From positions 1-64,000 of the forward strand of contig JAVCCG010000085.1 in the NCBI GenBank assembly GCA_030765605.1: a DNA stretch of 64,000 nt. The letters are read 5' to 3'. Source of the stretch: Candidatus Alcyoniella australis. GTDB taxonomy: Bacteria > Lernaellota > Lernaellaia > JAVCCG01 > Alcyoniellaceae. The position numbers and the translations under genes are program-made. This document shows positions 1 through 64,000 of the stretch, one piece after another. Numbering within the stretch: position 1 is the stretch's first letter; each line of letters starts with the position of its first letter. The notes beneath the pieces were generated by a model. It was not told where the DNA came from, searched no databases, and worked only from the letters and a program-made list of their open reading frames with translations.

Positions 1-393
1 CAACGCCAGCAATTCCACCCGATCGAAATAGACCTCATTGCGATAGATCAGACCGTCGCGCAGAAACACCAAACACACGCCGTCGCAAACCAATGTCTTG
101 CCGTTCACCGGGATCTCGGCGCGCCACAGATTGACAAAGCCATCGCGCATGGGCACCGCCTCGCGCTGGGTCCAAACCCACTGCGGATTTTGCGCCAACA
201 ACTTGCGGAAATATTCCGTCAACGCTGCCTTGCCGCGAACCCCCTGCGGCACCGACGGATCGAGGTACAACGCATCGTCCGTGTAGAACGCGGCCAACAC
301 CTCCGGCCGATTGCCTGTCCACGCCGGCAACCATTTCCCGGCAAACTCCCGCGCCCGCTCTACAGTCCAAAATTCCCGGCCATCGTCACTCAT
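1..393 (-). CDS. SnoaL-like / NTF2-fold protein, C-terminus beyond window edge
   Basis: Reading the minus strand from ATG at 393 gives 131 codons with no stop before the left edge. A good Shine-Dalgarno (GGGGGAG) lies just upstream. The protein starts MSDDGREFWTVERAREF and continues with an Asp/Tyr-containing core (FYTDDALYLDPSVP), a GKAALTEYFRKLL helix and the strands NLWRAEIPV and VCLVFLRDGLI. This is the pattern of the SnoaL-like/NTF2 superfamily, small cone-shaped folds that include polyketide cyclases, isomerases and many domains of unknown substrate. The fold is supported by the pattern; the substrate cannot be told. Confidence 0.7.
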   Translation of the reverse strand, partial: MSDDGREFWTVERAREFAGKWLPAWTGNRPEVLAAFYTDDALYLDPSVPQGVRGKAALTEYFRKLLAQNPQWVWTQREAVPMRDGFVNLWRAEIPVNGKTLVCDGVCLVFLRDGLIYRNEVYFDRVELLAL

Positions 394-498
394 GACTCCC
401 CCATCCAATTATTGTCCATGATACTGAATTCCCGACCATTTGACATGCCCACCTGAATGCTGGGACAGATTATTGTCTGCTTGGGGTAGTTCAAGGGT

Positions 499-692
499 AG
501 TTCAAGGGACACCCATACTTAACTATTGACGTCTAACTGGCGTAGTAATATATTAAGCGCATGTTGCGAATTTCTCGGAATGTGGCTGAATCAACCCCGC
601 ATCACGTGACCCAGCGGGACAATCGCCGCCTACCGACCTTTTTCTGCGACAAGGACTATCAAGTCCAAGTTAAGTATGGTGTCCCCCGAACT
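499..692. mobile_element. Deleted RAYT-type element with inverted terminal repeats
   Basis: The left arm (499-524) and the reverse complement of the right arm (668-692) share AGTTC..GGGACACC.ATACTTAACT with one 1-base gap and two substitutions. Between them lies the first third of a Y1 (HUH) transposase of the REP-associated (RAYT) type. The left arm is preceded by a partial direct duplication of its outer part (487-500). The structure is that of an internally deleted element: both ends kept, catalytic part lost. Known biology: RAYT proteins act on REP/REPIN palindromes. No intact RAYT is in this window. Confidence 0.65.
561..663 (+). pseudogene. N-terminal remnant of a REP-associated tyrosine transposase
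   Basis: ATG at 561 opens a frame reading MLRISRNVAESTPHHVTQ, then RDNRRLPTFFCDKDYQ. This matches the N-terminus of RAYT/Y1 transposases, where HHVTQRGNRR followed by FF.D.DY is characteristic. The frame then runs into the right terminal repeat and, by chance, stays open into the next gene. The part with the HUH motif and catalytic Tyr is missing, so the remnant cannot be active. An automatic caller would fuse it to the downstream secreted protein. Confidence 0.65.
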
Positions 693-719
693 CTCTCAAA
701 CAGCATAAGGAAAAATAAT

Positions 720-1382
720 ATGGTTTTTAAATCGATAGTTCCGATAATCTGTTTAATTACTTTGTTATTTTTTTCCTTCTATGTAGTGGCCGACGATAGG
801 GGCGAACGTAAAGGTTTTACTCTGTTAGAGGAAGATTTTGAGAATGAGTTTCCGCCAGAGGGCTGGCGTCTGATTCAGACCAACCCTGACAGCACTTGGC
901 AGCAGGGCTCAGTCGAGTTCGATGGCAGTTGCCTGCCCCATGACGGTAATAAACTGGCTTACATAGAAGCTGAGGAAGATCAGGCGTATGACGAGCAGTT
1001 GATAACGCCATTGCTCACTTTGAGCAGCCAGATGGAAAGCGCGGATGAAAGATCATATACTGTCCATTTGTGGGCATACATAGATGATTATGACTACCAT
1101 GATGATCCGCTGAAAATTGATTATCGATGCAATACTGCTAATAGTCCCTGGAATCGCATTGAATTCATACCTGGCGACACATTAGATCCCAATGGATTAT
1201 CTCAAATTAATTTTTCAACAATTGATGAACCTTATGATTGTTATTATAACGGAATTTATTTTCGCTTTAGGTATGTAGGCGGGCATGATCATGGGGTATG
1301 CATTGATAGTATTAAGGTAGTCTATTCAGGCATTTTTTATTATGATGAATCGGACGACGACGATTCCGGCTGCTGCGGGTGA
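720..1382 (+). CDS. Secreted choice-of-anchor/MAM-like protein with Asp-Cys C-terminal tail
   Basis: The open frame starts at 561, but the first 53 codons are RAYT remnant. ATG at 720 has an AAGGA-type ribosome site and begins a classical signal peptide (MVFKSIVPIICLITLLFFSFYVVA). The mature part opens with LLEEDFENEFPPEGWRLIQ, the typical start of a jelly-roll choice-of-anchor J/MAM-like adhesion domain, and ends IDSIKVVYSG, the usual last strand. The last residues are ESDDDDSGCCG: an Asp tract followed directly by paired Cys, resembling the tail of the DUF4091 protein at 50728. Codon use is AT-rich compared with genes after 5.6 kb. Length is 220 aa. Binding partner unknown. Confidence 0.7.
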   Translation: MVFKSIVPIICLITLLFFSFYVVADDRGERKGFTLLEEDFENEFPPEGWRLIQTNPDSTWQQGSVEFDGSCLPHDGNKLAYIEAEEDQAYDEQLITPLLTLSSQMESADERSYTVHLWAYIDDYDYHDDPLKIDYRCNTANSPWNRIEFIPGDTLDPNGLSQINFSTIDEPYDCYYNGIYFRFRYVGGHDHGVCIDSIKVVYSGIFYYDESDDDDSGCCG

Positions 1383-1399
1383 AATTCGATGAGGCGTGC

Positions 1400-1457
1400 G
1401 GACACGATGCCTAATCAAATTGCCCTATCTACCGGCAAGCAATTAAGTATCGTGTCC
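1400..1457. repeat. REPIN-like palindrome of the RAYT repeat family
   Basis: GGACACGATGCCTAAT at 1400-1415 is answered by an inverted copy (AATTAAGTATCGTGTCC, 1441-1457), differing at two positions over 16. The 25-base centre itself contains TTGCC/GGCAA. The arms share the GGGACACxATACTTAACT core of the element at 499-692. Two inverted REP-like units about 60 bp long fit a REPIN. It sits 18 bp after the stop of the secreted protein gene. Confidence 0.6.
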
Positions 1458-1516
1458 CCGGAATTATCCCTTGGCGATACGGAGTAGGCTCGCATCCCGT
1501 TTAGCTTTACCCCCCA

Positions 1517-2158
1517 CTAGGTTCTCCCAATGCAAAACATTGATATCTGTTCCAGATAAATCGCTTTCTCAATTGGGCTTATAAAGCACAGAACCGTAAA
1601 TGCCAACATGAAGTAGAAAAGGTAACGCATGCATTTGATCATCCTGTCATCCTTTATTCCGCCTTCTTTCTTAAAGCCCAGTAGATAAACAAAGCGGACA
1701 GGTAGAAAATACAATAAAAAGTGTGGAATTAGACTCATGAGAATAGGCATTTCCCAATCTATTTTACCATAAAAAACTGATGTAATAGGATGAGATTCAT
1801 ATTCGACATCGGCCGCGATACCCTTTAAACGAATGCCGGACCAGAACAAAAATATCAACAAGGCAAGAATGCCGGTTGCGATATTGACTGAAATATTACC
1901 ATGCATGTCCTTTTCTATAGTATGATAAAGTATCCATATCAGTGCAATATTAATCCCAACGACCGCTGCTGATAAAAGCTTGTTGTGGGTATTCAAGATG
2001 TCGATGAAAAAATATAGACAAGCCGCACATGCCAATATCAACAAAAAAATGAAAAAATAAGTGGGAATATCGGATATAATGTCTATTATATCACGTTTTT
2101 GAGGATCCTGGTCTCCCACGAAGGACTGCCTCCAACCCCCATAATCGTTCTTCCCCAT
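1517..2158 (-). CDS. Multi-pass membrane protein of unknown function
   Basis: The 213-aa protein has a short charged N-terminus (MGKNDYGGWRQSFVGDQDPQKRD) followed by about five hydrophobic segments: around residues 32-52, 62-80, 93-107, 137-160 and 176-195. No motif that I recognise is present. Codon use is AT-rich like the rest of the first 5 kb. A TTGACA-N18-TATAGA promoter lies upstream on the same strand. It stands alone between a repeat and an IS element, which suggests accessory cargo. Function not assignable. Confidence 0.6.
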   Translation of the reverse strand: MGKNDYGGWRQSFVGDQDPQKRDIIDIISDIPTYFFIFLLILACAACLYFFIDILNTHNKLLSAAVVGINIALIWILYHTIEKDMHGNISVNIATGILALLIFLFWSGIRLKGIAADVEYESHPITSVFYGKIDWEMPILMSLIPHFLLYFLPVRFVYLLGFKKEGGIKDDRMIKCMRYLFYFMLAFTVLCFISPIEKAIYLEQISMFCIGRT

Positions 2159-2251
2159 ATCAACCGCTGAGACGGGGCGTTTCCACTACCCTTCGAAACG
2201 AAGCCCGCACCGATGCCCCTGCGCAAGCCCGATTCATATTTGTATGACTCA

Positions 2252-2281
2252 TCTATACAAGTACCCGATGTCCTCTGTCAA
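2252..2281 (-). promoter_or_regulatory. Sigma-70 promoter for the 1517-2158 membrane protein
   Basis: On the minus strand TTGACA (2281-2276) is followed after 18 bases by TATAGA (2257-2252), one mismatch from the -10 consensus. It lies about 95 bases upstream of the start codon at 2158. Confidence 0.5.
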
Positions 2282-2507
2282 GCAAAATCACTTGAAACGT
2301 ACAATCTGGTATCCCTGTTAACTAGGATTTGTCTCTCTCCGACACAATTCTGAGAACTCACGGGTTGCGCTTGGGACCCCGAGAGGAATTCCGCCGTTGG
2401 CGGAACCTTCGGCCCCCGATTTTGCTGCGAGCGGAATTAGCAGCCGACCTGATCGTTTGAACCGCCCCGACTTTCCCGGAGGCTTCAAGAATTGAGAGAA
2501 TGGAGTT

Positions 2508-3739
<1,232 letters not shown>

Positions 3740-3766
3740 CCGAGTCTCCGAAGAACCCGGGGCGAT

Positions 3767-4156
3767 TCAGTCTCCAAACTTCAAGCTCCAACATTTTTTG
3801 ATTTCTTCTTTGGTAAAATTTAGAGACTTTTTGCATTTTGGGCAATTAATCTCAAAATCAGACACACCATCTTTTGCCATTTTATCGGCGAGATCCAACA
3901 TCCAACCACCTTCAGGAAAGTAAACATATCCACATTGCTCACAAATGCCTAATTTTGTTAAATTATATTCTCCTGTTCTTTGGCATTGGTTTGTATTGGT
4001 GCACATATAAACTGTAACTGGTTTGGAGAGAGGAATATGCATCCCTGGTGCAATTTCTTTGGTTGGAGTTTTGAAGTTGGCGGTAGCTTGGAGTTTGCGG
4101 TGTTCCCCCACTACTTCTTCGCCACAGATTGTGCAATACGGTTTGTCGTCCATCAT
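3767..4156 (-). pseudogene. Zinc-ribbon protein gene truncated by the IS3 element
   Basis: From ATGATG at 4156/4153, behind a strong AAGGAG site, the frame encodes about 129 aa with several Cys pairs: CTIC, CTN..C, CEQC and CPKC. These suggest two zinc ribbons. The last sense codon is the base triplet next to the IS, and the stop TGA (3769-3767) is the first three bases of the IS right inverted repeat. The original C-terminus has therefore been replaced, and how much was lost is unknown. The frame is otherwise healthy and could still be expressed. Upstream ATG at 4192 lacks a ribosome site. Confidence 0.6.
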
Positions 4157-4294
4157 TAACTCCTTTTCTTTCTGTATCTGAGCCTGTTTCAAAACCTGAG
4201 CAAACCCGGCTTCTGGGTTAGCCCCGGTTGTCGGATTCCCGATGAATCCGACGATACTATTTTCACGCTCGCGAGATCAAGCTAATTTTGATCC

Positions 4295-4332
4295 CTGTCC
4301 CTCGCTAAAACTCGTCCGCCAATGAAATCAAC
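4295..4332. repeat. 38-bp dispersed repeat, copy 1
   Basis: Bases 4295-4332 match 56082-56119 at 33 of 38 positions without gaps (CTGTxCCTCGCTxAAACTC core). Both copies are intergenic. Neither gives an obvious frame, so the nature of the repeat is unknown. Confidence 0.5.
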
Positions 4333-4762
4333 GTCTTGCGAGCATGGCAAATTTGGCCTATCCTGTCAACATGAATGCTTGATTCGTTGTGCTGTTTTAG
4401 GTGTTGCTTTTCGACCGGCGATCACAAACATCCAAACGCCCGATCTATTTTTGGCGAACGACCGGCTAATGTTCGGACCGGGTCCCTGCCTTTTCGACGC
4501 CAGCATCTCTTGCTACTCCGAGTGTAACTGTCACGAAAAAAACAGCGCTTTCTAAAATGACCCGTATATTCAACAGCTTCTTTGCGATCGGACTTGATGG
4601 GCAAAGTCCGAACGACATGGAGAAAGAGAGAGAAAATGGGGTAAAATCGGGGCAAAATGTGCGTCTGGGGCAGCGAGCCAGTCCGATTGGAGCAGGCCGC
4701 CAGGCGCGGCGCGAGAGGTGGTAAATCCCTTTATATCAAGCGCTTATACGCCACAAACGACG
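4333..4762. other. Non-coding stretch, nothing recognised
   Basis: About 430 bases without a supported gene. Two overlapping 77-codon frames on opposite strands (4322-4555 and 4422-4655) have no ribosome site, no recognisable motif and implausible composition, so I do not call them. Confidence 0.5.
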
Positions 4763-4783
4763 GTAGCCCCAAGGTGGGGCTAC
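4763..4783 (-). terminator. Hairpin downstream of the tmRNA-like RNA
   Basis: GTAGCCCC (4763-4770) and GGGGCTAC (4776-4783) form a perfect 8-bp stem with a 5-base loop. It lies about 35 bases past the CCA end of the RNA read on the minus strand. Only a weak T tract follows, so terminator function is tentative. Confidence 0.35.
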
Positions 4784-4815
4784 AGAACAGAGAGACAGTC
4801 CTTTTTAGGGGATCG

Positions 4816-4876
4816 TGGTGGAGGCGGTCGGAGTCGAACCCCCGTCTGAATTGTGCCTTGTGTTTCAATGAACTGC
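4816..4876 (-). ncRNA. Short RNA resembling a tmRNA (ssrA) 3' end
   Basis: The minus strand ends GGGGGTTCGACTCCGACC then GCCTCCACCA. This closely resembles the conserved tmRNA 3' end (T-loop TTCGACT, acceptor strand, encoded CCA). The T-stem is imperfect here (GGGGG opposite CCGAC). No tmRNA 5' domain, tag reading frame or pseudoknots can be found upstream or downstream. A perfect sigma-70 promoter sits directly upstream, predicting an RNA of about 60 nt. Options are a displaced ssrA 3' end left by an integrated element, a decayed tmRNA, or a short tRNA-like RNA. Confidence 0.35.
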
Positions 4877-4881
4877 TCCAA

Positions 4882-4909
4882 ATTATAATTCATTACGCTG
4901 CTATGTCAA
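4882..4909 (-). promoter_or_regulatory. Perfect consensus sigma-70 promoter
   Basis: On the minus strand TTGACA (4909-4904), a 16-base spacer and TATAAT (4887-4882) match both consensus hexamers exactly. Initiation would fall near 4874-4877, just before the tmRNA-like sequence ending at 4816. It is the best sigma-70 promoter I found in the window. Confidence 0.7.
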
Positions 4910-4941
4910 GGAAAAATACGCAGTAGCTTGTGGGGATTAAG

Positions 4942-4980
4942 GGAGTTCCAGGGGGGTTCCAGGGACACGATACCTAACTA
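4942..4980. repeat. Solo end of the RAYT repeat family
   Basis: The sequence repeats the left-end structure seen at 487-524: a duplicated GTTCCAGGG unit followed by GACACGATACCTAACTA. No matching inverted partner is close by, so it is an isolated end or a relic. Confidence 0.5.
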
Positions 4981-5083
4981 ATTTTCAACTTCTTGTTTTT
5001 AATGGCTTATAAGATTACGTGCCTCTCACGCCTGATGATATTGGGGCCAACAAAGTCTAAAAGCATTTGACACACCTCCCCAT

Positions 5084-5511
5084 CCCCTGGTAAAATATAA
5101 AGGTGCTCATTGAAATCTAAATCACGAACGGCGATTGGAAAAAGAAGTGCGGGGGCGGCTAGTTGACATAATATTTTGCCAAATTTTCCATGCGATTATT
5201 TCGCATTAGAATCAGCACCTTACAGACCGGCGAAAACTCAACCTATGCGATCAACTAAGCCCTGTCGTACTTGCGCGAAATTACAGGAAAATCGCGGTTT
5301 TTTTCGAAAGATTATCGCATGCATGCGGTTTCAAGATTACCCTGATTAATCAGCAACTTGCGCGGCAGGGAAAAACAGTATATGAACATCGCATGGAGCC
5401 AAATCGCGATTACCAAGTAATTTCAACGACTATACGCGCTTCGTAACCTATACGAAATCTGTGATTTGAAATCCCAATTCGTATGCAAGTCCTAAAGTAT
5501 TTTACCAGGGG
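5084..5511. repeat. MITE-like segment bounded by a 14-bp perfect inverted repeat
   Basis: CCCCTGGTAAAATA at 5084-5097 recurs inverted at 5498-5511, enclosing 428 bp. The similarity weakly extends inward (AGG after a short AT stretch). The interior is AT-rich and has no credible gene; several short palindromes are present (for example around GCATGC at 5320). The layout suggests a non-autonomous transposable element, but there is no transposase and no clear target duplication. Confidence 0.4.
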
Positions 5512-5610
5512 TTAGATTCTAAGCGGTTGAATAATTAAGACAAAATCCGGCAAAACAGCGAAATCCAGCATATCAAGTAATACTTGACATTGTCGCGTAT
5601 ACTCATTGTT

Positions 5611-5653
5611 AGAAAAAGCAAATCCCCCACCGCCCTTTTTGGGCTTGTGGGGG
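5611..5653 (-). terminator. Rho-independent terminator of the GcvH-like operon
   Basis: On the minus strand CCCCCAC (5653-5647) pairs with GTGGGGG (5630-5624), with an inner GCCC/GGGC extension and an AAAAA loop, followed by GCTTTTTC. It lies 20 bases after the stop of the gene ending at 5675. Confidence 0.8.
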
Positions 5654-5674
5654 AGTATCTGAGCAAGAGGGAGG

Positions 5675-6394
5675 CTAGTTGGTGAGGAAGAACTCGCGAC
5701 AGATCTCGTCCCAATGCTCCGGGTCGAGCTGGCGTGCCATGCCGCTTTTAAGCAGTGCGCCGTCAGCAACCACAGTGCCCAGGGCCGCATCCGAGCGCGC
5801 GGCCAGCACGCCCACCGCGGTCTCGGTCCAGACTTTGGCCAGCTTATCCTGGATCAGATTCTTCAGGTTTTGCGCGATGTTGGCCGACTTTACCCGCAGC
5901 AGCCAACCCTTGTTGTAGGGGTCGCTGTTGATGGTCTCGGGGTGTTCCAGCGCATTGCGGTTGACCTCAACCACCTCGCCGTCAACCGGCGAAAGCATCT
6001 CGATCCGCCTGCCGTCGGCCTGCAGCGACCATCCGTTGGCGCCCTGATGCAAATCCTGTCCAATATCGGGCAGTTGCACGCCATCGATCTTGCCCAACAG
6101 GCTTTGTGCAAAGTCGTCCAGGCCCAGGCTTACCGTCTGGTCGTCCTCCACCCTGGCCCAGGTATGGCCCTGGTGAAAGTAGATATCCTCTGGAACTACA
6201 ATACCTTGCACCTGATGGGCCTCGGTGGCCTCAAGCGGAGTACGCGCCTCGGCCGCTGCCTGTCGGACCGGCTGCGGGCTGTGCATCAGCACGTAGAACA
6301 GTAGGAACAGCGCCATGAATCCAAAGGCCAGCGCATACTCGAAGTACTTGGTATATAAGACGTAATCTACGAAGGTGTGGAAGGAGTCCATCAT
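5675..6394 (-). CDS. Membrane-anchored GcvH-like (lipoyl-domain-like) protein
   Basis: The 239-aa protein has one N-terminal membrane segment (about residues 20-38), an Ala/Glu-rich linker and a domain with the GcvH pattern: FHQGHTWARVEDDQTVSLGLDDFAQSLLG, then LSPVDGEVVEVNRNAL and NSDPYNKGWLLRVK. In true GcvH the lysine carrying lipoate lies about 12 residues before P-V-S/D-G. Here the segment is SLQADGRRIEMLSPVDG and that position is Gly. It therefore cannot be lipoylated at the normal site. A C-terminal extension of about 60 aa follows. It is the last gene of a three-gene set with a 41-aa membrane peptide and a second GcvH-like paralogue. Role unknown. Confidence 0.75.
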   Translation of the reverse strand: MMDSFHTFVDYVLYTKYFEYALAFGFMALFLLFYVLMHSPQPVRQAAAEARTPLEATEAHQVQGIVVPEDIYFHQGHTWARVEDDQTVSLGLDDFAQSLLGKIDGVQLPDIGQDLHQGANGWSLQADGRRIEMLSPVDGEVVEVNRNALEHPETINSDPYNKGWLLRVKSANIAQNLKNLIQDKLAKVWTETAVGVLAARSDAALGTVVADGALLKSGMARQLDPEHWDEICREFFLTN

Positions 6395-6436
6395 CTATCT
6401 CCTTGCTGCCGTCTCGAGTCTCATGGCCCTGAATCC

Positions 6437-6562
6437 CTAGGCCGAGACGCGCTGTGCGCCCGGAACCGCGGGCTGCTGGGCCTTGTGGTGCCTGACCATC
6501 GCCAGTACGCCGTCGACTGAGATCGCGATCGCGAATGCCGCTGCCACGCCGATGACTACCAT
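6437..6562 (-). CDS. 41-aa membrane peptide between two GcvH-like genes
   Basis: ATG at 6562 follows a strong GGAGGT site at good spacing. The peptide has a hydrophobic stretch (VVIGVAAAFAIAISVDGVLA) and a basic, Ala/Gln/Pro-rich tail. It lies 9 bases after the stop of the upstream GcvH-like gene and 42 bases before the next start, in the same operon. The codons are GC-rich like the neighbours. I recognise no family. It may be a small subunit or partner of the GcvH-like membrane proteins; that is inference from position. Confidence 0.6.
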   Translation of the reverse strand: MVVIGVAAAFAIAISVDGVLAMVRHHKAQQPAVPGAQRVSA

Positions 6563-6571
6563 GGTAACCTC

Positions 6572-7249
6572 CTAATTTCCTTTGGAGTTTTTCTTTTCGC
6601 GGTTGTAGAACATCTGGCTGGCCAGCTGCTCCCACTGCTCTTTGTCGAGCGTCAGGGCCGCGCCCTCGACCAGCTCGCCGCCGTCGCCGTAAACCATGCC
6701 AAGGTCCGGAAACGCATCGCGGAAAAAGCGGTTGCGCTGGAATTCCGTCCACTTGGCGAATCGGGAGCTGCTGTAGAGGTCGTGCAGTTCACTATTAAGA
6801 GCCGTGGGCAGGATCTTCATGATCCAGGTCTCGCCGCCATCCGGATCGACCAGCAAGTGCGGATTCTTCAGCGCGCGCTTGTTAACCTCGATAATCCGGC
6901 CACTTATCGGCGCAGGCTGCGAAAGCTTGCGGTCGCCGAACTTGATCGTCCACAGCTTGGAGCCGCGTTTGATCTTGGCGCCAGGCGACGGAACGTCGAT
7001 CTGCTCGATATCGCCAATGAATCGCTTGGCAAAGTCGTCCAGACCAACGGCAACGGCCGCGCGCTGGACCTCGACCCAGGTGTGACCCTCGTGGTACAGA
7101 CGATCCTGCTGCTGCTCCAACTCTGGAGCCGCCTGCTCGGTGTTTGCTTTTACGATTACGTTTGCCTTTTTTTCTGCTAACCTCCGCACAACCAGCGCGT
7201 CGATCAAAATGAATGCTGCCAACGTGAGAATTACTAGGATTGGAACCAT
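6572..7249 (-). CDS. Second membrane-anchored GcvH-like protein
   Basis: The 225-aa protein starts with a membrane segment (MVPILVILTLAAFILIDALV), a charged linker and a GcvH-type domain: YHEGHTWVEVQRAAVAVGLDDFAKRFIG, VPSPGAKIKRG, PAPISGRIIEVNKRAL and the Trp-Ile-Met-Lys-Ile strand. Aligned on PxSG, the lipoyl-lysine position is Asp (FGDRKLSQPAPISG), so the usual lipoylation site is missing, as in its partner at 5675. The ribosome site AAGGGAGG precedes ATG at 7249. It is probably the first gene of the operon. Two degenerate paralogues side by side suggest a structural or binding role rather than carriage of a lipoyl intermediate. Confidence 0.75.
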   Translation of the reverse strand: MVPILVILTLAAFILIDALVVRRLAEKKANVIVKANTEQAAPELEQQQDRLYHEGHTWVEVQRAAVAVGLDDFAKRFIGDIEQIDVPSPGAKIKRGSKLWTIKFGDRKLSQPAPISGRIIEVNKRALKNPHLLVDPDGGETWIMKILPTALNSELHDLYSSSRFAKWTEFQRNRFFRDAFPDLGMVYGDGGELVEGAALTLDKEQWEQLASQMFYNREKKNSKGN

Positions 7250-7641
7250 TTTTGCCTCCCTTATTGCCTGTTCCGCACCTAATTAATCCAAGAATCGCGC
7301 CAACCAATGTTATTTGAGATATTAATTTGGATTAAATTTTATTATCCTCTCAATTCAATGACTAACAGAGTTGACAGATCATCACTTTCAATACTTCCTA
7401 TAGCTATGATCGATCGCTGAAATTGGAAAAATTCAACGGCGATTTTGCTGCAATTCGCCGTTTCGCCATAACCTGCTGTTATTAGCGATTAATTTTTGGT
7501 GATGAAATTGTCAACGGCGGTTGTTGCGATAGTCAACGCCTGGAATTAACCTCAGGGTCGCTTTTATCGTGTTTAATATGTCGTCGATGTCACTGTTGTG
7601 AAATTAATCAAAGGCCTGCAATACGCCTAATCTTAAATAGC
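7250..7641. other. AT-rich intergenic region with an inverted repeat
   Basis: No gene is supported in these 392 bases, which lie upstream of the GcvH-like operon and downstream of the ABC-F gene. An 8-bp inverted repeat, AACGGCGA (7435-7442) and TCGCCGTT (7455-7462), could be an operator or hairpin, and a related CAACGGCGG recurs near 7512. I saw no convincing promoter hexamers on the minus strand. Confidence 0.4.
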
Positions 7642-9648
7642 TTATTGACTAGCCTCGCCGGTCTCGGCCTCGTGGTTCAGTTCGTCAAGCTTGCGTTGCA
7701 ATGGTTCGGTCAGCTCAACTTGATGTTCCCAGCGCGCGGTCAGCTCATCGATCTTTTTACGGTTCTGGCCAAACCGCCTAACCAACTCGCGGGTCTGCTC
7801 GTCATCCTTGCGATAGGTCTCGGGGTCGGCTAGCATCTCGGACATCTCACTTTGCTGTTGTTCAAGCTGATGGATGCGTTTTTCCAGCTCTTCGGCCTTA
7901 TTTGTGATCTGTCGCAATTTATCGCGGTATTTCCGACTCTCGAGGGATATCCGTTTACGCCGCTCATAGGCTGTCTCAGACTTGGGGGTCTGGATGATCC
8001 CGGCCGAATCCTCCGAGCCCTTTTTAAGATCAATATCCGACTGGCGTTCGGAATGGTATAGATAGTCGTCGAGATTTCCCGGGAAAGAAGTCAGCTTGCC
8101 CTCCGCGATTTCCCAGACGCGTGTGGCCAACCGGTTGACGAAACTCCGATTGTGGCTGACGAAAACCAGAGTACCGTCATAATCTTGAAGCGCCTCGGCC
8201 AGCATCTCAGAGCTTTCCAGGTCAAGATGGTTGGTCGGCTCGTCGAGCAGCATCAGATTGGCCGGCCGCACCAACAGTCTGGCCAGGGCCACCCGCGCGC
8301 GTTCTCCACCGGAGAGCACCCCGACCTGCTTGTACACCTCGTCACCGCTGAATAGGAAGGCTCCGAGAATCCGCCGTACCTCGGTTTGCGCCATGGAGGG
8401 GACCAGATTCCAGACGCTTTCAAGAACGTTCAGGTTGGGATCCAGAGCGTCTGCATGGCGCTGGGTGTAGCTGGCGATGCCGACGTTGTGGCCACAGTGG
8501 ACCTCACCCGAATCGGGCTCGAGATCGCCTGAGAGCAGCCGCATTAATGTAGTTTTACCAGCGCCGTTGCGCCCAACGATTGCGATCCGCTCGCCGCGAG
8601 CTACAGTCTGATTCAGCCCGTTGTAAAGCACAAGCTCGCCGAAACTTTTACTCAAGCTCTCCAGCCTAAGCACCTGCTTGCCGCTGCGCTGCACATCCGG
8701 AAAGGTAAACCGCACGCTCTTACGCTGGGAGAGCACCTGGACGCGTTCGAGCTTTTCCAGTTGCTTGATCTTGCTCTGCACCGCGCGCGCCTTGGTGTTT
8801 TTAGCGCGGAAACGATTGATGAAACGTTCGGCGCGTTCGATCTGCTCCTGCTGCCGCCGGGCGCGCTGTTCCAACTCGGCCTCGAGATTTTCGCGCATCG
8901 CCCGATAGCTGTCGTAATCGCCGACGTGCGAACGCAAGCCCTCGGGCTCGAGGGCCAGGATCCGCTTCACCTGGCGATTGATAAATTCCCGGTCATGGGA
9001 GATCAGGATCATCGAGTGCTTATAATCGTGTAAAAATCCGTCGAGCCATGCCATCGAAGGCACATCGAGGTGGTTCGTCGGCTCGTCGAGCAGCAGCAGG
9101 TCAGGTTGCTGGAACAGGATCGAGGCCAGGGCCACGCGCATCACCCAACCCGAGCTGAACTCGTGCAGCGGCCGCAACAGATCGCTTTGAACAAAGCCCA
9201 GGCCCATCAGGATCCGTTTCGCCTCGTGTTCCGAGTAGGTGTTCTCGAAGCACTCGAGCTGTTCGTGCAACATCGCCAGGCGCTGTGCCGCATCGAGCTG
9301 CTCCTCTGCATCCTGGGAACTCTCGAGGTCAGCCTCGAGCCGGGCTATCCCCTTGATTAGCTCGTTGCGTCCCGGGATCATCGAGAGCACTGTGCCCAAA
9401 GGATTGTCGCCGGTCATTTCCACGATATCCTGAGGCAGGTGGCCGACTTTGGCCCCGCGGGCCATGTTCAGCATCCCCTTGTCCGGCTGGACGCTGCCCT
9501 CAATCAGACGGAAGAGAGACGACTTGCCCGTGCCGTTGGACCCGACCAGGCCGATCCTGTCGCCGGAGCCCACGCGCAGCGACGCGTCGGTAAACAGAGC
9601 CTTGTCGCCGTAGCTCAGGCTCAGTCCTTGTACATCCAGCAAGTTCAC
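7642..9648 (-). CDS. ABC-F family ATPase (ribosome-associated type)
   Basis: The 668-aa soluble protein has two ABC cassettes: Walker A GSNGTGKSS and GRNGAGKTT, signatures SSGWVMR and LSGGERAR, and LLLLDEPTNHLD / LMLLDEPTNHLD. There are no membrane segments. Between the cassettes lies a long charged linker (residues about 240-310, rich in Glu/Arg), the hallmark of ABC-F translation factors. A C-terminal coiled coil (about 560-655) is typical of the Uup/YdiF branch. Such proteins act at the ribosomal E site; some give antibiotic protection. The exact subfamily is not decided here. It appears to be a single-gene unit. Confidence 0.9.
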   Translation of the reverse strand: MNLLDVQGLSLSYGDKALFTDASLRVGSGDRIGLVGSNGTGKSSLFRLIEGSVQPDKGMLNMARGAKVGHLPQDIVEMTGDNPLGTVLSMIPGRNELIKGIARLEADLESSQDAEEQLDAAQRLAMLHEQLECFENTYSEHEAKRILMGLGFVQSDLLRPLHEFSSGWVMRVALASILFQQPDLLLLDEPTNHLDVPSMAWLDGFLHDYKHSMILISHDREFINRQVKRILALEPEGLRSHVGDYDSYRAMRENLEAELEQRARRQQEQIERAERFINRFRAKNTKARAVQSKIKQLEKLERVQVLSQRKSVRFTFPDVQRSGKQVLRLESLSKSFGELVLYNGLNQTVARGERIAIVGRNGAGKTTLMRLLSGDLEPDSGEVHCGHNVGIASYTQRHADALDPNLNVLESVWNLVPSMAQTEVRRILGAFLFSGDEVYKQVGVLSGGERARVALARLLVRPANLMLLDEPTNHLDLESSEMLAEALQDYDGTLVFVSHNRSFVNRLATRVWEIAEGKLTSFPGNLDDYLYHSERQSDIDLKKGSEDSAGIIQTPKSETAYERRKRISLESRKYRDKLRQITNKAEELEKRIHQLEQQQSEMSEMLADPETYRKDDEQTRELVRRFGQNRKKIDELTARWEHQVELTEPLQRKLDELNHEAETGEASQ

Positions 9649-9816
9649 GGCCGCAGTTTGTACCGTAAATCGCGCTCGATGTCAGCAATGCCCAACCCAT
9701 ATCGGATTACACTGTGTAAGGCAGCTGACAATCTGTAAGGATTAAAAAACTAAAGTTGCGGGCGTCCTTTGAGATATCGATTTGATTTTATTGATAAATT
9801 ACCCGGCCCACTCCTT

Positions 9817-9832
9817 CGGCACGAGAATTGCT
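9817..9832 (+). promoter_or_regulatory. Sigma-54 (-24/-12) promoter upstream of a 28-aa peptide
   Basis: CGGCACGAGAATTGCT agrees with the sigma-54 consensus TGGCACG-N4-TTGCW at every position but the first, with GG and GC at the required 12-base distance. Transcription would start near 9844, about 70 bases before the small ORF at 9914. An NtrC-type activator is encoded at 30439-31848. Confidence 0.65.
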
Positions 9833-9913
9833 TATTAGTTAGATTAGGGTATGCGTGAAACCCTACGGTTCATAAAGGTTTTAGGTATTAACGATCAGAC
9901 TTGGGGGGCTGTT

Positions 9914-10000
9914 ATGATCACAAAAGCGATATTCTTCACTGGAGTAATGGGATCAGGGACGATCCTGCTATTCGTTGTCGTCTCGTTTTTCGTGGCTTGA
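9914..10000 (+). CDS. 28-aa single-span membrane peptide
   Basis: ATG at 9914 follows a G-rich ribosome site (GGGGGG, 7 bases upstream). The peptide MITKAIFFTGVMGSGTILLF ends VVVSFFVA, almost wholly hydrophobic. It is far below usual calling limits. Its support comes from the ribosome site, the clean membrane-span composition and a near-perfect sigma-54 promoter 80 bases upstream, in an intergenic space that otherwise holds nothing. No family is recognised. It would sit in the inner membrane and may be a stress or envelope peptide (inference). Confidence 0.5.
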   Translation: MITKAIFFTGVMGSGTILLFVVVSFFVA

Positions 10001-10006
10001 CGCTTC

Positions 10007-11026
10007 CTACCACTGGCCCCGCTTCTTCGCCCTGAGCAACAGCCCAAGGAAGAACGGCCCTCCGATCATCGCAGTCAGCACGCCCACGGGCATCTCCGTC
10101 GACGGTATGATCGAGCGCGCCGCAGTGTCGCAGGCAACCAGCAGCGCCGCTCCAAGAAACAGCGAGCACGGCAGCACTAGGCGGTTGTCCTGACCGACGA
10201 TCATCCGCACCGTGTGCGGCACGATCAGCCCGACGAAGCCGATCGGCCCTGACACTGAGACGCACAATCCGACAACCAGACTCGCCGCGAAATAGGCCAG
10301 CCGCTGAGTGCGCTCGATGTCCACGCCGCGGCTGGCCGCGAGCTGCGGATCGACTGCAAGTTGGTTCAACGACGGACCGAGGCCTATCAAAATCGCCACG
10401 CCGCCGAGCACCGGCAGGCTGATGCGCAACGGTACCCAGATGCCCACCACGTCCAGTCCGCCCATCAGCCAGCGCACCATGCTGTAGGTCTCGGTGAAAT
10501 CCGCGATGTAGTGGACGAACAAAATCAGCGCGCTGAACAGAAAGCTGACCGTCACTCCGGCAAGCAGCAACACGCTGGCCGGCAGACCGTTGCGTCCGCG
10601 GGCCAGCAGGTAGACGATCGATACCGAGATCCCGGCGCCGGCCAGCCCGAACAGCGGCACCGTGGAGAGCCCGAAGACTTTGATGGCCAGGCCCAGCTTA
10701 ATGCCGATCACCGCGCCCAGGGCGGCTCCCGAGCTGGCCCCCAATGTATAGGGATCCGCCAGTGGATTGCGCAGCAGCGCCTGGAATGCGCAGCCGGCCA
10801 CGGCCAGCGCGCCTCCAACCAGCGCCGCAAGCAGCACGCGCGGCAGACGCGCCAGCCAAAAGATGCGCGCGTCGGCACTGCGCATCACATCCGACCACGA
10901 GCCCAGCGCCTCGCCCAGGTCCAGCCGGTGCCCGCCGATGAACGGGGCGATGAGCACCACGATCGCGGCCAGGGCGGCGAACGCCCCGCTGATGGCCAGC
11001 AGCCGCCGCAGGCTCAGACCGCTCAT
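10007..11026 (-). CDS. BtuC/FecCD-type ABC transporter permease
   Basis: The 339-aa protein has about ten membrane segments. The family landmarks are RLPRVLLAALVGGALAVAGC near residue 60, FQALLRNPLADPYTLGASSGAALGA, and CVSVSGPIGFVGLIVPHTVR near the C-terminus. This is the transmembrane subunit of vitamin B12 / ferric siderophore importers. Its ATG overlaps the stop of the ATPase gene (ATGA), so it is the third gene of a translationally coupled binding protein-ATPase-permease operon. Confidence 0.92.
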   Translation of the reverse strand: MSGLSLRRLLAISGAFAALAAIVVLIAPFIGGHRLDLGEALGSWSDVMRSADARIFWLARLPRVLLAALVGGALAVAGCAFQALLRNPLADPYTLGASSGAALGAVIGIKLGLAIKVFGLSTVPLFGLAGAGISVSIVYLLARGRNGLPASVLLLAGVTVSFLFSALILFVHYIADFTETYSMVRWLMGGLDVVGIWVPLRISLPVLGGVAILIGLGPSLNQLAVDPQLAASRGVDIERTQRLAYFAASLVVGLCVSVSGPIGFVGLIVPHTVRMIVGQDNRLVLPCSLFLGAALLVACDTAARSIIPSTEMPVGVLTAMIGGPFFLGLLLRAKKRGQW

Positions 11027-11814
11027 CGCTTGAGGTCCCCAACCGCGGGCAGCACATAGGGCAGGTCCGCATCCGGCCGATCGGCGACCAGCACCTCGGC
11101 GTCGTAGACCTCGGAGAGCAGCTCGGGCCGGATCACTTGCGCCGCAGTTCCGTCGGCGCGCAGCGTTCCCTTGGATAGCATCACGATCCGCGGACAGAAC
11201 ATCGCCGCCAGGTTCAAATCGTGGGTCACGGCGATCACGGTTACGTTCCGACTGCGATTGAGCCGTTGCAGGATGCGGTAGATCTCGACCTGAAAGTGCA
11301 GATCCAATGAGCTGGTCGGCTCGTCGGCCAATAGTATTTTTGGCTGCTGGGCCAGGGCCGCGGCCACCATCACCCGCTGCTGCTCACCGCCGCTGAGCTG
11401 GGGCATGGCGCGGTGGGCCAAGTGCTCGATTCCGCATTCTTCCATCGCCTGGCGGGCCAGGGCCAGATCCTCGGCGGTCTCGAACGGCGCGAGCCCCTTG
11501 TGCGGATGACGGCCCATCAGCACCACCTGCTCCACGCTGAACGGGTATTGTGTGCCCAACTGCTGGGGGATCAACGCCATGCTGCGCGCCACCTGCCGCC
11601 GCGAGTATTGATCCAGCTCTTTGCCGTCGATCTCGACCCGTCCTTGCTGCGGCTTGAGCAGTCCGCCGAGCAGCTTGAGCAGCGTGCTCTTGCCCGAGCC
11701 GTTGGGACCGACGATGCCCACGAACGAGCCGGAGCGTACATCGAGAGTCAGCCCGTCGAGCACGGGCTTTTCGGAATAGCTGAAAACCGCATCGTGAATC
11801 GCGATGCCGCTCAT
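11023..11814 (-). CDS. BtuD/FecE-type ABC transporter ATP-binding protein
   Basis: The frame is open from 12000, but the domain starts at ATG 11814, which overlaps the stop of the binding protein (ATGA); 263 aa result. Motifs: Walker A GPNGSGKST, Q-loop YSRRQVARSMALIPQQ, signature LSGGEQQR, Walker B ILLADEPTSSLDL and the switch His in VTHDLN. Spacing and sequence fit iron-chelate/cobalamin importers. Upstream codons (rich in Arg/Gly) are an out-of-frame shadow of the previous gene. Confidence 0.92.
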   Translation of the reverse strand: MSGIAIHDAVFSYSEKPVLDGLTLDVRSGSFVGIVGPNGSGKSTLLKLLGGLLKPQQGRVEIDGKELDQYSRRQVARSMALIPQQLGTQYPFSVEQVVLMGRHPHKGLAPFETAEDLALARQAMEECGIEHLAHRAMPQLSGGEQQRVMVAAALAQQPKILLADEPTSSLDLHFQVEIYRILQRLNRSRNVTVIAVTHDLNLAAMFCPRIVMLSKGTLRADGTAAQVIRPELLSEVYDAEVLVADRPDADLPYVLPAVGDLKR

Positions 11815-12755
11815 CGCACGCCGCCCGCACCGGATAGCGCCTCGCCGCTGGCCGGATCGAGATTGATCTGGGGATGCAGCAGACCGGCGATCACCAGCGC
11901 CAGCTCGCCCACGCGCGGACCGGCCACGCTCACGCCCTGGGCGCTGAGCTGGTGTACCCGGTCGTTCTTCACCGCGCTTAAAGGCCCCAGTGTGGCCCAT
12001 AGCTCGCGCTCCTGTTGCGGGTCAGCAGCGCTGGGGTCGGTCATCAGCACCACGATCACCTGCGGATCGGCGACGATGATCGTCTCCTTGTTGATCCGTG
12101 GAAACTTCGGCGCTACCGGGGCGACAATGTTCTGCGCTCCGGCAATGACCGCCAGTTCGCTGATGAAGCTGCCGGGCGCGGCCGCGTACACGTCTTGCAG
12201 CGTTCCCGGCGAGTGGCCCACGCACAGTAGGGCCCTGGTCTGCGGCAAATCGGCGACAAGGCCGTGCACGTGCTCGAGCTCTCCGCGAATCCGCTCGCTC
12301 AATTGCTTGCCGCGTTGTGGTTCGCCCAGCGCCTCGGCAATGGCGTCGATGGAGCCGTAGAGCTCGGGCATGGTTTCCGAGCCCACGGCCAGGCTGCGAA
12401 TCTTCAGCACGGCGAGCTTGTCCGGTGCCTCGTAGTCCGAGATCAGATGGATCACCAGGTCCGGCTCGAGCAGAGTGATCGCCTCGTAGTCAGTGTTGAA
12501 CAAACTGCCGACCCGCGGAAGTCCGATAGCTTGCGGAGGATACGTGGAAAAATCGCAGACCCCCACAACGCGCTCGCCCAATCCCAGGGCAAAGAGGATC
12601 TCGGTCACGCCCGGGGAAAGCGAGACGATGCGTAGCGCAGGCGCACCCTTCTCCGGCTCCGTCGGCTCGCTCTGGCGCGGGCAGGAGGCTGATAGCGCCA
12701 GCAGCGAGACCGCACAAACCGCGATCAACGCAAGCCTGATTCGGGGGCTGAACAT
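11811..12755 (-). CDS. BtuF-like periplasmic binding protein, lipoprotein
   Basis: ATG at 12755 gives 314 aa with signal MFSPRIRLALIAVCAVSLLA ending at lipobox LSASC (Cys25). The mature N-terminus RIVSLSPGVTEILFALGLGERVVGVCDFSTYP is the classical BtuF/TroA-like opening; the long helix linking two lobes follows. This is the substrate-binding subunit for the adjacent permease and ATPase. Cobalamin or another corrinoid is the most likely ligand by resemblance; a ferric chelate is possible. No cobalamin riboswitch is visible in the 81 bases to the divergent gene. The longer open frame (to 13037) overlaps that gene and is rejected. Confidence 0.85.
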   Translation of the reverse strand: MFSPRIRLALIAVCAVSLLALSASCPRQSEPTEPEKGAPALRIVSLSPGVTEILFALGLGERVVGVCDFSTYPPQAIGLPRVGSLFNTDYEAITLLEPDLVIHLISDYEAPDKLAVLKIRSLAVGSETMPELYGSIDAIAEALGEPQRGKQLSERIRGELEHVHGLVADLPQTRALLCVGHSPGTLQDVYAAAPGSFISELAVIAGAQNIVAPVAPKFPRINKETIIVADPQVIVVLMTDPSAADPQQERELWATLGPLSAVKNDRVHQLSAQGVSVAGPRVGELALVIAGLLHPQINLDPASGEALSGAGGVR

Positions 12756-12836
12756 CGCGCCCTGATTAACAGATGCGCATCGGCCGCGCAAGACACGGAC
12801 TTCCGTATCGGGCCGCGCCGTGCAATCATCCCCTCG

Positions 12837-14453
12837 ATGAAGAGCAGAGCGGACAGGGGCACACGAATCGCGACCGCGGTTGTGCTGGTTGTCGCCGTAT
12901 TGTGGACCACCCTGCCCCAAGCCCTTCAGCCACGGCTGATCCCCGACTATTGCCTGGAGGAGCTTTACGCCGCCTGGAACATGCCCGGCCTGGTCACGCT
13001 GTTCCACGACGGATTGGATCTCGACGAGATCGGGCAACGCTTGCAGCTCAACCGTGGGTCGAGCGAGAGCGCCGCGGGATCGCTGACCTACGTGCTGCTG
13101 CTCTGGCCGTGCTTCGCCCTGTTCGGGCTCGGGCCGCTGGGGCTCAACGTGGCAACGTTTTTAGTCAACCTGCTGCTGCTGGCAGGAGCCTGCCTGATCT
13201 GCCGCAGGCTGTTCGACGCGCGCACCGCGATTTTGCTACTCGCCCTGATGGCCGCGATCCCCTGGTATCGGGCGATTGCGCTTAGCCGCAACTTCTTCGG
13301 CCTCTCGGCCCTGGTCGGGCTGGCAGCGTGCGCGGCCGCGCTATATGCAATCGAGCGCCGCAGGCGGGTGCCGTACCTGGCGGCCGGATTGCTGGTCGGG
13401 ATGACGATCCACGGCTACGTGGTCAATCGCCTGCTGTTGCTCGTGGTGCCGCTGTATTGCGCGCTGGTCTGCCTGGCCCCGCATCGTGGACGAAAGTTGG
13501 ACAAGCAGGGCCTGCGACTCTGCGGCTGGCTGGTGCTCGGCGTACTGATCGTGCTTGGGCCGAGTCTGGCCGACCCGGGAAACGTGCTGCACAACGCATT
13601 CACCGGCGACCAGGAGAGTCCGTTCAAGGCGGCTGCGCCGGACGAGCCGTTGCGCGACTACCTCGAGGTAGTCGATCCGCTACGCAACGCCGAGGTGATG
13701 TTTGGCAGCCCCAACTTCTGGTTTAACAGCGGCGGGCTGCACTGGACGCTGATGGCGCTGATCGCGCTCGGCGCGACCTCGATTGCCCTGCGTCGGCAAC
13801 GTACGGCAGCGCTGTTCGCGCTTTACGGGCTGTGCGCCGTGGCAGGTATCATCTTCTTCGCCCAGTGGGTCACGCCCTCGCGCGTGGGCGGCTGTCTAAT
13901 TCCGCTGCTGTTCCTCGCAGCCTGGGGCTTGCGCGAGATCGCGCTGCTGCTCGAACGGCTGGTCCCGCGGCTCAAACCCTGGGGCTCGTCGCTGATCGTG
14001 GCCGCTGCGCTGTGCGCCGTGGCCTGGCCCAGCGCGCGCGCCTTTGACCGCCAAGCCCTCGCGCCCGGCCCGTGGCAGATAGCCGCTCAGCAGATCGAGA
14101 CTCACGGCCTGCGCACCTCGCACCTGCTCAGCAGCGATAAACAAAGGCTGCGCGCGGGCAAGGTGGTCTTCCTCGAGCTGGCGCACGCCTTCTCGGATCA
14201 GGACGTGGCGCAAATGGAGCCATACCTGCGACCAGTGGGCCAGGAGCGTTGGACCCTGAGTCTGCCGGTGCACGGTCCGGGCCCCTATGAGCTGATGCTG
14301 GTAGCGCAACACGACGAGCTCGACGGACGGGATCTCGCCGCGCTTGGGCAACAGGGCTACCGCATTGAGCACGCGGGCGAGGAGATACTGCTGGTGATCG
14401 GCCCTGACCAGGGAATCGCACAGACCTTCGACCTGCTCTCGCCCGAAAATTAA
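12837..14453 (+). CDS. Polytopic membrane protein, GT-C glycosyltransferase-like
   Basis: The 538-aa protein has about ten to eleven membrane segments. The first loop after TM1 contains acidic residues (IPDYCLEELYAAWNM, then DGLDLDEIGQRL), as in the PMT/ArnT-like GT-C fold where a luminal Asp acts in catalysis. A soluble C-terminal part (about 420-538) follows the last segment. Such enzymes transfer sugars from polyprenyl phosphates on the periplasmic side. Acceptor and sugar cannot be inferred. It is transcribed away from the B12-type importer. The fold assignment is moderate. Confidence 0.55.
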   Translation: MKSRADRGTRIATAVVLVVAVLWTTLPQALQPRLIPDYCLEELYAAWNMPGLVTLFHDGLDLDEIGQRLQLNRGSSESAAGSLTYVLLLWPCFALFGLGPLGLNVATFLVNLLLLAGACLICRRLFDARTAILLLALMAAIPWYRAIALSRNFFGLSALVGLAACAAALYAIERRRRVPYLAAGLLVGMTIHGYVVNRLLLLVVPLYCALVCLAPHRGRKLDKQGLRLCGWLVLGVLIVLGPSLADPGNVLHNAFTGDQESPFKAAAPDEPLRDYLEVVDPLRNAEVMFGSPNFWFNSGGLHWTLMALIALGATSIALRRQRTAALFALYGLCAVAGIIFFAQWVTPSRVGGCLIPLLFLAAWGLREIALLLERLVPRLKPWGSSLIVAAALCAVAWPSARAFDRQALAPGPWQIAAQQIETHGLRTSHLLSSDKQRLRAGKVVFLELAHAFSDQDVAQMEPYLRPVGQERWTLSLPVHGPGPYELMLVAQHDELDGRDLAALGQQGYRIEHAGEEILLVIGPDQGIAQTFDLLSPEN

Positions 14454-14493
14454 GATCTAACGCCCGCAGTAGAAGGCTCTTGAATATTACGGG

Positions 14494-15639
14494 CTACATG
14501 CCGTTGCGCAGGCGGGCGTCGTAATCCACGATTGCCATGGCAATGGCGCGCGCCAGCTCAAGTTGGACCTCGGGTCGGCTGAGCCGCCGGGCCTCGTCCG
14601 GATTGGTGATGAACCCGACCTCGACCAGTACCGCGGGCATCTGTGTGCCGATCAACACAAAAAACGGCGCCTGCTTGACCCCGCGGTTGGCTGTCTCAGC
14701 GAAATCCGCGAGGCGCGATTGGATCAGCTCAGCGACCTCGGCCGAGGCCTGCAGCACCTCGGTCTGCACCATGTCCCAGAGGATTGCCTGCAGGTCGGAC
14801 AACGCGTCGGGTGAGGGCCCGCCCTCAAGCTGGAGCACGGCGTTCTCCTCGGCGGCCACGGCCGCGGCCTGCTCGTCCGAGGCGGTCATCGCCAGGTAGA
14901 AGGTCTCGACCCCGCTGGCCTCGCTGCGGCGATAGCCGTTGGCGTGAATGCTGACGAACAGATCCGCGCCCCAGGCGTTGGCCAGGCGCGTACGCTCGGC
15001 CAGCGGTACGAACACGTCGCTGGTGCGCGTCATCAGCACCTCGCACCCCAGCTCGCGCTCGATGATCGGCTTGGCCATCAACGCCACGGCCAGGGTCACG
15101 TCCTTTTCGCAATGGCCCTCGGGCCCCAACGCGCCGGGATCGCTCCCGCCGTGCCCGGGGTCGAGCACCACCCGGCTGATGGCCGCGGGCTCGAGCGCAG
15201 CCCGGATCAGCTCGGCACCCGGCCGATCATCGGACGTAAACGACTCGATGATAACCGGCGATCCCAGCAGCTCCGAGAGCGGCCCGAGAAACGCGGCCGG
15301 GACCGCTACGGCGCCCTGCACCCAGCGCGGCGGCGAGGGCAGCTGGATCACTCGGCCATCGAGCAGCAGCTGTGGCGACCCGGGGGCGAGCACCAAACGC
15401 GAGGTGCCGCGGGCTAGGCTGCTGCGTTGCGTTTCAGGGTGCGAGGTCAGCTTGACCTCGAGGGCTCGGCACAGCGCCGACAGGTCATAGTACTGCTCGC
15501 CCTCGATTGTCCAAGCGGGGATCAGTGCCGAGTGTCCGCCGACGCTGACCTGGGCCGCGCCCAGCAGCAGCGGCAGCAACAGCAGCAGGGCCAACGCCCA
15601 CAGCGGCAATCCCTGCAACGGCCTACCCTCTTGAAGCAT
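14494..15639 (-). CDS. N-acetylmuramoyl-L-alanine amidase (Amidase_3)
   Basis: The 381-aa protein has an N-terminal hydrophobic segment (LPLWALALLLLLPLLLGAAQVS), then a domain resembling the copper-amine-oxidase-N type found before cell wall hydrolases. The zinc amidase motifs follow: VVLDPGHGGSDPGALG, EKDVTLAVA, VLMTRTSDVFVPLAERTRLAN, FVSIHANG and the catalytic Glu in AVLVEVGFITN. It cleaves the bond between N-acetylmuramate and L-alanine in the periplasm. Its start overlaps the isoaspartyl peptidase stop by 17 bases, so the two are in one operon. Confidence 0.9.
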   Translation of the reverse strand: MLQEGRPLQGLPLWALALLLLLPLLLGAAQVSVGGHSALIPAWTIEGEQYYDLSALCRALEVKLTSHPETQRSSLARGTSRLVLAPGSPQLLLDGRVIQLPSPPRWVQGAVAVPAAFLGPLSELLGSPVIIESFTSDDRPGAELIRAALEPAAISRVVLDPGHGGSDPGALGPEGHCEKDVTLAVALMAKPIIERELGCEVLMTRTSDVFVPLAERTRLANAWGADLFVSIHANGYRRSEASGVETFYLAMTASDEQAAAVAAEENAVLQLEGGPSPDALSDLQAILWDMVQTEVLQASAEVAELIQSRLADFAETANRGVKQAPFFVLIGTQMPAVLVEVGFITNPDEARRLSRPEVQLELARAIAMAIVDYDARLRNGM

Positions 15640-16510
15640 GGGCCATGGAACCGGTGTTGAACGCGGCGCCGAGATTGCCGCGCAGGTCGATGGCGATCAG
15701 CCCGGCCCAGCCGCCGATGGCATCCATCCGCTTCAGCGCGGTCTCGCACGCGGCCTGGGCGTCGACGCCCTGCTCGATCAGGTCGGTGGCGGTCTTGGCC
15801 AACACCACGCGGATGATCTTCTCGCCGATACCGGTGCAGCTCACCCCCGCGGCGGCGTTGGCATATGTGCCGCAGCCGACCAGCGGAACGTCGCCGACCC
15901 GTCCGGGCAGGTCCACGGCCAGCCCGCCGGTGCTGGTGCCGGCGGCCAGGCGACCGCGCCGGTCCAGCGCCACCGCGCCCACCGTCCCGAGCATCGCCTC
16001 GCCCTTGATCTGGTCGCGCAGCAGCTTGAGAAACTCCACCCGCCGCACCTTGGCAAAGCGATGGCGTTGCTCGATCCAGATCTTGAGCTTGGCGTCGGTG
16101 CGCGTGTCGTAACTCTCGAAACCCTCGGCGCGCGCGAATTCCGTGGCCAGGGTTCCCATCAGGATCGAATGGATTCCCAGGTCGAGCAGCCGGCGGGCGA
16201 CCAGGATCGGATTGCGTACCTGTTCGACCTGGATCACCGCACCGACGTTGAGATTGGAATCCATTAGGCAGGCGTCCATCCGGCAGGTGCCGTCCATCTG
16301 CACGTAGCTGCCGGTGCCGGCGTTGAACAGCGGATCGTCTTCCAGGATGCTCACCGTGCTGCAGACCGCGTCCTTGGCGTTGCCGCCCTCGCGCAGCACT
16401 TTGTAGCCCGCTTCGGCCGCCTGCTCGACCACCTCCCGGCGTTTGGGATCGGTGCGTTTCTTGGGGCTCGCCCCGCCGTGAACGATAATTTTCGGTTCAG
16501 TATTTGTCAT
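15623..16510 (-). CDS. Isoaspartyl peptidase / plant-type L-asparaginase (Ntn hydrolase)
   Basis: The 295-aa protein has IIVHGGA at the N-terminus, LFNAGTGSYV, and the autocleavage site before GTVGAVALD (nucleophile Thr176), followed by GTSTGGL and VGCGTYA. These are the marks of the Ntn-type asparaginase family, which self-cleaves before Thr and removes isoaspartyl residues or hydrolyses asparagine. No signal peptide is visible, so it is probably cytoplasmic. It overlaps the amidase downstream (17 bases) and the hypothetical gene upstream (14 bases), suggesting an operon linked to protein repair or wall peptide turnover. Confidence 0.88.
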   Translation of the reverse strand: MTNTEPKIIVHGGASPKKRTDPKRREVVEQAAEAGYKVLREGGNAKDAVCSTVSILEDDPLFNAGTGSYVQMDGTCRMDACLMDSNLNVGAVIQVEQVRNPILVARRLLDLGIHSILMGTLATEFARAEGFESYDTRTDAKLKIWIEQRHRFAKVRRVEFLKLLRDQIKGEAMLGTVGAVALDRRGRLAAGTSTGGLAVDLPGRVGDVPLVGCGTYANAAAGVSCTGIGEKIIRVVLAKTATDLIEQGVDAQAACETALKRMDAIGGWAGLIAIDLRGNLGAAFNTGSMAHASRG

Positions 16511-17372
16511 AGGCCTGCAGGTCGACCTCCAGTTCCAGATCGTCGTCGAGCACGTTGAAATCGGTATTGACCGTGAACTTGTCGTAGTTGACTTCGGCCT
16601 TGTAGCCGCCCCTGGTCAGGTAGTAAATCGCCGCCTGGCCGTTCTTGGTCTCGCGTTGGGCGAGCCCCTCGTCGGTGACGATGCGCACCAGCGCGCCGTC
16701 AAGGCGGATCTCGCCCACGAGTACGAAGATGCTGACTTTGCGCTTGCCCACCAGACGCGCCTGCTCCTCGTAGAGCACCTTGTCGTAGCGGTAGCTGCTG
16801 GTGACCGGCTCGCGCAGCACTCCCAGCGGCGGAGTGTGCGACTCATGCCCCTCGACCGGCACCGCGGGCTGTTGCTGTTGCTCGAACTCCGCGGCCAGCG
16901 GCTCTAGTCCGGCCTGAAAGGTCAGGTAAAGATTGGACGTGGCGCGCGGTTTGGAGGGGTCGACCATGCCGTGGGAGAGCCAGAAGCACAGCAGGTCCAA
17001 CTCGTCCGACTTGAGTTCGGGCATGAACTTGATCCGGCGCAACCGGTTGCGGGCCAGCAACAGCAGCAGCGACTGAACCGCGGGATCGTGCTGGAACTCG
17101 AAGCCGAGCATCACGTCGTTGGCCATCAACGCGCCCTGGAATTCAATCAACTCCAGGTAACCGTAGAGCCTGGTGATCGCGCCGATCCTACCCAGCAGCC
17201 GATTCAGTTGTTCCTTGTATTCGCGGCTTGGACGCGACTCCCCGGCTCGTTCGCCGATCAGTTCCATCAGCGTACCGCACGCCTTGAGCAACCGGTGCTC
17301 GCTGACGGCCGCACTGCGCAGCTTCAGTCCCGAGGGGCCTGCGATCCTGGCCGATCGCTTGTCAGTGGGCAT
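16497..17372 (-). CDS. Conserved-looking cytoplasmic protein of unknown function
   Basis: The 291-aa protein is mostly helical in its first half (LLKACGTLMELIGERAG, YKEQLNRLLGRIGAITRLYGYLEL) and then has VQSLLLLLARNRLRRIKFMPELKSDELDLLCFWLS. This resembles the start of proteins that contain HD-GYP or other signalling domains with the FxxGL.sDEL pattern, but no HD motif is present. The second half has a Gln-rich linker and a beta-rich end (KRKVSIFVLVGEIRLDG, YYLTRGGYKAEVNYDKF). It is first in an operon with the isoaspartyl peptidase and amidase. I do not recognise a family. Confidence 0.6.
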   Translation of the reverse strand: MPTDKRSARIAGPSGLKLRSAAVSEHRLLKACGTLMELIGERAGESRPSREYKEQLNRLLGRIGAITRLYGYLELIEFQGALMANDVMLGFEFQHDPAVQSLLLLLARNRLRRIKFMPELKSDELDLLCFWLSHGMVDPSKPRATSNLYLTFQAGLEPLAAEFEQQQQPAVPVEGHESHTPPLGVLREPVTSSYRYDKVLYEEQARLVGKRKVSIFVLVGEIRLDGALVRIVTDEGLAQRETKNGQAAIYYLTRGGYKAEVNYDKFTVNTDFNVLDDDLELEVDLQAYDKY

Positions 17373-17511
17373 CGAGATACTCCTGTAAGCCCGGATTCTT
17401 CATAGAGCTACCAATGCGGCTCAAGATCTGTCCGCGATTCGGTTCCCGGCGAGTAAAAGTACTACATGGTCCGCCGTCGGGCAACACGCCCAAGGGCCCT
17501 TTAGATCTGGG

Positions 17512-18519
17512 TCAGGGATCGATGTAGGGGTGGTCCAGGGTGCGGCACAGGTGGCGCTGAATCCGCTTGTAGGCGTAGCCCATCATGAGAAACGAGCTGT
17601 AGTGGCCGGTGGGCACAACGTACATCTCGGGCCGGCCGCTGTTCTCCCAGGAATCCTTGGCCACGGAATACTTGATGATGCAGTCGAAGTAGCCGTTGAT
17701 CATCAGCAGGCTCTGCGGGTCGATGCGATCGGCATAAGCATAAGGATCGACCTCGCCCAGCTGGAGGCGCGCGAACTGTTCGAGATCCTTCTTGGAGACG
17801 TCGTGTCGCTCGCGGATCGCCTTGCGCAGCCTGCGCACGACTATGTAATCGCTGTTGACGAGGATCTGCGGCAGGTCCGAGGCGCCGAGCAGCATCACGC
17901 AGGACTTGATCCGCGGGTCGGCCTCGGCCGCAAGCTGGCCGAGGATCGCTCCCAGGCTGACCCCCATAATCCCGATCCGCTCGGGATCGACGTACGGCTG
18001 TTGCTGCAACAGATCGATGCAGCGGCGGATGTCGATCACCGCCTGGCGGAACAACACGGTGTTGTAATCCAGCTCGCGGTCGGGCTTGAAGAACCGCGCC
18101 CGGCGCTTGAACACCAGAGCAACGAATCCGCGCTGCGCAAAGTATTCGCCGAAGCTGAGCATCAGATTGTAGTTGCCGCCGGTGGGCGGAAGGATGATCA
18201 CCGCCGGCCGACGCACGTTGCGCTCCAGGGGCACAAACAGGTAGGCGGTGGCTACCTTCTCTTTGATCAGCTCGACGTCGCGCACGCGGAACCGCACCTT
18301 GTACAGCGCGCAGCCGCTACGCAGGCCCTGGTACTTCCACTTGACCGGAACCGGCGAGCGATCGTAGTCAAAAGACGCCAGCTCGTCGGTGGGGCGCTGG
18401 AACTCGGCGGCGTAAGGGTCGGCCTGGTATTCGCGGTGCGCGCATCCCGTAAATACGGCGGTCAGCAGCAGCAGGCACAGCGCCGGCCATATCAGCTTGC
18501 GATTGTCCATGTTCCGCAC
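17512..18519 (-). CDS. Alpha/beta hydrolase lipoprotein
   Basis: The 335-aa protein has a lipoprotein signal ending VFTGC (Cys26). The hydrolase core shows PAVIILPPTGG, the nucleophile elbow GIMGVSLGAILG (Ser in G-V-S-L-G), an acid in LLMINGYFDCIIKY and a His in VVPTGHYSS. All three catalytic positions look present, so an active esterase or dienelactone-hydrolase-like enzyme facing the periplasm is likely. The substrate is unknown. A second, altered alpha/beta hydrolase is transcribed divergently at 18683. Confidence 0.78.
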   Translation of the reverse strand: MRNMDNRKLIWPALCLLLLTAVFTGCAHREYQADPYAAEFQRPTDELASFDYDRSPVPVKWKYQGLRSGCALYKVRFRVRDVELIKEKVATAYLFVPLERNVRRPAVIILPPTGGNYNLMLSFGEYFAQRGFVALVFKRRARFFKPDRELDYNTVLFRQAVIDIRRCIDLLQQQPYVDPERIGIMGVSLGAILGQLAAEADPRIKSCVMLLGASDLPQILVNSDYIVVRRLRKAIRERHDVSKKDLEQFARLQLGEVDPYAYADRIDPQSLLMINGYFDCIIKYSVAKDSWENSGRPEMYVVPTGHYSSFLMMGYAYKRIQRHLCRTLDHPYIDP

Positions 18520-18626
18520 CGCCTTGGGATCTGTGGTTCAAGCTCTTCGGTTATAGCCTCAGGGCCGCATAAACTGCAATGTCTCATCAGTTCGACCGCC
18601 GGGTCCAAAAATGACTACCATTATTC

Positions 18627-18654
18627 TTGACGCTAACCCATCGTCTGATATGAT
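18627..18654 (+). promoter_or_regulatory. Sigma-70 promoter of the 18683 gene
   Basis: TTGACG (18627-18632), a 16-base spacer and TATGAT (18649-18654) are each one base from consensus. Initiation near 18661 would make a TTG start at 18662 leaderless and leaves about 22 bases before ATG 18683, which supports the ATG. Confidence 0.6.
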
Positions 18655-18682
18655 TGTTTAATTGAGTACCCAACGCATTGAG

Positions 18683-19564
18683 ATGAAAGCAATAAAGCAA
18701 AATTACGTCGTAGGCTTCGACTCCTGCAAGATCCATTACACCGCATATGGAGCAGGCACGTCGCTGGTAACGACCAACGGCGCAGGTCTCTCGACCTCGT
18801 TCTGGAGGCCGTTGGTGGATTATTTCAAGCCCAAACTGCAGGTGGTCAACTGGGATCTGCGCGGTCACGGCCTGTCGTACTTTCCCGAGAGATTGCGCAA
18901 TATCACCATCCCGGCGCTGGCCGAGGATCTGCTGGGAGTGATTGACGACGTGGGCGCCGACAAGTGCGTGCTGGTCGGCCACCACGTGGGCGTACAGATC
19001 GTGCTCGAGCTCTACCGTCTGTGGCCCGAGCGCGTGGCGGCGCTGGTGCTGGTCTGCGGCGGCCCCAGCAAGCCCAACGAGCAGATGTTCAACTGGCGCT
19101 ACGGCCGTGAGCTGATGCAGGCGACGACCTTCCTTGGCACCAACTTCCCGCGCGGAGTCGAGCTGTTTACCGAGCTGCTCACCTCCAGCCCGCTGGCCTT
19201 CCCGCTAATCAGGCGCATGTTCCTCGACCCGCTGTTCGCCCGCCGCAAGGACTTCAACGAGTTCCTCGATCACCTGTTGCAGATCGACTTTTCGATCTTC
19301 TTCGCGATCACCCGCGCTGCCATGGAACACAGTGCCGAGGATATGCTCGAGGAGATCACTGTGCCCACGCTGGTGGTCGGCGGCGAGGATGATCGGTTGA
19401 CTCCGTTCAAGGTAGTGAAGAAAATGGCGGAGCAGATTCCGCAAGCACAACTACTCAAGGTCTGGCACGGGACTGCTGCTGCGCTCGTTGAGCAGCCGGC
19501 CGTGATCAACCTGAGAATCGAGAAGTTTTTGCGGGACTGCAACCTGCTGAGCAAACCATGTTAA
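18683..19564 (+). CDS. Alpha/beta hydrolase-fold protein with His in place of nucleophile Ser
   Basis: From ATG 18683 the 293-aa protein has the typical order of the fold: HYTAYGAGTSLV, WDLRGHGLS, the elbow VLVGHHVGVQIVLEL, then GGEDDRLTP (acid) and VWHGTAAALVEQP (His). In active relatives the elbow is G-H-S-x-G. Here residue 101 is His (G-H-H-V-G), while acid and His are kept. The codon is unambiguous (CAC). The enzyme is either catalytically altered or a binding protein. The next gene starts around the stop codon, so the two are likely coexpressed. Confidence 0.75.
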   Translation: MKAIKQNYVVGFDSCKIHYTAYGAGTSLVTTNGAGLSTSFWRPLVDYFKPKLQVVNWDLRGHGLSYFPERLRNITIPALAEDLLGVIDDVGADKCVLVGHHVGVQIVLELYRLWPERVAALVLVCGGPSKPNEQMFNWRYGRELMQATTFLGTNFPRGVELFTELLTSSPLAFPLIRRMFLDPLFARRKDFNEFLDHLLQIDFSIFFAITRAAMEHSAEDMLEEITVPTLVVGGEDDRLTPFKVVKKMAEQIPQAQLLKVWHGTAAALVEQPAVINLRIEKFLRDCNLLSKPC

Positions 19565-19578
19565 GCGGAGAGTCGGTG

Positions 19579-21117
19579 ATGTCGCAAAGTGAGGATCGCA
19601 CACATTATATGAAGGGGAGTCTGGCCTCGGTCCCCACTCCCAAGGTGATCTATTTCTTCGCAAGCGGCGAGAAGACCGGCGTGCTGGCTCTTACCAACGG
19701 CAAAAAGAAAGTTCATCTGCACTTCAACAAGGGCAAGCTGGTCTACGTTACCAGCAGCTATTTTCCCAAACTCTCCATCGGCGACTTTCTCGCCGAGCGC
19801 AACCTGATCTCCGAGGATGTCAACCTCGCGTCCAAGGAAGAGATCAAGCGTTCCAAAAAAAAGCAGGGCGAATGGCTGCTCGAGAACAACTACATCACGC
19901 CCCACGACCTTTACCAGGCACTCAACGAACACGTGCGGCTCAAGCTGCTGTCGGTCTTCGAGTGGATCGAGGGCGAGTACTACTTCCGTGACAACGGAAT
20001 CATCGACGAAGAATACCAAGTACTCAACCTGAACATCCCGGCGTTGATCTACGAGGGCGTGCGCGAAAAACTGCCGATGAACAAGATGCCGCGCGAGTTC
20101 CGCGGACGTAAGGAAAGCCTGATCTTTAAACGGCCCGACCCGCCGTTCATGATCAACGACCTGCCGATGGGGCCTGGCGACAACAGGATGTTCGAGAAGC
20201 TGGTGAACGGCAAGCTCACCCTACGCCAGGCGGTACACGCCTCGAAAATGAAGCCCAAGCGCGCCTACAAGATCCTCTACGCGCTATATATGCTCGGTCT
20301 GATCGGTTTCCCGGAGAACGTGGGCAAGACCCGTACGCTGCCCAAAACTCCGGCCGCGAAAACTCCCAAGCCCAAGGCGAGCAAGGGCTACGAGATCAGC
20401 ATCGACGAAGAGCTGATCAGCTCGGCGTTGGAGTCGGTCGACCGCATCAGGCAGGAGGTCACCCGCGACGTCGAGAGTCCGGACAGCGCGATTGGAGAAG
20501 ACGCCGCGCGACTGGCCAAGGCGGCCGAAGACGAAGAAGAGATCGAGGTCGAACTCGCCGAAGAGGTGCCGGACTACGTCGAGGAAGAGCCCGACGACGA
20601 ACCGCGCGAGGAATACAAGCCCGAACAGGAGGCGATCGACGATTTCTCTCTACAGCAAGACATGTCCTGGGATAAGGACGACTCGACTACTCCGCCTGAA
20701 GAGGAAACCGAGGAGCCGATCGAAGAGCCCGAGCTGCCCGACATGGAGGAGAAGTCCGCCGAGGAGCTACTGCATATTGGCCAGGATCTGATCGGGGAAT
20801 CGAACTTCGATCAGGCTCAACTGGCGTTGCAAAAAGCGATCGAGCTCGACGGCGAGCTGGCGGAAGCCTACAGCTTCCTGGGTTGGGTGCAGTTCAACCT
20901 CGACGACAGCCAGGCCGGCCTGAGCCAGGCCGAGCAGACGATCAAGCAGGGGATCAAGATCAAGGCCGGTCAGTGGCAGGCCTACCTCAACCTGGGCAAG
21001 ATCTACCGCGACGTGGGCGAGAACGAATTCGCCGAGCTGCACTTCGTCAAGTGCCTGGAACACAACCTCGACTGCCAAGAGGCGCGCGACGAGATCCGCA
21101 AGATCCACAATAAGTAG
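19579..21117 (+). CDS. DUF4388 (PATAN-like) protein with acidic linker and TPR domain
   Basis: I choose ATG 19579 because GGAG lies 8 bases upstream; ATG 19558 overlaps the previous gene and lacks a site. The 512-aa protein opens with the DUF4388 pattern (GSLASVPTPKVIYFFASGEKTGVLALTNGKKKVHLHFNKGKLVYVTS), then a FrzS/PilZ-neighbour-like helical part, a strongly acidic linker (about 290-400, Glu/Asp runs) and tetratricopeptide repeats at the C-terminus (AQLALQKAIELDGELAEAYSFLGW). DUF4388 proteins are typical of Deltaproteobacteria and are thought to act in signalling or motility scaffolds. A paralogue fused to a receiver domain is at 39745. Confidence 0.82.
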   Translation: MSQSEDRTHYMKGSLASVPTPKVIYFFASGEKTGVLALTNGKKKVHLHFNKGKLVYVTSSYFPKLSIGDFLAERNLISEDVNLASKEEIKRSKKKQGEWLLENNYITPHDLYQALNEHVRLKLLSVFEWIEGEYYFRDNGIIDEEYQVLNLNIPALIYEGVREKLPMNKMPREFRGRKESLIFKRPDPPFMINDLPMGPGDNRMFEKLVNGKLTLRQAVHASKMKPKRAYKILYALYMLGLIGFPENVGKTRTLPKTPAAKTPKPKASKGYEISIDEELISSALESVDRIRQEVTRDVESPDSAIGEDAARLAKAAEDEEEIEVELAEEVPDYVEEEPDDEPREEYKPEQEAIDDFSLQQDMSWDKDDSTTPPEEETEEPIEEPELPDMEEKSAEELLHIGQDLIGESNFDQAQLALQKAIELDGELAEAYSFLGWVQFNLDDSQAGLSQAEQTIKQGIKIKAGQWQAYLNLGKIYRDVGENEFAELHFVKCLEHNLDCQEARDEIRKIHNK

Positions 21118-21138
21118 ATAACAAAATATCAGCATCCA

Positions 21139-21166
21139 GGGGCGGCCCATTGGGTCGCCCTTTTTT
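21139..21166 (+). terminator. Rho-independent terminator after the DUF4388 gene
   Basis: GGGCGGCCC (from 21140) and GGGTCGCCC (to 21160) form a 9-bp stem with one G-U pair and a short loop, followed by TTTTTT. It lies 22 bases after the stop codon. Confidence 0.85.
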
Positions 21167-21191
21167 ACATTGATGGTCTGGAAGCCCGCGC

Positions 21192-22118
21192 TCAGTCGCT
21201 GATCGACAGGTAGAAATCCCGGTCGCCGAAGACCCGGTGCTGGACAGCCCCGGAATCGACCAACTCGGTCAATAGCTGTTTGGCCAGCTTACGGTCGATC
21301 TGCAACGCCTCGATCACTTCGTCCAATGTCGCCGCCCGCCGTTTGAGCAGCTCGAGCATCCGCCCGCGTTCGTCCCCTAAAACCGGGGCCGCGCCGGACC
21401 TGCCGAAGCTGCCGACCAGCTCGCAACTCGGGCCGAACAGCCCGCAGACATTCTCGAGGTAGGTGCGCGAGACCGGCTGCGCGCCCTGGTCTGCCGGCGG
21501 CCTGGTAACGGTGGCGACCTGGATCCTGTCGGGCATGATCTCGTCGATTACGCGACGCAGGCGCGTCAGCTCGTGGGGCGAGTCGTTGATCCCCTTAACC
21601 AGCAGCACCTCTAGCCAAAGCTGTCCGGCAAAGCTGCTGCGAAACGTTGCCAGCCCTTGGATCATCGATTCGAGCGACACACCGCGGGCTGGTCGGCACA
21701 GACGCTGGAAGGTCTCGGGGACTACGCTGTGCAGGCTGGGCAGCACGATGTCTGCGGCTGACAGCTCGCTCCTGACGTCCGGACGATCGATCAGCGTCGA
21801 ATTGGTGATTACCGCCACCGGAAGCTCGCTGACCCGTTTGACGCGGCGGATCAACTGTCCCAGACGGCTGTTGAGCGTCGGTTCGCCCGAGCCCGAGAAC
21901 GTGATGATATCGACCTTCATCGGCAGCGCAAGCGCCTCGGTCAGCTCGTCGATCACCCGCTCTTCGTGCACGAACGCGGAGCGCTCCACACTCTTGCGCG
22001 AGGTGCGGTCTACTTCGCAAAATAGGCAATCACAGGAACAGGTATTGGCCGGAACGATGTCTATGCCAAGGCTGTATCCCAGGCGGCGCGAAGCGACGGG
22101 TCCAAAGATGTAATTCAT
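21192..22118 (-). CDS. Radical SAM protein with C-terminal winged-helix domain
   Basis: The 308-aa protein starts MNYIFGPVASRRLGYSLGID and has the iron-sulfur motif CSCDCLFCE, i.e. C-x3-C-x2-C with an extra Cys inside. FSGSGEPTLN is the GGE-equivalent motif and AVITNSTL the next strand. These resemble the small radical SAM proteins annotated as Fe-S oxidoreductase/wybutosine-related. The last 70 residues (LLKRRAATLDEVIEALQIDRKLAKQLLTELVDSGAV) look like a winged helix. The substrate is unknown. It converges with the DUF4388 gene across a terminator. Confidence 0.8.
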   Translation of the reverse strand: MNYIFGPVASRRLGYSLGIDIVPANTCSCDCLFCEVDRTSRKSVERSAFVHEERVIDELTEALALPMKVDIITFSGSGEPTLNSRLGQLIRRVKRVSELPVAVITNSTLIDRPDVRSELSAADIVLPSLHSVVPETFQRLCRPARGVSLESMIQGLATFRSSFAGQLWLEVLLVKGINDSPHELTRLRRVIDEIMPDRIQVATVTRPPADQGAQPVSRTYLENVCGLFGPSCELVGSFGRSGAAPVLGDERGRMLELLKRRAATLDEVIEALQIDRKLAKQLLTELVDSGAVQHRVFGDRDFYLSISD

Positions 22119-22357
22119 GCCCGCATTCCCATCAGGCCCGGTTGTCTGCCAAACCGTTTCCCTTCTGTATCACCGCCTTCCGGGGCTGTCAATTTAGCAT
22201 TTGACACCTGCGAATCGCCGGGGATACGATGCTTGCGTTCATATTGTACAGAAGCGAATGGACGCCTAGAGGGCGCCCATAAATTCGCCCCAGGGGTTAG
22301 TTCACTCCCAACCTCTGGGGATATTTTTTTGTGCCCGGCTCGAAGCCGGAGTGCTGA

Positions 22358-23185
22358 CTAGGCGCTGTCCAGGCGTTCGCACAGCTGGCAGATCGATTCG
22401 CGGTCCTCCTCTGCCAGTCCTTGTCCGATCCGCAGGGAGTTGCGTAGCGCCTCGGCCACGCGACGACGGTGCGGCGGACCGAAGCAGGCGGCGATGATCG
22501 CCGGTTCGAGCTCTTTGACCAGCCGCCGGTCGAAGCTAAACATCCGGTGGAAAAAACCGCTGAGCAACGTGTCGGACGCCTCGGAATCGCGCAGAGTCCA
22601 CCTGACAAGGGCGCGCACAAAGCCCAGGGGCCAAGCCGAGGGCGGCCGGCCGAACAGCAGCACATCGTTGGTCTGTTCGATGATCCGCGCGCCGTAATCA
22701 AGCCGCGCGCGCAGGCCCAGCCTTGAAAGTCCCAGGTCGTGCTGCACCAGGTAGCCATCGAGCTCCAGGGCCTTAAACGGATCCTCGCGGAGGCGCTGCA
22801 ATTCACTGCGGGCCAGGACGCTCTCAATGCGCTCCTGCGGCGATGCTCCCTGGTCCGTCCTCCATTCCAGCTCGCCGGCGATCGCGGCTCGGCAGGCGTA
22901 GATTACGGCCACCAGGTGCTTACAGAACGGATCGCGCACGAACGGGCATTCGCACAGGGCGATAAAGCCGTCGGCTCCCTCGAGGAAATAGACCTGATAC
23001 GGCTCCTCGCCGCTGCCGCTGACCGCGGTGGTAATCTCGTTGGGCCTAACCAGCAGCGGCCCGACATGACCGTGCTCGAAATAACGCTTGCCGCGCTGGA
23101 TGATCGTCGGCGCCGTCCAATCTTCGGACCTAAGCTCGGATACGCGCTTTAACAGCTCGGGCGCCTGTTGTCGATGATTCACCAT
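22358..23185 (-). CDS. SWIM zinc-finger protein
   Basis: The 275-aa protein contains GFIALCECPFVRDPFCKHLVAVIYA at about residues 92-116, the SWIM pattern C-x-C-xn-C-x-H that binds zinc. SWIM domains occur beside SWI2/SNF2 helicases and in nucleic-acid-associated proteins, but no helicase is adjacent here. The rest is charged and helical. A small hairpin (CCGGCT/AGCCGG, 22335-22349) lies just past the stop and resembles the hairpin at 40989. Specific function unknown. Confidence 0.78.
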   Translation of the reverse strand: MVNHRQQAPELLKRVSELRSEDWTAPTIIQRGKRYFEHGHVGPLLVRPNEITTAVSGSGEEPYQVYFLEGADGFIALCECPFVRDPFCKHLVAVIYACRAAIAGELEWRTDQGASPQERIESVLARSELQRLREDPFKALELDGYLVQHDLGLSRLGLRARLDYGARIIEQTNDVLLFGRPPSAWPLGFVRALVRWTLRDSEASDTLLSGFFHRMFSFDRRLVKELEPAIIAACFGPPHRRRVAEALRNSLRIGQGLAEEDRESICQLCERLDSA

Positions 23186-23219
23186 CAGCAGCCTGACTTC
23201 TCAGGAAGCCCTGTGGGGT

Positions 23220-23235
23220 TGGCACAATGGGTGCT
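23220..23235 (+). promoter_or_regulatory. Sigma-54-like promoter upstream of tolQ
   Basis: TGGCACAATGGGTGCT matches the sigma-54 consensus at TGGCAC and T-G-C-W, with GG and GC at 12-base distance; only position 7 and one T differ. It predicts initiation near 23247 and a leader of about 120 bases before tolQ. It is very similar to the site at 54359. Confidence 0.5.
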
Positions 23236-23369
23236 GCAATTATTATAGAACTTTTCCTGTTAAATTGTTGTCATCATACAAGGGGGCGGCTTGCCCGCTA
23301 CCAGGGGGTGTGCTATGACGAGCCGCAAAATGCCGTCGGTATCCAACATTCGAACGAGGGTAATGCCGC

Positions 23370-24089
23370 ATGCCTGAGACCCTGACCCCGACCCCCGAAA
23401 TAATCGAGGTCGTCGCGACCGCGGCGAACAAGGGGATCTGGGATTACGTGTTGAGCGCCACGCTGACCGTGCAGCTCGTGCTGCTGCTGCTCGTGGCGAT
23501 GAGCGTCGCCTGTTGGGCAATTATGATCATCAAGGCCTGGCAGTTGAACAAGGCGGGCAAGCAGTCGGCGCGCTTCCTCGACGTCTTCTGGGAGGTGCGC
23601 AACCTCGACGAGATCTACAAGCGCACGCGCGCGATGAGCGACGCTCCCGTGGCCCAGGTCTTTGCCGCGGGCTACAACGAGCTCGACCGCTTCCGCAAGA
23701 GCGGCGGCGATCCGCGTCGAGCGCTGGAGACCGTCCAACGCGCGCTGGGGCAGGCGATGCGCCAAGAGGTCAGCCGCATCGAGCGCTCGGTGCCGTTCCT
23801 GGCGACCACCGGCAATACCGCGCCGTTCATCGGACTGTTCGGCACGGTCTGGGGAATCATGCGCACCTTTATCGACCTGGAGCGTATGACCGGCACCGCG
23901 ACGCTCAAGACCGTGGGCCCAGGCATCGCCGAGGCGCTGATCGCCACGGCCATCGGCCTGTTCGCCGCGATCCCCGCGGTGGTGGCCTACAACTATTTCG
24001 TCAACCGCATCCGCGTGATGGAGATCGAACTCGAGAACTTCGTCGCTGAGTTCCTCAACATCATGGAGAACCACATCCTCAAGGCGTAA
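23370..24089 (+). CDS. tolQ: TolQ / ExbB-type proton channel protein
   Basis: The 239-aa protein has three membrane segments: about residues 28-51, 145-168 and 185-208. The family core is TTGNTAPFIGLFGTVWGIMRTF, followed by GPGIAEALIATAIGLFAAIPAVVAYNYF. With TolR it forms the inner-membrane motor that uses proton flow to energise TolA during outer-membrane constriction. The gene heads a six-gene tol-pal block; the gap to tolR is one base. Assignment to Tol rather than Exb rests on the downstream tolB and pal. Confidence 0.93.
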   Translation: MPETLTPTPEIIEVVATAANKGIWDYVLSATLTVQLVLLLLVAMSVACWAIMIIKAWQLNKAGKQSARFLDVFWEVRNLDEIYKRTRAMSDAPVAQVFAAGYNELDRFRKSGGDPRRALETVQRALGQAMRQEVSRIERSVPFLATTGNTAPFIGLFGTVWGIMRTFIDLERMTGTATLKTVGPGIAEALIATAIGLFAAIPAVVAYNYFVNRIRVMEIELENFVAEFLNIMENHILKA

Positions 24090-24090
24090 G

Positions 24091-24524
<434 letters not shown>

Positions 24525-24528
<4 letters not shown>

Positions 24529-25313
24529 GCAGCGGCTTTGGTCGCCGCGCCCAGCCAAGCCATCCGGCCGACCGCCGGATCGTAATCAGCGGCGTGTGCC
24601 TGAGCCTGGCGCTCAATGTGATCATCCTCACCGTGCTGTTCGCGGGCATGTCCCAGGTGCGAGCGCGGCAGTTCGAGCTGGGCGATGAGCTGCCCTTCAG
24701 CTTCATGCCCGCCGAATTGATAATCGACGATTCGAGCCTCAATCCCGCCCAGGCGCCGGACGTGGCGCCGCAGCCCGAGCCCGAGCCGATCGAGCCGCCA
24801 AAACCGGCGAACACGCCCAAACCGCGTACGCCCGAGGTTGTCGCGCCGATGCCGCCGACCCAGCCGGCCAAGACGCCGCGCATTAGGCGCACGCCCGAGC
24901 CCACGCCGGACGAGGCGCGCCAAGCCATCGAGCGCATCCGCGAGCGCCGCGAACAAAGCGGCGGCCAGGTCCGCGGCTCGGTCACCCTGCGCGGCACCGG
25001 CGGATCGGGCGTGGGCAACCGCATCGTCTCGATCTATCTCAACACCGTGTACAACAAGATTATGAACAACTGGACCTCGCCGCCGGGACTTTCCGGAGAC
25101 AACGAGGTCTCGGTGGTGATCCACATCAAGATCGACTCGAGCGGACGAATCACCTACCGTAACGTGATAAAGTCCTCGGGCATCCCGGCAGTCGATCAGC
25201 AGGCGTTGCGCGCGGTGGACAAGGCCAACCCGCTAAATTCGCCGCCCGAGCTGATTAAAAACGTGGTGGCCCAGGACGGCATCAACCTCAGATTCTTCCC
25301 CAGCGGGAGGTGA
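24525..25313 (+). CDS. tolA: TolA/TonB-like energy transducer
   Basis: The 262-aa protein has one N-terminal membrane segment (about 20-42), a long Pro/Glu/Lys-rich periplasmic stretch (about 75-130), a charged helix (DEARQAIERIRERREQ) and a TonB-like C-terminal domain (YNKIMNNWTSPPG, then VSVVIHIKIDSSGRITYRNVIKSSG and VDQQALRAV). It would link the TolQR motor to TolB-Pal at the outer membrane. The helical arm is much shorter than in enterobacterial TolA; the Pro-rich region takes its place. Position between tolR and tolB fixes the name. Confidence 0.88.
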
Positions 25314-25320
25314 GGACCCT

Positions 25321-26652
25321 GTGAACAACGCCCGTTTTGCCCGAAAAACGGTATTTATACTGTGCATGGCCTTGCTGCTGCTCACGCCGCTGAGTGCCGA
25401 AGCGCGCTTCACCATCGACTTCATCAACCAGACCCTGGACAAGATCCCGGTGGCCGTGCCCGAGTTCTACAACATGGGCACCGGCGCCAATAATGGCGAC
25501 CTGGCGCAGCAGGCCACGCAGATCATGGTCGACGACCTGCACTTGTCGGGCTATTTCAGCGTGCGCAATCCCGCGCTGTACATCGAGGATCGTTCCACGG
25601 CCGGGATTACGCCCGAGACCATCGACTTCTACGACTGGAAGCTGATCAACGCCGAGCTGCTGATCAAGGCCGGCTTCACGGTGAGCGAGGGCAAGCTGAC
25701 CATGGAGCTGCGGCTCTACGACGTGTTCAACGGCTCGCTGATGCTCGGCAAAACCTACCAGGGCCGTCCCGAGGACTACCCGGAGATGGTCCACCGCTTC
25801 GGCAACGAGATTGTCTATCTGGTCACGGGCCAGGAGGGGATCTTCGGCACCAAGGTCGTGTTCTTGCGCGGTACGGGCGACAACCAAGAGATCTACACGG
25901 TCGGCATCGACGGCCGCAACCTGACGCGGATCACGGCCAACAACGTGGGCGACCTCAGCCCGGTGTGGGACTCCGCGGGAGAACGGATCTATTACGTCAG
26001 CTATCTGGACGGCACGACCAAGATCTACTCGGTCAGCGCCGAAGGAGGCCGGCCCAAGCTGGCCGTGGGGTACGAAGGGCTCAACGCCACTCCCTCGATC
26101 TCGCCCAACGGCAAGCGGATGGCGATGACGCTGTCCAAGGACGGCAACTCCGAAATATACACTTCGAACCTCGATGGCCGCGCCCTGCGGCGTCTGACCG
26201 CCTCCTGGTCGATTGAGGTCAGCCCCTGCTGGTCGCCCGAGGGCAATGAGCTGGTGTTCATCTCCGACCGCTCGGGCACTCCCCAGGTCTACAAGATGGC
26301 CGACGACGGCAGCGAAGTGCGGCGTCTGACCTTCGAGGGCGGCTACAATCAGACGCCGGAATGGTCCCCTACCGGCGATAAAATCTGCTACTCGGGCCGT
26401 TCAATGGGCACGTACGACATCTTCGTGATGAACGCCGACGGCTCGTATCGCTTCAATCTAACCGAGGGCGTGGGGAGCAACGAGGATCCTTCGTGGAGCC
26501 CCGATGGCCGAGCGATCGTATTCAGCTCTACCAGAGGCGGAAGAGGCCGCACGCTGTGGATAATGAACATTGACGGCAGCTATACAAAACAGTTGACAAC
26601 CCCAGGGGGATTTGATACTTCTCCGTCGTGGGCTCCTAGACTACTCAAATGA
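25321..26652 (+). CDS. tolB: TolB, periplasmic beta-propeller protein
   Basis: GTG at 25321 follows GGAGG and AGGA sites. The 443-aa protein has a signal peptide (TVFILCMALLLLTPLSAEA), the N-terminal TolB domain (IPVAVPEFYN, MVDDLHLSGYFSVRNP) and a propeller with repeated WD40-like units: SPVWDSAGERIYYVS, TPSISPNGKRMAMTLS, SPCWSPEGNELVFISD, TPEWSPTGDKICYSG and DPSWSPDGRAIVFSS. TolB binds Pal and TolA. The stop slightly overlaps an open frame that leads to pal. Confidence 0.93.
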   Translation: MNNARFARKTVFILCMALLLLTPLSAEARFTIDFINQTLDKIPVAVPEFYNMGTGANNGDLAQQATQIMVDDLHLSGYFSVRNPALYIEDRSTAGITPETIDFYDWKLINAELLIKAGFTVSEGKLTMELRLYDVFNGSLMLGKTYQGRPEDYPEMVHRFGNEIVYLVTGQEGIFGTKVVFLRGTGDNQEIYTVGIDGRNLTRITANNVGDLSPVWDSAGERIYYVSYLDGTTKIYSVSAEGGRPKLAVGYEGLNATPSISPNGKRMAMTLSKDGNSEIYTSNLDGRALRRLTASWSIEVSPCWSPEGNELVFISDRSGTPQVYKMADDGSEVRRLTFEGGYNQTPEWSPTGDKICYSGRSMGTYDIFVMNADGSYRFNLTEGVGSNEDPSWSPDGRAIVFSSTRGGRGRTLWIMNIDGSYTKQLTTPGGFDTSPSWAPRLLK

Positions 26653-26759
26653 ATAAGTGCGCCATAACCCAGGGACTCTACAAAAGAAATTCGATTGGCT
26701 GGTTATCCGAAAGGGTATTAAACAGCAGTATTTCCATAATTCCGCAAGGAGGTAATTGC

Positions 26760-27434
26760 ATGAAGACCACTATCCGTATTGCGATGGTGTTGTCCATGGT
26801 CTTCCTGATGGCGATGTTTGTCGGTTGTAAGAAGTGTGAGCCGACCATGCTTGACGGAGCGAAAACGGCCATTGCCGACGCCAAGGCCTGCGGCGCCGCC
26901 CAGTACGCCCCGGACAGCCTGATGGCTGCCGAGGACGCTCTGGCTGAAGCCGAGGCGCTGTGCGCGGATAAGAAGGTGGACGAGGCAAAGGTCAAGGGGC
27001 TGGCGGCCGAGCAACTCGGCAAGAAAGCCCTGAATGATTGCGAGGCCGCCAAGGTGCCGCCTCCTCCTCCGCCTCCGCCTCCGCCGCCTCCGCCTCCGCC
27101 CCCTGCTGACATGGAAACGATCCTGTTCGACTTCGACGATTACAGTGTTCGTTCCGATCAGCAGATGATGCTGAACCAGAACGTGGGTACGGCAAAGCAG
27201 AACGGTGCGATGATGTGGGTACTCGAGGGCCATTGCGACGAGCGTGGCACCGTAGAGTACAACTTGGCGCTCGGCGATCGCCGCGCCAACTCGGTGAAGA
27301 ACTTCATGGTGAGCGCCGGTGTCGCCCCTGGACGCTTGACCACCGTGAGCTTCGGCGAGAGCAAACCTGCTGACCCGGGCCACAACGAAGCCGCCTGGGG
27401 TATGAACCGGCGGGTGGAGTTCAAGGAAAAGTAA
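26760..27434 (+). CDS. pal: Pal peptidoglycan-associated lipoprotein with polyproline tract
   Basis: ATG at 26760 has a perfect AAGGAGGT site; the longer open frame from 26649 is not used. The 224-aa protein has lipobox MFVGC (Cys23), a helical Cys-containing DUF4398-like segment (about 30-98), an uninterrupted run of 16 prolines and an OmpA/Pal domain (ILFDFDDYSVRSDQ, GHCDERGTVEYNLALGDRRANSVKNFM, MNRRVEF). It anchors the outer membrane to peptidoglycan. The extra domain and Pro16 spacer are unusual. Pro16 would need EF-P for efficient translation. Confidence 0.93.
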   Translation: MKTTIRIAMVLSMVFLMAMFVGCKKCEPTMLDGAKTAIADAKACGAAQYAPDSLMAAEDALAEAEALCADKKVDEAKVKGLAAEQLGKKALNDCEAAKVPPPPPPPPPPPPPPPPADMETILFDFDDYSVRSDQQMMLNQNVGTAKQNGAMMWVLEGHCDERGTVEYNLALGDRRANSVKNFMVSAGVAPGRLTTVSFGESKPADPGHNEAAWGMNRRVEFKEK

Positions 27435-27453
27435 ACGACTTGTTCTCCGGCGG

Positions 27454-27480
27454 GGTCCCCGGTGCAACACACCGGGGACC
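27454..27480 (+). promoter_or_regulatory. Strong RNA hairpin between pal and cpoB
   Basis: GGTCCCCGGTG (27454-27464) and CACCGGGGACC (27470-27480) form a perfect 11-bp stem with a 5-base loop. No T run follows. It probably stabilises the pal 3' end, or attenuates transcription, to make Pal in excess of CpoB. Confidence 0.6.
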
Positions 27481-27506
27481 TCGCATATCAGCATTGTGGT
27501 AAACCG

Positions 27507-28310
27507 ATGTTTTCAAACCGTAGCGAACTGTCCCGTCTATTACCGCTCATCGCCGCGATCTGCGCGCTGATTATCCTTCTTCCGGGCTGTATCAAGACCC
27601 GATACACGATCGTTCTGGAACAACAGGTGTCAGACCTACAGGTGCGCGTCGACGAGCTCGAGCGGCAGAACCAAGAGCTGCGCTCGATCTTCGACAGCAT
27701 CGGCCCGAACATGGCCAGCGCCACCGCCGACATGGACCGCATTCGCCAGGATCACAGCAAGCTCAGAGGATCGGTCGAGGAGCTTGGGCACGAGCTGGAC
27801 CAGTTCAAGAAAAGCTATCAGGACATCACCCCGCGCGTGGAAAGCGCCGAACGCAGGCTTTCGGCCATAGAAAGCAAGCTGGGAATCAAGACCGACACAA
27901 CCCCGGCGGAAACGCCGCAGCAGCAGAATCAGGGCCCGAACGAGATGGAGTTGCTCAAAGAGGCCGACAACCTATTCCGTGCCGGCAACTACGAGGCGGC
28001 CAAGGCCCGCTATACCGAATTTCTCAAGAAGCACCCCAACTCATCGTCGGTTCCCGACGCGCAGTTCATGCTCGGCGAATGCTTTTTCGAACAGCGCGCC
28101 TACGACTCCGCGATCCTCGAGTACGACAAGGTGGTCACGCGCTACAGCAGCTCGCCGCGGGCGCCCCGGGCCTACCTCAAGCTCGGATTCTCTTTCTACG
28201 AGCTGGGCGAGATGGTCGATGCGCGGATCTTCTTTGAGAAGGTAATCAAAGACTACCCGGGCACCGAAGAGGCCGAACTGGCCAAGAAGAAACTCGACCT
28301 GATCCGCTGA
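27507..28310 (+). CDS. cpoB: CpoB/YbgF-like Tol-associated coiled-coil TPR lipoprotein
   Basis: ATG at 27507 gives 267 aa. The signal ends LLPGC (Cys28), so unlike E. coli CpoB it appears lipidated. A coiled coil follows (about 40-125, LEQQVSDLQVRVDELERQNQEL) and then TPR repeats with the Tol-Pal YbgF pattern: LFRAGNYEAAKARYTEFLKKHPNSS, YDSAILEYDKVVTRY, MVDARIFFEKVIKDYPG. In E. coli CpoB coordinates PBP1B with the Tol machine at division. Last gene of the tol-pal block. The open frame starts at 27462, but the hairpin occupies that part. Confidence 0.88.
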   Translation: MFSNRSELSRLLPLIAAICALIILLPGCIKTRYTIVLEQQVSDLQVRVDELERQNQELRSIFDSIGPNMASATADMDRIRQDHSKLRGSVEELGHELDQFKKSYQDITPRVESAERRLSAIESKLGIKTDTTPAETPQQQNQGPNEMELLKEADNLFRAGNYEAAKARYTEFLKKHPNSSSVPDAQFMLGECFFEQRAYDSAILEYDKVVTRYSSSPRAPRAYLKLGFSFYELGEMVDARIFFEKVIKDYPGTEEAELAKKKLDLIR

Positions 28311-28354
28311 ACAGCCCCCGTAGATAAACATCCCCAATCGTTAGTCTTGGAATC

Positions 28355-28474
28355 GCTCGTTGGATTGCGACCTTCTTACTGAGTGAGTTTGGCCGTGCAG
28401 CTCCAAGCTGCCGCGGGGTGGCTCGTTGGTTGACGACCTTCGCACTGCGCGAATTTTGTGGCAGCTCAAAGGTG
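28355..28474. repeat. Two tandem 66-bp units of a dispersed intergenic repeat
   Basis: Units beginning GCTCGTTGG at 28355 and 28421 resemble each other (both contain CGACCTTC, ACTG and an AGCTC hairpin). The segment 28407-28452 matches 40939-40984 at 37 of 46 positions without gaps. Both loci are convergent intergenic spaces. This looks like a REP-type family placed at gene 3' ends. Confidence 0.55.
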
Positions 28475-29404
28475 CTAGTAGCAGCCCTCGTCCGGCTCGG
28501 TATAAGGATAGCCCCAGGCCTCGAATTCGATGATCTCGTACTCGTTGTACAGTGGGAACGCCGAGTCCGAGTGCTGGAGCAAAATCGCCACCCACCAACC
28601 GCCGAAGGGCGTTGGCAGGTCGAATTCCTCGGTCCCGCCCTGACCGTTGGTCTCCACGTAGACCGTCACCCAGTCGTCCTCGACCGGCTCGGTGGCCGCA
28701 TAGCGGTCGGGGTTGACGCGAATCTCGTACTCGTCGGCAAAGGCCCGCTCGTCGCTGTTCCAGACGATCTTCAGCTGTTCGATCTGGATGTAATCGTCGA
28801 GGTAGACCTTGAGCCACTGCGGATTGAGGTGGTTCTCCGAGGAATCCCAGCGGGTCCCCGCATCGCCGTCCACGGCCTTGTCCGGCGAGTTCTGCGGACT
28901 CCCCGAGGACGTGGAGCTGGACGTGGCCGCCTTCTCAAAGGCCTGGTTGGTCGGATCGTCGTTTTCGATCTGCTCGATCTGCGCGATCGTCGGATCGGAA
29001 ACGTTCTCAGCCGCGTCAGTGGCCGTAACCGCCAGGGTATTGGTGCTCAGCGGATCGAGGTAAACCGTCACGCACCACGAGCCGTCGACCTCGACCACCG
29101 TGTTGGCGTCGGCCAGTCCGCCGGTGATCTCGACCCGTGAGCCGGCCTCGGCCAAACCGGTGATGGTCTGCAACCCCAGATGCGTCGGACTGAGCACCGG
29201 ATCGACCAGCGGCGGATCGGGCGGCGTTGTATCGGGCGGCTGTTCGTCGTCGTCGTCGTCAACATCGTCGTCAAGGTCGTCGTCATCGTCGTCGGAGTCG
29301 GTGTCCGTCGAATCGCGACAGGCAACGCTGAAGGCCAAAAGCATCGCGAGCAGCGCTACCAGCAGCCACAACGACACCATGGAGAAACGTATCTGATTTT
29401 TCAT
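28475..29404 (-). CDS. Asp-tract lipoprotein with Ig-like and discoidin-like domains (paralogue A)
   Basis: ATG at 29404 has a GGGGTG site; 309 aa. The signal ends at a Cys (AFSVAC) and is followed at once by a long Asp run with a Pro-rich spacer (PPDTTPPDPPLVDPVLSPT). Then comes a bacterial Ig-like module (ITGLAEAGSRVEITGG, VTVYLDPLSTNTLAVTATDAAENVSDP) and an F5/8 type C/discoidin-like domain (KAVDGDAGTRWDSS, LKVYLDDYIQIEQLKIVW, WWVAILL). The pair with paralogue B, 2 bases apart, arose by tandem duplication. A surface carbohydrate-binding role is plausible. It ends in a Cys (DEGCY). Confidence 0.75.
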   Translation of the reverse strand: MKNQIRFSMVSLWLLVALLAMLLAFSVACRDSTDTDSDDDDDDLDDDVDDDDDEQPPDTTPPDPPLVDPVLSPTHLGLQTITGLAEAGSRVEITGGLADANTVVEVDGSWCVTVYLDPLSTNTLAVTATDAAENVSDPTIAQIEQIENDDPTNQAFEKAATSSSTSSGSPQNSPDKAVDGDAGTRWDSSENHLNPQWLKVYLDDYIQIEQLKIVWNSDERAFADEYEIRVNPDRYAATEPVEDDWVTVYVETNGQGGTEEFDLPTPFGGWWVAILLQHSDSAFPLYNEYEIIEFEAWGYPYTEPDEGCY

Positions 29405-29406
29405 GT

Positions 29407-30360
29407 TCAACACCCCGGATCGACCGGCCAGTCCTCTGCGGACACGCCGTAGATCTCAAATTCTGCAATTGCGTAACGCGCGCGACCGGTCAGCTCGTTG
29501 ATGTCGCTCCCCTCGAACAGCACTATCGCCACCCAGCGCGCGGTGAACGGTTCGTCGAAATCGATGTATTGCGTACCGCCGGTTCCCATCTGCTCGACGT
29601 GCGCCACGTACCAGTTGGGCTCCTCCAGCGCGCCATCCTCGTGGGGGTCCGGCGGGCTGGGCAGGTCGCTGTAGTAGACCACGTAGTCCGTGGCGAACAT
29701 CGAGGCCTGCCAGACGATCACCGCCCGCTTTACGATCACCGTATCGAGTCGCTTGACCCCGTACCACTGGAGACGCCGGGCCTCCTCGTGAAACGTGTTG
29801 GTGCTGTTGTGCCACCAGGTGGCCGTACTGCCGTCGATCCCCTTGTCGGCCGTGCACTCGGGGCACTCGGTTCCGCTGGTGCTCCCTGCAAAGGCCAACC
29901 CCTCGAGCGACAGGTTCTGCTCCTCGGGACCGGAGTTCGGGTCTTGCACGATGGAGACCAGGGCCGGGTCGCTGATGTTGCCCTCCCTGTCCGTGGCCGT
30001 AATTTCCAGATCGTTGGACGTCGCCTGGTTGAGGCTGACCGTCACGCACCATTCGCCGCCGATGTTGTCCGCGGTTGCGCTCGCCGATTGGGCCCCTCCG
30101 CGCACGTTGATCGCGGCGTCGACTTCGGCCGTGCCGCTGATGCTCTGGACCAGCAGCGGCGTGGGGCTGATCACCGGATCGACGTCGGGCGGATCAGGAG
30201 GTTCAGGCTGATCGTCGTCGTCGTCCGTAGAATCGTCGTCGTCCTCGGCGTTATAGGGGGTCTTATTGTCTCCGGTGCAGCACACGGCCAAAGCCAGGAC
30301 AGCGGCCAGCAGTAGTATTAACAACAGCTTAGCCGACAGATAACTTCGCCTTGGCAACAT
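29407..30360 (-). CDS. Asp-tract lipoprotein with Ig-like and discoidin-like domains (paralogue B)
   Basis: The 317-aa protein has a signal ending LAVCC, then an Asp-tract linker (NAEDDDDSTDDDDDQPEPPDPP without the last two in some splits) leading to VDPVISPTPLLVQSISGTAEVDA. The same Ig-like and discoidin-like order as paralogue A follows (KGIDGSTATWWHNS, RLDTVIVKRAVIVW, RWVAIVLFEG). It also ends in Cys (VDPGC). Sequence between the two copies has diverged greatly apart from domain landmarks, so the duplication is old. Confidence 0.75.
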   Translation of the reverse strand: MLPRRSYLSAKLLLILLLAAVLALAVCCTGDNKTPYNAEDDDDSTDDDDDQPEPPDPPDVDPVISPTPLLVQSISGTAEVDAAINVRGGAQSASATADNIGGEWCVTVSLNQATSNDLEITATDREGNISDPALVSIVQDPNSGPEEQNLSLEGLAFAGSTSGTECPECTADKGIDGSTATWWHNSTNTFHEEARRLQWYGVKRLDTVIVKRAVIVWQASMFATDYVVYYSDLPSPPDPHEDGALEEPNWYVAHVEQMGTGGTQYIDFDEPFTARWVAIVLFEGSDINELTGRARYAIAEFEIYGVSAEDWPVDPGC

Positions 30361-30438
30361 GGTTCCCTCGCGCTTGCGCCCCAGGAAGTGAAACTCGCCG
30401 ATAGTTATTTACAGGATCGTATTTCTTGACCGCCGGTG

Positions 30439-31837
<1,399 letters not shown>

Positions 31838-31848
<11 letters not shown>

Positions 31849-33919
31849 TCGCTTCCCCTGTATGAACCTCGTGGGTTGCCCGTCGATCGGGCAGCCAGAA
31901 CCTGATCAGCGCGCCAGGACCATCGGGCTGCGCAGCCTCGATTATACCGCCGTGGGCCTCGACAATCCGTCGGCAGGTCGCCAGGCCCAGTCCGGTACCG
32001 CCGCGCCGCTTGGTGTAAAACGGTGTAAAGATTTTATCGTGGTCCGCCGGGTCGATGCCCGGTCCGTCGTCGCGCACCGCAAACAGCACGCCATCGCTCC
32101 CTGCCCTGACCTGACGGCCGATGGCAAGCTCGATGCGCACCTCGCGCCCAGCAGCGATCTGCGCGGCGTTGAGCACCAGGTTGATCAGCACCTGCCCGAC
32201 CTGCTCGGGGTCGGCGTAGAGTTCGCCCGTCGGATCGCCGTGCTCCTGGCAGCTCAGCTGAGCGCGGGCCAGCGCCGGGTCGGCGCGCAGCAGCTCGCAG
32301 GTGCGCCGGGCCAGTGACAACGGGTCGAAGCGTTCGCGTCGCAGCGGCGAGGGGCGCGCATAATCGAGAAACCGTTCGAGCACGGCCTTGAGCCGGTCGG
32401 TATCCTCGAGAACGATGCGCAGCCACTGGCGCTGCTGCTCGGGCAGCTCCTGGGCGTCGATCATCTGCGCCGCGCCGCTGAGCGAGCCCAACGGATTCTT
32501 CAGCTCGTGGGCCAGGCCCGCGGCCATCTGTCCCATGGCCGCCAGCCGTTCGCTGTGTCTAAACTCAGCCAGCACCTGCAGGCTGTCGAGCTTGAGGCCG
32601 ATCTGGTCGCCCAACGCGCGCAACACATCGAGCTCCTCCGCACCGTAGGCCCCGGCGCGCTGGGGAGCCAGCAGCCAAGCGGCGAGCAGCCTGCCTCGAG
32701 CTCGAATCGGCACCGCGACCTCGTACCCGGCGTCCTTGAGCAAGGTACGCACGGCCTCGAGCGCCACGCGCTCGTCCCTGCGTCCTCTGCCCAGGGCGTC
32801 GTAGATCTGCTCGCCCAGTCCGGCGAGCGTCAATACCGCGCGACTCGAGGCAAGCTGTGTCACCAGCCCCGACGAACCATGAATCTGCGGCCCGGGCACA
32901 TCGGAAAACGGATCGAGCTCCCCGCCCTCGCTCACCGCGTAAAGCGCCGCCCCCTTGGCCCCCACGCCACGCGCAAGCTCCGAGGAAACGAAGCGCGCCA
33001 ACTGTTGCGGTTCGGTGAGCGTCACGGTCTCGGATTGCAGGCGGCTGAGCATCCGGCCCATCACCAGCCGGTCGCGCTGAAACAGGCCGCTGACTCCGCG
33101 GGCGATGCGTCCCACCAGCGGCTCGTAGAGCAACAGCACCATGAACCCGGCGGCGAAGATCGACAGCACGAAACGCAACGGTTCGCTTCCCGCCCAGTAG
33201 ACCAGCAGGCCGAACACCAGCGCCAGCACCAGCGCCGAGGCGGCGAACGCCGCGAGCTTGCCCAGCAGCTCGGCCAGGGAGAGTCGCGAGCGCTCGACAG
33301 CGGCCAGGTAGAACACGTAGAGAAACAGCACCTGCGAAAGCGCTGCCAGCGCCTGCCAGGTCTCGCTGTCGAACCACAGCACAGCCGCGTTGAGAGTCCA
33401 GGCCAACAGCCCGGCGCCAAAGGTCCACCACTGCTGCCGTCGAACCAGGGCCGAGGGCTCGGACAGCGAACGGACGAGGATCATCCCCAGCACCAGCAGG
33501 GTGGAGCCGAACAGATACAGCGCCCGCGCCGCGGGCCAGGCGTGCGGGTATTGCCGCTCGAGGGTTTCGATCGACCTGCCCAGCAGGTCGACCGGGCTCC
33601 AGAGGTGCGAGAGGCCCACAACGAATACCAGCGCCAGGCTGACTCTCAGGGTCCACTTCAGCCGCACGCCGCCCACGCCGAGCATTGAGGCGATCAGCGC
33701 CAGCAACGCCAACGGCAGCAGCAGCCCGCCGAAAAACGACAGCTCGCCCCACGCTCCGCTCAACCGTTGCAGCACGATCCCCAAATGGATCAGCAGCAGC
33801 GCCAGGCAGACCAGGGCGAACGGTCGGCGCAGCCGCCCGGCGCGTCTGCCCGCAGCCAGCACGGCGATGATCAGGATCGCCAGCGCGGCGAAGATTCCGG
33901 CCTGGGTCGATGGGTTCAT
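31838..33919 (-). CDS. Membrane sensor histidine kinase with GAF domain (PrsK-like layout)
   Basis: The 693-aa protein has seven to eight N-terminal membrane segments (to about residue 275), a GAF-like domain (about 300-455), HisKA with AHELKNPLGSLSGAAQMI and a HATPase with VLINLVLNAAQIA, RDDGPGIDP and GTGLGLATCRRIVEAHGG. This order resembles the PrsK kinases paired with PrsR in PEP-CTERM/exopolysaccharide systems, but no PEP-CTERM protein is seen here. The start overlaps the amrS stop (ATGA). It pairs with the NtrC-type regulator downstream. Confidence 0.88.
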
Positions 33920-34913
33920 CGCAGCATTTTGGCGTCGGCGCCGCAGTCGCCGCAGCAGCCGCCCTCAAGCCGCTCGATGCGCACCGAGTAGCCTGAGCGC
34001 CGCACCAGCTTGGCCCCGCAGTTGTAGCAGTCGGTGTCTGCGCCCGTGGCCGAGGCCACGTTGCCCAAGTAGACGTAGCGCAGACGCTCGCGCGCGATCT
34101 GCAATGCCCGCTGCAACCGCGGCAGCGGTGTGGGCGGCGTCTCGCGCCGGTAGTTGGGAAAGTAGCGCGAGATGTGGAACGGAATCGACGGATCGACCGT
34201 GGCCAGCCAGCGCGTCAGGTCGCGCATCTCGGACTCGGAGTCGTTGAGGTCGGTCACCAGCAGCGTGGTGACCTCGACGTGCACCCCAAGCTCCACCGCG
34301 CGCTCGATGTTGCGCCGCACCGTGTCCAGCCGTCCGGAGCAGACCTCGTGGTAGAACTCCTGACGGAAGCTTTTAAGGTCGATGTTCATTGCGTCGCTCA
34401 GCGAGCAGATGCGGTCCCAAGGGTCGGGCTCGGCATAGCCGTTGGTCACCAGTATGTTGAGCAGCCCCTGTTCGCGCACCAGCGGCATCACGTCCATCAG
34501 GTACTCGAACCAAACCACCGGCTCGTTGTAGGTGTAGGCCAGACCCACGCTGCCCTCGCGTCCGGCGTTGTCGGCCAGTTCACGGGCCGCAACCCGGCGT
34601 CCCGCGTCGCGCTCTGCGCCGTTTTTCAGCGACCAGTTCTGGCAAAAATCGCAATCCAGCGTGCAGCCCAAACCGCCCACCGAGAGTACACGCGATCCGG
34701 GCCGAACGTGATACAGCGGCTTCTTCTCGATCGGGTCCAGGGCGCTGGAGGCGATCACGCCGTAGTTGTCGGCGAGCAGCACTCCGGCGTCGTTGAGCCG
34801 CGTTGTGCATTGGCCACGTTTGCCAGGTGCGATCAGGCAGTGCCGCGGGCAGAGCAGGCAGCGATACACGCCGTTGCCCAGTTCCTCGTAATATTCAGCG
34901 CGCTTGGTCTCCA

Positions 34914-34917
<4 letters not shown>
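33916..34917 (-). CDS. amrS: AmmeMemoRadiSam-system radical SAM enzyme AmrS
   Basis: ATG at 34917 overlaps the acylphosphatase stop and has GGAG upstream; the longer open frame to 35004 is a shadow. The 333-aa protein has an N-terminal zinc-ribbon-like motif (CLLCPRHC), the radical SAM motif CTLDCDFCQNW, AYTYNEPVVWFEY and a C-terminal CYNCGAKLVRR followed by a CCGDCG tail. This is the pyruvate-formate-lyase-activating-like branch that partners AMMECR1 and MEMO1 homologues. Those partners are not adjacent, but an AMMECR1-like domain occurs in the lipoprotein at 60224. Confidence 0.88.
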
Positions 34918-37228
<2,311 letters not shown>

Positions 37229-37307
37229 TTACATCGTCCGCGCAGCTTCAATAATCAGGCAGCAGATGCACGGACCGATCGAAATAGGATAGAATCGAAA
37301 AAGCTGT

Positions 37308-39326
37308 ATGCGGTATTTCAGTATCTACATCAAACTGATCATCTACTTCCTGCTGATCAGTGTTCCGCCGATCCTAATCATGGGTGTGCTCAGCTTCGTC
37401 GAGGTCACGCGAATCGTGCGCGGCGAGACCGAGCGCGTGTTGTCGTTGATCGCCCAGTCCACCGCCAACCAGATCGGCCGCGCCCTGGACGAGAACATGC
37501 AGGACGTGCTGCTGTGGGCAATGCTCTCGGACGTGGGTAAGTCCCTGGACCAGCGGACCCTGAGCAACCAGCGACGACTCCAGGATCTGCTGGATCAGCT
37601 GGTGATGACCAAATCGGGCTACGACATCCTGATGGTGGTCGATGTCAACGGCAGACTGCGCGCGGTCAATAAGGTCGGACCCGAGGGCCAACGGCTGATC
37701 AGCGGTTCGGTGATGGAACGCGACTGGATGAGCTCCTCCAACGAATGGTCCCGCGGGGCGCTCGCCGGTGAACCCGTGCTCGGGCCGTGGCATTACGACA
37801 GCCAGATCGAAATGATCTACGCCCATGAGCCGCGCTCTTACTCGATCATCATGTCCGCACCGATCCGCCGCAAGGGCGGCAGCCGGGTAATCGGCGTCTT
37901 CGCCGCCTATCTCAATTGGATGGACATTCAACGCCAGCTCGACCGCGTGCGCGAGGACGTGGTCGGCGTCTACAACGTCAACCTGGCGCTGATTACCGCC
38001 GACGGGCGCAAGGTCATCGGTTACCGTAACCGCGAACGTTACGGCGACACCTACCTGGAACGCGCCAAGCTGCCGCCCGAGGCCTTCAGTGCGGCAAAGA
38101 GCACCTTCGGCTTCTCCTCACCGCTCAAGCGGACCCTGGCCTACGCCACGGTCGAAGTCCCCTCGGCGCCTCAAAGTCCGTCCTGGCTAGTCTGCGTCGA
38201 TGTGCTCGACCGCGATATTTTCGCCGCGACGTTCCAGTTGCGCGACACGTTCCTGCTGATCACCGGCCTGGCGGTGTTCGCGATTATCGGCATGGTCAAC
38301 TTGGTCTCGCGGATGATCACCCGTCCGCTGCTGATGCTGGTCGACGACGCGGCGGCCGTGGCCAAGGGGGATCTGGACCGCGAAATCAAAATCGACTCGG
38401 TGGACGAGATCGGCGTGCTGCAGAACGCCTTCCACCTGATGACCGACGCCATCCGCGAACGCGACCGCAAGCTGCAGGAGATCATGCACGACCTGGAACG
38501 CGCCAACCGGCTCAAGAGCGAGTTTTTAGCCAACATGTCCCACGAACTGCGCACGCCGATGAACTCGATCATCGGCTTCACCTCGCTGACCATCGATCGC
38601 GCCGGTGATCTGCTGCCGCCGCTGCACCGTGAGAACCTACTGCGCGTTAAAAAGAACGCCCATAACCTGCTCGAACTGCTCAACGGCATCCTCGACCTGA
38701 GCAAGATCGAGTCCGGCGGCATGGATATCTTCGTCGAACCCTTCGAGGTCGGCCAACTGATCGACTCGATCATGACCATGGTCCATCCGATGCTCGATAA
38801 GAACAGCGTGCGCATCGAGCGCAGACTGCCCGACGACCTCTCGCCGCTACGACAGGATCGGACCAAGGTCCGGCAGATTCTGGTCAACCTGATGTCCAAT
38901 GCGGTTAAATTCACGCACGAGGGATTCATCAGAATCAGCGCCGAACCCCTCGATACCTGCGAGGCGCTGGATAAGCCCGCGGGTTACGAAGGGGGCTGGA
39001 TCGCAATCGCGGTCGAGGACTCGGGCATCGGTATCGACGAGCAGAACCTTAAGGTTATCTTCGACGAGTTCTGGCAGGTTGACGGCGGGCCGACGCGCCG
39101 TTACGGTGGAACCGGCCTCGGTCTGTCGATCAGTCGCAAGCTGGCCGGCCTGCTCGGAGGTACGATAACGGTCTCGAGCATCATGGGGCAGGGCTCGACC
39201 TTCACGCTGATTCTGCCTGCGGACCTGGACGCATTCGAACACACCCAGGAAACTCAGCCGGATGTCCAGGCGGCGTTCGAGACTTTCCTGGAGGATTCAA
39301 AAGATGAAAACGATTCTGATAATTGA
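37308..39326 (+). CDS. Hybrid-less sensor histidine kinase with periplasmic Cache-like domain
   Basis: The 672-aa protein has an N-terminal membrane segment (about 9-29), a large periplasmic domain (about 30-305) with dCache-like features (DILMVVDVNGRLRAVNKVG, SIIMSAPIRRKGG), a second segment (about 308-328), HAMP (RMITRPLLMLVDDAAAVAKGDLDREI), HisKA with FLANMSHELRTPMNSIIGF and HATPase with VRQILVNLMSNAVKFTHEG and GGTGLGLSISRKLAGLLGG. It overlaps the following receiver gene by 23 bases. It is divergent from ligA. Confidence 0.92.
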   Translation: MRYFSIYIKLIIYFLLISVPPILIMGVLSFVEVTRIVRGETERVLSLIAQSTANQIGRALDENMQDVLLWAMLSDVGKSLDQRTLSNQRRLQDLLDQLVMTKSGYDILMVVDVNGRLRAVNKVGPEGQRLISGSVMERDWMSSSNEWSRGALAGEPVLGPWHYDSQIEMIYAHEPRSYSIIMSAPIRRKGGSRVIGVFAAYLNWMDIQRQLDRVREDVVGVYNVNLALITADGRKVIGYRNRERYGDTYLERAKLPPEAFSAAKSTFGFSSPLKRTLAYATVEVPSAPQSPSWLVCVDVLDRDIFAATFQLRDTFLLITGLAVFAIIGMVNLVSRMITRPLLMLVDDAAAVAKGDLDREIKIDSVDEIGVLQNAFHLMTDAIRERDRKLQEIMHDLERANRLKSEFLANMSHELRTPMNSIIGFTSLTIDRAGDLLPPLHRENLLRVKKNAHNLLELLNGILDLSKIESGGMDIFVEPFEVGQLIDSIMTMVHPMLDKNSVRIERRLPDDLSPLRQDRTKVRQILVNLMSNAVKFTHEGFIRISAEPLDTCEALDKPAGYEGGWIAIAVEDSGIGIDEQNLKVIFDEFWQVDGGPTRRYGGTGLGLSISRKLAGLLGGTITVSSIMGQGSTFTLILPADLDAFEHTQETQPDVQAAFETFLEDSKDENDSDN

Positions 39327-39666
39327 GGACGTCGAGGACAACCGGGAACTGCTGGTCCAGTTCCTCAGCGCCGAGTATAAGATCTACGATACCGACGACG
39401 GCGAAAGCGGAATCGACATGGCCCGCAGCATCGTTCCCGACCTGATCCTGATGGACCTGAGCCTACCCAAGGTCAGCGGATGGGAAGCAACGCGTGTGCT
39501 CAAACAGGACGAGCGGACCAAAGCGATCCCGATTTTAGCGATCACCGCCCATGCGATGGTCGGCGACGACGCTCGGGCCAAGCTGGCGGGTTGCGACGGC
39601 TATCTGAGCAAACCGGTCGATTTCGAAGAGCTGACCTCAAAAATCAACGAGCTGTTGGTAAGCTAA
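39304..39666 (+). CDS. Stand-alone receiver domain (CheY/DivK-like)
   Basis: ATG at 39304 follows GGAGG, inside the end of the kinase gene; 120 aa. It contains LIIEDVEDNRELL, the phosphoacceptor Asp51 in LILMDLSLPK, the Thr in AITAHAM and Lys in YLSKPVDFEEL. No output domain is attached, so it probably relays phosphate from the kinase to another protein. Confidence 0.92.
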   Translation: MKTILIIEDVEDNRELLVQFLSAEYKIYDTDDGESGIDMARSIVPDLILMDLSLPKVSGWEATRVLKQDERTKAIPILAITAHAMVGDDARAKLAGCDGYLSKPVDFEELTSKINELLVS

Positions 39667-39744
39667 ATGATTGCCTTCCAGTGGCTGATCGTAATAATTT
39701 ATCTGCGGTCGCGCACAACTTAAGCGACTAACGGAGACCAGCGG

Positions 39745-40899
39745 ATGCCGCGTATTCTCGTGATCGAGGACAACCAGGATAATCGCGAGATCATCTGTGA
39801 GTTCCTTGGCAGCTACGGGTTTGAGACCATTGTCGCGGTCAACGGCGAAGAGGGCATCGAGCAGTTCAACAAGAGCAAGCCCAGCCTGGCCCTAATCGAC
39901 GTGCTGTTGCCCAAAGTCAACGGCCTGAAGGTCTGCGAGACAATCAAGAACTCCGCCCAGGGCGAGCAAACTCCGGTAATCATGATGAGCGCCTTGTACA
40001 AGACGCCGGGGCTACAGCTCGAGGCCAAGACCAAGTACGGCGCCGACGACTACCTGATCAAGCCGCTGGATCTGATGAATCTGGTCAATCGGATCTGCAG
40101 CCTGCTCAAGCTGGATAAAGATAAGTTGTTGGAAAACGCCAAGGCCAAGGAGGAAGGCGCCAAAGCCGGTCCGCCGCGGGCGATCCCGCCGTTGCCGATA
40201 AAAGGCTCGACCGCCCAGTTCTCCGCCCTGGACTGTCTGCTGTGGATGCACAACAGCGCGCTGACCGGCACATACGTACAGACCCAACGCAATGTGCACC
40301 GTACGGTTTACGTGCTTGAGGGCTATCCGGTCTATGTGGCATCGAACCTGCTCAGCGAAACCCTGGGCAAGATCCTCTTGGCCAACGGCAAGATCAGCGA
40401 CGAGGACTTAACCCGCGCCAGCACTACGGCCAAGCAGAGTAACTCGCCGTTGAGCAGCATCCTGCGCAAGCTCGGGATGCTCGATGCCAACGAGATCACA
40501 AAGGCGCTGCTCAGCGAAACCCATCAACGTCTGATCAACACCATCGGCTGGTTCGACGGCGAATACCAGATCAGCGAGGACTCGTCCTGGATCGAGAAAA
40601 TCAAGCGCCCCAAAGTGCCGCTGGAGCAGCTTGTCTACGAGAGCATTAAGCGCCACTACTCCCACGAGCGCATCAGCGCCGCACTCAAACCGGCCCTGTC
40701 GCTCAGTGTCGAGAAGATCCCGGAGAAGCTCGATATGGTTCCGCTGATCCAGTGGGATATCGAAGAATTGGAAACATTCGCCCTGATCAACGGCGAACGC
40801 AATCTGGGCAAGATCCAGCAGATGTCCAGCCAGCCGGCCTCCGAGAGCATGCGCACGATCTTCACGCTGTTCAAACTCGGCATCGTAATCTTCATCTAG
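39745..40899 (+). CDS. Receiver domain fused to DUF4388
   Basis: The 384-aa protein has a receiver domain (Asp52 in ALIDVLLPK, Lys in YLIKPLDLM), an Ala/Pro linker and a DUF4388 domain (GSTAQFSALDCLLWMHNSALTGTYVQ, VYVLEGYPVYVASNLLSETLGKILLANGKIS). The C-terminal part (SILRKLGMLDANEITKALLSE, YESIKRHYSHERISAAL) is arranged like the protein at 19579, with which it shares the order DUF4388 then helical domain. It is third in the kinase-receiver set, 78 bases after the receiver gene. Confidence 0.86.
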   Translation: MPRILVIEDNQDNREIICEFLGSYGFETIVAVNGEEGIEQFNKSKPSLALIDVLLPKVNGLKVCETIKNSAQGEQTPVIMMSALYKTPGLQLEAKTKYGADDYLIKPLDLMNLVNRICSLLKLDKDKLLENAKAKEEGAKAGPPRAIPPLPIKGSTAQFSALDCLLWMHNSALTGTYVQTQRNVHRTVYVLEGYPVYVASNLLSETLGKILLANGKISDEDLTRASTTAKQSNSPLSSILRKLGMLDANEITKALLSETHQRLINTIGWFDGEYQISEDSSWIEKIKRPKVPLEQLVYESIKRHYSHERISAALKPALSLSVEKIPEKLDMVPLIQWDIEELETFALINGERNLGKIQQMSSQPASESMRTIFTLFKLGIVIFI

Positions 40900-40903
40900 G
40901 GCA

Positions 40904-40923
40904 AAGATCGTAAAAACGATCTT
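40904..40923 (+). terminator. Hairpin after the receiver-DUF4388 gene
   Basis: AAGATCGT (40904-40911) and ACGATCTT (40916-40923) pair perfectly over 8 bp with an AAAA loop, 5 bases after the stop. There is no T run, so it may act with the second hairpin CCCGGCT/AGCCGGG at 40989-41005. Confidence 0.5.
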
Positions 40924-40930
40924 CGGCTCC

Positions 40931-41005
40931 TTTGAGGTGCTGCCGCGGGGTGGCCCGTGGCATTACTACCATCGAATTGCGCGATGCCCCCGGCTCAAAG
41001 CCGGG
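40931..41005. repeat. Dispersed intergenic repeat, second locus
   Basis: Bases 40939-40984 match 28407-28452 at 37 of 46 positions. The copy ends in the hairpin CCCGGCT-CAA-AGCCGGG (40989-41005). It fills the convergent space between the DUF4388 gene and the lipoprotein gene ending at 41010. Confidence 0.55.
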
Positions 41006-41009
41006 CGTG

Positions 41010-42020
41010 TCAGTCCAGGTGCCACAGTCCGAGCATAAAGCCCCGGCCGCCGTTATCGGACACATGGTAGTAGCGGCCGTGCTGCGAGCCGATCGACTCG
41101 CGCTGCCGGTCGAGCCAGTCGATCTCGAACTCGCCGCCGTTGCCCTCGATATTGTTGTACTCGCCGCGCAACAGGCCCTCGAATCCGCCCGCCAAGTCAA
41201 TCGTCTTGCCGCGCAGCTCGCCCGAATCATCGCCCTTGGGCACCCAACGTCCACGCTGGTGGCCGAACAACGCACCGTCGGGATCTTCCCACTTGGCCTT
41301 GAACACGCCGCCCACATGCTCGGGCTTGTGCCGCCAGCGACCGGAAACGAATCCGGTCTGGCCTTCGTCCAAATCCTCGAAGGCCGCAATCGCCACCGCG
41401 TCGTTATACGCGCCCGAGGGCTCGACCTGGATCATTTCCTCCAAATCGCTGATCGGGATCTCGCGCTGGTAAGGGCCGATGCGCAAGTTGAGCATCGGTT
41501 CCATGCCCGGCTGCTCCTCGTCCGGCAAAGCGTAGATCTGCAGCAGCAGACCGTCGGAACAGCAGTAGATCGTCGAGTCCCAGGAGACCACGTTGCGCTC
41601 GGGCCGCTGGATCAGACTGTCGTGCGCCTCGAAATAGACCGTACGCAGCACGAGCAGGCCGCCCGAGGAGACGCTGATCTCGCCTGAATAGTCCAACGGC
41701 TCAGGGAATTCAGGATCGAACACCAGGTTGCCCCAGACCACGCGCATGTTGAACACCCGCACGTCCTGATCGTCCACCACGTCGTTCTTGAAATCCGGAT
41801 CATCGGCGTAGGGATCGTCGAACTGTTCGTCCTGGGTCATCTCGAGGATCTCCTCGTCGCCGAATCCCGGGTTCTCGTCGTCAGTATCGTAGTTGTCATC
41901 ATCGACGCCGTCCCACGGATCTCCGGCAGTGGTGCGCCCCGCGTCCTGCGCGTCCAGCCCGCAGCCAGAGGCGACCAACGACAGGGCGACAATCAGCGTC
42001 AGACACAAATACGTCCTCAT
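41010..42020 (-). CDS. Lipoprotein with acidic N-terminus and Gly-Trp repeat domain
   Basis: Two adjacent ATGs (42023, 42020) follow GGGAGG; the second has the better spacing. The 336-aa protein has lipobox VASGC (Cys20), an Asp-rich stretch of about 60 residues, a beta-rich middle (VRVFNMRVVWGNLVF) and a C-terminal half of repeated units of the type G-x-F/L-x-G-x-W/Y (GFVSGRWRHK, GGVFKAKWED, GHQRGRWVPK, GFEGLLRGEYN, GSQHGRYYHV, FMLGLWHLD). These are like beta-sheet repeats of surface proteins. No family recognised. Transcribed toward the kinase locus. Confidence 0.68.
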   Translation of the reverse strand: MRTYLCLTLIVALSLVASGCGLDAQDAGRTTAGDPWDGVDDDNYDTDDENPGFGDEEILEMTQDEQFDDPYADDPDFKNDVVDDQDVRVFNMRVVWGNLVFDPEFPEPLDYSGEISVSSGGLLVLRTVYFEAHDSLIQRPERNVVSWDSTIYCCSDGLLLQIYALPDEEQPGMEPMLNLRIGPYQREIPISDLEEMIQVEPSGAYNDAVAIAAFEDLDEGQTGFVSGRWRHKPEHVGGVFKAKWEDPDGALFGHQRGRWVPKGDDSGELRGKTIDLAGGFEGLLRGEYNNIEGNGGEFEIDWLDRQRESIGSQHGRYYHVSDNGGRGFMLGLWHLD

Positions 42021-42126
42021 CATTCACCTCCCAATTTCAGTAACCGCTTGTATCAGTCAGACGGTGGTGGGAATTGAAAGGTTAAACGCCGGGCGGGGTC
42101 GGTGAGGATGAATAGATAGATGCGGA

Positions 42127-43101
42127 TTAGATAAGGTCGACCCAGATCGGCGAGGTCCAGGCCATCTGGCCGTCTTGCTGGAATATCCGGGCGTAGTAAT
42201 AGGTCGAGCCGGCCAGTGCGGAGTTATCCTCGAACGTCAGCAGGCCCGGATTCCAGGCCGGGGTCTCCGGCTCGAAAATCAGCCAGGGCTCGGCCGGAGC
42301 GTTCTTGACGATCTCCACGCGCACGATGGGCTGCGGCGCGTAGATCTCGATTTCGATGTAGCGCGGATCGTTGCGGCCGCGGTATTTGTCCGCCAGGTCG
42401 TAGGGGTTGACCGGATAGCCGCTGAACGGCTCGTCGTCGTGCAGGAAGTAGACGTTCTTGTCCGAGAACACTTGCGATGTCCACTCGTAGGCCAGGAAGG
42501 TCACGAAGCAGCCGGGGTCGTTGAACTCGCGGCAGACGCGGCAGTACTCGTCCCACTGCGGCGGGTTGATCTGGTGACGCAGGAACTGCGGATGGACAAT
42601 GCTCTCGGTGAGGTAGCCGTGGTCGGTAAGCGCGGCAAAATCCAGCAGGCTCTTATCGCGGGCGAACTCGTAGAACTCGGCGTCGCTGCCCAGTCCGTCG
42701 CTGACCAGGCTGTGACCGTGGATTTGGCCCCACAGCATGCGCGGGTGATTCGGATCGGCGCTGACCTCCAGCGGATTGGACCAGACCTGGATTCCGGCGG
42801 CGCGCCACTCCAGCCGCAGCCGATGCACGCCCTCGGCTGCGGGCCCGGCGGGCTCAAAGATCGCAACGCCGTTTTGGTCCGTGGTCAGGCTCAATGCGCC
42901 GAGGTATTGCTCGGAGCCCTGCGCGCCCTCGGCGAACAGCTCGATCTCGAGACCGTTGCCCGAGTAGTTTAACTGGTTGATGAAATAGCCCAGCACCGCG
43001 TCGCCGTCGGTCTGCACATACACGCCGCCCCAACGTGTGTGGGGCCGACGCTGCTCGTCGTGGCCCGCCCAGTCCGTGCCGTGCTCAATGGCCAGGGCCA
43101 C
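42127..43101 (-). CDS. DUF3604 (PHP-like) protein with apparent internal and N-terminal loss
   Basis: GTG at 43101 starts 324 aa; the frame is open only about 50 bases further upstream before a stop. WGQIHGHSLVSDGLGSDAEFYEFARDKSLLDFAALTDHG is the PHP-type metal-binding part of DUF3604 proteins, followed by CFVTFLAYEWTS. Full DUF3604 proteins have a further 200-300 residues with conserved His/Asp before the last domain. Here YPVNPYDLADKYRGRNDPRYIEIEIYA goes straight to the end domain. No signal peptide is seen. Either a compact variant or an in-frame deletion derivative. Confidence 0.6.
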   Translation of the reverse strand: MALAIEHGTDWAGHDEQRRPHTRWGGVYVQTDGDAVLGYFINQLNYSGNGLEIELFAEGAQGSEQYLGALSLTTDQNGVAIFEPAGPAAEGVHRLRLEWRAAGIQVWSNPLEVSADPNHPRMLWGQIHGHSLVSDGLGSDAEFYEFARDKSLLDFAALTDHGYLTESIVHPQFLRHQINPPQWDEYCRVCREFNDPGCFVTFLAYEWTSQVFSDKNVYFLHDDEPFSGYPVNPYDLADKYRGRNDPRYIEIEIYAPQPIVRVEIVKNAPAEPWLIFEPETPAWNPGLLTFEDNSALAGSTYYYARIFQQDGQMAWTSPIWVDLI

Positions 43102-43205
43102 CAGGCCGTGGGTCAGCAGGCCGCCTGTAAAAAGCGCCTGCGGCTAATCGCGGCCCGGGGCCGGAAAATGCGAAAGCTACGCGTCATTTCCCCCGCCGGG
43201 GACGG

Positions 43206-45635
43206 TTAATCGAGCAGGCCGTGCTTGCGTGCGTACTCCAATGCCCGTTGCGCGTCTTGCACGTACTGCCGCGCCTCCTGGGCCTCCTCCTCTTCGCCCT
43301 CTTCGCCGTAACGCCAGCCCACCGAGTAATAGTAGGGGAAGGGCTCGCCCGGATGCTTGTTAAGCCAGGTGACCTCGGCCAAACGTTCGACCTGGTCCGG
43401 CGCGTTCCAGTTGGCGTTGTCGCAATATTCCTGCATCGGCAGCCCCTTGGCGTTGACCGCCGGGGCCACCGGGTTGGGCTCGTATTCGTAGGGCGTGGTG
43501 TCGACGTCCATGGTGAACAGGTCGTACATCGGTGCGGCGTACTCGTCCCATTTGCTCATCGGCGGCACGCCGAGGATCAGCTCGATCGTCATCCAGATGC
43601 TGGACATAGTGTAGAATACCGAGCTGACGTGCCCGCGTTTGACCCAGGGGCTGATCGCCATGCCGATGGTGCGGTGCGGGTCAATGTGGTCGGTGCCGGC
43701 TTGCGGATCGTCCTCGGTGACGAAGACCGCGATCTCGTTCCAGTCCGGACGGTGGCTCAGATAGTCGATCAGCTTTCCCAATCCCGCGTCGTTATCTCCG
43801 ACCATGTAGTCCATGGTCGGAGAGCCCGACGAGCTGCCGTAGGTATGGTCGTTGGGCAGCACAATATAGACGAACGGCGGGAAAATCCCGGCCTCCATCT
43901 CGCGGATAATCTCCTCGACCTTCTCATTCTCGTCGGAGGTGCGCATGTTCCAAAAGCTGTATTTAAAGTCGATGTAGGGCGCGAAGCGGTCGAGGTCGGT
44001 GGCCAGTCCGATGATCTGGCCGTAGGCGCGGAACTCGATGCCGTTGTCCAGCATGTTGTGAAAGACGGTCTTGCGCTCGAGGGTCGCCGCGTGCTCCATG
44101 TCCGACGCCGGCACCCGCCCGCCGGAGAGCCAGGTCTTCTCGGCGAAGTCGTTGCAGTTGGCGGCCGTGGCCCAGAAATGGCCGATAATCGAGGTGTCGG
44201 CCTCGACGTAGTAGTTATCCAAAAGCGCGTAGGTGCGCGTCAACTTATGGTGGTTGGGAGTCACGTCGCAGAAGTCGCACAGCTCCGGATCACCCTCGCC
44301 CTCGGTCATGTCGCCCAGCAGCTGATCGTAGGTGCGGTTCTCCTTGAGTATGAACACGACTTTCTTGATTTGCTCACTGGGCTGGCCGAACTCAAAGGGG
44401 ATCGGGGACTGGGCGCCCTGAGTATCGAACAGGTTGTCGAACCACATGTAGTCTTGCTCGACCGTCTGGGTATAAGCGGCGAGCTGCGCGGAGTCCGGCA
44501 GGTCCACGGCGGTGACCGAGCCGTACCACTGTCGATGCACCCTGCCGGCTCCCGCCGAGCCCGTGCCCTTGCCGTTGACCACGTAGAGTTTGGCGGCCTG
44601 CTCGTCGAGCTCAAGGTCGTTGGGATATTGTCCCACCGGGATGCGGCCGAGGATCGAGCCTTCGGCAGTGTCGATTACGCTCACACAGTTGTAGCCGGCC
44701 TCGGTCACGTAGAGCTTCGAGCCATCGGCGGTCACTTCGGCGGCATTGGGCATCGCGCCGATTGTGCCGCTCTTTTGGTCGTGCAGATCCCAGGTGTCGA
44801 TCACCGTGTCCTCACTTGTATCGATCACCGTGATCGTGTCCGTGTCGGCCGAGGTTACGTAGAGCCGATTGTTGGCCGCGTCCAGCGCCATGCCCTCGGG
44901 CGCCTTGCCCACGGGGATCTCACCGATCACCGCGGCGCTGGCCTCGTCGGCCACGGTCAAGCTCTCCTCGCCCCAGTTGGAGGCGTAGACCTTGCCGTTG
45001 TCCAACACCACGTCGTAAGGGTAGTTGCCGGTAATGAAGTACTTGATCACCGTGCCCGAGGCCAGGTCAAAGGCCACGACCTCGTTGGCCAGGTTCATCG
45101 CCACCCACAGCACGCTCTCGTCCGCGCTGAGTTTCATTCCCGCCGGATAGCCGATCATCTCCAGCGAACGGCTGACCGCGGGCACGCCGCCGCTGATCGT
45201 GTATTCCAGGATCTTGTGGCTGGCGCCCATCGACTGCCAGAACTTGTCTCCGGCCGCGTTGAAGGTCGCGCCGTAGAACGGGATGCCCTGATTGTCGGTG
45301 TCGAGCACCTGCAGCGGGTCGGCGCTGAGGATCGTCATCGCCGGAAACTTGGTGCTGCCCGCGATCAACGTCTGGCCGTCGGGGCTCAGCGCGATCGACA
45401 CCGGGAAGCGATTGATCGAGACCGTGGTCCCGGCCGGAGTGATCACCCGCCCCATATAGGTCAAATGGCTGCCCTCGCCGATATAGCCCGGCCGTAAATA
45501 GGCGTCGGGATCGGGCGCGGGGTCTTCCTTGTTTAGGCCGGCAGGCTCCGAGGAGCCGTTGCCGGGAATTTCGCAACCGGCCGCAAAAGCCAGCAGTACG
45601 AATACGGCCAATATCGATAAAAAGTATCTATGCAT
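43206..45635 (-). CDS. Beta-propeller (YVTN) phosphoesterase lipoprotein
   Basis: ATG at 45635 has GGAG 8 bases upstream; 809 aa. Lipobox FAAGC (Cys21). Residues about 60-395 form a YVTN/NHL-type propeller (PVGKAPEGMALDAANNRLYVTS, VDIA-like repeats, IPVGQYPNDLELDEQAAKLYVVN). From about 420 the phosphoesterase family (PF04185-like) follows: VVFILKENRTYDQLLGD, DNYYVEADTSIIGHFW, PFVYIVLPNDHTYG, IAVFVTEDDPQAGTDHIDPHRT. Relatives are acid phosphatases or phospholipase-C-like. It faces the periplasm or the cell surface. Divergent from the 45801 operon. Confidence 0.85.
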   Translation of the reverse strand: MHRYFLSILAVFVLLAFAAGCEIPGNGSSEPAGLNKEDPAPDPDAYLRPGYIGEGSHLTYMGRVITPAGTTVSINRFPVSIALSPDGQTLIAGSTKFPAMTILSADPLQVLDTDNQGIPFYGATFNAAGDKFWQSMGASHKILEYTISGGVPAVSRSLEMIGYPAGMKLSADESVLWVAMNLANEVVAFDLASGTVIKYFITGNYPYDVVLDNGKVYASNWGEESLTVADEASAAVIGEIPVGKAPEGMALDAANNRLYVTSADTDTITVIDTSEDTVIDTWDLHDQKSGTIGAMPNAAEVTADGSKLYVTEAGYNCVSVIDTAEGSILGRIPVGQYPNDLELDEQAAKLYVVNGKGTGSAGAGRVHRQWYGSVTAVDLPDSAQLAAYTQTVEQDYMWFDNLFDTQGAQSPIPFEFGQPSEQIKKVVFILKENRTYDQLLGDMTEGEGDPELCDFCDVTPNHHKLTRTYALLDNYYVEADTSIIGHFWATAANCNDFAEKTWLSGGRVPASDMEHAATLERKTVFHNMLDNGIEFRAYGQIIGLATDLDRFAPYIDFKYSFWNMRTSDENEKVEEIIREMEAGIFPPFVYIVLPNDHTYGSSSGSPTMDYMVGDNDAGLGKLIDYLSHRPDWNEIAVFVTEDDPQAGTDHIDPHRTIGMAISPWVKRGHVSSVFYTMSSIWMTIELILGVPPMSKWDEYAAPMYDLFTMDVDTTPYEYEPNPVAPAVNAKGLPMQEYCDNANWNAPDQVERLAEVTWLNKHPGEPFPYYYSVGWRYGEEGEEEEAQEARQYVQDAQRALEYARKHGLLD

Positions 45636-45749
45636 CGGCTGCTCCAAGCAGGAGACGGAAGGATAACAATTTCAGATGATATCATGCCGACCCAATCCGA
45701 ACCAATGTGAGGTAAATCGGATAATTCTCGCCAATAGCCAGGTTGTGGT

Positions 45750-45778
45750 TTGATCGTGCGACCGGCGGTTGTTACACT
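45750..45778 (+). promoter_or_regulatory. Putative sigma-70 promoter of the 45801 operon
   Basis: TTGATC (45750-45755), 17 bases, TACACT (45773-45778). Initiation near 45785 would leave a short leader containing the AGGAGG site before GTG 45801. An ATG at 45750 overlaps the -35 and is therefore not the start. Confidence 0.45.
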
Positions 45779-45800
45779 TACCGGTTGCAGGAGGAATCAG

Positions 45801-47456
45801 GTGAAAAGACTTACTCTGCTGATACTTACGTTTATCGCGCTGCTGGGCCTGCTGGTGTGCTCCAGCGCCCTGGCCGCGGAGCGCACGCGTACCGGCATGC
45901 TCTCGATCAACCTCAAGGGCCAGGTCATCGGCGCGGAGCGTTATGAGATCTACTACCATGAAAACGGCAATGTCAGGGCCAACGGCACCATCGGCCTCAA
46001 ACAGGAAAACAGCAGCACCGAGCTGTTGACCGACCTGCGACTCAAGGGCCCGGACGAGACGTTCGAGGGATACCAACTTGAGGCCGACATCAACAAGGTG
46101 CCCAACAGCCTGTCGATCACCCTCGAAAACGACAAGGCGCGGGCGCAGGTGATCTCGGTAATGGGACAGCACGACAAGCTGTTGGAGATCGACCCGCATA
46201 CGCTGATCGTCGAGAATAGTGTGTTCCACCTCTACCAGCTCGTGGCCGACCGCTACAACTTCCGCATCGGTGGTAGGCAAGAAATCAACGTTATTCTCGG
46301 CACGAGCCTGACGTACCATCATACCTGGATCGAGTTTCGCGGGCGGACGCCGATCGCCGTGGGCGAAAAGACCTACTACGGCAAACGGCTCTATCTCGAC
46401 CTGGAGAATTTCGGCGTCCATATCTGGATCGACGACGATGGCGAGCTGCTCAAGGTCGAAATCCCGATCCAGGGCCTAAGCGCCACGCGCACCGACTACA
46501 CCGGCCTCGAGGTCGACATCGCTCCCGCACCTAAATATCGGCCGAGCGCCGATCTGATCTATCGCAACGTCAGTTTCAAATCGGGTGATTATCAGCTTGC
46601 GGGCACGATCAGCCTGCCCGCCCTGGCTGTACGGCCGCTGCCGGGCCTGGTGTTTATCAACGACAGCGGTCCGCAGACGCGCAACGGGATCGTGCCCAAG
46701 ATCGGGCTCTACATCGGCACCGGCGAGCTACTGGATGAGTTGAGCAAGTTCGGATTCGTGGTGCTGCGCTACGACGAGCCGGGGGTCGGCCAAAGCCAGG
46801 GGGCCTTCCCCCTGTCGAGCCTGATCACCACCGAGGCCGACGTCAACGCGGCGCTACAGATGCTTGCCGGTCGGCCGGAGGTCGATCCGCAACGGCTGGC
46901 GGTGATCGGACAGGGCGAGGGAGCGATGATCGCAATGCGAATCGCGGCGCGCAATCCGGCCATCAAGGCCTGCGCCCTACTCGCACCCAGCGCCATGCCG
47001 CTGAACGAACTCGCCGTGTGGCAGGTGCAGCGTAGGCTGTCGCAGCAAGGTGCGCAGCCCGACGAGTGGAAGAACGATCCGGTGGTCACAACTTTCGACG
47101 AGGCGCGCGACAGCGACGAACGCTGGACCGTGGTCGCAATGAAACCGGTGGACCTCAACGTATTCCGCGAGCTGATCAATACCGCGCCCCAGCAGCAGGT
47201 CACCAAAATCCGTGTGCCGATGTTCATCGCCGCAGCCGGCCGCGACGCCCAAATGCCGCCCGGGCAGGGGCAAACGCTGGCCACGGCCGCGCGCAACGGC
47301 GGCAACGCTTCGGTACGCTACAAACTGTTCGCCGAGCTCGACCACTTCTTCCGCCGCGGCACCGGCAGTATCTCCGACTACTCCGACGAGACGCGATCAA
47401 TCGATCGCGAGTTCCTCGATGCCCTTGGCGACTGGCTGCGCGAGGCGCTCAAATAG
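45801..47456 (+). CDS. Secreted alpha/beta hydrolase-fold protein lacking the nucleophile Ser
   Basis: GTG at 45801 follows AGGAGG at 6-base spacing; 551 aa. A signal peptide (LTLLILTFIALLGLLVCSSALAA) leads to a beta-rich N-terminal domain (about 30-245) and a C-terminal hydrolase fold: GLVFINDSGPQTRNG, VLRYDEPGVGQSQG, then RLAVIGQGEGAMIAMRIAA. Relatives have G-H-S-E-G at this elbow; here position 372 is Gly (G-Q-G-E-G), so no Ser nucleophile. An Asp (AAGRDAQMPPG) and a His (AELDHFFRRG) remain. It is probably inactive as an esterase or uses another chemistry. Its stop shares a base with the transglycosylase start. Confidence 0.78.
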   Translation: MKRLTLLILTFIALLGLLVCSSALAAERTRTGMLSINLKGQVIGAERYEIYYHENGNVRANGTIGLKQENSSTELLTDLRLKGPDETFEGYQLEADINKVPNSLSITLENDKARAQVISVMGQHDKLLEIDPHTLIVENSVFHLYQLVADRYNFRIGGRQEINVILGTSLTYHHTWIEFRGRTPIAVGEKTYYGKRLYLDLENFGVHIWIDDDGELLKVEIPIQGLSATRTDYTGLEVDIAPAPKYRPSADLIYRNVSFKSGDYQLAGTISLPALAVRPLPGLVFINDSGPQTRNGIVPKIGLYIGTGELLDELSKFGFVVLRYDEPGVGQSQGAFPLSSLITTEADVNAALQMLAGRPEVDPQRLAVIGQGEGAMIAMRIAARNPAIKACALLAPSAMPLNELAVWQVQRRLSQQGAQPDEWKNDPVVTTFDEARDSDERWTVVAMKPVDLNVFRELINTAPQQQVTKIRVPMFIAAAGRDAQMPPGQGQTLATAARNGGNASVRYKLFAELDHFFRRGTGSISDYSDETRSIDREFLDALGDWLREALK

Positions 47457-48058
47457 TGCTCACAGCGCTGCTGCTGGCCGCAACGCTCGCGGTTACCGAC
47501 GCCGCCCCGCCCCTGGTTGCAGCGGTTGACCAGACGGCGGTGTTGCACCCGACCGCAGACGCATTGGACGACGGAGACGCGCTGGCCCAGATGCTCTCCG
47601 GCAAGACCGAGCCCGATGAGGTTCGAACCGTCGCGCCCCATCGCGGCCGGTATTACAAGCCAGAGCAGATCGAGCTGATCATTACGCGGGTGGCGATCGA
47701 CGAGCAGATCAATCCCTACCTGGCTTTGGCGTTAATCGAAACCGAATCGAGCCTCAATCCATACGCCGCAAGTCCGGCGGGCGCGCTGGGCCTGACCCAG
47801 ATGCTACCGGCCACGGCGCGCCGCTTCGGCGTGGAAAACATCTGGGACCCCGAGCAGAACGTGCGCGGCGGCCTGCGCTACCTCAAGTTCCTGCTCGGAA
47901 TTTTCGACGGCGACCTGCGGCTGGCGCTGGCGGCCTACAACGCGGGCATCCCAGCAGTGCTTTACTACGGCGACGTGCCGCCCTACAGCGAGACGCGCAG
48001 CTTTGTGGCGCGAATCTTCCGCCGCTTCAGCGAGCGGATGTTCCAAGGACGAAATTAG
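47456..48058 (+). CDS. Lytic transglycosylase (SLT domain), small secreted form
   Basis: GTG at 47456 overlaps the previous stop by one base (TAGTG). The 200-aa protein has a signal-like start (MLTALLLAATLAVTDAAPP) and a compact SLT domain: INPYLALALIETESSLNPYAASPAGALGLTQMLPATARRFG with the catalytic Glu, then NVRGGLRYLKFLLGIFDGDLRLALAAYNAG. It would cleave peptidoglycan glycan strands non-hydrolytically. The open frame to 47066 upstream is a shadow of the hydrolase gene. Confidence 0.88.
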   Translation: MLTALLLAATLAVTDAAPPLVAAVDQTAVLHPTADALDDGDALAQMLSGKTEPDEVRTVAPHRGRYYKPEQIELIITRVAIDEQINPYLALALIETESSLNPYAASPAGALGLTQMLPATARRFGVENIWDPEQNVRGGLRYLKFLLGIFDGDLRLALAAYNAGIPAVLYYGDVPPYSETRSFVARIFRRFSERMFQGRN

Positions 48059-48125
48059 CCCGGCTTTCGCATGCGGGCGCTTGAGGTTAAAATGTCGCTC
48101 CTGCCAAAACCTCTCGAGGTTAAAA

Positions 48126-49397
48126 ATGCCTAATAGACTACTGACCACGATCTTGCTGACGATCGTCGTATGCTGCGCCGGACTGACCGTCGGCTGCGTG
48201 TACGACGATGATCAGGCCGCTCCTTCGGACCTGGCCCCGGGCCCGGAGGCCGACTCGGCCCGCGCCGTTGATCGGCCGTTCGTGCCGCTGGCCGACGAGC
48301 CGCCGCCGGTGGCCGAGCTGATCGCGCAGGGCAAGGCCGCACTGAACGAGCGCGACGCCCAGACCGCACACGAGAAGTTCCTGCGGGCGATCGTGTTCGA
48401 CGCGGACAATTCCGACGCGGCCTGCGGTCTGGTGCTCGCCGACGGAATCATCGTGCTCGACGCGCTGGTGGCTCTGCCCGGCCAGTTAGAGGATCCGGCG
48501 ATGCCCGGGAAGTCAGGCGGCATTGGCGAAAACCTGCAGCGGGTCGTCCAGACCTCGCTGCTGCCGCCGCTGTACGAAATGCTGGCGATGATCAAGATCA
48601 CCCAGAACGATCCGCACTTCAGCTTCTGGCTGGAGCACTACCCGCTGATCATCGACGGCGACACCTGGCTGTTCGACCTGGGCAAGGAATGGGACGCCGC
48701 GGACATGATCGCCGCTCGCGGCTATACCTACATGTTGCTCGGGCTGAGCGACACGCTGCTCAGCCTTGAGGCCGACTTCAACTGGCACACGGTATTCAAC
48801 TGGGACTACGGCTTCGGCGGCGACATCGACCAGATGATCATCAACATCTGCGATTTGCTGATCGTGCTGCTGACCGACGAGGACTACCCGAACTTCCTCC
48901 GGCTTAACCAGGAGGGCGCTACGCTGCTGCCCAAGGCCGGAATCGAATGGGGCCGCGGACTGCGCGACCTGGGACTGTGCCTCGACCTGGCCCGCGCTGA
49001 AAGCGATTTCCAGGGCGACGACGTGTTCGGCTATATCGATGAAAACGGCAACCACGCCTGGGACGTTGACGAGCGGATGCACGTGCCGTACTTCGGCGAT
49101 CTCACCGACGCCGGCACCGTAACGCTCTCCTTGTTCCAATATTACAGCCAGGGCATCGGCGCGAGTTTCCTCGACGGCACGGACGAGGATATCGACCCGG
49201 ACAACCCCAACCTGTGGAACCTCAACGAGCTGGACATGCTCTCGTTCCACCTGGGGCTGGGGCTGCCGCTGTTTGACTTGGAGATCGACTTCGGCCAGTT
49301 CTTCCGCGACGCCCAACCCGACGGACTGCACACTACGCTGCTGCTGCTCGCCGACTTAATCAAGGAAGCCCTCGAGGCCGACGGAGGTGTCCGATGA
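48126..49397 (+). CDS. Lipoprotein with helical, TPR-like domain
   Basis: ATG at 48126 gives 423 aa with lipobox LTVGC (Cys24) followed by acidic YDDDQ. A tetratricopeptide-like segment (VAELIAQGKAALNERDAQTAHEKFLRAIVFDADNSDAACGLVLAD) and a long helical region follow, with a late EF-hand-like string (FGYIDENGNHAWDVDERM). No known family recognised, but the layout resembles TRAP-type or chaperone-like lipoproteins. It leads an operon of four overlapping genes for secreted proteins; its stop overlaps the next start (ATGA). Confidence 0.65.
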   Translation: MPNRLLTTILLTIVVCCAGLTVGCVYDDDQAAPSDLAPGPEADSARAVDRPFVPLADEPPPVAELIAQGKAALNERDAQTAHEKFLRAIVFDADNSDAACGLVLADGIIVLDALVALPGQLEDPAMPGKSGGIGENLQRVVQTSLLPPLYEMLAMIKITQNDPHFSFWLEHYPLIIDGDTWLFDLGKEWDAADMIAARGYTYMLLGLSDTLLSLEADFNWHTVFNWDYGFGGDIDQMIINICDLLIVLLTDEDYPNFLRLNQEGATLLPKAGIEWGRGLRDLGLCLDLARAESDFQGDDVFGYIDENGNHAWDVDERMHVPYFGDLTDAGTVTLSLFQYYSQGIGASFLDGTDEDIDPDNPNLWNLNELDMLSFHLGLGLPLFDLEIDFGQFFRDAQPDGLHTTLLLLADLIKEALEADGGVR

Positions 49398-50731
49398 ACC
49401 GCTCGCGACTGCTCAATCTTTGCTGGCCGGCCTTGGCGCTGATCCTGATCTGCGGCCTGCTGTCCTTCGCCGCCTGCCAGGAGGATGAAGACAAGCCCGA
49501 CGTGTGGCACGACGACGACAGCGGCGACGACGATGACGACGACGACGCCTGGACGCCGCCGACCTGCGAGCTGGCCCAGGTGCCGGCTCTGCCGCTGCCC
49601 GAGCGCGCCTCTCCCAACGTAATCACCTTTGACGAGACCGGCCGGATGTCGATCAACGGCCAGCCGTTCTTCCCTTGGGGCTTCTACGGGGTGGACCACG
49701 AGGACGGCAGTATGGACGAGCTGGCCGCCATCGGCTTTAACAACGCCGAGACCTCGTCGGGCTGCTGCCAGGGCGAGCAACTGCAAGAGCACATCGACTA
49801 CATCAACGCCGCGCAGGACGCCGGGCTGTTCGCCTGGGTCAAGGCGCTCAAGCCGACCAGCCAACTCGACAGCGTGCCGCGCGCCACTCTTGAGGACTAC
49901 ATCACCCAGCGCTCCGAGCTGCCGGGGCTGATGGGCTGGTACACATTCGACGAGCCGGGACTGCACGGCGTGGACGTCGCGCTGGCGCAAGAGCTCAACG
50001 ACCTGTTTAACGAGGTGGCACCGACCATCCCGACGACGCTGGTAATGATGGCCTCGGTGCCCTATGAGACCTACATCGATTACTGCAACGTGTTCATGGT
50101 CGACCCCTACCCCGTACCGTTCATGCCCATCGGTTTGGTGACCACCCAAATCCAGGGCGCGCTCGAGGCGGCCCAGGGGCGCGGCGCCAACGGCGGAGTC
50201 AAGCCGGTGTGGGGCGTGTTGCAGGCCTTTGACTGGCAGCTTTTATGGGGCACCAAGCCCGTGGGCGAGCCCTGGCGGCCCACCCCCGACGAGCTGCGCA
50301 ACATGGCCTACCAGGCCGTGGCAGCAGGCGCCCAGGGCGTCGTCTATTGGAATTACAGCCACCTGCGCGCGTCCGAGAGCTGGGAGGGTTTCCAAGTTCT
50401 GGCCCGTCAGATCACCTCGCTCAACGCGATCTGGGTCAGCGACACATTGGATAGCTCGGCGCTGATGCCCGGCGATCAGTCGACCAGCACGGTGGTGACG
50501 CGGCTGTTCCAGTTCGACGGCCGCCATTATTTGCTGGCGGTCAACAACGGACTGACCTCCACCAGCGCGACCTTCGACATCTCGAGCCTGGGCGACAATC
50601 CGTGCGCCATTGACTACTTCGACGAGCAGGTGCGCCTGGTCAGCCGCGAGGGCACGTTCACCGAGATCTTCGAGAACCTCGGCGTGCGGTTGTTCCAGAT
50701 AACCGACGAGGCCAAGGGAGGATGCCGATGA
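49394..50731 (+). CDS. Asp-tract lipoprotein with TIM-barrel glycosidase-like domain
   Basis: The 445-aa protein has lipobox SFAAC (Cys28) followed immediately by an Asp tract (QEDEDKPDVWHDDDSGDDDD and more). Then comes a barrel-like domain: INGQPFFPWGFYGVDHEDGSMDELAAIGFN, GLFAWVKALKP, PGLMGWYTFDEPGLHG with Asp-Glu in a strand end, VVYWNYSHLRASESW, and a beta C-terminal domain (YLLAVNNGLTSTSATFDIS). The order resembles glycoside hydrolases of the GH5/GH42/DUF4434 kind. The Glu in TFDEPG may be catalytic (inference). Confidence 0.68.
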   Translation: MNRSRLLNLCWPALALILICGLLSFAACQEDEDKPDVWHDDDSGDDDDDDDAWTPPTCELAQVPALPLPERASPNVITFDETGRMSINGQPFFPWGFYGVDHEDGSMDELAAIGFNNAETSSGCCQGEQLQEHIDYINAAQDAGLFAWVKALKPTSQLDSVPRATLEDYITQRSELPGLMGWYTFDEPGLHGVDVALAQELNDLFNEVAPTIPTTLVMMASVPYETYIDYCNVFMVDPYPVPFMPIGLVTTQIQGALEAAQGRGANGGVKPVWGVLQAFDWQLLWGTKPVGEPWRPTPDELRNMAYQAVAAGAQGVVYWNYSHLRASESWEGFQVLARQITSLNAIWVSDTLDSSALMPGDQSTSTVVTRLFQFDGRHYLLAVNNGLTSTSATFDISSLGDNPCAIDYFDEQVRLVSREGTFTEIFENLGVRLFQITDEAKGGCR

Positions 50732-52767
50732 GAACTCTGCCGACTGTGGTGTTGATCGCGTTGGTCGTGCTCGCACTGGCCCTGCCGGCCCAGGCCGCGC
50801 TCAAGGCGTTGGTCGTCGATCCCAACCTCAAGCTGCGGCCCGGCGATGATCCGACCGGCGCTGCCGGTGCGGTGCTGCAGGCCGCTCGCAACGAGTACGA
50901 GCCGTTCCAGGTAGTGGTGTTCGACGATTCCGGCGCCGCACTCAGCGGATGCGACGCCTCGGTCTCGGCGCTGGCAGGCCCCGAGGGCGAGCAAATCGCC
51001 GCCAACGAGATCACGCTGTTCCGCGAGTGGTACATCGAGGTGATCATCCCCAGCCAAAAGCCGATCGACCCCGCGGCCTCGGGCTTTTGGCCCGACGGCC
51101 TGATCCCGTTCGTAGACGAGTGGGACGGCGAGGACCGCGACGGGTCGCCGTTCAACGTGGAGGCAGGCGGCTTCGTGATGTTGTGGGTCGATGTACACAT
51201 CCCGTTGGGCCAGCAGCCGGGCGATTATGCCGGCTCGCTGTCCGTGACCTGCGATGACAAGGCAGCCGTGCAGATCCCGATCGAGCTTACGGTCTGGGAC
51301 TTCACCGTACCCGAGAAGATCACCGGCGCCTCGAACTACGGCTACAGTTGCGGCAACTCCTACAACACCCACGTGCGCATGGGGTCAAGCCCAAACCGCG
51401 ATACACTCAACGACCGCTATTTTGCCGAGGCGCTTAAGCACCGGATGGGAATCAGCTCGCCGTGCTACTCCCCGACGTGGAGCTGGGACGGTTCGAGCGG
51501 CAGCTTTGACTGGACCACCTTCGACGCCCAGATGGGACCGTTCTACGACGGCGAGGTTCTACCCTGGGCCGTGGAGCTGCCCAACATGCGCCTGCCCTAC
51601 GGCGGCTCGTCCACTGACGAGCGCCGCGCCTATTGGGCGGCGTTCGCCCAGCACTTCCGCGAAAAGGGCTGGCTGGACAAGCTCTATCTCTACCTGCCCG
51701 ACGAGCCGACTCCGGCCGAATATCAAAACCTGGTGAACATCGCCGAACTGCTGCACAGCGCCGATTCCGAGCTGCGCGCCATGGCCACCGAGCAGGTCGA
51801 TCCAGCGCTGATGGGCTCGGTCGACATCTGGTGCCCGGACGAGCCGCTGTTCTCCGACAGCCTGCCCTGGGGTCCCTACCCCGAGGACTATCCTCCGCGA
51901 CAGGCCCTGGGCGAAGAGGCCTGGATGTACAACTGCATGAGCGCACAGTTTATGGTCGACTACACCAACTACTTCATTGACTCCCAAGGGCTGCACGCGC
52001 GGCTGTTCCAGTGGGTGACCTGGCGCTACCACTTCACCGGCACGCTTTACTGGCAGAGCAACTACGGCATGCGCTCGGGCCACGACGTGTGGTACGAGCC
52101 CTGGGAAGACACCTGGTTCTGCAACGGCGACGGCAACCTGTTCTATCCCGGAGCGCCCTCAATGATCGGCGGCAGCAGCGATATCCCGATCGCCTCGATG
52201 CGCATGAAGCTGATCCGCGAGGGACAGGAGGACTACGAGTACTTCCGCCTGGCCGACGCCATGGGCAAGTCCGAGCAGGTCGACACCCTGCTGCGCAGCG
52301 TGGTTCGCAAGAGCTGGGACTGGTCGCACGATCCGGCGGACACGATGCGCGTGCGCGAGCAGATCGCCCAAATCATCCTCGGCCAGGGCGATTCCACGCC
52401 CCCGGACGAGCCCGGCGCGCTCGCCCTCGAGGCCGGGGACGCGACGATCAGCGTCAGTTGGACCGACCCTGCCGACGCTGACCTGGCCTCCTGCGCGGTC
52501 TACATCGGCAAGTACCCCGACGACCGCCAGTGGCTGGTCGACGTGGCCGCGGGCACGGGCCAGTACATCATCGAGGACCTGGCCAACGGCCAGACCTATT
52601 ACATCGCGCTGGACGCGGCCGACCAGTGGGGCAACCGCAGCGCTTTCACCGACGAAATCGCGGCCACGCCCCAGGGCGCGGACGATGACGACGATGATGA
52701 CGACGACGATACGGGCGCGGACGACGACGACAACGAGGAGCCGACCTGGAACGGTTGCGGCTGCTGA
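50728..52767 (+). CDS. DUF4091 glycosidase-like protein with Fn3 and Asp-Cys tail
   Basis: Two ATGs (50722, 50728) follow GGGAGG; the second has better spacing. The 679-aa protein has a signal peptide without lipobox (TVVLIALVVLALALPAQA), a long barrel-type domain and near the end IREGQEDYEYFRLADAMGK, the diagnostic motif of DUF4091. A fibronectin III module follows (PPDEPGALALEAGDATISVSW, YYIALDAADQWGNRS), then an Asp tract and the terminal TWNGCGC. The tail recalls the one at 1350-1379 and may be a sorting or anchoring signal. Overlaps neighbours on both sides. Confidence 0.78.
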   Translation: MRTLPTVVLIALVVLALALPAQAALKALVVDPNLKLRPGDDPTGAAGAVLQAARNEYEPFQVVVFDDSGAALSGCDASVSALAGPEGEQIAANEITLFREWYIEVIIPSQKPIDPAASGFWPDGLIPFVDEWDGEDRDGSPFNVEAGGFVMLWVDVHIPLGQQPGDYAGSLSVTCDDKAAVQIPIELTVWDFTVPEKITGASNYGYSCGNSYNTHVRMGSSPNRDTLNDRYFAEALKHRMGISSPCYSPTWSWDGSSGSFDWTTFDAQMGPFYDGEVLPWAVELPNMRLPYGGSSTDERRAYWAAFAQHFREKGWLDKLYLYLPDEPTPAEYQNLVNIAELLHSADSELRAMATEQVDPALMGSVDIWCPDEPLFSDSLPWGPYPEDYPPRQALGEEAWMYNCMSAQFMVDYTNYFIDSQGLHARLFQWVTWRYHFTGTLYWQSNYGMRSGHDVWYEPWEDTWFCNGDGNLFYPGAPSMIGGSSDIPIASMRMKLIREGQEDYEYFRLADAMGKSEQVDTLLRSVVRKSWDWSHDPADTMRVREQIAQIILGQGDSTPPDEPGALALEAGDATISVSWTDPADADLASCAVYIGKYPDDRQWLVDVAAGTGQYIIEDLANGQTYYIALDAADQWGNRSAFTDEIAATPQGADDDDDDDDDDTGADDDDNEEPTWNGCGC

Positions 52768-54215
52768 CGCTGCTGCTGGTCGCCCTGTGCCTGGGCTGCT
52801 CGGGCAAGGGCGAGCGACCGGCAATGGTCGAGGTGCCCTCCGGCCCGTGCATTATCGGAGCCGACCGCGATCAGGACGGCGATTCCACGCCCGACGAGTG
52901 GCCGTTGCGAACAGTGGAGGTCGGTCGCTTTGAGATCGACCGGCTGGAAACGACCCTCGGCCAATACCTCGAATGCGTAGCAGTCGGCGCCTGCCCCGCA
53001 ACCCCCGAAGAACTGCACAACGTACCGAGCAACAGCTGCAACTGGAGTCGAGCGGACAAGCTTGAGCATCCGGTGAACTGCGTGACCTGGAAGCAGGCCG
53101 ACGCCTACTGCCGCTGGAAGAATAAACGTCTGCCCAGCGAAATCGAGTGGGAAAAGGCCGCCCGGGGAACCGACGGACGACGCTATCCCTGGGGCGAACA
53201 ATGGATCCCGGGTCGCGCCAACGTGGGCGACGGTCGCTTCACCCAGCCGGTGGGCGGCTATCCCAAAGGGGCGAGTCCCTACGGCATGCTCGACGCCCTG
53301 GGCAACGTGATGGAGTGGACCGCCGATTCCTACGAGGAAGGCCTGAATCCGGGGATCTCGCAACGTGCGGCGCGCGGTAAAAACCGCGTAGTGCGCGGCG
53401 GCGGGTTCGGCTCCGGCGACTGGGGACGGCGGCTGTCGTACCGCGACTGGTACGCGCCGGACCATCGCGACCCGCGTATCGGTTTTCGCTGCGCGCGCGG
53501 CCCGGCCTTGCCCACCGACGTCAAGAAAGCAACGCCCTGTCGCTTCGCTGGATTCAGCCAAAAGCTGAGAGTGCCCGCAGGCGAGTTCACGGTCGGCTGC
53601 GATCCGCAACAGCGCGACGACTGCCAGCCGGGCAACCCATCCCGCAAGGTACGCCTGCACAGCTTCGAGATCGACGCGCGCGAGGTCGGCGTCTACGACT
53701 ATTTGCAATGCGTCCAGGCCGGGAAATGCACCCTGCCCGACCCGGGCAAGTACTGCAACTTCGGCAAGGCCGACCGCCTCGACCATCCTGTCAACTGCAT
53801 TGATCAACAGCAGGCGCGCGACTATTGTGCTTTTCGCAACGGACGGCTGCCCACTGCCCTGGAGTGGGAAAAGGCCGCGCGCGGCATTGACGGTCGACGC
53901 TTTCCCTGGGGCGAGAGTCAACCGACCTGCAATCTGACCTGCAGCGGCATCAACGGCTCGGGCTGCGGCAAGGACCGGACGTTCGTCGCCGGCAGCCTGC
54001 TGGCCGGTGCCTCGCCCTACGGCGCATTGGACATGGCGGGCAATGTCTGGGAATGGACCGTCGATCGCGATCCGGCGCGAGACGGAGCGATGATCGTCAA
54101 GGGCGGCGCCTGGGACGAGCGCGCGGGCCTGCCCGCGTACAGGTTCCGTTCGCACCCGGCCGCGGCGCGTGTGGACAACGTCGGCCTGCGTTGCGTCTAC
54201 GCTTCTCCTAACTGA
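52755..54215 (+). CDS. Lipoprotein with two tandem FGE-sulfatase-fold domains
   Basis: TTG at 52755 lies within the end of the previous gene (13-base overlap) and starts a short lipoprotein signal (LRLLTLLLVALCLGC, Cys15). Two copies of the formylglycine-generating-enzyme fold follow (about 22-255 and 265-486), each with the set HPVNC-(V/I)-x(2)QA.AYC, RLP(S/T)..EWEKAARG.DGRR(Y/F)PWG, GASPYG(M/A)LD..GNV(M/W)EWT.D and a final GxR C. The Cys pair of true FGE active sites is not seen in the RGGGFGSGDWG region, so a structural role is likelier than sulfatase activation. Last gene of the operon. Confidence 0.82.
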   Translation: MRLLTLLLVALCLGCSGKGERPAMVEVPSGPCIIGADRDQDGDSTPDEWPLRTVEVGRFEIDRLETTLGQYLECVAVGACPATPEELHNVPSNSCNWSRADKLEHPVNCVTWKQADAYCRWKNKRLPSEIEWEKAARGTDGRRYPWGEQWIPGRANVGDGRFTQPVGGYPKGASPYGMLDALGNVMEWTADSYEEGLNPGISQRAARGKNRVVRGGGFGSGDWGRRLSYRDWYAPDHRDPRIGFRCARGPALPTDVKKATPCRFAGFSQKLRVPAGEFTVGCDPQQRDDCQPGNPSRKVRLHSFEIDAREVGVYDYLQCVQAGKCTLPDPGKYCNFGKADRLDHPVNCIDQQQARDYCAFRNGRLPTALEWEKAARGIDGRRFPWGESQPTCNLTCSGINGSGCGKDRTFVAGSLLAGASPYGALDMAGNVWEWTVDRDPARDGAMIVKGGAWDERAGLPAYRFRSHPAAARVDNVGLRCVYASPN

Positions 54216-54358
54216 TAAGTAATACCAGTGCTGCACTTTCAGCGCTGCTGAAAAACCAGCGCTCAATGAACCTCACGCTAACAGCCAAATTGATTTTTTT
54301 GTGCGGAATTTAGTAACCAAATTGCCCTCCGCCCGCGCTTAAAACAGATTGACGCATT

Positions 54359-54374
54359 TGGCACAACAGGTGCG
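54359..54374 (+). promoter_or_regulatory. Sigma-54-like promoter upstream of the small Asp-tail lipoprotein gene
   Basis: TGGCACAACAGGTGCG has TGGCAC, T-G-C and the GG/GC distance of 12 required for sigma-54. It shares 13 of 16 bases with the site before tolQ (23220). Initiation would be near 54386, about 65 bases before ATG 54450. Confidence 0.5.
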
Positions 54375-54449
54375 TTAGCTCCTTAACTGAGCTCGTGGAC
54401 AACATTCTCCATGCCGCGACAACCGTCATTAACATGAGGAGAAAACTCA

Positions 54450-54728
54450 ATGAGGACCGAATCCTAAAAACGTCTCATATTCCTGCTTGCCGCAGTCTCC
54501 ATGCTGGCACTGCTGGTCGGATGTATCCCCAACTTCACCGCCGGACCAAATTCTTCAGGTTCTTCAAGCAAAGACTTACCCGCAGGCAGCGGTGACCCCG
54601 GATCGCTAAACAACGGCGATTTTGCTGACGTCGAAATCCTGATTCTGGAAGACGGCACGCTCCATGCCCTGGCCATCGAAGTCGATGACGACAACGACGA
54701 TGATGATGACAATGACGACGAAAAATAG
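54450..54728 (+). pseudogene. Small lipoprotein with C-terminal Asp tract, early in-frame stop
   Basis: ATG at 54450 has an ideal AGGAG site 9 bases upstream. Codon 6 is TAA (54465-54467). The frame then continues through a perfect lipoprotein signal core (KRLIFLLAAVSMLALLVGC), a Ser/Gly-rich stretch and a C-terminal Asp/Asn run (VDDDNDDDDDNDDEK). The next in-frame ATG (54501) leaves only eight residues before the Cys, too short for a signal. Alternatively, one base too many in the A5 run at 54466-54470 would join ATG 54434 to the same frame. Either a recent pseudogene, recoding or an assembly error. Confidence 0.55.
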
Positions 54729-54767
54729 GTAAAGGTCTGGTTCTTTGAACCATATCTCCCTTCTACT

Positions 54768-54804
54768 GAGTTCCGCGCACACCTGCCAAGTGTGCGCGGA
54801 ACTC
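54768..54804 (+). terminator. 15-bp perfect hairpin, transcription terminator
   Basis: GAGTTCCGCGCACAC (54768-54782) pairs completely with GTGTGCGCGGAACTC (54790-54804) around a 7-base loop; TATTAT follows. It separates the small lipoprotein gene from the next unit 33 bases downstream. Confidence 0.75.
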
Positions 54805-54836
54805 TATTATCCGACCCGCGATGAGTTGGGCGACCG

Positions 54837-56012
54837 ATGAGAAAAGCTATTGTTTTAGCCGTATTTTTACTTGCAATCACTTGCAGCCCAGCTCTGGCTA
54901 AGGCTGATATTTCCTATCTGCAAAACGTCGCGCAGCGATCCGTGCAGATTACATTCAACGGCGGGTTGGACGGTGTCTGTCTTTGGGGAGAAACTCCCGC
55001 TTTGGGCAAGACTACTATCGCGGTCCATGATCCCGATACCGAGATGAGCACCTGCCGCCTGGATGGCCTGGAACCCGGGACGTTGTATTATTACAACACC
55101 GTGGCGAATGATAAACTGATCAGCGGTTCATTCACCACTGCGCCGGATCGAGATAATACTTTCAATTTCGTGGTGATCGGGGACACACGCACCGATCATG
55201 TCGGCCATCAGTCGGTGATCGACGGCATTTTGCAATACAACCCATCAGGGTATCCGGACCTGTTTTTCAACGTCGGCGACATGGTCGGCGACGGGGGCGA
55301 CAAGGATCAATGGGGCGAGTTTTTCACGACCGAGCTGGAAATTCTGTCAAACACGATATTCATCCCGATAATCGGCAATCACGAGACTGTTTCCAAGCAC
55401 ACTTGGTTCGACAGCTTGTTTGTGCAACAGCGACATTATTGGTTCAAATATGGGAACTCCCTGTTCATCATCATGGACACCGAAGGCCGCTACGGCCCAA
55501 ACAACGAACAGTATCAGATGGTCGCGGACGCCCTTGAGCAGGCGGAAGCCGACCCTGAGATCGTCTTCAAGTTCGTTTCCACAAACCGGGAGTCACCAGC
55601 GGCAGTCACAGCCCCGACCGGACCATCGTCAAGTACTACTTCGACCTGTTCGAGAAATACAACGTTGATGTCGTCTTTAACGGCCACAACCACATCTATG
55701 AACATGGATACGTCAACGGAGTTCACTACGTGGTGACCGGCGGCGGCGGCGTGGAGCCCAGTAAGGAGTATGAGCAGCGCGAGTGGACCCGATACGTGGA
55801 GTCGACCCGTCATTTCTGCTCGGTCGAGGTCGGACCAGAGCGGCTATGAATTGCGGGTCTATCGACCGGATGGAACGTTGATGGATCAGTATTACGCCGA
55901 TTCAAGCGATGGCGGCAGTGATGGCCCGACTCCCGCAGATCTTCAGACCGAAGCTCAGATCTGCGGCATGCTGCCGCCCCGCGACCACAACAATGCGGCA
56001 GTCAACCTCTGA
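54837..56012 (+). pseudogene. Secreted metallophosphoesterase (purple-acid-phosphatase-like), two frameshifts
   Basis: The first frame (to about 55588) has a signal peptide, an Fn3-like N-terminal domain (CRLDGLEPGTLYYYNTV) and metallophosphatase motifs: VVIGDTRTDH, FFNVGDMVGDGG, IPIIGNHE. Near 55580-55592 one base appears missing; another frame then continues with VKYYFDLFEKYNVDVVFNGH and NHIYEHGY, the last metal-binding motif, to a stop at 55850. A second shift near 55838 (one extra base) restores SGYELRVYRPDGTLMDQYYA to TAA at 56012. All motifs of an active enzyme survive across the three pieces, so decay is recent or the shifts are sequencing errors. Confidence 0.72.
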
Positions 56013-56358
56013 TCCCGATGTTGCTGGTCGTGCTCAGGCGGAAAACAGGACAGCGCCCGGTCGATCGGTGAGATCCACAGCCTGTGCCTCGCTGAAACTC
56101 ATCCGTCACTGAAATCAACTGGTCGCAGGCCCTATAGATCAATCCTGCAAAGTCCGCGAGTAAGGATTTTCTAGCCTGGATTATTCAACTGCTGCGCCGT
56201 GCTATCAGCATCGGCGCCCTCGCGCATCGCCGCGCCCGCCGCTCGGTCACGTATTGGGGCGGTTTCGCGCTACGGACCAAAGGTCGGCCTTGACGCTGCA
56301 GGGGTGAACGGGGGTATGGTGTGATTCGCATCCAAAACTTGGGCGGACGGATCGGGCC
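56013..56358. other. Intergenic region holding one dispersed repeat copy
   Basis: No gene is supported in these 346 bases. The only recognised item is the 38-bp repeat at 56082-56119. I see no clear promoter hexamers before the acyl-CoA ligase. Confidence 0.4.
56082..56119. repeat. 38-bp dispersed repeat, copy 2
   Basis: Matches 4295-4332 at 33 of 38 positions in the same orientation. Both copies lie downstream of damaged genes (the frameshifted phosphoesterase here, the IS-truncated zinc-ribbon gene there). Confidence 0.5.
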
Positions 56359-58185
56359 ATGAGCTATCTTCCTGAAACCACCTCTATTCGTGTGTTGAAA
56401 AATCGGGCCGACCGCTGGCCCGATGCGGTCTGCGTCAAGCAAAAACGCGATGGCCGGTGGCTTTCGATGACCTGGTCCGAAATGATGAAAAAAGTCGCCG
56501 CGCTTGGAACGGCCCTTTGCGACCTGGGGTTGAAATCCGGGCAGACCGTCGGCATCGCCGCCGGCACTTGCGTCGAATGGATGCTTTCCGATTTCGCCGC
56601 AGTCAGTTCCGGTGGAATCACCGTCGGGTTGTACACGACCTCCGCCACCGAACAAATGCGGTACACCCTGTGGCATAGCGAAACACGCATCCTCGTCGTA
56701 CAAAACCGCGAGCTGTTGAAGAAGATCCGGCCCGCCTTGGATGAATTGGAGAATCTGAAAAGCGTGATTGTGATTGATCCGGCCGGTTGCGACGACCTGT
56801 GGCCCGGCTATCGATCGTTCAACGGGTTGATACAAGAAATACAAGACAGCGTCGACGTACAGACCTATTGGAATACGGCCTGCGAAAGTATCAACGATCC
56901 GGAGAGGCCGATTACCTATATTTACACCTCCGGCACTACCGGCCCGCCTAAAGCGGCGATGTTATGCGACCGAAATCTTTTAGCCGCGGTGGAGGTTTAC
57001 AGCGCCGCATCCAGCGCCGCGCCCGGTGATTCGTTGATTTCGGTGTTGCCACTGTCCCATGGCCTTCAACGAGTGCTGGACTTCACCGCCTTGGCGGGCG
57101 GCAGCGCGGTTTGTTACGTTGAATCGTTGAAAACTCTGGTCCAGGACATGCAGGAAATTCAACCCACCATGCTCGGCGGGGTGCCCAGACTTCTGGAAAA
57201 AGTTTTTGAATCCGTTCAGACCAAGGCTGAATCCGGGGGGTCTTTCAAACGTAAGGTCTTCCGCTGGAGCCTGAACGTCGCCCGCGAATTCGGAGAATAT
57301 TACCAGAGCCAAAAGGTGCAACCATTGCTTTTTCGACTTAAACACAAGCTCGCAACAGCTCTGGTTTTCGGCAAAGTTAGTCAGGCGATGGGCGGGCGCA
57401 TCCGATTCGTCGGCAGCGGAGGCGCCTCGCTGTCGGTGGACATCGCTAAATTTTTCATGGCTTGCGGGATCCCTGTCATGGAGGCCTACGGCATGACCGA
57501 GACCTCCGTGGTCGGCTCCTTGAATCTGCCGGGCGAGTTTAAGTTTGGAACGGTGGGCCGCGTCTCCAAAGGGGCCCAGATTAAAATCGCCGAGGACGGC
57601 GAGATTCTGATTCGCGGCGACTGCCTGTTTCTTGGCTATTATAAAATGGATCCGGCCGCCAGTTCGACGCTGTATCGCGACGGTTGGTTTCTGACCGGCG
57701 ACGTCGGGGAAATGGACGCCGACGGCTATTTGAAAATCACCGACCGCAAGAAAGAGTTGATCATCACCGCCTATAGCGAAAACATTGCCCCCAGCAACAT
57801 CGAGGCGACGCTGAATCTGTCGCCCTTGGTTGCCGGCTCGTTGGTGTACGGCGATGAACAGAAATACATCATCGCCCTGATCGACCCGGATCGGGAACGG
57901 CTGAGGGCGCGAATCGAGGAACTGGGCTTAGCGAACGCCCCGAGTCGGCCGCTGCATGAAACGGAAGCAGCCCGGAATCTGATTGCAGAGGCAGTGGATC
58001 AAGCCAATTCCGGTCTGTCCGGACCCGATCGCGTGCGCAAGTTCGCGCTGCTTCCGGCAGCCTTTTCTATCGAAACCGGCGAGTTTACCCCCACCCTAAA
58101 ACTCAAGCGCCGAAACATCATCTCGAAATATAAAGCGCTTATCAGGTCGTGCTATGGCGCGGACTGGAAAGACCGAAGCAAGTGA
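56359..58185 (+). CDS. Long-chain acyl-CoA synthetase-like AMP-binding enzyme
   Basis: The 608-aa protein shows YIYTSGTTGPPKAAMLCDRN (P-loop), PLSHGLQR, GGVPRLLEKVFE, the linker VMEAYGMTETSVVGS, GWFLTGDVGEMDADGYLKITDRKKELI and a C-terminal DRVRKFALLPAAFSIETGEFTPTLKLKRR with the catalytic Lys region. It activates a fatty or related carboxylic acid as acyl-AMP, then CoA thioester. Leucine is often TTG here, unlike the CTG-rich genes before 54 kb. The 3' end overlaps the acyltransferase gene by 4 bases, indicating a coupled acylation function. Confidence 0.9.
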   Translation: MSYLPETTSIRVLKNRADRWPDAVCVKQKRDGRWLSMTWSEMMKKVAALGTALCDLGLKSGQTVGIAAGTCVEWMLSDFAAVSSGGITVGLYTTSATEQMRYTLWHSETRILVVQNRELLKKIRPALDELENLKSVIVIDPAGCDDLWPGYRSFNGLIQEIQDSVDVQTYWNTACESINDPERPITYIYTSGTTGPPKAAMLCDRNLLAAVEVYSAASSAAPGDSLISVLPLSHGLQRVLDFTALAGGSAVCYVESLKTLVQDMQEIQPTMLGGVPRLLEKVFESVQTKAESGGSFKRKVFRWSLNVAREFGEYYQSQKVQPLLFRLKHKLATALVFGKVSQAMGGRIRFVGSGGASLSVDIAKFFMACGIPVMEAYGMTETSVVGSLNLPGEFKFGTVGRVSKGAQIKIAEDGEILIRGDCLFLGYYKMDPAASSTLYRDGWFLTGDVGEMDADGYLKITDRKKELIITAYSENIAPSNIEATLNLSPLVAGSLVYGDEQKYIIALIDPDRERLRARIEELGLANAPSRPLHETEAARNLIAEAVDQANSGLSGPDRVRKFALLPAAFSIETGEFTPTLKLKRRNIISKYKALIRSCYGADWKDRSK

Positions 58186-59186
58186 CCAACGCGAACGACA
58201 ATGCGGCGAACGGCAAGGCCTTTCCCTGGCCCAGGCAGAAAGTCCGGGAGTATGCACGCGAGCATTCCAGAACCGTGCAGATCAAAGGTCGGCCGTTTTC
58301 CCGTTTCGGCATTTGGCTGCTGTTGACCTTTGTCCGTTCGTTATCGAGAAAGAACGCCTGGAGATTCGGAGCCATCATCGGCCGCCTGTTGTATCTGCTG
58401 CGGATCCGGAAAAGCATCGCGTTGACGAACCTGGACATCGTTTTTGGCGACAAGAAGACGACCGAGGAGAAAAACGAAATCTACAGGCGTTGTCTCATCA
58501 ACCTCGGACGCCAGTCTGTCAATTATCTTCGCACTTGCTTGTACGATGAGAATTTCTGGGATGAAAACGTGGTCATTGACAACGAGCGCGTCATCCGCGA
58601 CGCCTTCAACAAAGGTAAAGGCGTATTGATCCTTTCGATGCACTTCGGCGCCTGGGAACTTCCAGGCGGAAAGTTCGGGATGTCCGGCTATCCGGTCGCC
58701 AACATCATCAAGATCATCAAAAACCCGGTCGTGGAAAACCTGCTGATCAAGGCGCGCTTGGCAATGAACCTGGGCACGATCCCGCATAAGAATTCCCTAG
58801 CGCGGATTCAGGAAGGATTAGCAAGGGGCGAAGGCATCATCATGGCCATCGACCAGAACATGAAGCACAGCCAGGGCGTTTTCGTAGAATGGTTCGGACG
58901 CCCGGCCTCGACAATCCGATCCTGCGCTTATCTCGCGCGCGATTCCGGCGCGGCGGTTGTGGCCGGTTACTCTCGACAGCTCGACGCGGATCATATCGAG
59001 GTCGTGGTGTTGGGGGAGATCCCCTGGACGTCCATTCCAGATGATCCGGAAAAAGAGTTGAGCGTCAACACTCGTAATTACATCGCGCCTTTCGAAAAGG
59101 CGATTTACGATGAACCTGAACTATGGCTCTGGATCCACCGCCGCTGGAAAGTTCAACCCGAAGGCAGCCCGAAGACTTACGAATAA
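58182..59186 (+). CDS. LpxL/HtrB-type lipid A acyltransferase family protein
   Basis: GTG at 58182 overlaps the ligase stop (GTGA) and has GGAAAGA upstream; 334 aa. The acyltransferase box is LSMHFGAWELPG (H-x4-E), followed by KNPVVENLLIKAR and AIDQNMKHSQGVFVEWFGRPAST, and the end LWLWIHRRWK is typical of LpxL/LpxM. These enzymes add secondary acyl chains to lipid A at the inner membrane. Its partner, an acyl-CoA ligase, suggests a CoA-linked donor or a non-lipid-A product (inference). Confidence 0.85.
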   Translation: MTNANDNAANGKAFPWPRQKVREYAREHSRTVQIKGRPFSRFGIWLLLTFVRSLSRKNAWRFGAIIGRLLYLLRIRKSIALTNLDIVFGDKKTTEEKNEIYRRCLINLGRQSVNYLRTCLYDENFWDENVVIDNERVIRDAFNKGKGVLILSMHFGAWELPGGKFGMSGYPVANIIKIIKNPVVENLLIKARLAMNLGTIPHKNSLARIQEGLARGEGIIMAIDQNMKHSQGVFVEWFGRPASTIRSCAYLARDSGAAVVAGYSRQLDADHIEVVVLGEIPWTSIPDDPEKELSVNTRNYIAPFEKAIYDEPELWLWIHRRWKVQPEGSPKTYE

Positions 59187-59237
59187 CCGTTGTTTCCAGG
59201 TGAGTGTTTCAATCAGCTCGCCAAGTCTGTCCCTATC

Positions 59238-59282
59238 AGAGAAAGAAACGGGAAGCCGGTTTGATCTTTCCGACTTCCCGTT
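59238..59282 (-). terminator. Rho-independent terminator of tRNA-Phe
   Basis: On the minus strand AACGGGAAG (59282-59274) pairs with CTTCCCGTT (59255-59247), with an inner CGG/CCG extension, followed by TCTTTCTCT. It lies 17 bases past the tRNA CCA. Confidence 0.75.
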
Positions 59283-59298
59283 CGTCATGTTGTGTGCA

Positions 59299-59374
59299 TG
59301 GTGGTCAGGGACGGAGTTGAACCGCCGACACGGGGATTTTCAGTCCCCTGCTCTACCAACTGAGCTACCTGACC
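59299..59374 (-). tRNA. tRNA-Phe (GAA)
   Basis: The 76-nt minus-strand gene has acceptor GGTCAGG/CCTGACC, D-arm AGCTCAGTTGGTAGAGC, anticodon arm GGGGACTGAAAATCCCC with GAA, T-arm with GTTCAAC and an encoded CCA. Anticodon GAA reads Phe codons. The T-stem (CGGCG/CGTCC) has imperfect pairing, but the overall cloverleaf is clear. Confidence 0.93.
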
Positions 59375-59389
59375 ACTCAGCGGATCGGA

Positions 59390-59418
59390 ATTTTAGCCGC
59401 GGATCACACGAGCGTCAA
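59390..59418 (-). promoter_or_regulatory. Sigma-70 promoter of tRNA-Phe
   Basis: On the minus strand TTGACG (59418-59413), a 17-base spacer and TAAAAT (59395-59390), each one base from consensus; initiation near 59383, nine bases before the mature 5' end. It sits between trxA and the tRNA. Confidence 0.7.
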
Positions 59419-59424
59419 GGTCCG

Positions 59425-59748
59425 TTACAGGACCTTGCGCAGCAACTCCTCAAGCTTGGCCTTGGGCACCGCGCCGATCACCTGCTCGACAACCTGCCCG
59501 CCGTTGAACAGCATTATCGTGGGGATGCTGCGGATGCCGTACTGGGACGCGGTTCGCTGGGCTTCGTCCACGTTAAGCTTGACCACCTTTATCTTGCCCG
59601 CGTATTCGCCGGCAAGTTCCTCGACCACCGGCCCGACCATCCGGCACGGACCGCACCACGGAGCCCAAAAATCGACCAGCGTCGGCAGATCGGACTTGAT
59701 CACCTCCTGGTCAAAGTTCTCGTCGCTGATTGTCAAAAGGTCTGCCAT
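59425..59748 (-). CDS. trxA: Thioredoxin
   Basis: The 107-aa protein has the redox site [13 protein letters not shown] (Cys32 and Cys35), the cis-Pro loop [10 protein letters not shown] and [12 protein letters not shown] at the end. ATG 59748 has GGAG at 6 bases. It reduces protein disulfides in the cytoplasm. It follows an ArsR-family regulator gene by 12 bases, so its expression is probably under that repressor. Confidence 0.95.
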
Positions 59749-59760
59749 CTGGATCTCCTT

Positions 59761-60081
59761 TTATTTCTCGCTTCGCTTATTACAGCCGCTAATCATCGAA
59801 CGAACCAGCCGCTCGGCCAGCTCGTCGCAGACTGAGTAGCACATCTTTACTCCGTCGCGTCTGGACTCGACGATCCCCTTGGCCTTTAGTTGGGCCAGAT
59901 GTTGGGAGATCGTCGCCTGGGGAAGCTCCAGCTTCTGCCAAATCCGCTTGACGTTGCAATCGTCGTGCAGCAGTGAGATCACGATGCGCAGTCGCACCGG
60001 ATGACCCAGGACCTTGAGGATCTCGGCCGCGCGATCGAGTTGTTTGTCCCGGTGCTTCCCCTTGCTTATATCGATATTCAT
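59761..60081 (-). CDS. ArsR/SmtB-family repressor with Cys residues
   Basis: The 106-aa protein has the winged helix ILKVLGHPVRLRIVISLL, VKRIWQKLELPQATISQHLAQLKAKGIVESRRDG. Cysteines at 42, 81, 85 and 100 could sense metal, arsenical or persulfide/redox signals. The Cys42 and C-terminal Cys arrangement recalls the persulfide sensors of the BigR/SqrR group, and pairing with thioredoxin supports a thiol signal. Effector not proven. Confidence 0.85.
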   Translation of the reverse strand: MNIDISKGKHRDKQLDRAAEILKVLGHPVRLRIVISLLHDDCNVKRIWQKLELPQATISQHLAQLKAKGIVESRRDGVKMCYSVCDELAERLVRSMISGCNKRSEK

Positions 60082-60100
60082 ATATCTATATATTAAGTCG
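60076..60100 (-). promoter_or_regulatory. AT palindrome at the arsR start, candidate operator
   Basis: ATTCATATATCTATATATTA forms an imperfect AT-rich palindrome (ATATATCTATATAT) covering the first codon and leader of the regulator gene. ArsR repressors usually bind such imperfect 12-2-12-like repeats at their own promoter. Autoregulation of the arsR-trxA pair is likely. Confidence 0.45.
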
Positions 60101-60223
60101 CCGCTCGCGGTTTGTCAACCCTGCGGCTCTCGCCGGTTCCTTGACACTCTGTGAAACGGTGCGGCATGCTTATCACCCTGCATTATTCATGAGGGTTCGC
60201 CCCAATAGCTTTCGGAGGTTGCT

Positions 60224-62236
60224 GTGCGCCGACAAAAGTCGACCCTAATCTTTATCATCGCGTTGATCGCGCTGACGCTGGCCATCAGCCCGGCCTGCGG
60301 CCCTAAAAAGGGCGAGGCGGCCAAACAATTCAGCGACGAGCGGCTGGCGATCAACGGCGCTGAAAAAGCCTTCCTGCTCAAGGCCGTGCGTCAGGCTCTG
60401 ACCTCCGATGGCGTGCTGGACGTCACCGGCGCTCCGGCGGTATTGAGCGAACCATACAACAACGGAGCGATCGTCTCGCTGTTCGTCCCGGAGCACGAGT
60501 TCTTCATCGAGATGGTGCGCGGCAATACGCTGCTGGATTCGGTGGCGCAGGCCACGCTGCGGATCTACAGCGACTCCCGGTTCAAACGCATCGCCGACTC
60601 CCAAGGCATCGACAACGGTTGGATCAAGGTCGACGTGGTCGACGAGGTGTTCCCGATTAGGAGTAAGAGCACGCGCCGAATGCGTTACGACGTGGAGCCC
60701 GGAATCTTCGGCCTGATTCTGGCCACCGAGGACAATGAGTTCTACCAGGCGCCCGAAGAGCTGATCTACCGTGGATGGTACATGGAGGGCGAACGCCGGA
60801 TGAACGGTCGCCGCTGCATTAAAAAGCAGCTGCGACTGCTGTGCCGCAAGGCGGGGCTGCCCGACGACGGCTGGAAAAACAACCGGGTATCGCTCTACCG
60901 CTTCAACACGATCTCGTTTAAAGAGGACGTGCCCGGCGGCGAGCCGCAGGACCTGTTCCGCGGCAACGTGCCCGTAACGCGTGAGATCACCACCGAGATG
61001 CTGCTCGACACTGTCTACAAAACCGGCCGTTGCGTGGCCGATTACACCGACGACAACGGGATGTACCGCTATATCTATTGGCCCGATAGTGACACCGTGG
61101 CCACCAACTACAGCAAGGTGCGCCACGCCGGATCGGTCTGGGGCCTGTTCCGGCTCTATCGGCTGTTCGGCGACGATGTGTTTCTTAAAGGCGCCACAGA
61201 AGGACTGCGCTACATGCGCGAAAACCTGATGGTGCCCCAGGGTTACCCCGACATCGTGCTCTTCGCGCCCGAGGGAAAGGCCTCGCTGGGCGGCCAGGCC
61301 CTGGCGCTGCTGACTTACATGGATATCCCCGACTCGCTGATGACCGACCGCCTGCGCCAGGAGATGCACGGCTTTGGCAACGCCCTGCTGCTATTCACCT
61401 CCGAGGACGGCCGGGTCTACAAGGAATGGAGCCAGGTCGAAAAGAAAAGGCTGCCCGACAAGCAGCCGATCTATTACCCGGGCGAGGCGATGCTGGCGCT
61501 GATTCGTTTCTACGAACGCACCAAAGATCCGCGCTGGCTTCAGTGCGCCAAGCGCATCGGCGAGTATCAGATCCAGGACTTCCGCCGCACGGGCAAGCCG
61601 GACAACTGGATCATTCAGGCAATGAGCCGGCTGTATCTGATCGACCCCCAAGATCGCTACCGCGAGATGGCCTTTGCCATGGCCGACTACAACGTTAACC
61701 ACCAACACCCGCGGGCGCGCGGTTTCTCGCACAAGGTCTGGGACGATTACATCGGCGGCTACGACAACTCCACACCGCCGCGCAGCACTCCGGCGGGCAG
61801 CCGCACCGAGGCCACGGACGAGGCCTACATCTTGGCCGTGCACCTGAACGATACAGCGGCCATCGAGCGCTACGGCCAGGCGATCTACGACGGTATATGG
61901 TTCGACATGAACCAGATGTACCGCCCCGGAAACGTCTACTTTCTGCCCTATCCCGAAAAGGCGTTGGGCTGCATGCGCGGCTCGCCGGTGGCCAACGACA
62001 CGCGCATCGACTACAACCAACACGTGTTCGTGGCATTGCTCAACGGCTTTGACGTGGTTTACCAGCGCGAGCTTGCGCGCAATCGCGCCGCGGGCAAACC
62101 CGATCCCAAGCCGTTGACCTGGAAGATCCCGCTGTGGCCCGAAGAGCTGAGCGAGGAACCGGCGATAGCGGAAACAGAACAGCCCGCGGCAGCGGAGACG
62201 ACTCCCGCCGAGCAACCGGCAACAGAGGAGAAATAA
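60224..62236 (+). CDS. Lipoprotein: AMMECR1-like domain fused to alpha-toroid glycosidase-like domain
   Basis: GTG at 60224 follows GGAGG; 670 aa; lipobox ISPAC (Cys25). Residues about 45-235 follow the AMMECR1 order: NGAEKAFLLKAVRQAL, LLDSVAQATLRIYSDSRFKR, GLILATEDNEFYQAPEELIYRGW and CRKAGLPDDGWKNNRVSLYRF, the last very close to the AMMECR1 consensus. Residues about 260-640 form helical hairpins (GLFRLYRLFGDDVFLKGATEGLRYM, IYYPGEAMLALIRFYERTKDPRWL, DEAYILAVHLNDTAAIERYG) as in six-hairpin glycosidases, epimerases or lyases. The Pro/Glu/Ala tail may be a linker. Exported AMMECR1-like domains are unexpected. Enzyme activity not assignable. Confidence 0.72.
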   Translation: MRRQKSTLIFIIALIALTLAISPACGPKKGEAAKQFSDERLAINGAEKAFLLKAVRQALTSDGVLDVTGAPAVLSEPYNNGAIVSLFVPEHEFFIEMVRGNTLLDSVAQATLRIYSDSRFKRIADSQGIDNGWIKVDVVDEVFPIRSKSTRRMRYDVEPGIFGLILATEDNEFYQAPEELIYRGWYMEGERRMNGRRCIKKQLRLLCRKAGLPDDGWKNNRVSLYRFNTISFKEDVPGGEPQDLFRGNVPVTREITTEMLLDTVYKTGRCVADYTDDNGMYRYIYWPDSDTVATNYSKVRHAGSVWGLFRLYRLFGDDVFLKGATEGLRYMRENLMVPQGYPDIVLFAPEGKASLGGQALALLTYMDIPDSLMTDRLRQEMHGFGNALLLFTSEDGRVYKEWSQVEKKRLPDKQPIYYPGEAMLALIRFYERTKDPRWLQCAKRIGEYQIQDFRRTGKPDNWIIQAMSRLYLIDPQDRYREMAFAMADYNVNHQHPRARGFSHKVWDDYIGGYDNSTPPRSTPAGSRTEATDEAYILAVHLNDTAAIERYGQAIYDGIWFDMNQMYRPGNVYFLPYPEKALGCMRGSPVANDTRIDYNQHVFVALLNGFDVVYQRELARNRAAGKPDPKPLTWKIPLWPEELSEEPAIAETEQPAAAETTPAEQPATEEK

Positions 62237-62237
62237 G

Positions 62238-62546
62238 ATGCGGCGAACCTACTTGGCGATCGCGTCAATCCTTTGCCTGTTGCTGATTCCGGCCGCAATG
62301 CAGCTTGCATGCGAACGCGGCGAGGACGGCTACGAGGATCAGCAGGACCGCCGCACCGACCAGATCGAGTGCGTCCAGGCCTGCGAGCTGATCGAGCAAT
62401 GCGGGCTGCTCGAACCGGACTACCTTGACCTGGACGACTGCCGGGCCGACTGCCTGTCGGACGAGCCGCGTTTTGACCGCGAATGCGTGTTCGCGGCCCA
62501 GGACTGCGAGGCTCGGGACAACTGCTTCTTCGAGGACGAGGACTGA
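62238..62546 (+). CDS. Small Cys-rich lipoprotein
   Basis: One base separates it from the previous stop. The 102-aa protein has lipobox MQLAC (Cys25), an acidic mature part and eight further Cys in a regular pattern (C-x3-C-x6-C, then C-x3-C, C-x6-C-x5-C), which suggests a small disulfide-bonded domain. Similar small Cys-rich lipoproteins of unknown role occur in Myxococcota and relatives. It shares an operon with the AMMECR1-like protein. Confidence 0.65.
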   Translation: MRRTYLAIASILCLLLIPAAMQLACERGEDGYEDQQDRRTDQIECVQACELIEQCGLLEPDYLDLDDCRADCLSDEPRFDRECVFAAQDCEARDNCFFEDED

Positions 62547-63361
62547 TCGCCGACTCCGATCCTCCGCAGCGACCTCGACCCCTGCAAGCGATAGCTTTCG
62601 GCGTATATCCGCCGCTATGGCTGGTGCTCGCCCTGCCACTGGGGCTGAAGATCGACAGCATACTGCTGTTGGTGCTGCTCTACACCCGCGATTGGGTCAA
62701 CATGCGCCTGGTGCTCGCGCTCACGCAGCTTGGCGTTGTCTGCCTGCCGACCGCGATCCTGATCTGGATGGCGCGCCAAAATCTGCGCGGACTGGGACTG
62801 ACCCGGCCGGCCCCGCTGATGCTCGCAGCGGGGATTGCCGTGGGCTGCGGCTTGGCTGCACTCAACGTCGGGCTCGGCGGGCTGATCACGCTGCTCGCGC
62901 CCGAGGAGCTGCTGCGTCTGCTCGGGCTCGACGCCGGACCGATGCTGTTGGCGCAATCGGGATGGGAACTGGCGATGCTGCTGGCAGTCGTCGGCGGCGT
63001 GGGTCCGCTGTTTGAAGAACTGCTGTTCAGGGGTCTGATCCAGCGCGACCTGGCGACGCGGATGAGCATCCCCGCGGCAATGGCCCTGAGCTCGGCGGTC
63101 TTCGCCGGGTTCCACCTTAATCCGTTGTTGTTCCTGCCGCTGTTCGGCCTGGGCTACCTTTTCGCCTATTTGGCGTTGCGCGGTGGGCTGTGGCCGGCAA
63201 TCTGCGCCCACGCGTCCTACAACACGCTCTCGCTGCTGGCTCTCAATCGGTTGCCGATGGAAAGCTCGCGGCCGATCGTTTTCTGCATCATCGCGCTGCT
63301 CGGTACGCTGGTCGCCCTGGCCGCCATCCTCTCGTTAAGGTCGTTGAAAAAAAGTCTATAG
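62483..63361 (+). CDS. CPBP-family intramembrane metalloprotease
   Basis: Seven to eight membrane segments and the Abi/CPBP motifs EELLFRGLIQRDL (EExxxR), FAGFHLNPL (FxxxH) and HASYN (HxxxB) identify the CAAX-protease-like family. The ATG at 62483 would overlap the preceding gene by 64 bases; translation may instead begin near 62540 (CTG/ATC region) just at the preceding stop. The start is uncertain, the family is clear. Substrate unknown. Confidence 0.82.
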   Translation: MRVRGPGLRGSGQLLLRGRGLIADSDPPQRPRPLQAIAFGVYPPLWLVLALPLGLKIDSILLLVLLYTRDWVNMRLVLALTQLGVVCLPTAILIWMARQNLRGLGLTRPAPLMLAAGIAVGCGLAALNVGLGGLITLLAPEELLRLLGLDAGPMLLAQSGWELAMLLAVVGGVGPLFEELLFRGLIQRDLATRMSIPAAMALSSAVFAGFHLNPLLFLPLFGLGYLFAYLALRGGLWPAICAHASYNTLSLLALNRLPMESSRPIVFCIIALLGTLVALAAILSLRSLKKSL

Positions 63362-63402
63362 CGTCTGGACAAGCGCATCGAATGTGATAGCCTTTTGCTC
63401 CC

Positions 63403-64000
63403 ATGAAAGAATTAGTTACACAGTGCCCGCTGTGCAGGGGCGATATCAACTTCGACACCACGGAGTGTCCGTTCTGCGGCGCCCTGTTGGCGCCGGGCTC
63501 CGAGCGCGGGCAGCTGATTTTAAAAGGCGTAATTTGCCGTAAGTGCGGTGAGAAGAACTACAGCTACGACTTCTGCCGCAACTGCCAGAACCCGTTTTTA
63601 ATCAAGTGCCCGGAGTGCGGCTACGGCATGAAGGTCCACGAGACCAAGTGCCCGGCCTGCGGCCTGTCGCTTAAAAAATTCAATAAGACGCGCCAACGTC
63701 GCGCCGCACCGATCTTCAACCGCGCCAAGATTGCGCTGGTCGGCGGCAGCGCAGCAGCGGCCCTGCTGGTCGTTGTGCTAATGATCAGTCAGTTCGTCAG
63801 CAGCGCGCCAGACACCGCCCAGATTGCCGCAAGCCGCGATTTCGAAGCGGCCAAGGAGCTCGACTCCACTGGCGATGGCGAGATCGACGTCTGGGAGTTT
63901 TACGACAAGACCAGCGAGAGCCTGATCTCGCGCTCCCTGGACACCGACGGCGACGGCAAGCCCGACGCGCACGAGCGCTACTGGGAAGGCGGCAAGAAGC
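63403..64000 (+). CDS. Zinc-ribbon membrane protein with Ca-binding-like repeats, runs off the right edge
   Basis: From ATG 63403 the frame is open to the window end (199 codons). Four CxxC ribbons (CPLC..CPFC, CRKC..CRNC, CPEC..CPAC) form the cytoplasmic N-terminus. One membrane segment follows (about 108-130, IALVGGSAAAALLVVVLMIS), then a region with EF-hand/thrombospondin-3-like strings DSTGDGEIDVWEFYD and DTDGDGKPDAHERYW. This joins a metal-binding cytoplasmic part to a periplasmic calcium-like repeat part. No known function. Confidence 0.7.
   Translation, partial: MKELVTQCPLCRGDINFDTTECPFCGALLAPGSERGQLILKGVICRKCGEKNYSYDFCRNCQNPFLIKCPECGYGMKVHETKCPACGLSLKKFNKTRQRRAAPIFNRAKIALVGGSAAAALLVVVLMISQFVSSAPDTAQIAASRDFEAAKELDSTGDGEIDVWEFYDKTSESLISRSLDTDGDGKPDAHERYWEGGKK

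Follow-up and report, generated by a model that had tools for sequence, protein, structure and literature searches.

Here we describe a short C-terminal tail, an acidic tract closed by a cysteine motif, which the sequences support as a genome- and phylum-wide tag on the exported proteins of Candidatus Alcyoniella australis and its relatives. We consider it probable, with a fair margin for doubt, that the tail is the phylum's C-terminal surface-anchoring signal, a variant of MYXO-CTERM that lacks the membrane span and whose Cys would be lipidated, perhaps by Lgt. The tail was noticed on two proteins encoded in a 64,000-nucleotide stretch of one contig, referred to below as the window, and was then followed through the whole genome and through six further genomes of the phylum.

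The tail in the window and in its genome

The two window proteins end as the original prediction had described (Table 1). The choice-of-anchor protein, whose open reading frame spans 561-1382 (+), closes with an Asp tract and SGCCG (DESDDDDSGCCG before the stop), and the DUF4091 protein closes with DDDDDDDDDDTGADDDDNEEPTWNGCGC, in which a ten-Asp run is followed by TGADDDDNEEPTWNGCGC and the chain ends in NGCGC. Their translations also confirmed that neither protein has a lipobox; both carry type I signal peptides. For the choice-of-anchor J gene the start is more likely at 720, where an ATG opens a frame with a clean signal peptide. Residues 557-651 of the DUF4091 protein resemble part of a MYXO-CTERM-anchored family (NF045522, a match below its cut-off), and the TIGR03901 family HMM has no match in either tailed window protein. 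Additionally, the window holds a mirror-image pair: the gene of a predicted lipoprotein overlaps the tailed DUF4091 gene at its start, and an Asp tract stands after the lipobox Cys of the one product and before the terminal Cys of the other. In two more predicted lipoproteins of the window, at 28475-29413 (-) and 29407-30360 (-), the lipobox Cys is likewise soon followed by an acidic stretch. By eye, positions 2508-3739, which lie some 1.1 kb downstream of the gene for the choice-of-anchor protein, resemble an IS3-type transposase pair.

Table 1. Locations of the genes and tails discussed in the text; the first five rows refer to the window
Feature	Location	Strand	Basis
Choice-of-anchor J protein with type I signal peptide, tail DESDDDDSGCCG	720..1382	+	translation; NF038128 match 33.1 bits, cut-off 30
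Tail of choice-of-anchor J protein: acidic tract, Ser-Gly, Cys-Cys-Gly, stop	1341..1382	+	
Predicted lipoprotein, lipobox Cys then Asp tract, LSFAAC|QEDEDKPDVWHDDDSGDDDDDDD	49394..50731	+	simple-rule signal-peptide call
DUF4091/GH123-like protein, type I signal peptide, tail ending NGCGC	50722..52767	+	translation, profile matches
Tail of DUF4091 protein: ten-Asp run, second Asp run, NGCGC, stop	52672..52767	+	
TPR protein beside myxosortase gene	L250 11478-12902; L251 8439-9587; L252 9018-10154		
Tails extended past the Cys motif	L032 1520-3109; L272 6623-9796; L292 5637-6830; L313 829-2652		

The genome from which the window derives (G000; 4.29 Mb in 157 contigs, 98% complete) was scanned whole. 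The strict pattern D4-x(0-10)-CCG-stop gave 22 in-frame ends and no control matches; with the looser D3-x-C-[CG]-[CG]-stop the in-frame ends rose to 36 and the control matches to 4. Confinement to the two window proteins, which the original prediction had named as the observation that would speak against it, is therefore not what this genome holds. Among 38 extracted tailed proteins, the type I signal peptide is clear in 31, none of them with a lipobox; the remaining seven comprise one with a plausible signal peptide, three that run off contig ends and three short or broken frames. Their cargo is diverse and includes subtilases, papain-like proteases, M14 carboxypeptidases, a C25 gingipain-like protease, metallophosphatases, GDPD and GH43 proteins, and Kelch and FG-GAP propellers. 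The gingipain-like C25 protease (L049, 12270-14600), with the tail SCGG, is weakly similar to PorU, the sortase of the T9SS.

A 1.73 Mb sample of the same genome was analysed gene by gene (1343 genes by our own simple gene model, in stretches partly picked for tails, with signal peptides and lipoproteins called by our own simple rules and not by a trained predictor). In this sample the tail is nearly restricted to exported proteins, and 37 of the 38 exported proteins having a C-terminal Asp run carry a Cys within the last six residues.

Form and spread of the tail

The typical tail consists of an acidic tract, usually a Gly or Ser-Gly, and then a Cys at -3, as CCG or CGC. The first Cys occupies -3 in 79 of 97 tails from the phylum. 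In a stricter set of 92 tails, the residue before the Cys is Gly in 63 and Ser or Ala in 18, and the endings are CGC (39) and CCG (28), with the rest made up of CGG, CGN, CGS, CG, CS and CF, and of longer ones of which CGCGL is an example. Two Cys are present in most tails; the several single-Cys forms (CGG, CGN, CGS, CG, CS and CF) indicate that in several cases one is enough. Some tails run on past the Cys motif by a residue or two, frequently a Leu (ECCGL, CGCGL, CCGRL, GCGAL); these may be what is left of helix-bearing ends that have decayed, or else form a class of their own.

The phylum sample comprised seven genomes (G000 to G006), among them the MAG fen_1099 (G004), recognised by its myxosortase, to which L131 is identical; FEN-1099 is the group for which the name Ca. 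Lernaellota has been proposed (PMC13248872). The window is assigned to it through the phylum grouping of the genomes and this agreement of names. The tail is present in all seven genomes. G004 seemed tail-less by an Asp-based pattern, and its tails proved to carry Ser/Gly before the Cys. Matches to [DNSG]-GCGC-stop number 27, 23, 30, 37, 35 and 22 in G001 to G006 and only 2 in G000, where the main form is CCG (the 22 in-frame ends above), an ending that is rare in the other six. A switch between CCG and GCGC across dozens of unrelated genes suggests a single trans-acting reader of the tails. Outside the phylum, 283 genomes of about 215 other families gave control-level matches only, as did 35 myxosortase-bearing genomes, mostly of Myxococcota; the matches that were read, including the GCGC-stop matches in the latter set, were out of frame or in spurious frames, and a wider occurrence of the tail was set aside.

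The behaviour of the tail within one orthologous family is illustrated by an MXAN_6640-like metalloprotease present in all seven genomes. Its linker is rewritten between genomes, and six copies end in CCG, SCGC, ACGC, GCGC, GCGC and GCGA, while the copy in G003 is split, with its end out of frame. A Myxococcota counterpart bearing MYXO-CTERM was sought, and the search gave no orthologue and one spurious match.

Relation to MYXO-CTERM, lipoproteins and Lgt

The original prediction had compared the tail with MYXO-CTERM, minus the membrane span and Arg cluster, and the comparison gained substance from the phylum itself. TIGR03901 scored over its cut-off in 7/7 phylum genomes and in 0/14 control genomes, and most of the phylum matches have the order acidic tract, GC(GC), helix and basic end (e.g. 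DDDDDDDDGCGCVIGGG...SLRKKR). The full MYXO-CTERM proteins share the Asp tract and GCGC with the tail-only proteins of the same genomes, which are about 6- to 36-fold more numerous than the one to six matches over cut-off per genome. A myxosortase-family CPBP protease was found in six of the seven genomes and not in G001; Mrt_core was over its cut-off in L116, L123 and L114, and just under it in L119 of G000 (98.8 vs 100). Like MYXO-CTERM, with its TIGR03901 model and its myxosortases MrtX, MrtC and MrtP, the tail thus places a GCGC-type Cys signature past a linker on Sec-exported, surface-type proteins, dozens of them per genome, in a phylum that has the cognate myxosortase family. Unlike MYXO-CTERM, its chain ends one to three residues past the Cys, as CCG or CGC, with no transmembrane helix and no Arg-rich end, so that nothing is left for a protease to remove; the CCG form is moreover not typical of MYXO-CTERM. 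Since helix, Arg cluster and HMM match, three defining features, are all lacking, we have not filed the tail as a member of that family. The acidic tract and GCGC common to both forms make the tail the MYXO-CTERM signature stopping where the helix would begin; it plausibly works like MYXO-CTERM, and we infer that it arose by loss of the helix. LPXTG, PEP-CTERM, GlyGly-CTERM and JDVT-CTERM are also C-terminal tags common to unrelated exported proteins in one genome, but they combine a motif with a membrane span and a basic end, whereas the tail is the motif alone.

Small Cys-rich signal-peptide proteins (139-202 aa) with full MYXO-CTERM ends form tandem clusters at L256 4010-5395 and L257 8923-10913. 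The gene of a conserved TPR protein adjoins the myxosortase gene in G000, G002 and G003 (Table 1). The myxosortase neighbourhoods have only this protein and an HD-GYP regulator (two genomes) in common, and were set aside as a guide to the modifying enzyme. The CPBP protein of the window (62483-63361) was likewise rejected as a processing enzyme, being closest to ABC_perm_CPBP (below cut-off) and outside the myxosortase group.

The acidic spacer recurs in the genome's predicted lipoproteins, there at the N-terminal end. In the 1.73 Mb sample, and by the simple rules given above, 34 of 102 predicted lipoproteins have an Asp run right after the lipobox Cys, against 27 of 517 other exported proteins (p = 7e-14); one of them begins with Cys followed by DSGDDDDD, the reverse of the tail DDDDDSG-C. 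The spacers of tails and lipoproteins are similar in composition by offset from the Cys, and a lipobox and a tail hardly ever occur together (at most one doubtful overlap among the 102). Asp spacers thus accompany an anchor Cys at either end of the chain. In Bacteroidota, acidic residues adjoining the lipid-bearing Cys direct surface export (PMC5080379). Acidic residues beside an anchor Cys are what the tail has in common with that signal and with lipoproteins made by the lipobox route (Lgt/LspA). The likeness to the lipobox is partial: small residues stand at -1 and -2 in both, and the hydrophobic -3 of the lipobox is Asp or Ser in the tail. Tailed proteins differ from lipoproteins in that their Cys is C-terminal and they have type I signal peptides without an N-terminal lipobox. 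The Rab proteins of eukaryotes are cytosolic, and their prenylated tails carry Cys among the last residues as CXC or CCX; the tail resembles them in the end-placed Cys only, the proteins here being exported.

In M. xanthus, myxosortase cleavage needs the invariant Cys, and for the acyltransferase that acts on MYXO-CTERM Lgt is so far only the leading candidate of the authors (PMC11980579). Three Lgt-family genes, some in pieces, are found in each of the seven phylum genomes (L330-L349), and they form three clades seen across the phylum; G000 has no clade C member, and its extra copy, L342, is of canonical type and sits on a long branch. The alignments that were read keep the Arg residues equivalent to E. 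coli R143 and R239; they have Tyr in place of H103 in the HGGL motif, which has been proposed to bind peptide, and GCC(Y/H/F)G as their signature. The three paralogs are candidate tail-modifying enzymes, to be taken as a lead only; extra Lgt copies may be common in other phyla, which would weigh against such a role. A processing enzyme of matching spread, which the original prediction had proposed to look for, has thus turned up only in part: the myxosortase is there in six of the seven genomes, but the tails have no membrane span for it to cut, and the three Lgt paralogs match the spread of the tail within the phylum.

Readings of the tail and their meaning

Because the tail resembles the myxobacterial anchoring tag minus its membrane part, the Cys itself is probably the point of attachment to the cell surface, and a lipid on this Cys is most likely. 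By their sequences, tailed proteins leave the cytoplasm via Sec with type I signal peptides, and their chains end in an acidic low-complexity spacer followed by Gly/Ser-Gly-Cys-X-X-COOH. The Cys at -3 would then receive a lipid, perhaps from one of the three conserved Lgt-type diacylglyceryl transferases, which would tie the C-terminus to a membrane and in the end hold the protein at the outer surface; type II secretion, for which G000 encodes the secretin GspD, may provide the way there. The tail would in effect be a ready-cut MYXO-CTERM, such that the few proteins with GCGC, helix and Arg cluster would need myxosortase and the many tail-only proteins would not. Counted against this lipid-anchor reading are the difficulty of a soluble tail without a membrane span reaching an Lgt-like enzyme, the partial lipobox likeness and the failure to find a myxosortase in G001. 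A direct form of C-terminal lipoprotein, in which a dedicated Lgt paralog lipidates the Cys at -3 with no membrane-span intermediate and no protease, the signal being acidic spacer-G-C-X-X-COOH, is possible, and we regard it as tentative.

Attachment might also be made by the thiol without any lipid. The Cys would then be joined to a partner at the surface through a disulfide or thioester, or would link the proteins into covalent dimers, and the acidic tract would serve as a spacer. The Cys is indeed the one near-constant residue and most tails have two, but this would leave unexplained both the Asp-GCGC common to MYXO-CTERM forms and the mirror-image lipoproteins with their mutual exclusion of lipobox and tail, and we judge it unlikely. 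Somewhat less likely again is a soluble secretion tag, recognised by the type II system or some other exporter, with the proteins released and not anchored; the absence of a membrane span, a cargo largely of hydrolases and the T2SS secretin GspD in G000 fit such a tag, whereas a Cys motif common to an anchoring tag and a spacer common to lipoproteins favour anchoring, and a short linear tail is, to our knowledge, not the usual form of a T2SS signal.

The other readings have much less in their favour. Two Cys together with Asp in many tails could bind metal or form a redox site, but with several single-Cys forms and an orthologue ending in GCGA we find this very improbable. Equally improbable is neutral, functionless low-complexity sequence spread by recombination: Asp repeats expand easily and some tails are alike at the DNA level, but tails are written with varied synonymous codons and all three stops, the Cys position is kept across genera, and the carriers are almost exclusively exported. 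That ribosomes read through the stop, or shift frame, and so append a hidden membrane span is scarcely credible, even with TGA as the commonest stop (59/92), given that the frames downstream of 91 tails contain no helix followed by an Arg cluster; the hydrophobic stretches found there read mainly as signal peptides belonging to the next genes or as frames open by chance, and this route was rejected.

Most tags of this phylum have nothing beyond the Cys signature, a natural separation of modification from cleavage. If the tailed proteins are anchored, the Cys signature would be sufficient and cleavage would not be needed, and the modifying enzyme would be expected within the small set of membrane transferases that the phylum conserves. 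The tail also provides a compact C-terminal tag for testing and offers a route to predicting the surface proteome of an uncultured phylum.

Follow-up and report, generated by a model that had tools for sequence, protein, structure and literature searches.

The closest described counterpart of the tag reported here is the MYXO-CTERM/myxosortase system of the Myxococcota (TIGR03901, NF040593). Its signature is a short motif, generically GCGC, with an invariant Cys; the protease MrtX cuts distal to this Cys, and export proceeds via the type II secretion system (T2SS; PMC11980579). The signature Cys functions as an anchor in M. xanthus, where TraA is freed once its MYXO-CTERM is lost, while it was left open which enzyme modifies the MYXO-CTERM Cys and whether this modification depends on the protease (PMC11980579). 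The tags of the GlyGly-CTERM/rhombosortase, PEP-CTERM/exosortase and LPXTG/sortase systems consist of three parts, two of which are a hydrophobic helix and a basic end (PMC11980579). An acidic sequence beside a lipid-bearing Cys is known from the lipoprotein export signal (LES) of Bacteroidetes, where SDDDD follows the +1 Cys (PMC5080379).

We analysed a stretch of 64,000 nucleotides (hereafter the window) from Candidatus Alcyoniella australis (contig JAVCCG010000085.1). The organism belongs to Candidatus Lernaellota (FEN-1099 in GTDB), an uncultured phylum-level lineage of which seven genomes were sampled.

A four-gene operon of exported proteins

Four open reading frames, designated genes A to D, lie on the + strand of the window, and each overlaps the next, as the earlier note on this DNA had claimed. 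By coordinates, the overlaps measure 4 nt (A/B), 10 nt (B/C) and 13 nt (C/D), and the TTG start of gene D sits within the codons for the GCGC tail of gene C. The features are as follows:

48126..49397, +, gene A: helical lipoprotein with TPR-like first hairpins; lipobox TVGC followed by VYDDD; no Pfam family of its own
49394..50731, +, gene B: Asp-stalked lipoprotein, possible glycoside hydrolase; lipobox FAAC, DDDDDDD at residues 45-51, TFDEP motif
50722..52767, +, gene C: exported protein, predicted GH123/DUF4091-type beta-N-acetylgalactosaminidase (GH123_cat); Fn3-like domain, Asp-GCGC tag at the C terminus
51700..51705, +, predicted catalytic Asp-Glu pair of gene C (residues 327-328, LPDEP), aligning with LADEP of 8k2j
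52681..52752, +, Asp-rich linker of gene C: 10 Asp, then TGADDDDNEEPTWN
52753..52764, +, GCGC codons of gene C, TGA immediately after; no transmembrane segment downstream
52755..54215, +, gene D: lipoprotein with two FGE-fold domains (FGE-sulfatase) lacking the FGE cysteines; TTG start, lipobox CLGC

The gene C product has a type I signal peptide and a tail ending in DDDDDDDDDDTGADDDDNEEPTWNGCGC. It matched GH123_cat with an E value of 3.3e-18 and 66.6 bits (cut-off 23.1), its closest PDB relative was 8k2f (E 4.5e-31), and its residues 557-651 resemble the Fn3 part of NF045522. The consecutive Asp-Glu pair that defines the catalytic motif of GH123 (PMC11087588) was indeed present. With the GH123/DUF4091 enzymes 8k2f and 8k2j (PMC11087588), the protein shares the N-terminal domain, the DE-motif barrel and the DUF4091 region; unlike these enzymes, it has an additional Fn3-like domain, an Asp stalk and a GCGC end. 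Judged by its sequence, gene C thus encodes a GH123-type enzyme with predicted beta-N-acetylgalactosaminidase activity, and its previous description as a DUF4091-Fn3 protein with an Asp-GCGC tail was borne out.

The other three proteins (A, B and D) are N-terminal lipoproteins. For A and B, a signal peptide and lipobox Cys were identified by script, and for D both were read from LVALCLGC. Gene A had been called a TPR-like lipoprotein; the lipobox stands, while the TPR-like resemblance is confined to one ortholog with a TPR_11 match (E 0.001) and to the structure model (mean pLDDT 70, helices at 62-122). Gene A itself had no Pfam match, and its model no PDB fold match at E<=0.001. An alignment of seven gene A orthologs showed that, in those other than A, the lipobox Cys is followed by a long Asp stalk. 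Similarly, the lipobox and Asp stalk of gene B were confirmed, whereas its proposed glycosidase character was traced to a sub-threshold GH42 match (E 0.009, 15.9 bits against a Pfam family cut-off of 21) and to a TFDEP motif (T184-P188) that is invariant in its orthologs. No PDB relative of gene B was found, and its structure model (mean pLDDT 46) was too low in confidence for use; a glycoside hydrolase is a possible reading of its sequence. Gene D matched FGE-sulfatase with an E value of 3.2e-84 in two stretches, with SUMF2, OvsA and SUMF1 as nearest relatives, and the match to SUMF2 (1y4j) and SUMF1 (1y1e) extends at fold level over two tandem domains. Unlike SUMF1/FGE, however, gene D lacks the catalytic Cys pair: the Cys of MCHRSYC in 1y1e align to other residues in the first domain, and the second domain was judged by eye. 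A true FGE was therefore rejected, in agreement with the proposed tandem FGE-fold lipoprotein without FGE cysteines.

In sister genomes, gene A orthologs adjoin gene C orthologs at six loci in five genomes, and gene B orthologs do so at three loci in three genomes, which argues that the operon arrangement is beyond chance. No gene D homolog was found at the related A-C loci of these genomes, and D was unlinked in every relative seen. Linkage in relatives, on which the earlier note had made its proposal of a surface glycan-handling apparatus depend, thus held for A, B and C and failed for D. The operon matches the proposed apparatus only in part: its products are exported and probably surface-attached, and C is of the GH123 type, but D is unlinked, the glycosidase match of B is below threshold and there was no sign of a complex. 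The operon encodes a small exported set, probably one for the handling of GalNAc-containing glycans.

Distribution and composition of the Asp-GCGC tag

Exported proteins with an Asp-rich linker and a Cys motif, usually GCGC, right at the stop codon were present in all seven FEN-1099 genomes. This lineage-wide occurrence, with roughly one hundred unrelated carriers among the exported proteins of each genome, is the main point, and it had been missed when the tail of gene C was first noticed. When a single position was fixed as Asp, the six sister genomes still contained 20-39 exact matches each to the Asp-GCGC-stop pattern, whereas reversed-pattern controls gave zero. Tag frequencies were derived from ∼400 kb of genome G002, in stretches chosen irrespective of matches, and from 377 kb of genome G000, a sample that is not fully random and may yield a high count, as it comprises the window and contigs C35, C72, C61, C1 and C126 picked around earlier matches. 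The number of tagged proteins is estimated at ∼90-120 per genome. A Cys within the last five residues was found in 9/10 Asp-rich tails compared to 13/300 other genes in G002 (Fisher p 7e-11), and in 8/11 compared to 18/278 in G000 (p 2e-7). Over all loci gathered, a set partly selected for GCGC, 96 of 100 Asp-tract tails had such a Cys.

Spread of the tag to other phyla, GC-rich ones included, was not found. Outside the lineage, the Asp-GCGC-stop pattern occurred at chance level, in 1/379 other genomes, and in the phylum of genome G034 it was seen in 2/193 genomes, with counts similar to the control once the Asp requirement was dropped. Furthermore, among the matches listed in a scan of a contig collection, every genuine long gene with an Asp tail belonged to the FEN-1099 MAG JAOSJX01, and those from outside the lineage were mostly short or untailed frames.

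Conceivably, such tails could be neutral: Asp repeats and GC-rich codons would drift at the ends of genes, and the Cys motif would be a by-product. The Asp runs of the gene A orthologs are indeed repeat-like and differ in length. Yet GCGC was encoded by 30 codon spellings in 74 genes, showing that selection acts on the protein, and the sampled Asp-tailed Cys-ending genes of G002 and G000 all encoded exported proteins. Considering also the zero reversed controls and the absence of the tag from other phyla, we regard neutral drift as very improbable. Chance or composition as the source of the tag was rejected by the same controls and codon spellings and by the enrichment in both samples.

The carriers are unrelated to each other (8% column identity) and include subtilases, M14 peptidases, metallophosphoesterases and kelch proteins, among others. 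A signal peptide could be located in 61 tagged proteins, and in every case it fitted type I. Three regex lipobox matches among them precede the AxA site, as read by eye, and were counted as type I. The pairing of the tag with type I signal peptides, as opposed to lipoproteins, was significant for the larger tagged set (Fisher p 2e-6) and not for G002 alone (p 0.06). The lipoproteins of the lineage present a mirror image, with an N-terminal Cys followed by an Asp stalk in 26/43 cases in G002 and 9/23 in G000. They are thereby reminiscent of the LES, in which acidic residues also stand beside the lipid-bearing Cys; the tag of gene C, in contrast, is C-terminal and reversed in order, while the LES is N-terminal and short (PMC5080379).

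Tagged chains stop at the last Cys or up to four residues beyond, and the ends include variants such as GCGG, NACSS, AACGS and SCCGRL, a variation that appears looser than a strict transferase motif. Two Cys residues were present among the last eight in 74/96 tails. The CxC arrangement is well known from disulfides and metal sites, and the tag could accordingly be a thiol tag that ties Asp-stalked proteins into an envelope layer by disulfides to a surface partner, or binds metal, so that no lipid or lipid transferase would be needed. However, 18/96 tails have a single Cys in this region, and neither the equality with the MYXO-CTERM signature nor the mirror image in the lipoproteins would be explained. 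We consider a thiol tag unlikely, though the strongest of the alternatives.

Relation to MYXO-CTERM, myxosortase and type II secretion

By sequence comparison, the tag corresponds to the MYXO-CTERM signature minus the transmembrane helix and Arg cluster. It shares the GCGC-type motif, the key Cys and the combination with an N-terminal signal peptide and, as in the MYXO-CTERM system, there are dozens of unrelated carriers per genome, a T2SS and, in most genomes, a myxosortase-family protease. It differs in that the chain ends at GCGC, without helix or Arg-rich cytoplasmic end, in its long Asp stalk, and in its presence in a genome without detectable myxosortase. The GlyGly-CTERM, PEP-CTERM and LPXTG tags likewise mark many exported proteins at the C terminus, but there the motif is followed by a helix and a basic end.

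TIGR03901 matches above cut-off numbered only 1-4 per genome in 6/7 genomes, compared to dozens of tags, and gene C was not among them; in G034, a homolog of gene C has a complete MYXO-CTERM at its end. As complete MYXO-CTERM proteins do occur, the tagged proteins might be ordinary members in which a frameshift, read-through of the stop or a faulty annotation conceals the helix. This is highly improbable, as a hydrophobic helix was encoded downstream of the stop in no more than 2/74 cases in each of three frames, and stops of all three kinds (TGA, TAA and TAG) were used. A helix hidden by read-through or frameshift was therefore rejected.

Where complete MYXO-CTERM proteins occur, the genome in most cases also encodes a myxosortase-family protease. 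Mrt_core exceeded its cut-off in 5/7 genomes, in G000 only just (100.4 against 100 bits), and these five also carry tags, so that tag and myxosortase may be linked there. G001 has one complete MYXO-CTERM protein and a weak Mrt_core match only (69 bits). In G003, a draft of 170 contigs with 99% completeness, there was no Mrt_core and no MYXO-CTERM match; despite this, it carries at least 23 tail-less tags.

Matches to the T2SS secretin GspD were found in 7/7 genomes, and most of the carriers are hydrolases and propellers of the secreted kind. Both observations are consistent with the tail being an outer-membrane secretion signal, for example of the type II system, and with the proteins being released rather than anchored. 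To our knowledge, however, type II substrates do not use a short C-terminal tag. In addition, the signature Cys anchors proteins in M. xanthus, and TraA is freed when MYXO-CTERM is lost (PMC11980579). A pure secretion signal is improbable, and more so than a thiol tag.

A putative pre-trimmed surface anchor

That the tag serves sorting or anchoring across the lineage has good support in the data. As a whole, they are best explained by a pre-trimmed tag at the C terminus that anchors proteins to the surface without the need for a myxosortase, an explanation to which we assign a probability of roughly 55%. Tagged proteins would be exported by Sec via their type I signal peptide, the terminal Cys would be modified, most likely lipidated, by a putative enzyme, and type II secretion would bring the protein to the outer surface. 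A tagged enzyme such as that encoded by gene C would then stand on an acidic stalk, in the same way as the lipoproteins whose Asp stalks are N-terminal. A myxosortase cut would be superfluous because the chain already ends at the cut position.

More tentatively, an undescribed transferase may lipidate the Cys of a soluble, acidic GCGC C terminus, whereby about a hundred proteins per genome would be anchored C-terminally, requiring neither a hydrophobic segment nor a sortase-type cut; on balance, we lean slightly against this specific version. We know of no case in which Lgt or another bacterial lipid transferase acts on a soluble C terminus that lacks a membrane helix. Our literature search found neither a precedent for lipidation of such a terminus nor a case of a C-terminal Cys tag without a membrane helix. 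The prokaryotic C-terminal sorting tags compared here all have a membrane helix acted on by an intramembrane enzyme or a sortase, and the tag suggests an undescribed mode of protein attachment at the cell surface.

A helix-less signature on about a hundred proteins, kept also in a genome lacking detectable myxosortase, uncouples modification from cleavage. This bears on the two questions of which enzyme modifies the MYXO-CTERM Cys and whether the modification depends on the protease (PMC11980579). For Candidatus Lernaellota itself, an uncultured phylum, the tag provides a simple sequence rule by which its surface proteome can be predicted.

Four overlapping genes and their linkage in relatives

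All four overlapping genes described in the earlier note were found on the + strand, with overlaps of 4, 10 and 13 nt.

Genes of the operon, with signal type and Pfam result
48126-49397, +: gene A; lipobox Cys; no Pfam match
49394-50731, +: gene B; lipobox Cys; sub-threshold GH42
50722-52767, +: gene C; type I signal peptide; GH123_cat, E 3.3e-18
52755-54215, +: gene D, TTG start; lipobox Cys; FGE-sulfatase twice

The A protein was helical with TPR-like first hairpins, as had been proposed, and the fold search gave no match. For B, the glycosidase-like assignment remained tentative: TFDEP was invariant in four orthologs, but GH42 remained sub-threshold and the PDB search gave no relative; the structure model of B was unusable. 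C, claimed as a DUF4091 protein, indeed had GH123/DUF4091 beta-N-acetylgalactosaminidases as its nearest solved structures (8k2f, E 4.5e-31; 8k2j, E 1.1e-27), and alignment (LPDEP versus LADEP) showed that it has the catalytic Asp-Glu pair described for the GH123 group (PMC11087588). D resembled SUMF2, OvsA and SUMF1 and, as anticipated, lacked the FGE Cys pair, and was therefore regarded as an FGE-fold protein with another function. Downstream lie a short lipoprotein-like frame (54452-54729; Asp-rich end without Cys, in-frame TAA five codons past the ATG) and a metallophosphoesterase-like exported ORF (54837-56000), which is broken near 55560 and resembles a decayed gene.

Eight C orthologs, from six sister genomes, were compared. 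A lay downstream of C at six of their loci (L013, L014, L016, L017, L018, L020) and B at three (L013, L017, L020), in the order C-A-B versus A-B-C in the window; L019 had no A, and L015 ends at a contig end. Given this linkage, the A-B-C set withstood the earlier note's proviso that the genes might be unlinked in relatives, whereas these loci yielded no D, which is a local addition. A's family has several paralogs in each of the seven class genomes; of the 61-126 matches per genome, most come from A's N-terminal Asp-stalk part alone. At L016:10085-12205 (G001), an M14 carboxypeptidase with an Asp-GCGC tail adjoins the A ortholog.

An Asp-GCGC tail throughout the class

The C protein ends in ...DDDDDDDDDDTGADDDDNEEPTWNGCGC, followed by the stop. 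Its orthologs carried an Asp-rich linker with GCGC, GCGG, GCGGW, ACGCGV or similar and no helix, whereas a homolog from another phylum (G034) ended in a complete MYXO-CTERM, the myxosortase-processed sorting signal. We therefore searched for an Asp tract, GCGC and stop, and found this tag in 7/7 class genomes, which are drafts; reversed controls gave zero. With Asp fixed at one position, matches numbered 23 (G003), 20 (G001), 22 (G005), 26 (G006), 39 (G004), 20 (G002) and 2 (G000, the window's own genome). Outside the class, just 1 of 379 genomes had it. The G034 phylum, inferred partly from its MYXO-CTERM to be Myxococcota, gave just 2 of 193, and counts there were at chance level once the Asp requirement was dropped. 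Among the matches listed in a named-genome scan, real long Asp-tailed genes came solely from MAG JAOSJX01 'FEN-1099', a lineage that goes by the names Candidatus Lernaellota and Podoxiota (PMC13248872, PMC11382960).

Drift could conceivably produce such endings, but is disfavoured by the empty reversed controls and by the 30 different codon spellings of GCGC in 74 genes, which point to selection at the protein level. Helices hidden past the stop are likewise disfavoured, as a hydrophobic segment followed in no more than 2/74 cases in each of the three frames.

In a 400-kb sample of G002, chosen without regard to matches, Cys lay within the last five residues in 9/10 Asp-rich-tailed genes versus 13/300 others; the 377-kb G000 sample, which includes contigs chosen around known matches, gave 8/11 versus 18/278. 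Scaled up, this amounts to ∼119 tagged genes in G002 and, with that sampling, ∼91 in G000. A simple custom script, not a trained predictor, located a signal peptide in 61/74 GCGC-ending proteins (six genomes). Since the three regex lipobox matches among them each sat upstream of an AxA site, all 61 were read as type I. Tag and lipobox appear to exclude each other (p 2e-6 for the larger tagged set and 0.06 for G002 on its own). Lipoproteins showed the mirror image of the tag, with DDD at most 30 residues past the lipobox Cys in 26/43 (G002) and 9/23 (G000). The carriers were alike in the tail alone (column identity 8%) and included subtilases, M14 carboxypeptidases, metallophosphoesterases and kelch propellers; two matched 'myxosortase-dependent M36'. 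One locus (L090, G002:C38:222500-229600) holds a row of five short exported genes ending in GCGC.

Relation to MYXO-CTERM and a possible route to the surface

MYXO-CTERM has three parts: a signature whose Cys is invariant (GCGC in its generic form), a transmembrane helix and a cluster of Arg residues; MrtX cuts it distal to the Cys, and lipidation is predicted, by an unknown transferase (PMC11980579). Six of the seven class genomes encoded 1-4 complete MYXO-CTERM proteins, with one such exported protein in G000 at L118 (C1:32004-32105). Myxosortase-family proteases exceeded the Mrt_core profile cut-off in 5/7, with MrtP and MrtC as best family matches, and GspD matches occurred in 7/7. Neither a complete MYXO-CTERM nor a myxosortase-family protease was found in G003 (draft, 99% complete), which has at least 23 tags. 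Taken together, the tag resembles a MYXO-CTERM pre-trimmed to its mature end.

We consider the tag to be very probably a lineage-wide sorting or anchoring tag (probability about 0.85); rival readings are a thiol or metal tag and a secretion signal. As a sorting or anchoring tag, it would most likely act after Sec export of the protein, when the terminal Cys would be modified. Lipidation is the leading guess for this step, by analogy with MYXO-CTERM and from the lipoprotein mirror image, and we give it roughly even odds. Type II secretion would follow, and the tagged proteins would end up anchored at the surface on an acidic stalk. In Bacteroidetes, lipoproteins are sent to the cell surface by acidic residues next to the Cys that bears the lipid (PMC5080379), a likeness by analogy only.
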